A stretch of DNA of 39,381 bases from Chloroflexota bacterium. Its GTDB lineage: Bacteria; Chloroflexota; Anaerolineae; Caldilineales; Caldilineaceae. The stretch is taken from assembly GCA_003577005.1 (NCBI GenBank), contig QEUW01000025.1, positions 1 to 39,381 of the forward strand. Reading direction: 5' to 3'. The translations under genes were made by a program, and so were the position numbers. Below are positions 1-39,381 of the stretch, piece after piece. Below the pieces are notes generated by a model that did no database searches, was not told the origin of the DNA, and saw only the letters and a program-made list of their open reading frames with translations. The stretch's first letter is position 1. The number at the start of each line of letters is the position of its first letter.

Positions 1-327
1 GGTATCCCACTTGGCGATGGCAAAATGCGTGTGCGGATAACGCCGCGCCAGCGCCCGGATCTTCTCCACGCCGACCTGGCCGGCCTCACCCCAGAAGAGC
101 GGCGCGGCAGCCGGGTCCGCCGGGTCGAAGGCGACGACGTCTGGCTTATAGCGGTCGCCGGCGGGGACCTCCACTTTCAAGTTAGGATAATCCGGTAGGT
201 AGAGCGCCCATAGAAACGCCTTCATGAGGACATGCGATGTATGTTCAACCGGCCGCTTGACAAAGACCACCTGCCGGCCATGCGCCCGGAAGGTCCACTT
301 GCGGCGGAGGAGCAGATCGGATGGCAT
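1..327 (-). CDS. YaeQ-like PD-(D/E)XK-fold protein, 3' end cut by window edge
   Basis: Read on the minus strand from the ATG at 327-325; 109 codons are open to the window edge, so the C-terminus is missing. A basic N-terminus is followed by a helix (HVLMKAFLWALYLP), then KPDVVAFD around residue 56 and a FWGEAGQV stretch after it. The spaced D...E-x-G/Q arrangement resembles the PD-(D/E)XK nuclease core, and the order of helix, KPD, WxExG and KIRAL(ARR) resembles YaeQ-type proteins. Family membership is from recall and the catalytic role is inferred. The start is supported by a TATAAT only 6 nt upstream, which suggests a leaderless transcript; no Shine-Dalgarno is present. The next gene is divergent, at 591. 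Confidence 0.6.
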   Translation of the reverse strand, partial: MPSDLLLRRKWTFRAHGRQVVFVKRPVEHTSHVLMKAFLWALYLPDYPNLKVEVPAGDRYKPDVVAFDPADPAAAPLFWGEAGQVGVEKIRALARRYPHTHFAIAKWDT

Positions 328-333
328 AGGGCT

Positions 334-362
334 ATTATACCGGTGTGTCCGCATCCTGTCAT
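334..362 (-). promoter_or_regulatory. sigma70-type promoter of the YaeQ-like gene, leaderless
   Basis: On the minus strand ATGACA (362-357) is followed by a 17-bp spacer and a perfect TATAAT (339-334). The expected transcription start coincides with the ATG at 327, so the mRNA would have no 5' leader. Confidence 0.6.
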
Positions 363-516
363 GTTTAGGGCAGCGTCACCCATAGTAGAGTGTAATCCAA
401 ATTCTGCGAACTCCGCGCAAGGCTTTAATGACACTCTAATAATAGACCGTCGTCGAAATCTTGATAGATGCGGAGGACATCTCCCGGAAGTCTCTGCTGG
501 TGCACTTTTTGTTGCC

Positions 517-546
517 TTGACATTCTTAACCCTTCACCGTTATAGT
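517..546 (+). promoter_or_regulatory. sigma70-type promoter of the ABC transporter operon
   Basis: TTGACA (517-522), an 18-bp spacer and TATAGT (541-546). The expected start near 553 leaves a leader of about 38 nt containing a strong GGAAGGAG Shine-Dalgarno at 577-584, ahead of the ATG at 591. Confidence 0.65.
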
Positions 547-590
547 TATATCGACATTGTGGTCCCAAACCAATGAGGAAGGAGCGAACC

Positions 591-2285
591 ATGAGACGAA
601 TGTTGTGGCAGTCGACGGTGTTGGGCGTGCTGATAGCGCTGGTCGCGGCGTGTGCGGCGGCGCCGGGCGGAGGCGCCGCGCTTCAATTTATTGCAACCCC
701 GCCCGCCGCCATCGAATTGGAGACCGACGCCACCCCGGTGCCGGCGGATTGGATGATGGCTGCCCCAGAACCAAACCCAGAACGGGGCGGCACTGTGCGG
801 ACGGCGTGGGGGATGAGCCCGACGCACTTCGACCTGCATCAGGGCGGCGGCTGCGCCGGCTGCGCCATGATGTACAACGGTTTGGTTATGTGGAACCTGG
901 CCGACGGCTACCGGAGCATCGTCCCGGCGCTGGCTACCGACTGGTCGATCTCCGATGACCGCACGGTCTACACCTTCCATTTGCGTGAAGGCGTCACCTT
1001 CCACGATGGCGCACCCTTTAGCGCCGAAGATGTGGTCGCCACCTTTGAGCGGATCATCAACCCCCCGTCTAACATCTCCATCAGCGGCATCCGCGAGCAA
1101 CTGGCCTTGTTGGAGTCGGTCAACGCCGTGGACGATAGGACGGTAGAGTTCAACCTCTCGGCGCCGACACCCTACTTCCTTGAAGTCCTGGCGGGCGACG
1201 GCATGATCATCTACTCTGCGGCCACGCTGGAAGAGAATGACTCCGACCTGCGCGGTGTGACCGTGCCGCCGGGCACTGGCCCGTTCAGGTTTGTCGAGTA
1301 TATCCAGGGTGAAAAACTGGTGCTGGAAGCGAACCCCGACTATTGGAACCCTGAACTGCCTTACGTAGACGGGATCGAACTGCTCCACGTGGCCGCATGG
1401 GCAGATCGGGGCACGGCGGTGCTGACTGGCCAGGCCGACTTCTCGTTCAACGTCTCAGTGGACACGTGGCTAGAGGGCCAGAATCGCCCCGAACTGGTGG
1501 CAGCCCAGGCCCCCTGCCTCAACTCGCACATGGTGGCGATCAACAACAGCCAGCCGCCGTTTGACGACCCGTTGGTGCGCCGCGCCATCCACCTGGCCGT
1601 CGACCGCCAGGCGATCATCGACGCCTTTACGCCGGTCTGGGAGCCTGCCTTTGTCTCGCGCTGGCTGCCCCACGCCAGCCCCTTCTCTACTCCCATGGAA
1701 GAGATTCTGACCATGCCGGGCTATCGCCCCGATAAGACCGAAGACATCGAGACAGCACGGGCGCTGCTAGCCGAGGCCGGCTATCCTGATGGCTTTGAGA
1801 CGACCTTTACGGCGTGGACCGAAGCGGCTTCGTCTGAGGTGGCGGTTCCAGCCTTTGCCGAACTGCTGCGCACCAGCCTCAATATCCGCGGCACCATCGA
1901 TGTAATCGAGCGCGCCCGCACGTCGGATGTGCTTTCGTCGGGCGAGTTCAGCCTCTTCAAGTCCGACACGTATGCCTCGCCCATTCTCGACCCGTACCCG
2001 CTCTGGAACATTTATCTGCGGACAGGGGCGTCGCAGAACTGGTCGCAGTATTCCAATCCCGATTTCGATGCGCTGCTGGACGAACTGGCCACCGAGATCG
2101 ACCCAGAACAGCGCCGGGCATTGGTCAACCAGGGGCTCGACATGCTCGACGAGAACCCACCTTTCTTCCTGATCGGTTTCTGCGCCCACTCGCCGCTGGC
2201 CCACCAGTCGGTCAAGGGCATCGCCTTTGAGCAACGGGCGTGGTCCAAGTGGGACCGCTTTGAGACGGTTTGGTTGGACCGCTGA
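591..2285 (+). CDS. peptide/nickel-type ABC transporter substrate-binding lipoprotein (SBP family 5)
   Basis: 564 aa, secreted and membrane-anchored solute receptor of an Opp/Dpp-type importer. MRR is followed by a hydrophobic stretch ending in VAAC with the lipobox cysteine at residue 21. The mature part has the family-5 signatures: ERGGTVRTAWG near the N-terminus, a central DxRTVYTFHLREGVTFHDG block with FSAEDVVATFERI, and the NPDYWNPELPYVDGIELL block. The start at 591 follows a good Shine-Dalgarno; an in-frame ATG at 573 would read through that site and put extra charged residues before the signal peptide. An unusual CAGC pair lies early in the mature protein. Two permease genes follow on the same strand, separated by a repeat-bearing gap. 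The ligand cannot be told from sequence: peptides are typical, but the family also takes up nickel and oligosaccharides. Confidence 0.93.
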   Translation: MRRMLWQSTVLGVLIALVAACAAAPGGGAALQFIATPPAAIELETDATPVPADWMMAAPEPNPERGGTVRTAWGMSPTHFDLHQGGGCAGCAMMYNGLVMWNLADGYRSIVPALATDWSISDDRTVYTFHLREGVTFHDGAPFSAEDVVATFERIINPPSNISISGIREQLALLESVNAVDDRTVEFNLSAPTPYFLEVLAGDGMIIYSAATLEENDSDLRGVTVPPGTGPFRFVEYIQGEKLVLEANPDYWNPELPYVDGIELLHVAAWADRGTAVLTGQADFSFNVSVDTWLEGQNRPELVAAQAPCLNSHMVAINNSQPPFDDPLVRRAIHLAVDRQAIIDAFTPVWEPAFVSRWLPHASPFSTPMEEILTMPGYRPDKTEDIETARALLAEAGYPDGFETTFTAWTEAASSEVAVPAFAELLRTSLNIRGTIDVIERARTSDVLSSGEFSLFKSDTYASPILDPYPLWNIYLRTGASQNWSQYSNPDFDALLDELATEIDPEQRRALVNQGLDMLDENPPFFLIGFCAHSPLAHQSVKGIAFEQRAWSKWDRFETVWLDR

Positions 2286-2294
2286 TTCAAGCAG

Positions 2295-2390
2295 GAGTAA
2301 TGAGTGATGAGTGACCAGTGATCAGTAAGACGCTATCCGTCCCTGCTCACTCCTCACCCCTCACTCATTACTCCTCACTCATCACTCGTT
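2295..2390. repeat. heptameric tandem repeat in inverted arms (GAGTGAT type)
   Basis: The left arm (2295-2329) is five 7-bp units: GAGTAAT, GAGTGAT, GAGTGAC, CAGTGAT, CAGTAAG. The right arm (2349-2390) is six units of the complementary type, ACTCCTC, ACCCCTC, ACTCATT, ACTCCTC, ACTCATC, ACTCGTT. The arms can fold into a long imperfect hairpin between the SBP stop and the permease start, filling almost the whole 108-bp gap. Confidence 0.85.
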
Positions 2391-2393
2391 ATC

Positions 2394-3353
2394 ATGGCAA
2401 AGTACGTCCTCCGGCGGCTGCTGCTCGCCATCCTCACCATCTTTGGCGTGACCATCGTCATCTTTCTGGCGATGCGTGTGCTGCCAGGCGACCCGCTGGC
2501 GATGATCTACGGCGAGGCCACCGGCATCTATGTCCTGTCGGAGGCCGAGTTGCAGGCGGCGCGCGCCAGCCTCGGCCTGGACAAGCCGCTGCACATGCAA
2601 TATCTGAGTTGGATGGCCGATGTGTTCCGCGGGGATCTGGGTTACTCATTCTGGGTCGATACACCGATCCGTGACACGATCCTACGGCGCGGCCCGATTA
2701 CGGCGGAGATCGCCCTGTTGTCGATCCTGTTGTCTTGGCTGATTGGCGTGCCGGTGGGGATCATCAGCGCGCTGTGGCGTGAATCGACGTTGGACTATAT
2801 CCTGCGCTTCCTGGTCACCTTGTTTATGGCGATCCCTAGCTTTTGGTTGGGGCTGGCGATGATCCTCTTTACCGTCCTGGTCTTCAACTGGCGGCCATCG
2901 ATCACCATTGTGCAACTGTGGGACAATCCCAGAGAAAACCTGCTCATGGTCGTTGGGCCGTCGATTGCCATTGGCACAGGCATTGCTGCGCTTATCGCCC
3001 GCATGACGCGTACAACCGTGCTCGAAACCTTGCGCGAAGATTATGTGCGTACGGCCAGAGCCAAGGGATTGGGCCAGTGGATGGTTATCTTTCGTCACGT
3101 GCTTAAGAACGCGATGCTGCCGGTGATCACGCTGTCGGGGCTGGCATTGGCCGGGCTGTTGGGCGGTGCGGTGGCAGTGGAACGGGCCTTTGGCTTTCCG
3201 GGGCTTGGCTCCGCGCTGGCGCAGGGAGCCGTCGAACGCGACTGGATGATGGTGCAGAACCTGACCCTGCTTTTTGCCGTTATCTTTGTCTTTATCAACC
3301 TGGCGATTGACCTGCTCTACGCCTGGGTGGACCCGCGCATCCGCTATGAATAA
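2394..3353 (+). CDS. ABC transporter permease, DppB/OppB type
   Basis: 319 aa integral membrane permease. The N-terminus (YVLRRLLLAILTIFGVTIVIFLAMRVLPGDP in outline) is the usual first membrane span plus the LPGDP block of DppB-type subunits. The cytoplasmic EAA loop reads EDYVRTARAKGLG near residues 213-225 and would contact the ATPase. Five further hydrophobic segments follow the first. Length fits the family (about 310-340). No Shine-Dalgarno is visible because the heptamer repeat runs up to 3 bp before the ATG; translation may depend on coupling or on an unstructured leader. It is the second gene of the importer operon, followed 12 bp later by the partner permease. Confidence 0.93.
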   Translation: MAKYVLRRLLLAILTIFGVTIVIFLAMRVLPGDPLAMIYGEATGIYVLSEAELQAARASLGLDKPLHMQYLSWMADVFRGDLGYSFWVDTPIRDTILRRGPITAEIALLSILLSWLIGVPVGIISALWRESTLDYILRFLVTLFMAIPSFWLGLAMILFTVLVFNWRPSITIVQLWDNPRENLLMVVGPSIAIGTGIAALIARMTRTTVLETLREDYVRTARAKGLGQWMVIFRHVLKNAMLPVITLSGLALAGLLGGAVAVERAFGFPGLGSALAQGAVERDWMMVQNLTLLFAVIFVFINLAIDLLYAWVDPRIRYE

Positions 3354-3365
3354 CGAGGAACCTGT

Positions 3366-4280
3366 ATGACGACACGGGGAGCCGCCGCTATCGACCAGCC
3401 CGCTCTGCCGCAGCGGCTGGATGTGGGCAAAGGCCCGTGGGAGCCGTTTCGTCGCTTTGTCGCAACATCCAGACTGGGCGCAGTGTCGGCGGCCTTCCTG
3501 GTGCTGCTAGTGGCGATCGCCCTCTTTGCCGACCAGGTGGCGCCGTACCATCCGCTGGAGGCAGACTTTCGTGCGCTGCGGCGCCCGCCCTCCATCGGCC
3601 ACTGGCTTGGCACCGACAACCTGGGCCGCGATGTGCTGAGCCGGTTGATCCACGGGGCGCGCATCTCGCTGTCGGTCGCCATCGTCTCTACGGTGCTGAG
3701 CAAGTTGATCGGGGTGGCGTGGGGTATTGCCACCGGCTATATCGGGGGCTGGTTCGACCTGGGCAGCCAGCGCGTGATCGATGTGTTGCTGGCGTTTCCG
3801 GGCATCATCCTGGCGATGTTGCTCCTGGCCGCGCTGGGAGGCGGCTTTGGCACAGTGGTCTTTGCCATCACGCTGTTGGGCATTGCGGGAACGGTGCGCG
3901 TCATCCGTTCGGTGGTTCTGTCCGTGAAGGAGATGGCCTACGTGGAGGCGGCGCGCGCCATTGGCGTCTCGCACACGGGGATCATGTTCAAGCATGTAGC
4001 GCCCCAATGCATCGCACCGGCGCTGGTCTTGTTTAGCGCGTCACTCGGCGGGGCGATCTTTGCCGAGGCGGCCCTGAGCTTTTTGGGGTTGGGCATCCCA
4101 CAGCCGTTGCCGAGCTGGGGCAACATGTTGGGCGGCGTGCTTGCCAACCAGTTCCGCCCCGAGTGGTGGCTGGTCATCTTCCCCGGCGTGGCGATCACGG
4201 TCACCATCCTGGCCTTCAATCTGGTGGGCGACGCCCTGCGCGACCATCTGGACCCCAAGCTGAGGGGGCGGCTGCAGTGA
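3366..4280 (+). CDS. ABC transporter permease, DppC/OppC type
   Basis: 304 aa second permease of the importer. The N-terminal cytoplasmic part is followed by a first span (FLVLLVAIALFADQVAPYHP) and the HWLGTDNLGRDVLSRLIHGARISL block diagnostic of DppC-type subunits. The EAA loop is KEMAYVEAARAIGVS around residues 187-201. GAGGAA precedes the ATG with normal spacing, 12 bp after the upstream stop. No ATP-binding subunits follow: the operon ends in a short palindromic repeat and the next gene runs the other way, so DppD/DppF-like ATPases must be supplied from elsewhere. Confidence 0.93.
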   Translation: MTTRGAAAIDQPALPQRLDVGKGPWEPFRRFVATSRLGAVSAAFLVLLVAIALFADQVAPYHPLEADFRALRRPPSIGHWLGTDNLGRDVLSRLIHGARISLSVAIVSTVLSKLIGVAWGIATGYIGGWFDLGSQRVIDVLLAFPGIILAMLLLAALGGGFGTVVFAITLLGIAGTVRVIRSVVLSVKEMAYVEAARAIGVSHTGIMFKHVAPQCIAPALVLFSASLGGAIFAEAALSFLGLGIPQPLPSWGNMLGGVLANQFRPEWWLVIFPGVAITVTILAFNLVGDALRDHLDPKLRGRLQ

Positions 4281-4282
4281 GA

Positions 4283-4319
4283 ATTAACAATTGTCAATTG
4301 TCAATTGACAACTGTTAAT
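4283..4319. repeat. short CAATTGT-type heptamer palindrome
   Basis: ATTAACA (4283-4289) pairs with TGTTAAT (4313-4319). Between and overlapping them are the 7-bp units CAATTGT, CAATTGT, CAATTGA, CAACTGT (4288-4315). It sits 2 bp after the permease stop, between convergent genes, where it could act as a hairpin terminator. Confidence 0.75.
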
Positions 4320-4331
4320 GAGGTGTCCCTG

Positions 4332-5279
4332 CTACATGACTACCTTGTCCGCGTGTCTCTCACCATCGGCCAGAGACGCACCACGCAACACCACCACATT
4401 CTCAAGGCGCACTCCGGCGCCTAGCTGGCAATTTTCCTCGATGTAGACATGTGGGCCGATGACACAATCCGGCCCGATGACCACACCCTCCTCAATCCGC
4501 ACCGGTGTGATAAAGCGCGTTCGGGCACCGACCTGGTCGGTCAGAATCACTTTTTGTAGGCCATCCAGCGCCAGGTAGTGACGGTTGAGCGCCAACAGGT
4601 CGGCGGCATTGGTCAGTTGGATGCGACGGTCGGTGAGTACGCCGGTGACGCCGCCATCGTGTTCGATCAGCAGTTGGATGGCGTCTTGCAATTCGTATTC
4701 ACCCCGTGGCGAGAGAGGCACCGCAGGCAGGTGGGCAAGGATGCGGGGGCTGAAGACATAGAGCGGCAGGCTGGAGATGTTGGACGGCGCCTCTTCCGGC
4801 CTGGGTTTTTCGACCACTCGTCCCACCCAGCCATCTTGCCAATCGACGATGCCGGTGCTACTCGCCTGGGCAATGTCGATAGGCATGAGGCTGAGCGTTG
4901 CCAGGGCATTGCGGCTGCGGTGGGCGGCCAGCAACTCGGCTACATGCCCATTGGGGGTTAGGTTGTCGCAGGCGGAGAGGACAAAGTCACCGCCGATAAA
5001 AGGCGCCGCCAGACCCAGTGCGTGGGCCATCCCCAACCGTTCGGGTTGGACGACAAAGCGGATGTCCAGCTCCGGCCGCATCCGCTCGAAGTGGGGTACG
5101 ATCTCTGGGTCTTCCGGGCTGACCAGCACGATGAACTCGCTGACGCCATTGGCGGCCAGCATATCGATCACTCGTTCGACCATCGGCTTGCCCGCCACGG
5201 GCGCCATCGCCTTGGTGCGCCGAGTGGTGACCGGGTGCAGCCGCTTCCCCTTGCCCGCGGCAAGAATGATGCCTTGCAT
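4332..5279 (-). CDS. sugar-1-phosphate nucleotidyltransferase with hexapeptide C-terminus
   Basis: 315 aa, predicted to transfer a nucleotidyl group from NTP to a sugar-1-phosphate in the cytoplasm. Residues 2-30 carry the nucleotide-binding signature LAAGKGKRLHPVT followed by the K of TKAMAPVAGKPM. VVEKPRPEE lies in the sugar-binding region. The last 55 residues repeat I-G-x-x motifs (VIGPDCVIGPHVYIEENC), a left-handed beta-helix like GlmU and related enzymes. The ATG at 5279 has GGAG upstream and starts exactly at the domain; a longer reading frame to 5375 would lie in repeat sequence. It lies downstream of the GHMP kinase on the same strand, so its likely substrate is that kinase's product. 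Nucleotide and sugar specificity are not visible. Confidence 0.88.
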   Translation of the reverse strand: MQGIILAAGKGKRLHPVTTRRTKAMAPVAGKPMVERVIDMLAANGVSEFIVLVSPEDPEIVPHFERMRPELDIRFVVQPERLGMAHALGLAAPFIGGDFVLSACDNLTPNGHVAELLAAHRSRNALATLSLMPIDIAQASSTGIVDWQDGWVGRVVEKPRPEEAPSNISSLPLYVFSPRILAHLPAVPLSPRGEYELQDAIQLLIEHDGGVTGVLTDRRIQLTNAADLLALNRHYLALDGLQKVILTDQVGARTRFITPVRIEEGVVIGPDCVIGPHVYIEENCQLGAGVRLENVVVLRGASLADGERHADKVVM

Positions 5280-5305
5280 ACATGCTCCGTGCTCAGAGAG
5301 TAGAT

Positions 5306-5399
5306 TAGACCGCGGATTGGGGAGGTTCAGCGGGCTGGCGCGAATCAAGATCCGCCAAGATCCGCCAAAATCCACCGCATCCGCCCGATCCGCGGTCTA
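5306..5399. repeat. inverted repeat with degenerate GATCCGCCAA tandem units
   Basis: A perfect 12-bp inverted repeat, TAGACCGCGGAT (5306-5317) and ATCCGCGGTCTA (5388-5399), encloses tandem near-10-bp units based on AAGATCCGCC (about 5347-5390). It sits in the gap between the kinase and the nucleotidyltransferase. It has the same general architecture as the heptamer elements elsewhere in the window but a different unit. Confidence 0.75.
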
Positions 5400-5405
5400 T
5401 AGTGG

Positions 5406-6641
5406 TTAGCTCAACAGTTGTGCTGCGTCAGCGGATTGGCAAAAGTGGATGCTATAGCGGTCGGCCATCTCTGGATGGGCGCGCGGGTAGCGGCGGTGGA
5501 GGTGTTCGGCGATGGGTTCGCGCTGCGCCGGGTCGATGAGCGCCAGGCAGTTGCCGCGGAAACCGGCGCCGCTAAAACGGACACCGTAGACGCCGGGCGT
5601 CTCGCGCAAGATCTGGTAGAGCGAGATCAGTTGCGGGCAGCCGCACTCATAGTTGGCGATGGAACTGGCGCCGGAGGCTGAGACCAATTCGCCAAAGCGA
5701 GCAAGATCACCGGCGCGCCAGGCCGCCTCACCTGCTTCCACCCGCTCCATTTCGGTAAAAAAGTGGGTCGCCCGGCGGCGCAGCGGCTCCTCCAGGCGTG
5801 AGCCGTAGGCGGCGAAGATGGCTGGATCGACCTCGCGCAGCCGTGGCGAGGTGACGTTCTCCTGACCGGCGTAGGTGAGCAGTTGGCTCGCCGCGGCCTG
5901 GCATTCGGCCACTCGATTGTTGTAGCTCGTCCCTACCAGCGCCCGATCCACCCCAGAATAAACCGCCATGATCGCAAAGCTGCCGGTTGGCGCCGCAGTG
6001 GGGACGCGCTCGATCCGCACCGTCTGGCAATCGATACGGGTCAGGTGGTTGCACTGGCTAAAGAGGATCGAGGTCTGGTCGAGGATGCCGTTGTTGAGCC
6101 CGATGTACTCATGCTCCGTTCGGGTGACGAGCGCGATATTTTCGTTCGGGGATTTCTCCAGACCGTTGGCGCTCTCCAGCGCCAGCAGATAGGCGATGGT
6201 GACCGCCGCCGACGAACTCAGCCCGCCGATAGGCATGTCGCTGTCCATCACACCGGCGATACCGTGGGTAAGCCGGTGGTCGCGCTGCAAGGCGAGCACA
6301 GCGCCACGGAGATAGTTGCCCCAATCTCCTTTCTGATAGGGCGGGACAGTGTCAAGCTGAAAGTGGGTGGGCGTCTCAAAGTTCAGGCTTTCGACAAAGA
6401 CAGAGCCATTGGCCGTGGGTGCAAAGGCCAACAGGATGGCCCGGTCTATGGCCATGCCCATGACACGGCCAAGTTGGTGGTCAATATGCGCGCCCAGCGG
6501 GCTGATACGCAAAGGAACCCGTACAACGCGGCCGACAGCCGCTGTATCGGGGGCAATCTCTCGCAGCCGTGCAAGGAGGCGCTCGATGCGCTCGTGCTCT
6601 GGCTGTGCGTTACGAACGGGAGGATGCGTCATAAGTTTCAT
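5406..6641 (-). CDS. GHMP kinase, galactokinase superfamily; galacturonokinase-like
   Basis: 411 aa sugar 1-kinase. Motif 1 reads SPLGAHIDHQLGRV (galactokinases have GEHxDY), motif 2 is PIGGLSSSAAV with the phosphate-binding Ser/Ala loop, and motif 3 is SGAGFRGNCLAL near the C-terminus. The GAHIDHQ variant, the GILDQTSIL segment, SASGASSIANYECG and YGVRFSGAGFRG match, as I recall it, the plant D-galacturonate kinase rather than GalK, so galacturonate (or another uronate) is the likely substrate. Start: ATG at 6641 or the ATG three codons later (6632); neither has a clear Shine-Dalgarno. The predicted promoter lies at 6693-6720. A sugar-1-P nucleotidyltransferase follows, so the pair could convert a free hexuronate to its NDP form. 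Ordinary galactokinase remains the alternative. Confidence 0.88.
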   Translation of the reverse strand: MKLMTHPPVRNAQPEHERIERLLARLREIAPDTAAVGRVVRVPLRISPLGAHIDHQLGRVMGMAIDRAILLAFAPTANGSVFVESLNFETPTHFQLDTVPPYQKGDWGNYLRGAVLALQRDHRLTHGIAGVMDSDMPIGGLSSSAAVTIAYLLALESANGLEKSPNENIALVTRTEHEYIGLNNGILDQTSILFSQCNHLTRIDCQTVRIERVPTAAPTGSFAIMAVYSGVDRALVGTSYNNRVAECQAAASQLLTYAGQENVTSPRLREVDPAIFAAYGSRLEEPLRRRATHFFTEMERVEAGEAAWRAGDLARFGELVSASGASSIANYECGCPQLISLYQILRETPGVYGVRFSGAGFRGNCLALIDPAQREPIAEHLHRRYPRAHPEMADRYSIHFCQSADAAQLLS

Positions 6642-6692
6642 TCAGACAAGGCGCGGTTGTTGTTCATCGATCAGTTGGTGCTACACAAGCTC

Positions 6693-6720
6693 ATTATAGC
6701 ATGCGTGGTTCAGGGTGCAA
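6693..6720 (-). promoter_or_regulatory. extended -10 promoter of the GHMP kinase operon
   Basis: On the minus strand TGCTATAAT (perfect -10 at 6698-6693 with the TGn extension) is preceded by TTGCAC (6720-6715) at 16 bp. The expected start near 6686 gives a leader of about 45 nt before 6641. Confidence 0.55.
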
Positions 6721-6791
6721 CTGTGTGGATTCAAGAGCGCAGGGATCTCAAAAGTGGCGAATCTCGCTGCAATCTGACTTCCGGGAGATGA

Positions 6792-6938
6792 CCAACAGAT
6801 TTGTTGAAGATTGTCCTGACCGGCAGAGGCTTTGCCGCTGCGGATGGCATTCCAGCCAACCTCAGGCTCTGCCCACGCAGCACCTGGAACGAGCGTATGC
6901 TCATCGCGACGACCCTCTCGTTGGTGACGATGGTCTAG
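6792..6938 (+). pseudogene. DDE transposase C-terminal remnant
   Basis: One frame of this gap reads KIVLTGRGFAAADG, then IPANLRLCPRSTWNERM, then LIATTLSLVTMV and a TAG stop (6936-6938). The order of the (D)xGF segment, PxNLKLC, G/STWNxRMLIET and LSxLT(x)V is how I remember the C-terminal catalytic region of a group of bacterial IS transposases, including the place of the last acidic residue. Here that residue appears changed (IAT where IET is usual). A TGA lies just upstream (6789-6791) and there is no start, so this is a decayed 49-codon fragment. It fills the otherwise empty gap between the kinase promoter and the toxin-antitoxin promoter. No inverted repeats or target duplication were identified around it. 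Confidence 0.6.
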
Positions 6939-6983
6939 GAGGTTGAAGAAAGTCTTTCGCTGTTACGCTGGGCTCGCTAGGCC

Positions 6984-6994
6984 TGTGGTATAAT
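6984..6994 (+). promoter_or_regulatory. extended -10 promoter of mntA-hepT
   Basis: TGTGGTATAAT, a perfect -10 with the TGn extension, lies 48 bp before the mntA ATG. No good -35 is visible. The same 11-mer is found upstream of the acyl-CoA ligase (22136-22126, minus). Confidence 0.55.
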
Positions 6995-7042
6995 CATGAT
7001 CGTTAAGCAGGTGTGGTGTAACGATTTAAATGGAGATAGAGA

Positions 7043-7336
7043 ATGAAACGAGCCGAGGCATTGCAGCGGTTATCGACACACCGTGAAGAATTGCGTAAAC
7101 AATTTGGCGTAGTATCGCTGGCGCTATTTGGTTCCACAGCGCGCGATGAAACAACGCAGCATAGCGATGTCGATCTACTGGTCGAATTTGATCGCCCCAC
7201 TGGTCTATTTGGCCTATTGCGCTTGCAATTTCACCTGGAGGAATTGCTGGGCTGTCCAGTGGACCTTGGTACGCTTGATGGGCTGAAGCCACGCATCCGT
7301 GACCGTGTGTTGGCGGAAAGCATCCATGTCAACTAG
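7043..7336 (+). CDS. mntA: MntA-type minimal nucleotidyltransferase antitoxin
   Basis: 97 aa. It carries the exact GSx10DxD motif of MNT proteins (GSTARDETTQHSDVD, residues 30-44) followed by LLVEFDRP, the nucleotidyltransferase core with two metal-binding aspartates. In characterised MntA-HepT (type VII) systems the antitoxin adds AMP to a tyrosine of the HEPN toxin and thereby silences it. The toxin gene follows with an 11-bp overlap, as expected for a cotranscribed pair. GGAG lies upstream of the ATG. A transposase fragment lies immediately upstream, consistent with an acquired module. All motif residues are present, so the antitoxin is probably active. Confidence 0.88.
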   Translation: MKRAEALQRLSTHREELRKQFGVVSLALFGSTARDETTQHSDVDLLVEFDRPTGLFGLLRLQFHLEELLGCPVDLGTLDGLKPRIRDRVLAESIHVN

Positions 7337-7682
7337 ATCATCGCGTGAACGAATCCTTGATATTCTTGAGTCCATCGAGGAAATTCAGCAATTTGTTGCC
7401 AGCATGACCTTTGATCAATTTCAGGCTGATCGCAAGACAATGAAGGCAGTCATGGCCGATTTTGCCATTATGGGTGAAGCCGCCGGTCACCTGCCTGAAT
7501 CGCTAACCGAGCAGCACCCAACTGTGCCTTGGTCGATCATGCGCGCCATGCGTAACCGGTTGGTACATGTCTATTTTTCGGTCTCTCCCCTGATCTTGTG
7601 GGATACCATTCAACAAGATCTGCCGGCACTGGTGGGGCCCTTGCGACAAGTGCTGGTCGACCTGGATGATGATGGTGGCTGA
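7326..7682 (+). CDS. hepT: HEPN-domain toxin (HepT, DUF86)
   Basis: 118 aa from the ATG at 7326, inside the end of mntA; the homology-like part STRSSRERILDILESIEEI begins here, so earlier in-frame starts are unlikely. Near residue 75 it has RNRLVHVYF, a complete RX4HXY HEPN motif: the Arg and His form the RNase active site and the Tyr is the residue modified by MntA in studied systems. Expected role: an RNA-cleaving toxin neutralised by the neighbouring nucleotidyltransferase. Length fits DUF86 proteins. The downstream gene is convergent, 46 bp away. Confidence 0.88.
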   Translation: MSTRSSRERILDILESIEEIQQFVASMTFDQFQADRKTMKAVMADFAIMGEAAGHLPESLTEQHPTVPWSIMRAMRNRLVHVYFSVSPLILWDTIQQDLPALVGPLRQVLVDLDDDGG

Positions 7683-7728
7683 ACTTACCGCGTTGGGATT
7701 CAAAGAGCGATAGGACGAGCGCGTATTT

Positions 7729-8712
7729 CTACTCCATCGGATACTTCATCCTCCACTGCGCCCGGATAGCGTCCATCGTCTGCATGATGGACAGGCTCTC
7801 GTCCAGCGTCATGATGTCGCTTTCGAGCTTGCCGGCGCGGACACAGTTTGCTACTTCGGCGGCCTCGTAGTTGTAGCCGTTGGCCTCGTAGGGGATCTCC
7901 ACTTCCTGGGCGCCTCTGCCGGCGATGGTGAGCGTCATCTTGTTGGGGATCCAGAAGGGCGGGTGGATGCGGATCATGCCGTTCTCGCCCATGATTATAG
8001 CCTCCTGCGGCGTCGATGTGCGCACGGCGGTGTAGAGGATCGCCAGCTCGCCACCAGGATAGCCCAGGATAAAGGCCGATTGCTCATCCACGCCGGTTTG
8101 CCCCAGGTCAGCCAGCCCGGTGATGCGATCGGGTGTGCCCAGGAGCATGGAGGCCAGCGAGATGGGATAGACACCCACGTCGAGCAGCGCGCCGCCGCCC
8201 AGCGCAAGGTCAAAGGCGCGGCTCTCGGGCCGGAAGCCGGCGCGGTAGCCGAAATCGGCGGACACCATCCGCACCTTACCGATCGCGCCATCGGCGATCA
8301 ACCGCCGCACTTCTGCCATGAGGGGAATGAAGCGGGTCCACATTGCTTCCATCAAGAAGAGCTTGCGCTCTCGCGCCTCGTTGATGATCACCTGCGCTTC
8401 GGCCGCGTTGATCGTAAACGGCTTCTCGCACAGGACGTGCTTGCCGGCGCGTAGAGAAGTCAGCGTGTTCTCTTTGTGCATAGGGTGGGGTGTCGCCACG
8501 TAGATGGCGTCCACCTCCGGGTCGGCGGCCAGCGCCTCGTAACTGGCGTGGCGGTTGCGGATGCCAAACTCGTCGGCAAAGGCGTCGGCCCGGGCCTGAT
8601 CGCGTGACCCGACGGCTATCACTTCATGGTCGGCCAACGCCTGGACGCCGGTGACAAACTTGCGGGCAATGTTGCCCGGCGCCAGGATTCCCCAGCGAAA
8701 CTTTGTACTCAT
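7729..8712 (-). CDS. Gfo/Idh/MocA family NAD(P)-dependent oxidoreductase
   Basis: 327 aa. The N-terminal Rossmann fold starts with [35 protein letters not shown] follows, and the family EKP motif is at residues 96-98 (HVLCEKPF). The C-terminal alpha/beta domain contains the expected [15 protein letters not shown] stretch with the Asp/His-region residues used in sugar and cyclitol dehydrogenases. It probably oxidises or reduces a sugar or inositol derivative in the cytoplasm; the substrate cannot be read from sequence. AAAGG precedes the ATG. It is 28 bp downstream of the kinase gene on the same strand and may be cotranscribed with it. Confidence 0.9.
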
Positions 8713-8740
8713 GGATTGCCTTTCAGCAGGGTATTGTGTT

Positions 8741-9745
8741 TTACATCATGCTCAGCACGATGGCGACGACCAACAGCGCCAATGCCACGCCGATCAACGC
8801 ACGGTTTTGGGCAATGACCTTGGACCAACTGATGCGCGGCAGAGCGTAGGGCGCGGGGTTAGGCAGTGGTTGGGGCAGGGGTTTTGAGCCGATCAACAGC
8901 TCGCGCATCTCGCGCGCGGTGGCCGGTCGCTCGTTTGGGTGCATAGAAAGCGCCTGGAAGATGACCCGTTCGATGCGTGGCGTAACCGAAGGGTTGATGG
9001 CGCAGAGTGACGGCAGGCTGCCCGGTCGCAGAAAGCGTTCCTTGGCATCGAGGGGCGGCTGCCCGGCCAGCAGGTGATAGAGGGTGGCCGACAGGCTGTA
9101 GAGGTCGCTGCGCGCATCGGTATGGCCCGTGTCACCGCCGTACTGTTCGAGCGGTGTGTAGGCGACGGTGCCGCGCCCCTGGACGACGGTCACGGTGCGG
9201 CTATCCTTGGGTTGTAACAGCTTTACCAGACCAAAATCCACCAGCTTGATATCACCCCGCGGGGTCAACTTGATATTGCTCGGTTTGATGTCCCGGTGTA
9301 GAACCGGCGGGTCCTGGGCGTGCAAATAGTCAAGCGCATCGAGCAGCTCGATGGCCCACTCCACTACCTGCTCCTCGGTGAAGAATTCGCTGAGCCGCTG
9401 TTTTTCGTGCAACAGATCCTGGAGGTCGCGGCCAGGAACATAATCCATCACCAAATATTCGCGGCTGCCGTTGGAGAAATAGTCTGAGACCTTGGGGAGC
9501 AAAGGGTGGTCCAACCGCGCCAGAACGCTGGCCTCCATACGGAACTGTTCGGCTACCTGTTCGAGTTCCTCGGGCGAAACCGCACTTTCGGTGAGATGGG
9601 GTAGAATCTCTTTGATCGCGCAGATGCGCCCTTCAAGCCGGCGGTCGGCAGCCTTATAGACTGCACCCATCCCCCCCTGGCCAACCAATTCCAAGATTTC
9701 GTAACGTTTGCGTAAAACAGTACCTGGCTCTAAAATGGTCTGCAC
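8741..9745 (-). CDS. membrane-anchored Ser/Thr protein kinase (PknB-like)
   Basis: 334 aa. The kinase domain spans about residues 15-290: glycine loop GQGGMGAVY (22-30), catalytic Lys45 in [12 protein letters not shown] with HRD at 150-152, DFG at 170-172, and an activation segment with several Thr residues ending in [13 protein letters not shown]. After a proline-rich linker, one C-terminal membrane span ([16 protein letters not shown]) ends the protein, so the kinase faces the cytoplasm and has no extracellular sensor such as PASTA. All catalytic residues are intact. It is divergent from an FHA-winged-helix gene; FHA domains bind phosphothreonine, so that protein is the obvious candidate substrate or partner. 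A strong promoter lies at 9859-9887. Confidence 0.93.
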
Positions 9746-9858
9746 ACAAAAACTCCTACCTTGGACAGGTGAACCAATCCGATCAGGTTGCGCTACAGCG
9801 GAGTACGGGAATCATTTGTGTCGAGCCGGTAGCCACCGGCGAAGTTTCTATAACAGAC

Positions 9859-9887
9859 ATTATGCGATAGACTGAAAAAAGTGTCAA
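9859..9887 (-). promoter_or_regulatory. sigma70-type promoter of the Ser/Thr kinase gene
   Basis: On the minus strand TTGACA (9887-9882), a 17-bp spacer and CATAAT (9864-9859). The expected leader is about 105 nt. It lies in the divergent region shared with the FHA gene, for which no comparably clear promoter was seen. Confidence 0.7.
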
Positions 9888-9962
9888 CTCGGTTGAAAGT
9901 ATCGTTCGGCTAGTCGAGGCTTCTAACGAGTAATCGGCGGTTTTGCTCAGAAAGGATGCAGT

Positions 9963-10661
9963 ATGTCAACTCAGGTACTTCCCCCTTCCGCGGAGGCTGA
10001 ACTGAGCCAGCCGCGCCCGCGCACGCGTGAGACTGCGATGCTGGTCTTGCAGCGCGGCGCCGAGGCCGGCCGGCGCTGGCCCCTCGACCGCAGTCGCCCG
10101 CTGACCATCGGGCGCAGCGAAGAATGCGATGTCTCTCTGCCTGACCGCCAGGTCAGCCGCTACCACGCCCGGATTGCCTGGCAGGGCGAAGGATATTGGG
10201 TCGAAGACCTGGGTAGCAAAAATGGAACGCATGTCAACGGCCAGGAAGTGAGCGAGCCAACGCCGTTACAAGATGGTGATGAGATCCAAATCGCCTTGCG
10301 TTTCAAACTTGCGTTTGTTGATGCCGGCGCTACTGCGCCCCTCACGCTCAATAACGACAACCAGGGGCTGCGGCTGGATAAAGAGACGCGCCAGGTCTGG
10401 ATCAACGGCATTCTGGCCGACCCACCGCTCAGCCTCCACCAGTATCGGCTGCTGGAGGCATTGTGGGATTCGGGCGGCAGCGTCGTGACGCGCGAACAGA
10501 TCATCCAGGCGGTTTGGCCCGAAGCCAGCAGCGAAGGGGTCAGCGAACAGGCAATTGACGCGCTGGTGCGCCGCCTGCGTGAACGCATTGCCGAGGCAGA
10601 CGACGAGTTCCGCTACATTATTACCGTGCGCGGACATGGCTTCCGGCTAGAAAATCGCTGA
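9963..10661 (+). CDS. FHA-domain protein with OmpR-type winged-helix DNA-binding domain
   Basis: 232 aa. A short N-terminal tail ([10 protein letters not shown]) with two Thr residues precedes an FHA domain at about 26-120 with the phosphothreonine-binding pattern IGR, SRYH and SKNGTHVNG. Residues about 133-230 form a winged helix of the PhoB/OmpR C-terminal type ([62 protein letters not shown]). There is no receiver domain, so DNA binding is probably switched by phosphothreonine recognition instead of Asp phosphorylation, comparable in logic to mycobacterial EmbR although with the domain order reversed. The N-terminal Thr tail could be the phosphosite for intramolecular FHA binding, as in GarA. 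AAAGGA precedes the ATG. The adjacent divergent kinase is the expected regulator. Confidence 0.92.
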
Positions 10662-10684
10662 GCGGATTTGGGCGACTCCACATT

Positions 10685-10713
10685 CGGCATTCCGCGTTGT
10701 GACCGGAATGCCG
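10685..10713 (+). other. perfect 10-bp inverted repeat at the hemW start
   Basis: CGGCATTCCG (10685-10694) and CGGAATGCCG (10704-10713) are perfectly complementary with a 9-nt loop. The hairpin lies between the FHA stop and the proposed hemW GTG, whose first base is the last base of the stem. It could be a weak terminator, an operator or a translational control hairpin. Confidence 0.6.
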
Positions 10714-11960
10714 TGAGTTCATTGCTTGTGATTCCATTCCAGACACCCGACCCGGGTTTGGGTCTCTATATTCACATTCCGTTCTGCGAGAAGAAGTGTG
10801 TTTACTGCGATTTCAATACGTACGCCGGTTTGCACACTCGTTTTCAAGAGACGGTCGACGCGCTCTGTGCGGAGATGCGGCGCTGGAGCCCGGTATTGGC
10901 CGGGCGTACCCTTACTTCTCTCTTTGTCGGGGGTGGGACGCCCACCGTGTTGGCGCCAGAACAATTGGCGCAGCTCTTGGCCGCAGTACAAACAAATTTT
11001 TTATGGGATTCCACCTGCGAGGTCAGCTGTGAGGCCAATCCCGGGGCCGTGGACCGCGCGAAGTTTCAACTGTTGCGGGAACTTGGCGTCAACCGGCTGA
11101 GTCTGGGCGTCCAAAGTTTTCAGCCGGAGGAACTGCGTTTTCTTGGGCGTATTCACGATGTCGAAGATGTCCTGGTCGCCTATGATGCCGCCCGTAGCGC
11201 CGGTTTTACCAACATCAACCTGGATTTCATCTTTGGCCTGCCCGGCCAGTCGCTTTCGAGTTGGGATGCGACGTTAGCACAGGCCGTGGCCCTGGCTCCA
11301 GAGCACCTCAGCCTCTACAGCCTGATCGTCGAGGAAAACACGCCTCTTCACCACTGGGTGGCAAGCGGCCAGGTAGATGCTCCAGATGAAGATGAAGCTG
11401 CTACGCTCTATGAGCATGCTCAACAGCGGCTGGCGGATGCCGGTTACCTCCACTATGAGGTATCAAACTGGGCCCGGCGTTCGCCAACCGATAGCGGACA
11501 GACCGCGCCGGTCTACGCCTGCCGGCACAATCTGCTCTATTGGCGCAACGAGGAGTATCTTGGTATTGGGCCGGGCGCCCACAGCCACCTTTGTAGCGCT
11601 GCCGAAGATGGCGCACGGCAGGGAAGACGCTGGGGCAACCGCAAGCCCGTGCCCTCCTATATCCGGCGCATGAAAGACGGCGAGCCGGTAGAGGAATTTT
11701 CAGAAACCATTGGCCCGCAACTTGCCATGGGTGAAACGATGATGCTTGGCCTGCGGTTGATCCAGGAGGGAGTGCCGTTGGTGCGCTTCCGGCACCGCCA
11801 CGGGCAAGATATGTTACAGGTTTTTGCCGGGCAGATCAGCCGCTTTGCCCGTGATGGTCTACTCGTGGTCGATGAGCAACGTGTGCGGCTGACCAGACAA
11901 GGTTTGCTGGTGGGCAATCGGGTCTTTGCCGACTTTCTGCCGGAAGCTGACACCAGGTAG
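10713..11960 (+). CDS. hemW: radical SAM heme chaperone HemW (oxygen-independent coproporphyrinogen oxidase-like)
   Basis: 415 aa from GTG 10713. The radical-SAM cluster motif C-x3-C-x2-C is CEKKCVYC (Cys 25, 29, 32 in this numbering) within YIHIPFC...CDFNTY. LFVGGGTPTVL, the GVQSFQPEELRFLGR segment, LDFIFGLPGQ and a C-terminal wing are all HemW-like. Proteins of this type bind heme and pass it to apo-targets; many are annotated HemN-like, but true HemN has a longer N-terminus. The start is uncertain: TTG 10668 gives 15 more residues but would place the perfect hairpin inside the coding region, and TTG 10725 and GTG 10728 are also possible. No convincing Shine-Dalgarno is seen. The nearest downstream gene is coaD, after 135 bp. 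Confidence 0.9.
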   Translation: MSSLLVIPFQTPDPGLGLYIHIPFCEKKCVYCDFNTYAGLHTRFQETVDALCAEMRRWSPVLAGRTLTSLFVGGGTPTVLAPEQLAQLLAAVQTNFLWDSTCEVSCEANPGAVDRAKFQLLRELGVNRLSLGVQSFQPEELRFLGRIHDVEDVLVAYDAARSAGFTNINLDFIFGLPGQSLSSWDATLAQAVALAPEHLSLYSLIVEENTPLHHWVASGQVDAPDEDEAATLYEHAQQRLADAGYLHYEVSNWARRSPTDSGQTAPVYACRHNLLYWRNEEYLGIGPGAHSHLCSAAEDGARQGRRWGNRKPVPSYIRRMKDGEPVEEFSETIGPQLAMGETMMLGLRLIQEGVPLVRFRHRHGQDMLQVFAGQISRFARDGLLVVDEQRVRLTRQGLLVGNRVFADFLPEADTR

Positions 11961-12095
11961 GCCGACCATGTATTTTGACCATAGATGTGCGCAGATCGAG
12001 CCAGATTTTGCCGGCTGCCCCCTGTGTTTACTTGTGACCATCTGTATTCAAATGCGAAAGCCCAAATCCTAACTACTGCCGAAAGGTTGCACCCT

Positions 12096-12638
12096 ATGAC
12101 ACGGGCGCTCTATCCTGGCACGTTTGACCCGATCCACAACGGCCATATCGACATTGCCACCCGCGCCAGTTCTCTCTTTGCCGAAGTGATCGTCGCTGTC
12201 TATGACGCGCCACCCAAAAAATTGCTCTTTAGCACCGAGGAACGGCTGGGCCTGGCCACAGTGGCGCTGGCACACCTACCGAATGTTACGGTGATCCCCT
12301 ATTCTGGTTTGACGGTGGCATTCGCCCGGCAACAGGGAGCCAAGGTGATTGTCCGGGGGTTGCGTAACGTCGCCGATTTCCAGTACGAATATCAGATCGG
12401 TTGGGCCAATCGCGACCTGGAAGAAGAGGTCGACGTCTGTTGTCTCTTTTGTGACGGCGCCTTTTCTCAGTTGAGCGCAACAATACTCAAAGAGGTGGCC
12501 AGCCTGGGTGGTGATTTCTCGCGCTGGGCGCCCGCGCATGTGCAAAAGGCGTTGGCCAGTAAGTTTGATGTACATGCAAATGGCGGGCCGGCGCAGCCTA
12601 TCGGCGGTCGCAAAGAGAAGCTGACCCATCGCGGCTAG
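12096..12638 (+). CDS. coaD: phosphopantetheine adenylyltransferase
   Basis: 180 aa, CoA biosynthesis: 4'-phosphopantetheine plus ATP gives dephospho-CoA. The N-terminal [15 protein letters not shown] carries the HxGH nucleotide-binding motif (His14, His17). [18 protein letters not shown] and [15 protein letters not shown], matching the SSTxIKE motif region, complete the signature. The ATG at 12096 is preceded by GAAAGG; the longer frame to 11985 encodes unrelated sequence. The C-terminal tail beyond about residue 160 is slightly longer than usual. It is followed after 14 bp by a coiled-coil gene and then by DUF177-rpmF, a neighbourhood often seen around coaD. Confidence 0.95.
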
Positions 12639-12652
12639 AGAGGAGGTGCCTT

Positions 12653-13135
12653 ATCGCCGTCTTACAACTGATCGACCAACTCACCGACGCCCTGAATCGC
12701 GGGTGGCGCATCCCGCTGACCGGACTAAGCGTCATCGATAGTTCGGTGGTGGCCCAACTGCTGGAACGGATGCGGATCAATGTCCCCAGCGCGATCATGG
12801 AGAGCGAGCGTACGCTGGCTGAACGCGACCTGATCCTGAGCGAGGCGCGCGCCGAGGCTGAACGGATCATCCAGGACGCACGCCAACATGCGGCTGCGCT
12901 CTTGAGCGAACAGTCGTTGGTCCAGGCTGCCCAACAAGAGGCCGAACGGATCATCGAAGAGGGCCGCGCCGCCGCCCGCCGCCGCGCCGAGGAGGCCGAC
13001 CACTACGCCATGCAGGTGTTGGAGGAGTTGGCGCAAAAGCTCCAAAGTATCAGCGCCCAAGTGGACAACGGGGTGCAGGTCATGCGTAACAGTCGAGCCA
13101 ATGCTGCGGGTCCTGACCCCGAACTGCACTCGTAA
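12653..13135 (+). CDS. coiled-coil protein (DivIVA / ATP synthase b subunit-like), apparent AUC start
   Basis: About 160 aa from 12653. The N-terminal AVLQLIDQLTDAL and the LTGLSVIDSS stretch are followed by a long charged helix (ERDLILSEARAEAERI, then AEEADHYAMQVLEELAQKL) that should form a coiled coil. Similar proteins beside coaD in Chloroflexota are annotated as DivIVA-like or F0F1 b-like, as I recall; the function is unknown and could be in division-site or membrane scaffolding. The first canonical in-frame start is GTG 12746, but that would remove the conserved 31-residue head. A very strong AGGAGGT (12641-12647) sits 5 nt before the in-frame ATC at 12653, which therefore appears to be the true start. 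CTG 12668 is another option. Confidence 0.7.
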   Translation: MAVLQLIDQLTDALNRGWRIPLTGLSVIDSSVVAQLLERMRINVPSAIMESERTLAERDLILSEARAEAERIIQDARQHAAALLSEQSLVQAAQQEAERIIEEGRAAARRRAEEADHYAMQVLEELAQKLQSISAQVDNGVQVMRNSRANAAGPDPELHS

Positions 13136-13217
13136 CCGCCGCTTCGTTATTGCGCTGCGCCGCCCGCTTAGCTCGTGCGGGTTTGGTGCGGGGATTACCC
13201 TGTCCACCTCATTATTT

Positions 13218-13246
13218 TTGACAGGACGCTGTCGAAAAGCTATAAT
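13218..13246 (+). promoter_or_regulatory. consensus sigma70 promoter of the DUF177-rpmF operon
   Basis: Perfect TTGACA (13218-13223), a 17-bp spacer and perfect TATAAT (13241-13246), the best promoter in the window. The expected start is near 13253, with a leader of about 60 nt before 13313. Confidence 0.85.
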
Positions 13247-13312
13247 AATAAATCGTTTGTCGCTTTCTGGGTTGCACCTTGACATGTCCGAAATGGGCAA
13301 AAAGAGACCGCA

Positions 13313-13906
13313 ATGCAATACAACGTTGCCCAACTACTAAAAGAGCCGACCGGGGCTGTCCGTCGTTATGAATTGGTGGAGGATATTTCCGAGATCGACC
13401 CTGATCTGGAAATCTTGGGCCCACTGGTCGGGAAATTACAGTTGATGCGCACCAACAGTGGTGTGTTGGCGACGGGAGAACTTAGCACTGCTGTGCGTTC
13501 CACCTGTAATCGCTGTCTGGAGCCGATCGCTGTACCTGTGCGGTTTGAGCTTACCGAGAGCTTTCGCCCCCTGACCGAAGTCGAGTCCGGTCGCTATCTC
13601 CGCCCCGAGGAATTTGAGGGCGACGCCGATGACCTGGAAGACGAAGCGTTGCTCATCAATGAACAGCACATCCTCGATATTACCGAGATCGTCCGGCAAA
13701 ATATCTGGCTTGCGCTACCTATGTATCCAGGTTGCAACTGGGGGGGACCGGGCGCCTGTCCTAATCTGGAAGAGTTGCTCGCCAACCTGGGGGATGTGCG
13801 GCTGTTGCGCGACGATGAGGCGGCCGCAGAGGATGAAGTCGTGGACCCACGCTGGGCGGCGCTGCTCGAATTGCGTACTTCTTCAGATCTAGAGAACAAA
13901 GAGTGA
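13313..13906 (+). CDS. DUF177 (YceD-like) protein
   Basis: 197 aa. The DUF177 hallmark CNRCLEP (a CxxC about residues 64-67) lies after a beta-rich N-terminal half (ILGPLVGKLQLMRTNSGVLATGEL). An acidic middle carries the LLINEQHILDITEIVRQNIWLALPMYP block, and a second cysteine pair (CNWGGPGAC) is near the C-terminus. The family is almost always encoded directly before rpmF and is linked to 23S rRNA/large-subunit metabolism in bacteria and plastids; the exact role is not settled. Driven by the consensus promoter at 13218-13246 and followed by rpmF after 76 bp. Confidence 0.92.
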   Translation: MQYNVAQLLKEPTGAVRRYELVEDISEIDPDLEILGPLVGKLQLMRTNSGVLATGELSTAVRSTCNRCLEPIAVPVRFELTESFRPLTEVESGRYLRPEEFEGDADDLEDEALLINEQHILDITEIVRQNIWLALPMYPGCNWGGPGACPNLEELLANLGDVRLLRDDEAAAEDEVVDPRWAALLELRTSSDLENKE

Positions 13907-13982
13907 TGTAGAGCTGCTTAAGAGCCGCCGTAAGAATATGAACAAAGGCGGCATCAGCAAAATTAGTTTAGGAGAAAAAATT

Positions 13983-14180
13983 ATGGCGCCTCTGCCAAAA
14001 CGAAAACTGAGCAAGACCCGTAAAAGGAGCCGCCGCGCACACGACGCGATTGGTGTACCCAAGCTTGTCGAATGTACCCAATGCCACCAGATGACGTTAC
14101 CTCACCGTGTTTGCCCTCATTGTGGTTATTACCGGGGTCGCCAGGTCATCGATGTCGGCGACGCGCTCAAATCATCCTGA
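13983..14180 (+). CDS. rpmF: 50S ribosomal protein L32
   Basis: 65 aa. It begins with the L32 sequence APLPKRKLSKTRKRSRRAH and has a zinc-ribbon C-terminus with CTQCHQ and CPHCGYYRGR, so this is the zinc-binding (C+) form. TTAGGAG lies 7 nt before the ATG at 13983, which excludes the longer frame from 13938. Component of the large ribosomal subunit. An intrinsic terminator follows the stop at once. Confidence 0.97.
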   Translation: MAPLPKRKLSKTRKRSRRAHDAIGVPKLVECTQCHQMTLPHRVCPHCGYYRGRQVIDVGDALKSS

Positions 14181-14190
14181 GTTCGCACGA

Positions 14191-14225
14191 GGGGATCTGG
14201 CGTCAAGGCCAGGTCCCCGTTTTGT
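14191..14225 (+). terminator. intrinsic terminator after rpmF
   Basis: An 11-bp stem (14191-14201 with 14208-14218, one T-G wobble) with a 6-nt loop, followed by GTTTTGTT. It ends the DUF177-rpmF transcript, so fabD downstream needs readthrough or its own promoter. Confidence 0.8.
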
Positions 14226-14319
14226 TCGGCGCCACGGGGGCCATACAACCGCCCGTCGTACGCGCGCGGCGTGATGACGAATAGACTTGCCACCCTCCCA
14301 TCGAACACCAGCCTACGCC

Positions 14320-15315
14320 ATGTCAGAATTTAGCTTTATCGCGCAGACTCCGCACACAGCTTTTCTCTTCCCCGGCCAGGGCAGCCAGCAGGTAGGCATG
14401 GGGCAGGAACTGGCTCGCACCTATCCAGTTGCCCGCGCCACCTTTGAAGAGGCCGATGACCTACTCGGTTTTCCCCTCAGCCAGCTCTGTTTTGAAGGCC
14501 TGGAAGCCGAACTGACCGATACGGTCAATGCCCAACCGGCTCTGCTGGTTACAAGCGTAGCCATCCTCCGTGCGGTGGCAAGCGAATTGGGAGGTAGGGC
14601 TTTGCCAACCGGTGACTCTACCGGCGCTACCTTTGTCGCCGGCCACAGCATGGGCGAGTATAGTGCGCTGGTGGCCGCCGGCAGCCTCACCTTTGCGGAT
14701 GGTCTGCGTCTAGTGCGCAGACGAGGCGAGTTGATGAAGGCCGCCGGGACAGAACAGCCCGGGTTGATGGCCGCCGTGCTCGGTCTTGACGAGGCCCAGG
14801 CCACCACCATCTGCGCCGAGGCAACCGCAGCCGGGGGGATTGCCCAAGTCGCCAATGACAACTGCCCCGGCCAGGTCGTCATCTCTGGTGACCACCGTGG
14901 GATGGAGGCCGCTATGGCTGCGCTTGCGGCTGCTGGCGCACGCAAGATCGTTCCGCTGGCTGTGAGTATCGCCGCCCACAGCCCGCTCATGCAGCCGGTA
15001 GCAGAGGCGCTTGCCCAGGAGATCGACGCCACGCCTATGATGCCCCCAATGGTGCCGGTGATCGGCAACACCCAGGCCCAGCCATTGACATCGGTCGCGG
15101 CCATTCGAGCAGAGCTGGCCGCTCAACTGACCGGCAGCGTACGTTGGACGGCGTCGATGCAAACGGCGCTCGCCGCCGGCGTCACCCGGTTTGTGGAAAT
15201 TGGCCCCGGCGATGTGCTGGCCGGCCTCATGCGTCGCATCGACCGCAACGCCCAACGCGAGACAATTCACATATCAGAGAGTGTACGATCCTTTGTCGCC
15301 AGCCTGATAGGATAG
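14320..15315 (+). CDS. fabD: malonyl-CoA:ACP transacylase
   Basis: 331 aa, moves malonyl from CoA to acyl carrier protein for fatty acid synthesis. FLFPGQGSQQVGMG is at the N-terminus and the nucleophile elbow GHSMGEYSALVAAG has Ser110. QVVISGD and the His-containing AAHSPLMQP segment supply the rest of the active site. The ATG at 14320 starts close to the domain; an in-frame TTG at 14287 is possible but adds unmatched residues. No Shine-Dalgarno is evident. fabG lies 482 bp further on after a MITE-like insertion, so the usual fabD-fabG pairing seems to have been split. No acpP, fabH or plsX is in the window. Confidence 0.95.
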   Translation: MSEFSFIAQTPHTAFLFPGQGSQQVGMGQELARTYPVARATFEEADDLLGFPLSQLCFEGLEAELTDTVNAQPALLVTSVAILRAVASELGGRALPTGDSTGATFVAGHSMGEYSALVAAGSLTFADGLRLVRRRGELMKAAGTEQPGLMAAVLGLDEAQATTICAEATAAGGIAQVANDNCPGQVVISGDHRGMEAAMAALAAAGARKIVPLAVSIAAHSPLMQPVAEALAQEIDATPMMPPMVPVIGNTQAQPLTSVAAIRAELAAQLTGSVRWTASMQTALAAGVTRFVEIGPGDVLAGLMRRIDRNAQRETIHISESVRSFVASLIG

Positions 15316-15401
15316 CAGTCATATCTTGGGCGAGATAGATTGCGGATGAAGCGGATCAAGCTGATTTGCTTTACTCGCAGTCAAATTTGGGATTCTGCCC
15401 A

Positions 15402-15551
15402 GTATAAAGCGGGTGTGTCCGAAATTTGGGGCAGGCCGCCGACCTTCCAGGAAGGGGGCAAAGACGGTTGCTCGACCAGACGGTTTCCGCCCCCTTCCTG
15501 GAAGGGGGTCGTGCAACCTCGCCCCTTTTTCTGGACGCACCCGTATAAAGC
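15402..15551. mobile_element. MITE-like element with 9-bp flanking duplication
   Basis: GTATAAAGC occurs as a direct repeat at 15402-15410 and 15543-15551. Immediately inside lie terminal inverted repeats GGGTGTGTCC (15411-15420) and GGACGCACCC (15533-15542), 9 of 10 matching. The interior carries a perfect 17-bp inverted repeat, CCTTCCAGGAAGGGGGC (15443-15459) and its complement (15489-15505). No coding potential is convincing in the 132-bp body. The structure of duplication, terminal repeats and self-complementary interior is that of a non-autonomous miniature transposon between fabD and fabG. The rest of the 482-bp gap holds only a GGGGGC/GCCCCC stem (15723-15747) and the fabG -10 box. Confidence 0.72.
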
Positions 15552-15785
15552 GCATGTTTGACCTTTCGCGCTTTCCGTGGTACGTTGTATCTCCTCATTC
15601 GATTCAGAGTTTACTTGAAAATGGCTTGCCTATGTCGATGCATTGTGTCTTTTTGCGCATTGCGCCATTGGTCTAACTGTACTGTTGATCAGTCTCCAAC
15701 TCGTGGACTATCCAGTCGCTTTGGGGGCATCTTGGCTTGACGCCCCCGGCTTTGTTGATAACTCGCATTTTTTGGCAAGAATGGG

Positions 15786-15791
15786 TATAAT
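15786..15791 (+). promoter_or_regulatory. -10 box of fabG, leaderless configuration
   Basis: A perfect TATAAT ends 6 nt before the fabG ATG (15798), so transcription should begin at or next to the start codon. No Shine-Dalgarno and no clear -35 are present. Confidence 0.55.
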
Positions 15792-15797
15792 CAAATC

Positions 15798-16550
15798 ATG
15801 AGCGTAGATTTTGCTGGAAAAGTGGCGTTGGTAACTGGGAGCAGCAGTGGGATCGGTGCGGCCATTGCCCAGGAACTGGCGGCCGGAGGGGCCAAAGTGG
15901 CTATCCACTACCGCGGCAATCCCGAGGGCGCCCACCGGGTCGCCGACAAAATTCGCACGGCTGGCGGCGCCTGCGGAGTTTACCAGGCGGATGTCAGCAA
16001 TACCGGGCATGCGGCGGAACTGGTCAAGCAGGTACAACAGGAGTTGGGCGGGCTGGACATCCTGGTCAACAACGCCGGCACGACGCGCGATACGTTGTTG
16101 ATGACGATGAAAGAAGAGGATTGGGACACGGTTATCAACACCAACCTCAAAAGTGTGTACGCTGTCACCCGCGCGGCGTTGCGCGGGATGATCAAGAACC
16201 GTTGGGGGCGCATCATCAACGTCAGCAGTGTGGTCGGGCTTACGGGCCAAGCCGGACAGTCGAACTACGCTGCCAGTAAAGCAGGTATCATTGGTTTTAC
16301 CAAAAGTCTGGCGCGCGAAGTAGCGAGCCGCAATATCACGGTCAATGCCGTGGCGCCAGGGTTTATCCCCACTGCACTGACCGAGGTGCTCAGCGATGAA
16401 CAGCGCCAGGCAATCTTGCAAGGGACACCCATGGGGCGCATGGGGACGCCCGAAGAAGTAGCCTGGGCCGTTGCGTTTCTGGCCGCCGAACGGTCGAGCT
16501 TTATCACTGGTCAAGTGCTGGCGGTCGATGGCGGTCTGGTCATGATGTAG
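15798..16550 (+). CDS. fabG: 3-oxoacyl-ACP reductase FabG (SDR family)
   Basis: 250 aa NADPH-dependent reductase of the fatty acid elongation cycle. The TGSSSGIG cofactor loop is at 13-20, NNAG at 91-94, and the catalytic Ser144, Tyr157 and Lys161 (NYAASKAG) are in place. The C-terminus SSFITGQVLAVDGGLVMM is typical of FabG. Length matches the family (about 245-250). First gene of an apparent operon with nusB (9 bp gap), tatA/B (2 bp gap) and tatC (4-bp overlap). The TATAAT 6 nt upstream of the ATG suggests a leaderless start. Confidence 0.93.
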   Translation: MSVDFAGKVALVTGSSSGIGAAIAQELAAGGAKVAIHYRGNPEGAHRVADKIRTAGGACGVYQADVSNTGHAAELVKQVQQELGGLDILVNNAGTTRDTLLMTMKEEDWDTVINTNLKSVYAVTRAALRGMIKNRWGRIINVSSVVGLTGQAGQSNYAASKAGIIGFTKSLAREVASRNITVNAVAPGFIPTALTEVLSDEQRQAILQGTPMGRMGTPEEVAWAVAFLAAERSSFITGQVLAVDGGLVMM

Positions 16551-16559
16551 CAGGCAAGG

Positions 16560-17096
16560 ATGATGGTCGAGCAATCCACCGGTGCGCAATCCGCGCAAGA
16601 TTCCATCTCACCTGTAGCGCAGGCGGATCCGTCACCTGGTGCTCCGCACCAGCAGCATTGGATTCGCGAACGGCGCCGCGCCCGGCAGTTGGCGTTGCAG
16701 GCGCTGTTCGAGATGGATATAACAGGGCATCAGGCCGGAGCAGTCATCGCCGAGCGGCTGGCTGATCGTGGCGGCGCTGAATTTGAGGGGTTCTCCCAGG
16801 GCGAAAGTTTTTTGCGTTGGCTCGTGAGTGGGGTGGTCAAACACAAGACGGCGCTGGATGCATTGATTCAGAAATATGCGCCAGAATGGCCGGTCGAGCA
16901 ACTTGCGGTGGTAGATCGAAATATTTTACGGCTTGCGCTCTTTGAACTGGGTTGCCGGGACGCAGATACGCCGCCCAAGGTTGTGATCAACGAGGCGGTA
17001 GAACTGGGGAAGACCTTTGGCAGCGATAGCAGCCCTCGCTTTGTCAATGGTGTGCTGGGCTCGGCGTTGGATGAGGCCCTGAGGAAACCGTTTTAA
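16560..17096 (+). CDS. nusB: transcription antitermination factor NusB
   Basis: 178 aa. After a low-complexity extension of about 35 residues the NusB fold begins at RRRARQLALQALFEMDI, and ends with WPVEQLAVVDRNILRLALFEL, PKVVINEAVELGKTFG and RFVNGVLGSALDE, the most conserved NusB blocks. NusB binds boxA RNA with NusE (S10) and supports rRNA transcription. The start could be either of two adjacent ATGs (16560 or 16563). The N-terminal extension is longer than in enterobacterial NusB (139 aa). Confidence 0.94.
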   Translation: MMVEQSTGAQSAQDSISPVAQADPSPGAPHQQHWIRERRRARQLALQALFEMDITGHQAGAVIAERLADRGGAEFEGFSQGESFLRWLVSGVVKHKTALDALIQKYAPEWPVEQLAVVDRNILRLALFELGCRDADTPPKVVINEAVELGKTFGSDSSPRFVNGVLGSALDEALRKPF

Positions 17097-17098
17097 CT

Positions 17099-17773
17099 AT
17101 GGATAGCATCTTTGGCATTGGTCTGCCCGAACTCTTTTTTATCGCAATTCTGGCGCTGATCATCTTGGGCCCAGAGCGATTGCCAGGAACCTTGCGCCAG
17201 ATCGCCAAGGCCTGGGGCTACATGCGCAATATTGGGCGTGAATTGACCGCACAATTTAGCGAAGAGTTCAAAGACCTGCAAGATTTGAATCCGCGCAAAC
17301 TGCTAAACGATCTGGCCGACGAAGAACTGGCAAAAGATATCAAAAGTCTGAACGCCAACACAAAAAAGACAACGCCGGCCTCAAAAGCGGTCTCTACTAC
17401 GCCCAAGCCTGCCTCGACTACAGCCGCAAAATCGACAACGGCCAGAACGGGTGCGACGAATACCACCACCAAAACGGCCAAACCGGCAGCAGCCGCCAAG
17501 GCAAGCAAGACATCCCCACCAGCTACAGCCACAGATGGCGCTCAACCTCCTGCTTCCAGTGAAACAGCAGCCACAGCCAAAGCCGAAGCGGTGACAGACG
17601 ATGGTGACGAAAAGACGATCCTGCCATCAAAGCAGGGCGAGCCGGCCCCCTCCACCGGTCAGGATGAAGTGGTCCAACCGGTTGAAGCGTCTTCAGCCGA
17701 TAGGGCACCGGTGACGAGTGCGGCGACCGTGAGTGTCAACGGCGCCAGTGACCCCGCAGAGAGTGTAGGATGA
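17099..17773 (+). CDS. twin-arginine translocase subunit TatA/TatB with long Thr/Ala-rich tail
   Basis: 224 aa. MDSIFGIGLPELFFIAILALIILGPERLPG is the short membrane span, hinge (GP) and start of the amphipathic helix of TatA/TatB; Glu11 after GLP favours a TatB-like reading. The amphipathic part runs to about residue 75. From about 80 to the end the protein is low complexity, rich in Thr, Ala, Lys and Ser and then acidic, and unlike ordinary Tat subunits. It may be the only TatA/B-type gene at this locus, so it may serve both roles, as single TatA proteins do in some bacteria. It begins 2 bp after nusB and overlaps tatC by 4 bp, implying translational coupling. Confidence 0.9.
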   Translation: MDSIFGIGLPELFFIAILALIILGPERLPGTLRQIAKAWGYMRNIGRELTAQFSEEFKDLQDLNPRKLLNDLADEELAKDIKSLNANTKKTTPASKAVSTTPKPASTTAAKSTTARTGATNTTTKTAKPAAAAKASKTSPPATATDGAQPPASSETAATAKAEAVTDDGDEKTILPSKQGEPAPSTGQDEVVQPVEASSADRAPVTSAATVSVNGASDPAESVG

Positions 17774-18549
17774 CTCAACAAGCCCAATCCTTTGACCCCG
17801 TAGAAGCCAGCCAGATGACGCTCATGGAGCATCTCAACGAGCTCCGCGTGCGTCTGATGTGGGTGGTCGCCAGCCTCTTTGTCGGCACCATGTTGGCGTT
17901 TGTTTTTGCGCGGCCGCTTCTCCAGTTTATCCGCACGCCGCTTGATGATAGCGCGCTGTTGATTGCCATCGGCCCCACCGATACGATTATCAATGTCTTC
18001 AAAGTGAGCTTTATGGTGGGTGCTTCGCTTTCTATGCCCATCATCGTCTACCACCTAGTCGCTTTTGTGATGCCGGGTCTCTACCCCCACGAGAAGCGCA
18101 ATTTGCTGATGGCCTTGCCGGCGATCATGGCCCTCTTTATTGGGGGGATGGCGTTTGCGTTCTATGTGATGTTGCCGGTTGCTATCTCCTTTCTCCAGGG
18201 CTTTCTGGGCGATCTGATCGAACAGACCTGGACGTTTGACAAGTATGTGGGGTTTATTACGCGCGTCGTCTTTTGGATTGGCGTCTCGTTTGAAACACCC
18301 GTCGTGCTGGCCTTTCTGGCGCGGGCAGGCATCGTCAGCGGCCAGCAACTGCTGGCTTATTGGCGCCATGCGATCGTCGTCATCGCGATTGTCGCCGCTA
18401 TTATCACGCCTACCATCGACCCGGTCAATATGACGATTGTTATGGCGCCGTTGATCGTGCTCTATTTTTTCAGCGTGGGGCTGGCCCATCTTCTCTACCG
18501 CCCACGCGTGCCGCGCGACTTCTCGGAGGAACCGTTTATCAAGGAGTGA
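17770..18549 (+). CDS. tatC: Sec-independent protein translocase TatC
   Basis: 259 aa polytopic membrane protein, the signal-peptide receptor of the twin-arginine export pathway. The diagnostic N-terminal MTLMEHLNELRVRLMWV is present, six hydrophobic spans follow, and FxF/E-containing loops such as VGASLSMPIIVYHLVAFVMPGLYPHEKR and VSFETPVV match the family. The start ATGA overlaps the tatA/B stop. The stop TGA (18547-18549) is part of the first unit of a repeat element. Confidence 0.97.
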   Translation: MTQQAQSFDPVEASQMTLMEHLNELRVRLMWVVASLFVGTMLAFVFARPLLQFIRTPLDDSALLIAIGPTDTIINVFKVSFMVGASLSMPIIVYHLVAFVMPGLYPHEKRNLLMALPAIMALFIGGMAFAFYVMLPVAISFLQGFLGDLIEQTWTFDKYVGFITRVVFWIGVSFETPVVLAFLARAGIVSGQQLLAYWRHAIVVIAIVAAIITPTIDPVNMTIVMAPLIVLYFFSVGLAHLLYRPRVPRDFSEEPFIKE

Positions 18550-18622
18550 TGCGTAATAGTAATGCGTAATGCGTGATACGTGATTAAGGCATTAGGCATT
18601 ACGCATCACGCATTACGCATCA
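18547..18622. repeat. TGCGTAA-type heptamer element in inverted arms
   Basis: TGATGCGTAAT (18547-18557) and ATTACGCATCA (18612-18622) form a perfect 11-bp inverted repeat. The interior is tandem 7-bp units, TGCGTAA and TGCGTGA on the left and ATTACGC, ATCACGC, ATTACGC on the right. It starts with the tatC stop codon and ends 4 bp before the next gene. Confidence 0.85.
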
Positions 18623-18626
18623 AACC

Positions 18627-18827
18627 ATGCCTGACCGCTTTGACTTGATCGCCCGCAAGCAGGAAGTGCGCCGCCTGATCGAGCAGGTGCAACGGCAGTT
18701 GGAGGCGGAACGGGCAAAAAAGCCGGCCCCCGACCGTCGACGGCTCAACCAGTTGGAACGCCGGCTTGAACAGTTGATGGCGGAAGAGTACAACTTGCGC
18801 GTTGCCATTGACCAGACCAGACGGTAG
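18627..18827 (+). CDS. small coiled-coil protein of unknown function
   Basis: 66 aa, highly charged and almost entirely helical in appearance (RKQEVRRLIEQVQRQLEAE, then RRLNQLERRLEQLMAEEYNLR) with leucine-type heptads, so a short coiled coil is likely. I do not recognise a family. It lies directly after the tatC repeat element on the same strand and before a GC-rich hairpin, so it looks like the last gene of the fabG-nusB-tat operon. No good Shine-Dalgarno is visible because the repeat abuts the start. Confidence 0.6.
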   Translation: MPDRFDLIARKQEVRRLIEQVQRQLEAERAKKPAPDRRRLNQLERRLEQLMAEEYNLRVAIDQTRR

Positions 18828-18871
18828 GGGGCCCTCACTGATAATCGATAGAACAACCCGGCAGTAGGAGA

Positions 18872-18905
18872 GGGGCGGCGGCAAACGCCGCCCCTGGCCT
18901 TTTGT
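18872..18905 (+). terminator. GC-rich hairpin terminator
   Basis: GGGGCGGCG (18872-18880) pairs with CGCCGCCCC (18886-18894) around a 5-nt loop, followed by TGGCCTTTTG. The T tract is short, so termination is probable but not certain; it ends 3 nt before the next ATG. Confidence 0.65.
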
Positions 18906-18907
18906 GA

Positions 18908-19705
18908 ATGGCTATGACACAGACCCTATTTGACGTTGTTCTGCTTGCCGGTCAAGACCCTGGCCACCCGGACCCCCTGGCAGTGGAAAATGGCGTCGCC
19001 AACAAGGTGCTCATCCCAGTGGCTAATCAGCCCATGATCGAGCACGTGTTGGAGGCCCTGGCCGGCAGCCCTATGATCGACCACATTCTCATCGTCGGCC
19101 TGGAGGCGTATGATAGAATTTCCACCAGTGGCAAAATTTACTATCTGTCTGGACAGGGGACGATTTTCGATAACGTCATCAGTGGCTTCGCCTGGCTGGC
19201 CGAACGCGTCTCACCCGCTCGCCATGCCCTGGTGCTCAGTGGTGACCTCCCGTTGATCACCAGCGCACAGGTCGATTGGTTTTTACACGCCTGCCAGCCG
19301 CTGGACAAGGATGTCTATTGGGGGATCGTCGAGCGTACCACGATGGAAAAGACCTTTCCGGAGAGCCGGCGTAGCTATCTTCCTCTGATCGAAGGGCGCT
19401 TCTGCAATGGCGGGATCTATCTGGCGAAGATCGAGGCAGCGCTGAGACGGCAGGCGCTTATCGGCCAGCTGATCGAGCAGCGCAAACATATCTTTCGCCA
19501 GTTATGGATGCTGGGGCCGGGCGTGATCCTCAAATTTTTGTTGCGCCAACTCCAGATCTCCGACCTGGTGGGGGTGATGGAGCGGTTGCTCGGTGTACGC
19601 GGCGAAGTTGTCATCCTGCCCTTTGCTGAAACGGGCATGGATGTGGACAAACCCCACCAGTTGGCGCAGGTGCGCGCCTATCTTGACCGCTTTCCCCGCA
19701 ACTGA
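18908..19705 (+). CDS. MobA/GlmU-like NTP-transferase domain protein
   Basis: 265 aa. The fold is that of small nucleotidyltransferases: LFDVVLLAGQDPGHPDP at the start in place of the canonical LAAGxGxR, then KVLIPVANQPMIEHVLEAL, ALVLSGDLPLIT (the metal-binding Asp region) and a late GMDVDKPHQLAQVRAYL. The usual Gly-rich loop with its Arg is not preserved, so substrate use may differ from MobA or IspD. Function unknown; sugar or cofactor nucleotidyl transfer is inferred. The hairpin 3 nt upstream leaves no Shine-Dalgarno; ATG 18914 is an alternative start. A PAP2 phosphatase follows after 12 bp. Confidence 0.8.
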   Translation: MAMTQTLFDVVLLAGQDPGHPDPLAVENGVANKVLIPVANQPMIEHVLEALAGSPMIDHILIVGLEAYDRISTSGKIYYLSGQGTIFDNVISGFAWLAERVSPARHALVLSGDLPLITSAQVDWFLHACQPLDKDVYWGIVERTTMEKTFPESRRSYLPLIEGRFCNGGIYLAKIEAALRRQALIGQLIEQRKHIFRQLWMLGPGVILKFLLRQLQISDLVGVMERLLGVRGEVVILPFAETGMDVDKPHQLAQVRAYLDRFPRN

Positions 19706-19717
19706 GCCGAGGGGCAA

Positions 19718-20290
19718 ATGGGTGACGCTTTCCGCTCTCTGTTGTGTCTGCTGGATGAGTGGGACAGATCCCTGTCTATGCGTATCGCTCTCGGCAACGG
19801 GACGCATTCGTGGCGCTACTGGCTTGCGCGCACCTGCGCCCATTTGGGCGATAGCTGGCTGTGGGGCCTCGTCACGATCTGGCTGCTACGGGATGCCGTT
19901 CGCAAACAGGCTGAGGATGGCAGTGTGCGCCAGCGACGCTTCTATGGCTGGTCGGTCAGCCTGGCTGTGCAGATCATCCTGACGTTAACGTTCAAACAAC
20001 TTGTACGCAGGAAGCGGCCAAGGATCGATTCATTCTTATACGGCAGAGGGCCAGATGAACATAGCTTTCCCAGCGGCCACGCCATGCGCATGGCCGTCAT
20101 TGCCGTTTGGTCCACCCAGCTCTGGCCAGGGTGGGGGTGGCTGCTCTGGCCCCTCACTGTGCTCATCGGCTGGTCTCGTGTCCGTCTGGGTATTCACTAC
20201 GTGGGCGATGTGGTCGCCGGCTGGTTGCTTGGCGCGGCAATCGCTGGCCTTGTGCAATTGTGGCAGCGGAGACGTGGGAGGGGAGAGTAG
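19718..20290 (+). CDS. PAP2-family membrane phosphatase
   Basis: 190 aa membrane enzyme. The three PAP2 signature motifs are complete: KQLVRRKRPR, PSGHAM and SRVRLGIHYVGD. Multiple hydrophobic spans surround them. Likely hydrolyses a lipid phosphate such as undecaprenyl diphosphate or phosphatidic acid at the outer membrane face. GAGGGG precedes the ATG. Its last codons and stop (TAG 20288-20290) lie inside a palindromic repeat shared with the convergent acyl-CoA ligase. Confidence 0.9.
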   Translation: MGDAFRSLLCLLDEWDRSLSMRIALGNGTHSWRYWLARTCAHLGDSWLWGLVTIWLLRDAVRKQAEDGSVRQRRFYGWSVSLAVQIILTLTFKQLVRRKRPRIDSFLYGRGPDEHSFPSGHAMRMAVIAVWSTQLWPGWGWLLWPLTVLIGWSRVRLGIHYVGDVVAGWLLGAAIAGLVQLWQRRRGRGE

Positions 20291-20347
20291 GGAATGGGAT
20301 TGGAGGGGCCGCTCCATTCTCTACTTCTCATTCCCCACCCCCTACTC
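20285..20347. repeat. GAGTAGG/GGAATGG-type element spanning two gene ends
   Basis: GAGTAGG (20285-20291) is complementary to CCTACTC (20341-20347), with further imperfect pairing between GGAATG (20291-20296) and CATTCC. The arms contain the stop codons of both convergent genes (PAP2 and acyl-CoA ligase), so it could serve as a two-way terminator. Confidence 0.6.
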
Positions 20348-22078
20348 GGCAACCTTCTCTTTCTGTTTCTCTTTCTCTCCTTCGACCAGGAGGCGGCGTA
20401 ACACTTTGCCTGCCAGACTTTTGGGCAACTCCTGGCGGAATTCGATCTGGGTTGGCACCTTATAGGGAGCGAGATTCTCTTTGCAGAAGGCGCGAATCTC
20501 TGTGTCGGTCACAGAATGGCCTTCTTTGAGCACTACAAAGGCTTTGACCGTCTCTCCGCGCCGGGCATCGGGCACACCAGCGACGGCAGCTTCCCGGACA
20601 GCCGGGTGCGTAAAGAGCACCTCTTCCACCTCGCGCGGCACCACATTATAACCGCTGGCGATGATCAAGTCCTTCTTCCGGTCCACGATGTAGAAGTACC
20701 CATCCTCATCCATGCGGGCGATATCACCGGTGAGGAGCCAGCCGTCGGTGGTGAGGGCTTGAGCCGTCTCGGCGGGGCGATTCCAGTAGCCTTTCATCAC
20801 TTGTGGACCGCGGATTGCCAGTTCGCCTTCCTGACCCAGCTCCAGCGGCTGGTAGCGCCCGTTGGCGTCCGGCTCCAGGGCGACAATGCGGACCTCGGTG
20901 TTGGGCAAGGGCAGGCCAATTGAGCCCACGCGCGCCTCGCCGTTGATGGGGTTGGCTACGGCCACCGGAGATGATTCGGTCAAGCCATACCCCTCCACCA
21001 GCCGGCCCCCGGTGATCTCCATAAATTTCTGGGCGACTTCCACCGGCAGGGCGGCCGCCCCACTGAGGCAGGCCTTGATGGAGTGCAGGTTGTATTCCTT
21101 GACTTTGGGGTGGTTGATGATCCCCACATACATGGCCGGTACACCGGGATAGATGGTGATCTTTTCGTTCTGAATGATCTCGAGCACCAGGTTGAGGTTA
21201 CGCGGGTCGGGCGTAATGATCAACTCTGCGCCGGTGGAGAGGCCAAAGAGCATGGCTACGGTCATGCCATAGACATGGAAGAAAGGGAGAGCGCCCAGCA
21301 CCTTTTCTTTGCCCGCCTCGGCAGTGGCAAACCAGGCTTGCATCTGAGCCGTGTTGGCGACCAGATTGCGGTGGGTAAGCATGGCTGCCCTGGGTGTGCC
21401 GGTCGTACCGCCGGTGTACTGAAAGAGCGCCACATCATCCGGCTCGATGGGTACACGCGAAGGTCGAGCGCCTGCCTCTTTGAGCAGCGCATCAAAGTCA
21501 TAGATCCCGGGCGCAGAAGGCACATCCTTCATGATGCCGCTAGCGCGCACCTGTTTCTCGACCAGCCGGTTGAACGGCCACCCCAAAGTCGCCGGGATAT
21601 CGGCGATGATCATATGCTTGACCGGCGTATGTTCGCGAATTTGCGCCAGCCGGTCATAAAGGCCACTGAGCAATATGATGGTCTCGGCGCCGCTATCACT
21701 CAATTGATGTTGCAGTTCGCGCGGCGTATACGTGGGATTGGTGCTGACGACGGTAGCGCCGGCCTTTAAGGCGCCAAAATAGGCGATCACCAGTTGGGGG
21801 ATGTTGGGCATCATGATCGCCACCCGATCCCCCTTACGCACACCCAGTTTCTGTAAGGCGGCGGCAAAGCGGTCGGTGGCCTCGTCCAACTGGCGATAGG
21901 TGAAGGTCGATTGGATCTTGATCCCCAACGGTAGGTACTTCAAGACAAACCGCAGCGCAGTATGGTTAGGATATTTTTGCGCAGAATCGACCAACAATTG
22001 AGGCAAGGGAATATCGGGAATCGTGACCGAGGTGGGCACCCCGTTTTCGTAATGGGCGAACCAGGGATGTGTGGACAT
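20342..22078 (-). CDS. long-chain acyl-CoA synthetase (AMP-forming)
   Basis: 578 aa; activates fatty acids to acyl-CoA through an acyl-adenylate. The AMP-binding P-loop is YTGGTTGTPRAAMLTHRN; GYGLTESSP, the TGDIARMDEDGYFYIVDRKKDLI hinge region and the C-terminal PKSLAGKVLRR with the catalytic lysine are all intact. It ends in a Lys/Glu-rich tail that overlaps the repeat. The ATG at 22078 has an excellent AAAGGAGGAG. An extended -10 (TGTGGTATAAT) lies 48 bp upstream. Substrate chain length is not predictable; FadD-like is the best match. Confidence 0.93.
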   Translation of the reverse strand: MSTHPWFAHYENGVPTSVTIPDIPLPQLLVDSAQKYPNHTALRFVLKYLPLGIKIQSTFTYRQLDEATDRFAAALQKLGVRKGDRVAIMMPNIPQLVIAYFGALKAGATVVSTNPTYTPRELQHQLSDSGAETIILLSGLYDRLAQIREHTPVKHMIIADIPATLGWPFNRLVEKQVRASGIMKDVPSAPGIYDFDALLKEAGARPSRVPIEPDDVALFQYTGGTTGTPRAAMLTHRNLVANTAQMQAWFATAEAGKEKVLGALPFFHVYGMTVAMLFGLSTGAELIITPDPRNLNLVLEIIQNEKITIYPGVPAMYVGIINHPKVKEYNLHSIKACLSGAAALPVEVAQKFMEITGGRLVEGYGLTESSPVAVANPINGEARVGSIGLPLPNTEVRIVALEPDANGRYQPLELGQEGELAIRGPQVMKGYWNRPAETAQALTTDGWLLTGDIARMDEDGYFYIVDRKKDLIIASGYNVVPREVEEVLFTHPAVREAAVAGVPDARRGETVKAFVVLKEGHSVTDTEIRAFCKENLAPYKVPTQIEFRQELPKSLAGKVLRRLLVEGEKEKQKEKVAE

Positions 22079-22125
22079 GGCTCCTCCTTTTGCTCAACCT
22101 GGCACAGACATTGGGACTCCGTTCA

Positions 22126-22136
22126 ATTATACCACA
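22126..22136 (-). promoter_or_regulatory. extended -10 promoter of the acyl-CoA ligase
   Basis: TGTGGTATAAT on the minus strand (22136-22126), identical to the mntA promoter core; no clear -35. The expected leader is about 42 nt. Confidence 0.55.
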
Positions 22137-22239
22137 TCGTAGACTCTTGGCGTAGAATGCCATCGAGAGGTAAGGCAAGATGCCATCTTGCTCGCGCTTG
22201 TCTACCTCCCTGCGGAGGTCCCGGCCAGATTCGGCGGCT

Positions 22240-22268
22240 TTGCAATTTCATTCAGTTCGTGTTACACT
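22240..22268 (+). promoter_or_regulatory. probable promoter of the LysM protein gene
   Basis: TTGCAA (22240-22245), a 17-bp spacer and TACACT (22263-22268), with a leader of about 86 nt before the ATG at 22361. It is divergent from the acyl-CoA ligase promoter. Confidence 0.45.
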
Positions 22269-22360
22269 TGTGCGACATGCCAACCACCCACCCGTGCAGC
22301 CACCCAGCGCAGCTGTCCGCCAAGATCGAAACTCGAACCACCAGGTTTTGACCGCAGGCT

Positions 22361-23515
22361 ATGTACGAAGTCACCTGCTTCCATTGTGGCCATCTTGCCC
22401 ACATTTCGCCTGACGTGGAGCGCTGCGCGGTCTGCGGCGCCGATTTGCGCCACTTGATCACGCCTGATTACGCAGCCCGTTACTTTTACGACCGTGCAGC
22501 TCAAATGGCTGCTGCCGGCGAGTTGACACTTGCGCTTCTGGAGGTTGAACGCGGGCTGGCCTACCAGCCGAGTTCAGAGCTGCACCTGTTGGCGGCCATC
22601 CTTGCCCAACGCCTGGGAGACCAGGACCAGATGCGCCGCCATGTCTCGTCCATCCCGGTCGATGATGTGCTGCGACCCGAGGCCGAATGGTTGCTCCGCT
22701 CGCAACAGACGGGGTTGCGTTCGCTGCCGGAGACGCGGCACTCCGCCGTTGCCCGGGCGGCCCAGGGGCCGGCGCCGCCCGCTTGGCTTTCCGAACCTCC
22801 GGTTGTAGCGGCAAGAGTTGAACGCCCCACAGCCGCGCGCGCCAATCCCGTGCTCTACGGTGCGGTGGCTGTGGCGCTTGGGCTGTTTGTTCTGTGGCTG
22901 GCCCTTGAGCCGATTGCCGATGTCTTGCGCCGCAACTGGTCAGCGGGGAACGCCGGAACTGCTCAAAATACCCCCACGCCAACCGTAGATCTTGCTAACG
23001 ACACAACGGCCACCCCTGGCGCCGGAGCTGATCCCGCCGTTCCCACTACAGAGCCTTCTCCCACACCGGAGGTTCCACCCGATCTGGTGCAGCCGGTGGC
23101 GCCCCAAGAGCCGGTCGCAGGCGTCACGCCCATCCTGCCCGATCAAAGTAGCTTTGACCTGCAAGGATTCCTCGCCCAGACCAATCGCCCAGACCTGGCT
23201 GACCTAGAGGTCGTGGCGCTGCTCCAGGGGACGACGCTCAAGCTTCAGGGCGTTGTCCAACTCTTTGACCAGCGCGCATCGATCATTGAGCTGGCCGCTC
23301 GCGCACCCAATGTCACCGAAGTAGATGCCACCAACCTGATCATCCGCCTGCCCGAAACTTACACGGTGCAGGAAGGGGAGTCGCTCTGGACTATCAGCTA
23401 CAAGCTGTACGGAACAAATCGGGTGGCCGAGCTGTACGACGCCAATCGGAGCACACTGACATCGCCCGAGGCGATTCGGGTGGGGCAAACGCTTACAGTT
23501 CCAGTGGTGGAATAA
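22361..23515 (+). CDS. zinc-ribbon, single-span membrane protein with extracytoplasmic LysM domain
   Basis: 384 aa. The N-terminal zinc ribbon (Cys6, Cys9, Cys22, Cys25) is followed by a helical TPR-like stretch (about 45-110) and a Pro/Ala linker. One transmembrane span lies near 165-185 (LYGAVAVALGLFVLWLAL). Next come a Thr/Pro-rich linker, a BON-like alpha/beta stretch (LEVVALLQGTTLKLQGVV through LIIRLP) and a C-terminal LysM (YTVQEGESLWTISYKLYG...VGQTLTVP). The likely topology is zinc ribbon inside and LysM outside bound to cell wall glycan, so it could link a cytoplasmic complex to the wall. Function is not known. It ends in a heptamer array, convergent with the aminotransferase. Confidence 0.82.
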   Translation: MYEVTCFHCGHLAHISPDVERCAVCGADLRHLITPDYAARYFYDRAAQMAAAGELTLALLEVERGLAYQPSSELHLLAAILAQRLGDQDQMRRHVSSIPVDDVLRPEAEWLLRSQQTGLRSLPETRHSAVARAAQGPAPPAWLSEPPVVAARVERPTAARANPVLYGAVAVALGLFVLWLALEPIADVLRRNWSAGNAGTAQNTPTPTVDLANDTTATPGAGADPAVPTTEPSPTPEVPPDLVQPVAPQEPVAGVTPILPDQSSFDLQGFLAQTNRPDLADLEVVALLQGTTLKLQGVVQLFDQRASIIELAARAPNVTEVDATNLIIRLPETYTVQEGESLWTISYKLYGTNRVAELYDANRSTLTSPEAIRVGQTLTVPVVE

Positions 23516-23616
23516 CAGTGAGGAGTGATCAGTAGCCCGTGCATTATACCTATCACTCCTCACTCCTCACTCCTCACTCATCACTTCTCACTCATCACTT
23601 CTCACTCATCACTGAT
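23516..23616. repeat. nine-unit CACTCAT-type heptamer array with short inverted arm
   Basis: Nine consecutive 7-bp units run from 23554 to 23616: CACTCCT three times, then CACTCAT and CACTTCT alternating, ending CACTGAT. An oppositely oriented arm, AGTGAGGAGTGATCAGTAG (23516-23534), allows hairpin formation. The unit is the same as in the 2295-2390 element. It fills the gap between convergent LysM and aminotransferase genes. Confidence 0.88.
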
Positions 23617-23618
23617 GA

Positions 23619-24485
23619 TTATGTTGGATAGAGTTGTTCGGTAGAGCGGAGCTGGTCAGCCCGAACATAGGCGCGGAAGAGATCGCCTAATCGCTGCGTG
23701 CGCGGACCGGGCCGGCCCTGCCCGATGCGCTGTTGGTCTACCTGAACGATGGGGAGAATCTCTTTGGTCGAACTGGTGATAAAAAGCTCGTCAGCCGTAA
23801 GCACCTCGTCATATCGAAGCGCCGATTCCACCACCTCGAACGAGTCGGCGGCGATTTCCATCACGACGGCTCGTGTAATGCCCAAGAGCACATTGTCACG
23901 CGGCGTAACCAGCCGGTCGCCGTAGAAAGCAAAAAAGTTGGAACGGGTGCATTCGCTCACCTCGCCCGCAGCGTCGCAGTAGAGCGCCTCGACGGCGCCG
24001 GCTCGATCCGCTTCTTTCATCGCCATGATGGCGCCGATATAGTTCAGGCTCTTGACCCGGGGCAGAAAGCGTGCCATTTCCACACTGATGAGCCTGGCCC
24101 CGTGCTCATATTCTTCCGGCGGATTGGGCGCCACCGGCTCGACCATGACGACCAGGCTTGGCCTGCCCTGTGGGGTCATAAAATTGGGTGAGGCCCCACC
24201 GGTCACGACAATACGGATCGTTGCGTTTGCCAGGCTATTGCGCCGGTAGGTTTCGCGCGCAATGGCCTCGATCTCGTCTACGCTCCCAGGTAATTCCAGC
24301 CCAATCGCCTGCGCCGAACGCTCCAGCCGTTCCACATGTTCGCGCAGCTTGAACGGCATCCCGTCATAGGTGCGCAACAGGTCAAAGACGCCATACCCAC
24401 GTACGAGACCCAGGTCGTTGAGTGGCAGCGCAGCCTCGGCTGCCGGCATATAGTTGCCGTTGACATAGTAGAGCGAACGATTCAT
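23619..24485 (-). CDS. PLP-dependent class IV aminotransferase (branched-chain / D-amino acid type)
   Basis: 288 aa. LYYVNGNYMPAAEAALPLNDLGLVRGYGVFDLLR is the fold-type IV N-terminus. The catalytic Lys lies in RVKSLNYIGA, GEVSECTRSNFFAF holds the cofactor-binding Glu and Ser/Asn, and LLGITRAVV and LFITSSTKEI complete the family. It transfers amino groups from branched-chain or D-amino acids, or is an aminodeoxychorismate lyase-like enzyme; the sequence does not decide. The ATG at 24485 fits the domain start; a frame to 24512 adds nine unmatched residues. It is probably downstream in the proA transcript, separated by a repeat element. Confidence 0.9.
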   Translation of the reverse strand: MNRSLYYVNGNYMPAAEAALPLNDLGLVRGYGVFDLLRTYDGMPFKLREHVERLERSAQAIGLELPGSVDEIEAIARETYRRNSLANATIRIVVTGGASPNFMTPQGRPSLVVMVEPVAPNPPEEYEHGARLISVEMARFLPRVKSLNYIGAIMAMKEADRAGAVEALYCDAAGEVSECTRSNFFAFYGDRLVTPRDNVLLGITRAVVMEIAADSFEVVESALRYDEVLTADELFITSSTKEILPIVQVDQQRIGQGRPGPRTQRLGDLFRAYVRADQLRSTEQLYPT

Positions 24486-24502
24486 GGGGCACCCCACCGG
24501 TC

Positions 24503-24605
24503 TAATTGCCAATGGTCAATGTTAAACGGTCAATTGTTGATGATAAACTCCGGAAGGCGGCGAAGCACTGACGATTGATGAGTGTCAATTGTCAATTGCC
24601 AATTA
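24503..24605. repeat. CAATTG-type inverted repeat element overlapping the proA stop
   Basis: TAATTGCCAAT (24503-24513) opens the left arm with TCAATG and TCAATTG units. The right arm has TCAATTG, TCAATTG and CCAATTA (ending 24605). The units match the 4283-4319 element. The proA TAA stop (24605-24603, minus) is part of the right arm. Confidence 0.75.
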
Positions 24606-25883
24606 CTTTCTCACGTGCCAGTCGCCCAGGCAGACCCATTTGTAGGTCGTCAACTCTTCCAGCCCCATGGGGCCGCGGGCGTGGAGTTTTTGTGTACTGA
24701 CCGCAACTTCGGCGCCCAGGCCAAACTGGCCACCATCGTTGAAGCGGGTGCTGGCGTTGACAAAGACCGCCGATGAGTTGACCTCGTTGACAAAGCGAGT
24801 AGCGTTCTGCCAGTCGTTGGTCAAGATGCCATCCGAGTGGTCACAACTGTGTATCTGAATGTGACTGATGGCCTCGTCGAGCGAATCGACCACCTTGATG
24901 CCGAGGATAAGCGCCATCCATTCGGTGTCAAAGTCTTCCGGGCCGGCAGGCACTACGGTTGCACCGTGACCATTGCGCTGGAGGATGTCAAAGGCCTGGC
25001 CGGCGGCGCGCAATTCCACTTTGCGTTGGGCCAGCCGCTGCGCCACGCGGGGCAGAAATTCCTCCGCCACTTTGCGGTTGACCAGCAGCGTGTCCAGCGC
25101 ATTGCAGACGCTGGGACGCTGAACTTTGGCGTTCTCGATCACATCCAGCGACTTCTCCAGGTCGGCGCTTTCATCCACATAGAGGTGGCAGATGCCGATC
25201 CCGCCGGTGATGACGGGGATGCTGCTCTGTTCGCGGCAGAGCCGGTGGAGCGCTGCGCCGCCACGCGGGATGATCATGTCCACATATTGGTCGAGCCGCA
25301 GCAACTGGGCCACCAGCGCCCGATCCGGGCTGTCGATGTACTGGACGGCAGCGGTGGGAAAATGAACCCGTTCGAGCGCAGCGTGGATGACGTTCACCAG
25401 CGCTCCATTGGTGCGCAGCGTCTCTTTCCCCCCGCGCAAGATGGCGGCGTTGCCCGTTTTGAGACAGAGCGTGGCGATGTCGATGGTGACGTTGGGCCGC
25501 GCCTCATAGATGACCCCGATGACGCCGATGGGGATGCGGCGCCGGCTCAGCCGCAGACCGTTGGGGAGGACGCGACTGTCAAATTCGGAGCCCACCGGAT
25601 CGGGCAGGGCCGCGACCTTGCGCGCATCATCGGCCAGCCCCTGGATGCGTTGCTCGTTGAGCATGAGCCGGTCGAGCAAACCCTCGGTCAGGCCGTTGGC
25701 GCGGCCATCGCTCAAATCGAGTTGATTTTGCGCAATGACAGTTTGCGCCTGCGCTTCTAGTTCGTCGGCGATGGCAAAGAGAGCCTGGTTTTTCTGGTCG
25801 GTCGTCAGGGTAGCCAGTTTGCGGCTGGCGGTCTGCGCTCGCTTTCCCATGGCGACTAGATCGACCTGCCCGTTCGTACTCAT
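24603..25883 (-). CDS. proA: gamma-glutamyl phosphate reductase
   Basis: 426 aa, second step of proline synthesis: NADPH-dependent reduction of gamma-glutamyl phosphate to glutamate semialdehyde. [14 protein letters not shown] at the N-terminus, [22 protein letters not shown], the catalytic cysteine in [12 protein letters not shown], and the C-terminal [16 protein letters not shown] are all classical ProA. The ATG at 25883 follows GAGGAGGAA; a frame to 25970 adds unmatched residues. No proB or proC is in the window. The stop codon lies within a palindromic repeat. Confidence 0.96.
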
Positions 25884-26313
25884 GGCGCTGGTTCCTCCTC
25901 TATTTCCCCTCGGTTTTGGACAGGCGTCGGTCCCACAGCATTGCATACCGGCTCGTGGCATACAGCGCACGCTCCAGTTCTATGATGCCGTCACCGGGGC
26001 CTGTTTCCCCTGCAATAGTGCCGCAAGAACGATGCTCCGTCAAGTTTTTGTGTAGGGCAGAATTCGGCTATCGATGATATTGAGCCCAAAGTTACACAAT
26101 TGATACTGTAAAAGGACGCATCGGTGGACGGATCAAGGACGACATTCCTGTAAGATCGCCTTTAGAGATAGAACGGAGCAAAAGCGGGAGCGGTCCCTTT
26201 GGATGCTATCTTGGGACTTCACTAACCCTCGTCTTTGTGCCCGTAGGGTATTTCACTTGCTTTGTACCAACGTCCGTATCACCAGCATCCGTACCACTAG
26301 AAAGGATTCGCTC
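25884..26313. other. 430-bp gap between proA and the NTF2-like gene, no gene seen
   Basis: Divergent intergenic region. Frames here give only short unmatched peptides. A weak promoter-like pair TTGAGC (26080-26085) and TACTGT (26104-26109) faces the NTF2-like gene; nothing else with clear structure was found. Confidence 0.5.
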
Positions 26314-26742
26314 ATGCAAACCGCTGTTTTTACTATCGACCAGGTAATCATGATTGGACAACCCACATCCAATGGAGCAGGACGGCCACTGCCCGGTTGG
26401 CTGACGGCCATGTTTGCTGCTGTCGACAGCTTTGACGTGGATAGGTTTTTGAGCTTTCTCCACCCGGAGTGTATGTTCCGTTTTGGGAATGCCCAACCGA
26501 TCTTCGGTCGTGAGGCGATCCGCACCGCGGTATCCGGTCTTTTTACCGCGCTACAGGGGATCAGCCACGCCGATCTGTCGGCCTGGGTTCACCCCGACGC
26601 CACCATCTGCACCGGCCAGGTGACCTATACACGCCATGACGCCACGACCCTCACTGTGCCTTTTGCTGTCGTCTTCCGGCTGGAGCAAAAGCTGGTCAAA
26701 GAGTATCTGATCTTTGTCGACAACTCTGCACTCTTTGCCTAA
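26314..26742 (+). CDS. SnoaL/NTF2-like small protein
   Basis: 142 aa. The pattern WLTAMFAAVDSFDVDRFLSFLHPECMFRFGN, then FGREAIRTAVSGLFTAL and a beta-strand-rich end (VTYTRHDATTLTVPFAVVFRLE...KEYLIFVDNSAL), is the cone-shaped NTF2 fold shared by SnoaL-like cyclases, ketosteroid isomerases and ligand-binding proteins. Substrate unknown. The ATG at 26314 follows AGAAAGGA; a longer frame from 26203 is not supported. It is followed by an SDR and a small membrane protein on the same strand, suggesting a short pathway that acts on a common small molecule. Confidence 0.82.
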   Translation: MQTAVFTIDQVIMIGQPTSNGAGRPLPGWLTAMFAAVDSFDVDRFLSFLHPECMFRFGNAQPIFGREAIRTAVSGLFTALQGISHADLSAWVHPDATICTGQVTYTRHDATTLTVPFAVVFRLEQKLVKEYLIFVDNSALFA

Positions 26743-26766
26743 CGATGCGCTCCGGGCAGAACTAGT

Positions 26767-26794
26767 CTGGACCATCCCGGTTCAACCGGTCCAG
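26767..26794 (+). other. inverted repeat between the NTF2-like and SDR genes
   Basis: CTGGACC (26767-26773) and GGTCCAG (26788-26794) are perfectly complementary; the loop contains a second small palindrome, CCGGTTCAACCGG. No T tract follows, so an operator or mRNA-processing hairpin is more likely than a terminator. Confidence 0.5.
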
Positions 26795-26828
26795 GCTAAT
26801 CTGGGACGCCCGCGGAGGGAAACTCATC

Positions 26829-27764
26829 ATGAACCGTCCTCATACGATACTAATTACCGGCTCGGCCAGTGGTTTTGGCCGTCAGGCCAGCATCACACTC
26901 GCCCGGCGCGGTCACCACGTCTTTGCCACCATGCGCGAAGTAGATGGGCGCAATGCCGGGGTTGCGACCGAACTGCGTACCCTTGCTGAGACCGAACAAC
27001 TTGCGCTCCAAGTGCTTCAACTCGATGTGGCTGACGATGCCTCGGTTGCGTCCGGGGTACAAGCCCTGATCGACCGCACCGGGCGGATTGATGTGGTCGT
27101 CAACAATGCAGGCTTCAACCTGGTCGGTATTACCGAAGCTATCAGCGAAGAGCAGGCGCAAGCGATCTTCAATGTAAACCTGTTAGGTACATTTCGGGTC
27201 AACCGGGCTGTGGCGCCTTATATGCGTCGCCAGCGGTCGGGGCTTTTGATCTATATCTCCAGTTCAGCCGGCAAGATCGTCTATCCCTTTATGGGTCTGT
27301 ACAGCGCCTCTAAGGCTGCCCTGGAAGCCATGGCCGAGGCGATGCACTACGAGCTCTACGGCCTGGGCATCGACTCAACGATCGTCCAGGCTTGCACCTA
27401 TGCCAGCAGCCTGGCGCAACATATCCAACTGGCCGAGAATGCGGAGGTCTTTGTCGAATATGGCGAGGTAGGGCGGCTGGCGCAACGGTTTGTCGAAGAC
27501 TTCCCGCTCATGCTCATGCCCGACAACGCTGGCGACCCACAGGAGGTGGCCGAGTTGATCGGCGAATTGATCGAGTTACCACCCGGCGAGCGGCCCTTGC
27601 GCATCCCTATTGGCACCTTTACGGGCCGGTTGCAATTCCTCAACCAATCGTTGTCGTCGGTCCAGAGCCAGGTTTTGCCCTCGCTAGGGCTGGCGGGGCT
27701 CGTCTCCCGCAGCCGGCTCTATGTCCAGGTACCACCGGGAGACAATCATGTTCCAAGTGCTTAG
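26829..27764 (+). CDS. short-chain dehydrogenase/reductase
   Basis: 311 aa. Classical SDR motifs: ITGSASGFG (9-17), NNAG (92-95), catalytic Ser145, Tyr158 and Lys162 (YSASKAA). The length exceeds FabG by about 60 residues because of a C-terminal extension (LPPGERPLRIPIGTF...), as in steroid- and retinol-type SDRs. It reduces or oxidises an unidentified alcohol or ketone with NAD(P). A GGAGGGAA site precedes the ATG. Its 3' end overlaps the next gene by 17 bp, and it is probably coregulated with the NTF2-like protein upstream. Confidence 0.9.
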   Translation: MNRPHTILITGSASGFGRQASITLARRGHHVFATMREVDGRNAGVATELRTLAETEQLALQVLQLDVADDASVASGVQALIDRTGRIDVVVNNAGFNLVGITEAISEEQAQAIFNVNLLGTFRVNRAVAPYMRRQRSGLLIYISSSAGKIVYPFMGLYSASKAALEAMAEAMHYELYGLGIDSTIVQACTYASSLAQHIQLAENAEVFVEYGEVGRLAQRFVEDFPLMLMPDNAGDPQEVAELIGELIELPPGERPLRIPIGTFTGRLQFLNQSLSSVQSQVLPSLGLAGLVSRSRLYVQVPPGDNHVPSA

Positions 27765-28143
27765 TTGGCTCATTGCCTTGCCTTGTTTGTTCAAAGGCGC
27801 ACTGGCGTTGATACAGGCAGATCGCTTCTACCGGTGGCGTAGCGAACAGTACGCCGCGGACTCCGTACCAGTGACCGTGTTGATTATGCCGCTTTATGTA
27901 GTGAGTCTCGCCACCGCCTCCTGGTGGGCTACCTTGACCGGCAGCCACCCCTGGGGCTGGATTGTGACTGGCTTTTCCACACTGATTGCACTGTTAGGGA
28001 TCTTGAATCTGAGCCGCTGGCATGCACACAGCCGCCACGTTGGCAAGCTGATCGCGACGCAGCCAAAAGAGCGAACGAAGGTGGATCTCTTTCTTCTCGG
28101 TCTGGGTATTCTCTTTGCTGCACTGGCGATCTTCGTCTACTAA
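27748..28143 (+). CDS. small four-span membrane protein of unknown function
   Basis: 131 aa from the ATG at 27748, preceded by GGGAGA and lying within the last codons of the SDR, so translation is probably coupled. Four hydrophobic segments lie at about 2-22, 46-66, 73-90 and 112-131, with a short positively charged loop (WHAHSRHVGK) before the last one. I do not recognise the family with certainty. A role with the SDR, for example in handling a hydrophobic substrate, is an inference from the overlap only. Confidence 0.75.
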   Translation: MFQVLSWLIALPCLFKGALALIQADRFYRWRSEQYAADSVPVTVLIMPLYVVSLATASWWATLTGSHPWGWIVTGFSTLIALLGILNLSRWHAHSRHVGKLIATQPKERTKVDLFLLGLGILFAALAIFVY

Positions 28144-28211
28144 AGCGATCGCGCGCATCGGGGGACAAATCGTCGTCAGCAGCACAGTGCTGTAATCAAG
28201 CACCATCATCA

Positions 28212-28242
28212 CCAGCGGCAACAACTCCAATGTTGCCGCTGG
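28212..28242. terminator. perfect 12-bp hairpin between convergent genes
   Basis: CCAGCGGCAACA (28212-28223) and TGTTGCCGCTGG (28231-28242) are exact complements with a 7-nt loop. It stands between the membrane protein gene and the convergent regulator gene. No strong T tract lies on either side, so a two-way terminator is likely but not proved. Confidence 0.55.
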
Positions 28243-28378
28243 CTGGAGCGCTGTCGCCAGGTGACGCTGGGCGGTGGTCTGGTCTCTGGTCGCGTAAACC
28301 GCCTCTACCAGACAACATAGATCTGGATTGCAAAATTTGGATTGCTGAGCGAGCCAGTCTTACTCACCTCTGTTGCGT

Positions 28379-31300
28379 CTATAGCAGGGCAACCATCTCT
28401 TCGGCTGTTGCACGCAGATCGCGCATCCGCCCCTGCGCCTGCGCCGCAGCCACCACTTCGGCGGGCAGGCGGGCCGCCACATCCACTAACAACTGCTGAG
28501 CTCGTGTCCGATAGGCGCACCAACAGGCCGGGTGCTCTCCCACCAGCGCCAACAATTGGATTGCCCGCACAAGTTGTGGCTGTGCCGGCACCGGATCGTC
28601 CTGGGTGACTTCAAGCGCCAGCAACGCAGCCACATGATAGAGGGCGATGGCGAGCGATGGCAGCAGACTCATCTGTGTTGTAAGGGTAAGAAGCTCACGT
28701 AGATAGCGCCGACCGCCGGCAAAGTCGGCCTGGCGATAAGCCGTTTCAGCAAGTACGAAGAGATTATAGGCGATAAAGATCGGGCTGTTCACCTCCGAAG
28801 CCAGAACAAGCCCTTCCTGGGCGCATGCTTGAGCCGCCTCATACTCTTGGAGATCGTTGAGAATGAGGGCGAGCATGCTGAGGCGGCTGGCAGTGTGGAG
28901 CCGGTAACCGATCTTGCGGATCACGGCAAGGCTGCGCTCGGTGAGTCTCTTTGCTTCGGCAAGCTGTTCTCCCCCTTGCGCCCAGGCCAGCATACCGAGA
29001 CCACCCAATCCCAGCGCAACCCCCCGCTCATGGCCGATACGTTCGAACAACGCCAGCGATGTTTCGTAATGCGAGCGCGCCGTTTCATATTCGCCCAGCA
29101 GGAAGCAAGTCCAGCCCAGACCATCATGCGCCCAGGCTGTCCAATCAGGACGTTCCAGGTCACGGCTGATGGTAAGGCTCTCTTCGGCCAACCGTTTGCC
29201 TTCGGCAAACTCACCAAAGTGAAGGTGGAGCAACGCCAATTCGTGGAGCGTATCGGCTACGCCGTGAAGATTGCCGGTCTCGATAAAGAGAGCATGGCTC
29301 TCTTGCAGACGCTCTTGCGCTGTCGTCCAGTGCCCTCGCCAGGAAGCAATTACGCCTAAGGTGTTCAAGGCAGGCGCGATCTGCTCCTTCAGCCCCAGTT
29401 TGCGCGCCAGCATCAGCCCCGTGAGCATATCGCGTTCACAGGCTTCCGAGTCGCCCAGAAACTGGTAGAATTGCCCCCGCTGCACCACGAGCCGGCGCAG
29501 GATGAATTCGTACCGCGGATGCTGGCGCAGGGTGGCTGATTGGTTGAGCCAGGTCACTGCCTGGTCGAAGGTCTCGGCGCCTTCGCGGCCACGGCTGCGC
29601 GTCCAGTAGAAACGGTACAACGGCTCGATGGCCTGCTCAAGGTGATCCGGGTCACCCTGGGCAAAGGCCCACTCCCAGGCCATACGAATGTTGTCGATCT
29701 CTTCGGCGATCTCGGCAAGCGCACGCTGTTGTTGTCTACTAAACAACATTTCGTTGTATTGGGCGAGAAACTGTAGATAAAAGCGGCTATGCCGGGTGCG
29801 CGTCGCTGCATCCTCATCAGGCCGGGCGGCCAGTTGCTCGCCGGCAAACTGGCGCAACAACTCGTGCAATTGAAAGCGACCGCTGGGGGTCGCCCGTACC
29901 AACGATTTGTCCACGAGCGTACTGACAGTCAATAGTGAGGCGCCGGCCACCTGGGTAGCTGCCTGACGCCGGAAACCGCTGCGAAAGATCGACAGCCGCA
30001 TGAGCACATCTTGCTCAGCAGCGGTCAACATCGCCCAGGTTTGTTCAAGCACGGCGCGCATAGTGCGGTGACGCGCCGGCACATTGCGTTGGTGGGTAGC
30101 CAGAATGTCGATCCCATGCGTAATTTCATCGGCGATGGTGGCTGCCGACAGCGTCTTCAGCCAGGCCGCCGCTAACTCCAGGGCGAGCGGCACACCATCT
30201 ACGAGCCGGCAGATCTGCACAACGTGGGGGCGTTCAGCCGCTAACGAAAAGTCGATGCGCGCACGCTGGGCGCACTGCTCGAACAGCTGCACGGCGCCGT
30301 ACGCCTCGATGGGCTGCTCACGGTCATCGGCCAAGGGAAAGGAGAGGCCGGCAATGGGGTGAAACCATTCCTCAGTCAGATTTAGCGCCTCGCGCGAGGT
30401 GATCAGCAGCTTCACGCCCGGCGCCACGGCCAATAGCTCTGCCACCACCTCTGCTCCGGCCAGCACATGCTCAAAGTTGTCCAGCACCAGCAGGATACGC
30501 CGCTCGCGCAGATGGTTGACCACTTGCTCCAACACTGGCGGATCGTTGTAGAGCTCTAGCCCGATGGCGTTGGCTATCGCCGCGGCCATCTCAGCCGTAC
30601 TCTGGGCAACGATGAGTGGGACAAAGAAGATACCGTCGGCAAATTCCTCAGCGTCTTCTTGCGTCTCCCAGAGGATCTGGGCTACCTGGAGAGCTAGCCG
30701 CGTTTTGCCGACGCCACCGGGCCCCGCTAGCGTCAGCAGCCGGCAATCCGGGTTGCGCAGGCGGACAATAATCTCGGCTATTTCCTCTTCACGCCCGACA
30801 AAGGGTGTCGCCTGCACCGGCAGATTGGGTCTGGCCGCCCCCAGTCGCCGATGCCCGACTGCTTGGACACCGGGGAGCGGAGGCGGTGCAGTGCCTGCGA
30901 GTGGCCCGGCGGCCAGACTCCGTGCGTCTGTTCTGGCGCCCTGGTTCTCGTGTCGCACACTTGGCTCTTGTGGTGGGGAGAAGCGTTTGGTGCGGATGGC
31001 CTCATAGAGGGCTCGTGTCTCATCCTCCGGCGGCGCACCCAGTTCTTCGTCCAGAATTCGTTCACATTCAGCATACTGGCGCAACGCCGCCGCATGTTGG
31101 CCGACAGAAGCATACAATTTTATCAAGTGGCGATGGATAGGTTCGTGTAGCGGGTCGAGCGCCAGCCAGCGGCGTGCGAAACCAATAGCCCTTTCATAGT
31201 CCCCATTGCTTTGATAGGCATCAGCCAGAGCGGACAGGAGGCGGGCCAGGGATTGGCGCAGCCCCTCGCGCTGGAAGAACTGCCAGTCGTCGAAAGCCGG

Positions 31301-31741
31301 GCAATCGGGCAAGGTAAAGCCGGCCATGAAATCGTCGGTATAGAGCTCGGCAGCGGCGACCGCCTGTTCCAGCGCCGCCGGGTCGAGCGCAAGTCGTTGT
31401 TCATTGCGCCCAAGGGCCGCGCGCACAAGTTCTTGGTAACGCTCGACATCGACCGACAAGGATACTTGCGGCGACAGGCCCACCGTCTCGCCTCCACTCT
31501 CCAACAAGTCGCTGCCAAGCTGCTCATTGAGCCGATAGAGCGTGCGGCGCAGGCTGGCCCGCGCCTCGCGCTGATTGTTCTCTGGCCAGAAGAGGGTAGC
31601 CAGGGCGTCGCGGCTGTGTGGCTGCCTGGTCGCCGCCAGGTAAACAAAGAGCGCCAACGCCTTGCGCAAACTGATGTCGATCACATGGCCGTCGCGCACC
31701 ACACGGGGCGGCCCAAACAAGTAGAGGTTCAGTAGGGTCAC
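28379..31741 (-). CDS. AfsR-like BTAD/NB-ARC/TPR transcriptional regulator, copy 1
   Basis: 1120 aa from GTG 31741 (GGAGGG upstream), which aligns its start with the two paralogues (x-L-x-L-x-LFGPPR); an earlier in-frame ATG at 31774 is less likely. Winged helix about 1-95 (RDALATLFWPENNQREARASLRRTLYRL), BTAD about 98-250, then a Pro/Ala-rich linker. The STAND ATPase has Walker A GPGGVGKT (340-347), Walker B RILLVLDNFEH, LLITSREAL and GVPLALELAAAW. A winged-helix spacer (FQLHELLRQFAGEQLA) follows, then a long C-terminal TPR array with repeats such as AWAHDGLGWTCFLLGEYETARSHYETSL. Such proteins are ligand- or protein-triggered transcription activators of the AfsR/MalT logic. Third and last gene of a tandem operon, 123 bp after copy 2. 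All ATPase motifs are intact. Confidence 0.9.
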   Translation of the reverse strand: MTLLNLYLFGPPRVVRDGHVIDISLRKALALFVYLAATRQPHSRDALATLFWPENNQREARASLRRTLYRLNEQLGSDLLESGGETVGLSPQVSLSVDVERYQELVRAALGRNEQRLALDPAALEQAVAAAELYTDDFMAGFTLPDCPAFDDWQFFQREGLRQSLARLLSALADAYQSNGDYERAIGFARRWLALDPLHEPIHRHLIKLYASVGQHAAALRQYAECERILDEELGAPPEDETRALYEAIRTKRFSPPQEPSVRHENQGARTDARSLAAGPLAGTAPPPLPGVQAVGHRRLGAARPNLPVQATPFVGREEEIAEIIVRLRNPDCRLLTLAGPGGVGKTRLALQVAQILWETQEDAEEFADGIFFVPLIVAQSTAEMAAAIANAIGLELYNDPPVLEQVVNHLRERRILLVLDNFEHVLAGAEVVAELLAVAPGVKLLITSREALNLTEEWFHPIAGLSFPLADDREQPIEAYGAVQLFEQCAQRARIDFSLAAERPHVVQICRLVDGVPLALELAAAWLKTLSAATIADEITHGIDILATHQRNVPARHRTMRAVLEQTWAMLTAAEQDVLMRLSIFRSGFRRQAATQVAGASLLTVSTLVDKSLVRATPSGRFQLHELLRQFAGEQLAARPDEDAATRTRHSRFYLQFLAQYNEMLFSRQQQRALAEIAEEIDNIRMAWEWAFAQGDPDHLEQAIEPLYRFYWTRSRGREGAETFDQAVTWLNQSATLRQHPRYEFILRRLVVQRGQFYQFLGDSEACERDMLTGLMLARKLGLKEQIAPALNTLGVIASWRGHWTTAQERLQESHALFIETGNLHGVADTLHELALLHLHFGEFAEGKRLAEESLTISRDLERPDWTAWAHDGLGWTCFLLGEYETARSHYETSLALFERIGHERGVALGLGGLGMLAWAQGGEQLAEAKRLTERSLAVIRKIGYRLHTASRLSMLALILNDLQEYEAAQACAQEGLVLASEVNSPIFIAYNLFVLAETAYRQADFAGGRRYLRELLTLTTQMSLLPSLAIALYHVAALLALEVTQDDPVPAQPQLVRAIQLLALVGEHPACWCAYRTRAQQLLVDVAARLPAEVVAAAQAQGRMRDLRATAEEMVALL

Positions 31742-31864
31742 AACACCCTCCTTCGTGAAGCGTCTATCAATCACCTTCTTCTGCGCAGTGTGCAGCCTCT
31801 AACGCGGGCTCTTGCGCATCATGGAATTCGCACTACGCATAGGGAGATTATCTACAGGGATTCC

Positions 31865-34800
31865 TCAGAGCAGCGCCAGTAGGTCTTCAGCAGCGGAATG
31901 TAAATCGAGCATTCGGCTCTGTGCCTGAACAGCGGGGGACAGTTCGGCGGGCAGTTGCACTACAAATTGCGTCAGTTTTTGCTGCGCTCGCGTGCGAAAG
32001 GCGGACCAGCAGGCCGGATGTTGAGCCACCAGCGTCAATAACTGCACTGCCCGCGCCAGCTGTGAAGGTGCGGCCGCCGCGTCGACCACGGCCTGCTGGA
32101 CTTCCAATGCCAGTAGCACACCTGCATGATACAACCCACTGGCGAGCGATGGCAACAATCCGGTCTGGCTGGTGAGCATAAGCACTTCGCGCAGGTAGCC
32201 GCGAGCCGTAAAAAAATCAGCTTGGCGGTAAGCGGTCTCGACCAGACAAAAGAGATTGTAGGCAATGAAGAGCCTGCTGCCGGTCTCAGAAGCCAGGGCC
32301 AACCCGTCTTGTGCATGAGCCTGCGCCGCTTGATAGTCCCCAAGTTCGTTGAGCACCAACGCCATCATGGCGAGGCGGCTGGCAATGTGAAGCCGGAAGC
32401 CGATCTTGCGACAAATTTCCAGGCTCTGCTGGAGCCACCCTTTGGCGTGGCCCAACTGCTCGCCACCTTGCGCCCAGGCGACCATGCCAAACCCGCCCAA
32501 AGCCAGCGCCCGGCCTCGTTCATGGCCGAGGCGGTCGAAGATCGCCAGGGAGGTTTCATAATGTGTGCGGGCAACTTCGTACTCGCCGAGCAAGAAACAA
32601 GACCAGCCCAGGGCGTCGTGGGCCCAGGCCGTCCAATCGGGGCGGTCGAGTTCGTGGCAGATGGTCAGGCTTTCGGTAGCCAGCGCCTTGCCCCTGGCAA
32701 ACTCGCCAAAGTGCAGGTGGTGCATAGACAGTTCTTGCAATACATCAGCTAGCCCGTCACGGTGGCCGATCTGTTCAAAGATAGTGTAACTCTCGCGCAG
32801 ACGCTCCAACGCTGTCGACCAGTCGCCCTGCCAGACAGAAATCGCACCCAGGATCACGAGGGCGTCGCCAAGTGGTGTCTGCAAGGCCAACTTGCGAGCC
32901 AGGACGAGCGACCAGATCATGTCCTGTTCGGCGGCTTCGTAATCGCCCAGGAAATAGTAGAACATCCCGCGTTGGTGGATCAGCGAGCGGCGGACAAACT
33001 CGTAACGAGGATGGTTCTGCACCCCAGTCGCCTGTTCCAGTTGAACCAGAGAACGGGCAAAGAGGTCGGCGCCTTCGCGGCCGCGGCTGCGGGTCCAGAA
33101 GAAGCGATAGAGCGCAACAATCGCTGGTTCGAGCACCTCCAGATCACCCTGTGCAATCGCCCAGTCCCAGGCCGTGCGGATGTTTTCCAGATCTTCCGCC
33201 ACATCTGCCAGTGCGCCCTGCAACTGTTGGTTATACATCGACTGGTCATATTGGGCCAGAAATTGCAGATAGTAGCGGCTGTGAAGGGTGCGAGTCTTCG
33301 CTTCATCTTCGGGCCGGGCAGCCAGTTGCTCGGCGGCAAACTGGCGCAGCAATTCATGGAGTTGAAAACGCCCGCTTGGTGTCGCCCGTACCAGCGATTT
33401 GTCCACCAGCCGGCCCAGGGTCAACACGGTGGCGCCCGCCACCTCGCGCGCTGCCTGGCGCCGAACGCCACCGCGGAAGATGGCGAAGCGCGTCAGCACC
33501 GTGCGTTCAATCTCACTCAGCAGCGCCCAGGATTGTTCCAAGACGGCGCGCATACTGCGGTGGCGTTCGGGCACATTGCGCTGCTGCGTGGTGAGGATGT
33601 CGATGCCGCGCTCGATCTCATCGGCAATGGTTGCTGCTGACAATGTCTTGAGCCAGGCGGCGGCCAACTCCAGCGCCAGTGGCAACCCATCCACCATCCG
33701 GCAGATGCGTAGCACATGCGCTTCTTCTTGCGCCAACGAAAAATCAATACGCGCCCGGTGGGCGCATTGCTCGAACAACTGCACTGCGCCGTACCCGGCC
33801 ACCGATTGGAGAGGTTCAGCATCGGTAGCCGGGTACGAGAGGCCGGTGATCGGATGGAACCACTCTTCAGCCAGGTTGAGCGCCTCGCGCGAAGTAACGA
33901 GCAACTTGAGGTTGGGCGCTGCTGCTACCAGTTGCGCCACCAGTTCGGCGCCATCCAGCACCTGGTCGAAGTTATCCAGAATCAGCAGGAGCGCACACGA
34001 AGATAAATAGTCGAGCACCTGTTCTTGCACCGGGCGGTCACTGTACAGGTCCAGGCCCACGGTCGTGGCGATGGCCGGGCAAATTTCCCCGCTGCTCTGG
34101 GCATTTGTCAGGCCAACATAGAAGATGCCATCGATAAAGGGTTCGCTCGCCGCTCTCTCCCATAACAGTTGCCCTATCTGCAAAGCCAGCCGCGTTTTGC
34201 CAACACCGCCAGGACCGGTCAACGTCAGCAGGTGACAGGCAGGGTTGCGCAAGCGGCTGAGAATTTCGGCCACTTCCTCTTTACGACCTACAAAGGGGGT
34301 CGGTTGAGCGGGCAGGTTGTGGCGAGGTACGGCCGCGCGCAGGGGCGCAGCGGTCACCGAGTCTTGTTGCCGCCCTGCCAGGGTGGTTGTGCGCACCGGC
34401 AACGGCTCCATCCTGGAAGGGGGGGCGCCAACTTGTTCCCCGTGTGGTGGAAACTGTTTTGTGCGGATCGCTTCGTGCAGCGCCACAGTTTCCGGTTCTG
34501 GCGGCCCCCCTAACTCTTCCTGCAGAATCCGCTGGCACTCGGCATATTGCCGCAGCGCCGCAGATTGTTGACCCGACCGGGCATAGAGTTGCATCAAGTG
34601 GCGGTGAACCGGCTCGTGAAGCGGGTCAAGGGCCAGCCAGCGGCGGGCGTAGAGCAGGGCGCGGTCAAAATTGTGCGCTTGTTCGTATTGTTGCACCAAC
34701 TGCTCCAGCCCTTTCGCCAAAGAGTGGCGCAATTCCTCACGGCGAAAGAACTGCCAGTCGTCGAATGCCGGGCAGTCGGGGAGGGTAAAGCCAGCCAGAA

Positions 34801-35212
34801 AGTCGCTGGTGTAGAGTTCGACTGCCTCTGCCAGGCGCGCCACGGCTGTTTCCGGTGGCTGTGCGGCTGAGCCGCTCTTTGGCAATGCACCGGCCAGACA
34901 GTGCTCGAAGCGCGCAACATCGATCCAGAGATTGGCATGGGGAGAAAGACCAACGGTATCACCCGCGGTCATCAGCAGATCAGCGCCGAGCGCCTCGCTA
35001 ATGCGGTAGAGGGCGCGCCGCAACTTTCCCCGCGCGCCGCGCTGGTCATCATCGGGCCAGAAGAGAGTAGCCAGGGCGTCGCGGCTGTGCGGCTGTTTGG
35101 TAGCAGCAAGATAAAGGAAGAGCGCAAGCGCCTTCCGCAATCCAAACTCGACGATTTGCCCGCTGCGCAGCACGCGTGGCGGGCCGAAGAGGTGCAGTTC
35201 CAGTTGTACCAT
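31865..35212 (-). CDS. AfsR-like BTAD/NB-ARC/TPR transcriptional regulator, copy 2
   Basis: 1115 aa with the same architecture as its neighbours: winged helix (LFGPPRVLRSGQIVEFGLRK...), BTAD, and a linker rich in Pro, Thr and Arg (about 255-305). STAND ATPase with Walker A GPGGVGKT (333-340), Walker B LLLILDNFDQ, LLVTSREALNL and GLPLALELAAAW; TPR array to the end. The ATG is 10 bp after the stop of copy 3, and the copy 3 TAA is part of its Shine-Dalgarno (TAAGGAGG), so the two are translationally coupled. Parts of the ATPase region are almost identical in DNA to copy 3, including 53 exact bases at 33609-33661. The BTAD linker differs from both other copies, which may reflect different inputs. 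Confidence 0.9.
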   Translation of the reverse strand: MVQLELHLFGPPRVLRSGQIVEFGLRKALALFLYLAATKQPHSRDALATLFWPDDDQRGARGKLRRALYRISEALGADLLMTAGDTVGLSPHANLWIDVARFEHCLAGALPKSGSAAQPPETAVARLAEAVELYTSDFLAGFTLPDCPAFDDWQFFRREELRHSLAKGLEQLVQQYEQAHNFDRALLYARRWLALDPLHEPVHRHLMQLYARSGQQSAALRQYAECQRILQEELGGPPEPETVALHEAIRTKQFPPHGEQVGAPPSRMEPLPVRTTTLAGRQQDSVTAAPLRAAVPRHNLPAQPTPFVGRKEEVAEILSRLRNPACHLLTLTGPGGVGKTRLALQIGQLLWERAASEPFIDGIFYVGLTNAQSSGEICPAIATTVGLDLYSDRPVQEQVLDYLSSCALLLILDNFDQVLDGAELVAQLVAAAPNLKLLVTSREALNLAEEWFHPITGLSYPATDAEPLQSVAGYGAVQLFEQCAHRARIDFSLAQEEAHVLRICRMVDGLPLALELAAAWLKTLSAATIADEIERGIDILTTQQRNVPERHRSMRAVLEQSWALLSEIERTVLTRFAIFRGGVRRQAAREVAGATVLTLGRLVDKSLVRATPSGRFQLHELLRQFAAEQLAARPEDEAKTRTLHSRYYLQFLAQYDQSMYNQQLQGALADVAEDLENIRTAWDWAIAQGDLEVLEPAIVALYRFFWTRSRGREGADLFARSLVQLEQATGVQNHPRYEFVRRSLIHQRGMFYYFLGDYEAAEQDMIWSLVLARKLALQTPLGDALVILGAISVWQGDWSTALERLRESYTIFEQIGHRDGLADVLQELSMHHLHFGEFARGKALATESLTICHELDRPDWTAWAHDALGWSCFLLGEYEVARTHYETSLAIFDRLGHERGRALALGGFGMVAWAQGGEQLGHAKGWLQQSLEICRKIGFRLHIASRLAMMALVLNELGDYQAAQAHAQDGLALASETGSRLFIAYNLFCLVETAYRQADFFTARGYLREVLMLTSQTGLLPSLASGLYHAGVLLALEVQQAVVDAAAAPSQLARAVQLLTLVAQHPACWSAFRTRAQQKLTQFVVQLPAELSPAVQAQSRMLDLHSAAEDLLALL

Positions 35213-35222
35213 TGATGCCTCC

Positions 35223-38200
35223 TTATAAGAGGCCGATTACCTCTTCTGCTATGGTACGCAAGTCGCGCCCCGGAACCTTTTCGCCGGCCTCCTCTTCGAC
35301 CGGCACTTGTTCGAGGAGCCGCCGTGCGCGCGTGCGGTAGATATGCCAGCAGGCCGGGTATGCGGCGACAGACCCCAGCAGTTGTATAGCCAACATTTGC
35401 TGGCGGCGACGAGATGCCTGCTCCGGCTCCTGATCGCATTCCACCAACAGGAGCACGCCTGCATGGTACAAGGCAATAGCCAGCGACGGTAGCAGGTTCA
35501 CCTGCCTTGCCAGGATGAGCAGCTCGCGCAAGTGGCGGCGGGCGGTTACATAGTCGGACCGCCGGTAGGCCGATTCGGCCAGACAAAAGAGATTATAGGC
35601 CATAAAAACAGGGCTGCCTGTCTCTGAGGCGACGGACAGACCTTCCTGAGCGTATGCGTGCGCCGCCTGGTAGTCGCCCAAATCATTGAAAATCAGCGCT
35701 ATCATGCTGAGCCGGCTGGCGATGTGGAGACGATAACCAATGCGGCGGAAGGTAGCCAGGCTCTGTTCGGTCAGGGTCCTGGCTCTGACAAGCGCCTCGC
35801 CCCCCTTGGCCCAGGCCACCATCCCCAGCCCACCCCATCCCAGAGCGACGCCCCGTTCGTGGCCGATGTGCTCGAAGAGGGTGAGGGAGCGTTCATAGTG
35901 TGCTTGGGCGGCCTCATAGTCGCCGGTCAGAAACGCATGCCAGCCTAGCGCATCGTGCGCCCAGGCCGTCCAGTCTGGCCGTTCCAGGTCGCGGCAGAGC
36001 ATGAGGCTTTCCGAAGCGAGCCGGTGGCCTTGAGCAAAATCGCCAAATTGCAGGTGGAGCATAGCCAGATGATGGATGACATCGGCCAGGCCGTGGATGT
36101 TGCCGGTCTGTTCAAAGATGGCGCGACTTTCTTCGAGATGTTCCTGTGCCGCCGTTCGCTGTCCCCGCCACGCTGCCGTGATGCCCAGGATGATCAACGC
36201 CTCGGCGACTTCGGTCTGCTGCCCCAATTTGCGTGACAGCAACAGTGCGCTGGCGCTGTCATGTTCGCAGGCTTCATAGTCACCCAGAAAGAAGTGGAAG
36301 ACCCCACGCTGGATGAGCAGGTGGCGCAACAAGTGTTCGTGGCGCGGATGTTGGCGCAGTTGCGGCGCCTCCTGCAAGTGAGCCAGCGCCTGCGAAAAGA
36401 GCGCGGCGCCCTCAAGACCGCGGCTGCGCGTCCAGTAGAAGTGGTACAACGGCTCTACCGCCTGCTCGACCGCCTCCAGTTGACCGGCGTTGAGCGCCCA
36501 CTCCCACGCCGCTTGAATGTTGTCGATCTCGGCCCCCAGGTCGGCTAGGGCCTGCTGTTGATGTTTGTTGTAGAGCTGGGTCTCATAGCCGGCCAGAAGT
36601 TGGAGATAGAAGCGGCTGTGTTTGGCGCGTGTGGTCTCTTCCTCGGCGGGCCGGGCGGCCAACTGCTCGCCTGCAAACTGTCGCAACAACTCGTGCAGTT
36701 GATAGCGACCGTTCGCCGTCGCCCGCACGAGCGACTTTTCGATGAGCGTGGCCAGGGTCAAGAGCGAGGCGCCCGTCACCTGCGCCGCTGCTTCCTGGCG
36801 AAAGCCCCCACGAAAGATCGAGAGACGCATGAGCACATCCTGTTCTTTGGCAGGGAGCATCTTCCAGGTCTGTTCGAGCACCGCACGCATGTTGCGGTGG
36901 CGTTCGGGCACATTGCGCTGTTGGGTGATGAGCAGGTCGATCCCACGCTCGATCTCATCGGCAATGGTTGCTGCTGACAATGTCTTGAGCCAGGCGGCAG
37001 CCAGCTCGAGCGCCAACGGCAACCCATCCACCAACCGACAGATACGCAGCGCATGAATCTCTTCTGCGGCGAGCGAGAAATCGATGCGCGCCCGGTGCGC
37101 ACATTGTTCAAAGAGCTGCACCGCGCCGTATTCGGCCAGCGGCCGTGTCACCGCTTCGTCGCTGGCCGGGTACGAGAGGCCGATGATTGGGTGAAACCAC
37201 TCTTCGGCCAGGTTGAGCGCCTCGCGCGAAGTGACAAGCAGCTTGAGGTTGGGCGCTGTCGCCACCAGTTCTGCCACCAGTTCGGCGCCGTCCAGCATGT
37301 GGTCGAAGTTGTCGAGGATCAACAACAGCGACCGCTCGCGCAGACTGGCAAGCAATTGTTCTTTGGCGGTTGCGTCGCTGTAGAGGTTGATCTCAAGCGC
37401 AGCCGCCACGGCGGTCGGAATATCTGCCGGTGTACGGGTTGCGACCAGCGAAACAAAAAAGACGCCATCGATGAACACCGGCCCCGCGTCGCTGGCGCCG
37501 GGTGGATCCGCACTGGCATCCAGAATCAGTTGGGCAGCCTGTAATGCCAGGCGCGTCTTGCCGACACCACCCGGCCCGGCCAGCGTCAGCAGGCGACAAG
37601 CGGGGTTGTGCAACCGGTTGAGAAGATCGACCAATTCCTGTTCACGGCCGACAAAGGGCGTGGTCTGCGCCGGCAGGTTATGGCGTCGCGGCGGTGGGGC
37701 AGAGAGGAGAACTGACTGTCGGGCGACGGTGACACTCGCAGCGACCACCGGTGGCGCCAATTGCTTGCTACGGATTGCCTCCATGAGCGCCCGCGTTTCC
37801 TCTTCCGGCGGCGCGTCAAACTCCTCGGCCATGATGCGCTCACACTCGGCATACTGGCGCAGCGCAGCTGAGTACTGACCCGACCAGGCATAGAGCTGCA
37901 TCAGATGGCGATGCACTGGCTCATAGAGTGGGTCGAGCACCAGCCAGCGCCGCGCATAGCCAATGGCCTGGTCGTATTCGCCCGCTGCCTGATAACTCTG
38001 CACCAATTGTTCCAAAACGCTGGTAAACGAGCGGCGCAGGTCTTCGCGCTGATAGTATTGCCAATCATCGAAGGCAGGGCAGTCGGGCAAGGTAAAGCCG
38101 GCCAGAAAGTCGTCTGTGTAGAGTTGCACTGCCATCGCTAACTTTGCCAAACAATCTGGCGGCAAGGGCGCTCTGTTGCTGTGCGGCAGTGTATCCGCCA

Positions 38201-38516
38201 GATGACGCTGGAAAACCTCACTGTCAAGCCAGAAGTCGACCTGAGTTGCAAAGCTGATGGTTTCGGCGCTGGCAATCAGCCACTCGTCGCCGATGATTTC
38301 GTTGATGCGGTAGAGGGTGCGGCGTAGGTTGGCGCGCGCCTCGCGCTGATTATTTTCGGGCCAGAAGAGGGTAGCCAGGCTGTCGCGGCTGTGCTGTTGC
38401 CTGGTGACGGCGAGATAGATGAAGAGGGCCAGCGCCTTTTTGAGGCTGATCTCACAGAGGTGGCCAGCACGCGTGAGACGGGGCGGACCAAACACGTAAA
38501 GCTCTAACTGGGCCAC
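35223..38516 (-). CDS. AfsR-like BTAD/NB-ARC/TPR transcriptional regulator, copy 3 (first in operon)
   Basis: 1097 aa from GTG 38516 with AGGAGGAGG upstream. Winged helix about 1-95 (LFWPENNQREARANLRRTLYRI), BTAD about 98-250 (AFDDWQYYQREDL, YARRWLVLDPLYEPVHRHLMQLY), and a short linker. STAND ATPase with Walker A GPGGVGKT at 314-321, Walker B SLLLILDNFDH, LLVTSREALNL and GLPLALELAAAW. TPR repeats from about residue 640 (AWAHDALGWHAFLTGDYEAAQAHYERSL). As the promoter-proximal gene of the triplet it may govern the others. The signal it senses and its target promoters are not known; the heptamer cluster at 38715-38784 is a candidate operator. The promoter is predicted at 38558-38586. Confidence 0.91.
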   Translation of the reverse strand: MAQLELYVFGPPRLTRAGHLCEISLKKALALFIYLAVTRQQHSRDSLATLFWPENNQREARANLRRTLYRINEIIGDEWLIASAETISFATQVDFWLDSEVFQRHLADTLPHSNRAPLPPDCLAKLAMAVQLYTDDFLAGFTLPDCPAFDDWQYYQREDLRRSFTSVLEQLVQSYQAAGEYDQAIGYARRWLVLDPLYEPVHRHLMQLYAWSGQYSAALRQYAECERIMAEEFDAPPEEETRALMEAIRSKQLAPPVVAASVTVARQSVLLSAPPPRRHNLPAQTTPFVGREQELVDLLNRLHNPACRLLTLAGPGGVGKTRLALQAAQLILDASADPPGASDAGPVFIDGVFFVSLVATRTPADIPTAVAAALEINLYSDATAKEQLLASLRERSLLLILDNFDHMLDGAELVAELVATAPNLKLLVTSREALNLAEEWFHPIIGLSYPASDEAVTRPLAEYGAVQLFEQCAHRARIDFSLAAEEIHALRICRLVDGLPLALELAAAWLKTLSAATIADEIERGIDLLITQQRNVPERHRNMRAVLEQTWKMLPAKEQDVLMRLSIFRGGFRQEAAAQVTGASLLTLATLIEKSLVRATANGRYQLHELLRQFAGEQLAARPAEEETTRAKHSRFYLQLLAGYETQLYNKHQQQALADLGAEIDNIQAAWEWALNAGQLEAVEQAVEPLYHFYWTRSRGLEGAALFSQALAHLQEAPQLRQHPRHEHLLRHLLIQRGVFHFFLGDYEACEHDSASALLLSRKLGQQTEVAEALIILGITAAWRGQRTAAQEHLEESRAIFEQTGNIHGLADVIHHLAMLHLQFGDFAQGHRLASESLMLCRDLERPDWTAWAHDALGWHAFLTGDYEAAQAHYERSLTLFEHIGHERGVALGWGGLGMVAWAKGGEALVRARTLTEQSLATFRRIGYRLHIASRLSMIALIFNDLGDYQAAHAYAQEGLSVASETGSPVFMAYNLFCLAESAYRRSDYVTARRHLRELLILARQVNLLPSLAIALYHAGVLLLVECDQEPEQASRRRQQMLAIQLLGSVAAYPACWHIYRTRARRLLEQVPVEEEAGEKVPGRDLRTIAEEVIGLL

Positions 38517-38557
38517 GACCTCCTCCTATTCGATTTTTTTATGCCGTACGTTTGCTA

Positions 38558-38586
38558 ATCCTAGCTGAAAAACACCAGAATCACAA
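38558..38586 (-). promoter_or_regulatory. predicted promoter of the regulator triplet
   Basis: On the minus strand TTGTGA (38586-38581), a 17-bp spacer and TAGGAT (38563-38558), each matching 4 of 6 consensus bases. Such a weak promoter would suit activator dependence. Leader about 35 nt. Confidence 0.5.
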
Positions 38587-38714
38587 CTTTAATAACTGTA
38601 GAAGTTATGCAGTTGCTCAGGTGCGATGCACTTGCAAAGTGCGTTGCGCCTCTGGCTGGCCGATCCCAACCGCGTACCTTCTAAGTCGACAATCCCTGCG
38701 GCAAGCACGCCCCT

Positions 38715-38784
38715 ATCCAAACTTCGTCCAAGACAAAGCGCAATTTGGACGCCGTCTGGACACGCACTTTGATGAGTTTTGGAC
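38715..38784. promoter_or_regulatory. cluster of TTTGGAC-like heptamers, candidate BTAD-regulator operator
   Basis: Plus strand: TTTGGAC (38744-38750), TCTGGAC (38755-38761) and TTTGGAC (38778-38784), with start-to-start distances of 11 and 23 bp. Minus strand: CTTGGAC (38732-38726) and TTTGGAT (38721-38715). SARP/BTAD activators typically bind heptamer direct repeats one helical turn apart. The cluster lies about 130-200 bp upstream of the triplet promoter and upstream of the exported-protein gene. Confidence 0.4.
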
Positions 38785-38865
38785 ATCCGCCCCTTATCTT
38801 TCCAGTCGATACACTGGCCGCAGCCTGGCAGAGCGCTATGTGGTTTTGGGTGCGCTAATTTTATG

Positions 38866-38887
38866 AAAGGAGGAGAATCCAATGTGA
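38866..38887 (+). promoter_or_regulatory. strong Shine-Dalgarno followed by ATG-TGA (start-stop) and overlapping GTG
   Basis: AAAGGAGGAG (38866-38875) is followed 6 nt later by ATG (38882-38884) and at once by TGA (38885-38887). A GTG at 38884, 8 nt from the Shine-Dalgarno, opens a frame of 52 codons that runs in frame into the ATG at 39040. Confidence 0.55.
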
Positions 38888-38970
38888 CGGCTCACCCGTT
38901 TCTATGCCCACTATGCGCTGGCCGCGCGGGCGACCGTCGGTTTTCGTCTTACGTTGAATTGATGCGCTAT

Positions 38971-38988
38971 GCCGCCCGTCCGGGCGGC
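38971..38988 (+). other. GC-rich palindrome upstream of the exported-protein gene
   Basis: GCCGCCCG (38971-38978) and CGGGCGGC (38981-38988) are perfect complements separated by 2 bp. It is followed by a TATAGT at 39012-39017, so it could be an operator near the promoter. The remainder of the region from 38588 to 39039, apart from the heptamer cluster and start-stop, shows no recognisable gene. Confidence 0.4.
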
Positions 38989-39039
38989 GCACACGACAGG
39001 ATCACCAATAGTATAGTAAAACAGATCGGAGCAAAATCT

Positions 39040-39381
39040 ATGAACAGTATGCGTATTCAATGCCACCGGCTCTTTGCATTACTGATCTGCGCCAGCCTGG
39101 TACTCGTACCGGCGGTGGATGTGGCAGCACAAGAGCCTCTTCATCCACCCCGGCCCCTGAGGAGGATACTGCCGAGACTGCTGAGGAAAGCAGCGAAACG
39201 CCAGTCGTCGAACCGCCGCCTACTCTCGAACCAGAACCGGTGGTGGTCGATGAAGAGGCGACGCCCTGGCTGCCGGCCGATGCGGTCTTTGCCCCGCCCC
39301 AGCCCGAAGATCTGGAGCCGGTGGCAGACCTGCCTGAAGAGACGCCGCTGGAAGCAGAAATCCTGGCCGGTTTGCAGCCAA
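39040..39381 (+). pseudogene. exported Pro/Glu-rich protein, 5' part only, with apparent frame break
   Basis: The ATG at 39040 (GGAG 8 nt upstream) begins a clear signal peptide, MNSMRIQCHRLFALLICASL, continuing VLVPAVDVAAQE with cleavage expected after VAA (residue 30). From about 39136 this frame becomes Arg/Trp-rich and unlikely, whereas the frame shifted by one base (codons starting 39138) reads SSTPAPEEDTAETAEESS and then PPPTLEPEPVVVDEEATPW up to the window edge. That acidic proline-rich linker is typical after a signal peptide in this phylum. A single missing base near 39131-39138 would restore one protein. It may be a sequencing error, a real frameshift, or regulated slippage. The downstream domain, and so the function, lies outside the window. 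Confidence 0.6.

Follow-up and report, generated by a model that had tools for sequence, protein, structure and literature searches.

Heptamer and Hairpin Repeats in Bacteria

For years, heptamer repeats have been reported from distant bacteria; to our knowledge, the available portions of the published accounts give no settled answer as to why the unit is seven bases long, how the repeats spread or what role they have. In cyanobacteria, heptamer repeats reportedly go by the name STRR. Another class of intergenic repeat, REP/BIME, consists of stem-loops in many copies, found after stop codons and inside operons and with a role at malE-malF; the REPs are fixed palindromes with a GTAG or GGAG head.

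The GGGAATC and GGGGA(C/T)T heptamers of Xanthomonas and Nostoc are described as dispersed, mostly intergenic and of unknown function (Rehm et al., 2015; PMC4692102). In the available text of that paper, the Xanthomonas heptamers lie mostly less than 50 bp from ORF ends, their G-rich strand pointing away from the ORF, paired convergent sites number 70 in Xcc and 75 in Xac, 83% of the repeats have the same gene context in both Xanthomonas species, and each genome has a single G-run unit type able to form G-quadruplexes. An inverted, G-inward heptamer family is already known from Xanthomonas, and three tandem heptanucleotides of Calothrix PCC 7601 are cited in the same text (PMC4692102). The TAACTGA direct repeats of Beggiatoaceae are intergenic heptamers that have also been found in distant phyla (MacGregor, 2015; PMC4679880). 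As far as the available part of that account goes, these have one unit, are placed mostly just upstream of start codons with one inverted case in 170 sets, and show indels, mostly of 7 nt, when two related Cyanothece strains are compared.

Period-7 Arrays and Intergenic Sites

The window is a stretch of 39,381 nucleotides from a Chloroflexota bacterium (contig QEUW01000025.1). Tandem arrays were identified using a match/mismatch score at lag p with a threshold of 11, with dinucleotide shuffles as the null and N runs excluded from the counts. The period-7 excess held under this shuffled-sequence control, with seven arrays in the window against a mean of 0.01 and a maximum of 1 in 200 shuffles. 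The multiples 14 and 21 gave three and two arrays, respectively, in the same lag scan. Periods 6, 9, 10, 12, and 13 gave one array each, equalled by 8, 8, 5, 1, and 2 of the 200 shuffles, and no arrays were found in the window at any other period scanned. The seven arrays fall into five sites (2295, 4283, 18547, 23516, and 24503), with lag-7 match fractions of 0.53–0.77 that were equalled by 0 of 500 shuffles at each. Tandem 7-bp units beyond chance were thus found in the window, as they were in the sister genome G001 and the Trueperaceae genome G008. No Rfam family reached its gathering score, either in the window or in the seven loci included in the search.

The initial annotation had described seven intergenic elements with one architecture, that of mostly 7-bp tandem units in inverted arms. 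This was largely right and is partly confirmed here: all seven sites are intergenic and most have tandem units in inverted arms, but heptamer elements were found at only five of them. Site 1 (2293..2391) is a heptamer hairpin, its left arm (2293–2325) beginning AGGAGTAATGAGTGATGAGTGA and its right arm (2343–2391) composed of TCACTC/TTACTC units (lag-7 fraction 0.66, 0/500 shuffles; fold z -7.7, 200 shuffles). Upstream of it is the gene of an ABC transporter substrate-binding protein (573..2285, plus strand; best model GsiB-type, below the equivalog cut-off) and downstream an ABC transporter permease gene (2394..3353, plus strand), which served to locate orthologous gaps. Site 2 (4283..4319) has CAATTGT heptamers (lag 7, 0.77; fold z -4.0) in a convergent gap, 2 bp past the stop codon of a second permease gene. 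Site 4 (18541..18622), with TGATGCG/TAATGCG heptamers in both arms (lag 7, 0.70; fold z -6.9), overlaps the stop codon of a TatC gene (18547–18549). Site 6 (23516..23616), in a convergent gap after a LysM-protein gene, has a short left arm AGTGAGGAGTGATCAGTA (23517–23534) and a long right array of TCACTCC/TCACTCA (23553–23613); its fold z is -4.9 and its lag-7 value was reached by 0/500 shuffles. The word GTGATCAGT is common to sites 1 and 6 and was found beside heptamers elsewhere in one locus only (L329).

Site 7 (24503..24605) has TGTCAAT/CAATTGT heptamers (lag 7, 0.53; 0/500 shuffles) with an array at 24583–24604, and overlaps the stop codon of an aldehyde-dehydrogenase-family gene (24603–25970, minus strand). 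Its fold z is only -1.4, so it is not a significant hairpin; as the CAATTGT-type unit almost equals its reverse complement, direct and inverted arms are indistinguishable here and at 4283–4319. Site 5 (20280..20347), a degenerate purine/pyrimidine hairpin (GGGAATGG/CCCCATT-like; fold z -2.2), overlaps the stop codon of a PAP2 gene (20288–20290) in a convergent gap. Its designation as a heptamer element (20285–20347) is weak, the lag-7 fraction of 0.41 being reached by 4/500 shuffles and exceeded by lags 5 and 6. Site 3 (5306..5399), between galactokinase and nucleotidyltransferase genes that are both on the minus strand, is a hairpin of period-10 units (ATCCGCCAAG; fold z -4.5) and its reading as a heptamer element is refuted, as lag 10 comes out on top (0/500 shuffles) while lag 7 is equalled by 58/500. 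A ATAGACCGCGGATTGGG hairpin resembling site 3 sits in the gap between the substrate-binding-protein and permease genes of another genome (G017, L274).

A stop codon lies within 0–9 bp of all seven sites, and site 1 is also 2–3 bp short of a start codon. Such positions, together with the ability to form stems and the location of three of the seven sites (2, 5, and 6) in convergent gaps, are what would be expected of plain intrinsic transcription terminators whose repetitiveness is incidental. This explanation is nevertheless very unlikely, given that site 1 is enclosed by an operon-like pair of genes, that the arms exceed the usual terminator stem length, and that none of the terminator-like hits (2 in 2200–5500 and 11 in 18450–24700) overlaps any of the seven elements. 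Identity as intrinsic terminators, in the sense of a GC stem followed by a T run, was rejected on this last result. Identity as a G-quadruplex repeat would also appear to be rejected from the bases themselves, since G runs are absent from the heptamer units of the window: there is no GGG on either strand in GAGTGAT, CAATTGT, TGATGCG, TCACTCC, or TGTCAAT (sites 1, 2, 4, 6, and 7).

Heptamer Families in Related Genomes

A given unit occurs repeatedly, at many sites, within one relative's genome. In 508,650 bases of unselected stretches of G001, 17 period-7 arrays were found against 0.3 expected from shuffles; nine of these are of GACGATR types, and the GACGATR pattern has 431 overlapping matches in this genome with no control matches. 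Seven GACGATR elements of G001 have no common loop (loops of 0–12 bp). Unselected stretches of G008 (397,900 bases) gave 23 arrays against 0.3. For G015, where the stretches were picked from places with known heptamer matches, many sites share a loop core: it is common to nine of 21 sampled places of the GTGATGA family and absent from the other 12. A 22-nt probe of the core has 45 matches in the G015 genome, in both orientations, and four in G011, G031, and G034, where the arms consist of other heptads. Outer flanks are unrelated among elements of one family, except for one place that was listed twice. Dispersal in many copies was found in both G001 and G015, and the data from these two genomes already point to units more alike within a genome than between genomes.

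Unit families vary between sites and between genomes, and from this variation in the window it had first been argued that the elements do not spread by copying. That argument is not supported, as the units within one genome are not independent (the GACGATR arrays and matches of G001; the core of G015). The sharing of units within G001 and of the core in G015 indicates that copying of some kind has spread at least some of the families, with the arms then changing locally.

Change at Orthologous Gaps and within Arms

Variation of the unit with its position kept was seen at one gap, that between the substrate-binding-protein and permease genes (2286–2393 in the window), which has TCACTC in the window, GACGATR in G001, and ACGATTT in G015; since arrays occur in 5 of 198 gaps in G001 (about 2.5%) and 15 of 188 sampled in G015 (8%), a single shared gap could be chance. 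No heptamers were found in G001 at the places corresponding to the other six sites, being absent after the counterpart of the site-2 gene, in the orthologous gap of site 4 and downstream of the counterpart of the site-6 gene. Gene calls in the relatives are scripted longest-ORF guesses, and a relative missed by a contig scan with a single aminotransferase came up in an alignment. Among 30 permease-gap loci, 28 were long enough to fold and 25 of these had a fold z of -2 or lower, with hairpin sequences that, as judged by eye, mostly differ among relatives.

One orthologous element was shown to vary by full heptads: its G019 copy is longer by 7 bp in one arm and its G025 copy by 21 bp in the opposite arm. 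This is the sole orthologous element pair found. For 22 listed elements of G015 (one place twice), the longest arm-to-arm match averaged 17.1 for an element's own arms vs 13.9 for swapped arms (0/5000 permutations), while the seven GACGATR elements of G001 had no excess of own-arm matching (4143/5000 permutations). An inverted partner within 150 bp was missing for 68 of 138 array clusters, and an exact-12-mer test found one for 6/17 G001 arrays and 0/23 G008 arrays. About half of the arrays are therefore without an inverted partner, so many arrays are not hairpins.

The local-generation model of the initial annotation, taken here as slippage and fold-back synthesis making heptamer palindromes de novo at each site with no copying, fits several of these observations. 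Units differ between sites in the window and are swapped at 2286–2393, arms change in whole heptads, and within a family the outer flanks are unrelated and 12 of the 21 G015 places lack the core. What makes it unlikely as a full account is that distant sites within a genome share units, in genome-specific families; the local part of the model is thus in keeping with the data, but its exclusion of copying is not.

Polarity of the Arms

Inverted elements keep one layout, with the G-rich heptad as the left arm and the C-rich as the right. The G-rich strand is inward in 65 of all 68 inverted elements of the window and five genomes (the window contributing three, all inward), and for clearly G-biased units it forms the left arm in 54/54 elements and 22/22 unit families. 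These counts include ten G001 and eight G015 loci that were chosen from known heptamer matches with polarity disregarded. Start-codon selection as the sole cause of polarity was rejected, as start codons cannot select in convergent gaps and the G-rich unit is on the left in 20/20 of these also. A cruder test on perfect hairpins agrees less cleanly with the rule, its period-7 class comprising 27 G-left, four C-left (one in the window, one in G008, and two in G009), and four equal cases over all seven sets. Non-heptamer intergenic hairpins also lean G-left, at 91:39 in G001, G015, and G025 and 16:6 in G008, so the bias is in part one of hairpins in general; the ratios are 13:24 in Tolypothrix G009 and 40:39 in Bacteroidota loci.

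Such constant polarity, whatever the unit, could mark how the arms are made, with heptads being added to G-rich 3' ends at breaks or stalled forks in intergenic gaps, by purine-strand fold-back or by a putative RNA-templated enzyme whose template differs by genome, an idea we regard as a long shot. Extension of G-rich 3' ends, through purine-end fold-back or a telomerase-like reverse transcriptase, would yield G-inward arrays like fused telomeres, as seen in the clearly G-biased elements and the convergent gaps, and bacterial reverse transcriptases are described, in the available part of a preprint, as copying an RNA template into tandem-repeat DNA (PMC12632851). If true, the elements would be scars like head-to-head telomere fusions, and the unit the template signature of its genome. 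Templated or fold-back addition is nonetheless highly improbable, considering the G-left lean of non-heptamer hairpins, the perfect hairpins that do not all point one way, and the shared loops of G015, which need whole-element copying.

RAYT-Like Genes as Candidate Movers

A further possibility is that the elements are REPs, with a genome-encoded tyrosine (Y1, HUH) transposase as their mover. RAYT-like genes are present, with a PF01797 match in 39 of 61 genomes, and the RAYT-like protein of G015 as query has matches in 29 of 61. Heptamers occur upstream of the RAYT-like gene at four of 13 folded loci (L396 in G015, L398 in G019, L402 in G011, and L403 in G025), those at L396 carrying the core of the G015 family. 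All four are one-sided, however, and at least three come from a single conserved gap, so it may be this gap rather than the gene that they reflect. At another five loci (L384, L387, L390, L394, and L395) the hairpins around the gene are not built of heptamers, those of three being of a GTAG type, and at L397, L399, L400, and L401 there are no heptamers beside it. With one-sided heptamers at 4/13 loci and none at 9/13, the lead was dropped and movement by RAYT is considered improbable; no enzyme that mobilises the elements was identified.

Interpretation and Comparison with Known Repeats

The best reading is that the elements are REP-like in form and habitat, being heptad arrays, often in inverted arms. 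We give a probability of roughly 0.6 to their being dispersed, non-coding, REP-like intergenic hairpins that slip in 7-bp steps and perhaps act as mRNA 3' stem-loops. Under this reading, elements would be copied into new gaps by some route, and their arms would then be remodelled by slippage in steps of seven and by arm-to-arm fold-back copying, such that related species may end with different units. They could persist because a stem-loop directly behind a stop codon does no harm or is of use, and it may protect the 3' end of the upstream mRNA. The most plausible case for such a role is the gap between the binding-protein and permease genes, in which a strong hairpin is retained by most relatives even though its sequence mostly differs.

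Three handles come from this work: the G-rich-strand-inward layout, which holds across many units; a family with a countable core in one genome (G015); and a shared gap where the unit is replaced yet the hairpin stays. Together, they make the question of whether such elements are copied, locally made or both testable through close strains.

Heptamer-armed hairpins belong to a recognised but still little-understood kind of bacterial repeat, and the nearest parallels are, as was first suggested for cyanobacteria, the heptamer repeats of that group and others. Like what is said of STRR, the elements described here are tandem heptamers dispersed through the genome in several unit families; inverted arms, loop cores and a change of unit at orthologous gaps may set the present elements apart. 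They resemble the GGGNATC-type repeats of Xanthomonas and Nostoc as dispersed intergenic heptamers whose paired arrays are convergent with the G-rich strand inward, but differ from what the available text describes in having numerous units that mostly lack a GGG run and vary between relatives, and in the loop core of G015 (PMC4692102). From the TAACTGA repeats, as portrayed in the portion of the account available, they differ in their units, their position at stop codons and their inverted arms (PMC4679880). MITEs would be expected to have a conserved core and target-site duplications; among the 21 G015 places, nine share the loop core. Unlike REPs, with their fixed GTAG/GGAG palindrome, these elements have arms that are heptad arrays of variable unit and length.

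Heptamer arrays of the window and their gene context

The elements in the window represent an inverted-arm form of the heptamer repeats known, but unexplained, from intergenic regions of bacteria; the portions consulted of PMC4692102 and PMC4679880, both papers on such repeats, do not describe Chloroflexota. The best relatives with a named source of the proteins encoded in the window are from Caldilineaceae and other Chloroflexota. Using a scan for match runs at lag p, seven period-7 arrays were identified in the 39,381 bases, an enrichment which persists against the shuffled-sequence control (200 dinucleotide shuffles; mean 0.01, maximum 1). The other periods (3–6, 8–13, and 15–20) gave 0 or 1 array each, with 3 and 2 arrays at 14 and 21, the multiples of 7.

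The arrays are confined to five of the seven sites for which the initial annotation had described inverted arms of tandem units, mostly 7 bp long (2295–2390, 4283–4319, 18547–18622, 23516–23616, and 24503–24605), where lag-7 identity ranges from 0.53 to 0.77 and none of 500 shuffles scored as high. The 7-bp period does not extend well to the other two: the lag-7 signal at 20285–20347 is weak, being equalled in 4 of 500 shuffles, and the repeat at 5306–5399 has a period of 10 bp rather than 7. Fold z-scores over the seven sites range from −7.7 (site 1, 2295–2390) to −1.4 (site 7, 24503–24605).

Hairpin ends resembling TAGACCGCGGATTGGG are found both at 5306–5399 and in locus L274 of genome G017, the gaps being unrelated, and perhaps represent a non-heptamer dispersed family with a period near 10. 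Sites 1 and 6 have in common AGTGATCAGTA directly before the loop (2317–2327 and 23524–23534); among the loci examined, their nine-letter core GTGATCAGT occurs beside heptamers in one further locus only, L329.

The stop codon of an adjoining gene lies 0–9 bp from each of the seven sites and is included in the element at 18547–18622, 20285–20347, and 24503–24605. Four gaps are same-strand and three convergent, with none divergent. Terminator-like patterns were found on none of the seven sites, and an Rfam search gave no match for them. Elsewhere in the window (28379–38516) there are three adjacent minus-strand paralogous genes, each encoding ~1,100 aa with BTAD and NB-ARC/AAA-type domains as well as TPR repeats; their aligned DNA blocks are 60–86% alike.

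Corresponding gaps in relatives

Synteny with parts of the window was seen in G001 (Caldilineaceae isolate CHL12 through L001), the closest relative found among the genomes searched. In the gap of site 1, between the ABC transporter substrate-binding protein and permease genes, it carries a heptamer hairpin of a different unit, GACGATA/GACGATG (−42.4 kcal/mol), so that a change of unit at a kept position is seen there; it does not hold for the other six sites, as two scans of the matching G001 gaps or gene ends gave no heptamer array. By simple multiplication, two independent arrays would meet at one gap at ~0.002 per site, and since arrays occur in 5 of 198 sampled gaps of G001 and 15 of 188 of genome G015 (a sample biased upward), one shared heptamer gap among several sites is not rare.

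For the site 1 gap, 30 loci of related genomes were compared; their permeases are 39–93% identical, and those at the lower end are probably paralogues. Folds reached z ≤ −2 in 25 and ≤ −3 in 22 of the 28 loci long enough to fold, while the sequences differ by eye. Heptamers are detectable in G001 and G015 (ACGATTT), with an 8-bp unit in G038, degenerate CCCCAAT-like arms (by eye) in G011 and G023, and a non-repeat hairpin common to a group of eight. The hairpin is usually kept and the sequence is not. In Escherichia coli, REP elements act at the binding-protein/permease gap. The position of the elements and the recurrent hairpin at this gap suggest a role in mRNA.

Copying and local change of the arms

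In 50 unselected stretches of G001 (508,650 bases), 17 period-7 arrays were found against 0.3 in shuffles, 9 of them of GACGATR types. Across its whole genome GACGATR has 431 overlapping matches (reversed control, 0), and it is absent from 51 of the 61 genomes scanned. TCACTCR matches in 12 of the 61, with most in G015 (79) and 17 in G001. The reversed control pattern (TAGCAGR-type units) matched 65 times in G019 and 42 times in G025, and is another genome-specific heptamer family, met by accident. In locus L240 of G008 (Trueperaceae), four identical heptamer blocks at 12281, 12366, 12451, and 12536, with exact 85-bp spacing, lie within a longer tandem unit.

The GTGATGA family of G015 was compared in 22 inverted elements at 21 places, one place being listed twice; that place excepted, the outer flanks are unrelated. 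A loop core is common to 9 of the 21 places in either orientation (≤3 mismatches over 13 bases), and a 22-nt core probe gave 45 matches in G015 and four in G011, G031, and G034, where the arms are instead of GTGAAGC, GTGAAAC, or GTGCTGC types. Some elements are therefore copies of one family, with arms varying around a kept core. The seven G001 elements compared have loops of 0–12 bp, too short for a real test, in which no common sequence was seen.

Arms also change in place. In a single orthologous pair, an element of G019 and G025, the arms differ by 7 bp on one side and 21 bp on the other. It lies between a RAYT-like gene (PF01797-type transposase) and a putative alanyl-tRNA editing protein gene that G015, G019, and G025 all retain. 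The corresponding G015 gap holds the GTGATGA family with core, G011 has GCGTATT-like heptamers upstream of a RAYT-like gene, and no heptamers were found beside a similar-looking neighbor gene in G017 and G014. Three RAYT-like genes, L387 (G001), L390 (G025), and L395 (G031), have GTAGGTCACGCTACCAGCGTGAC- or GTAGGTGCGG-type hairpins on both flanks, an arrangement that resembles classical REP/RAYT units, here within Chloroflexota.

Arms of G015 elements match their own partners better than swapped ones (17.1 vs. 13.9; 0 of 5000 permutations, twice-listed place included), an excess that could stem either from copying by fold-back or from selection on pairing; seven G001 elements gave no such excess (4143 of 5000). 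The initial annotation, in favoring local generation against copying, drew the choice too sharply, as at least some families have been copied within genomes and arms have also changed in place.

Polarity of the inverted arrays

Inverted arrays were scored as G-rich-left or C-rich-left, independently of the strand read. At threshold 12, with partners sought within 150 bp and 77 mixed-phylum loci included, 164 arrays formed 138 clusters, 68 of which had no inverted partner; when the flanks were shuffled, 11 of the 164 still gained a partner, which gives the rate expected by chance in this test. The polarity was 62 G-rich-left to 4 C-rich-left (two in the cyanobacterium Tolypothrix, G009, and two among the mixed loci), with four more clusters unscorable. 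At threshold 11, in the window, G001, G015, G025, G008, and G009 with the mixed loci left out, 65 of 68 inverted elements were G-rich-left, all three exceptions being in G009. This polarity was found in convergent (20/20), same-strand (34/36), and divergent (2/3) gaps, inside predicted ORFs (3/3), and at contig edges (6/6). Units with a G–C difference of at least 1.5 per heptad were G-rich-left in 54 of 54 cases from 22 unit families, several of which are variants of one another, the independent ones numbering perhaps about a dozen by our estimate; units with weaker or no bias gave 12 to 5.

Other intergenic hairpins lean the same way, less strongly, in G001, G015, and G025 together (91 vs. 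39) and also in G008 (16 vs. 6), with no such lean in Tolypothrix (13 vs. 24) or Bacteroidota (40 vs. 39). Perfect period-7 hairpins in this general test gave 27 G-left to 4.

A search of open-licence literature, not aimed at polarity, found no report of this polarity across many units. The same arrangement is described for one unit in Xanthomonas, with 70 and 75 convergent pairs, by Rehm et al. (PMC4692102), and is thus already known for that repeat family. The present data extend it from that single unit to many.
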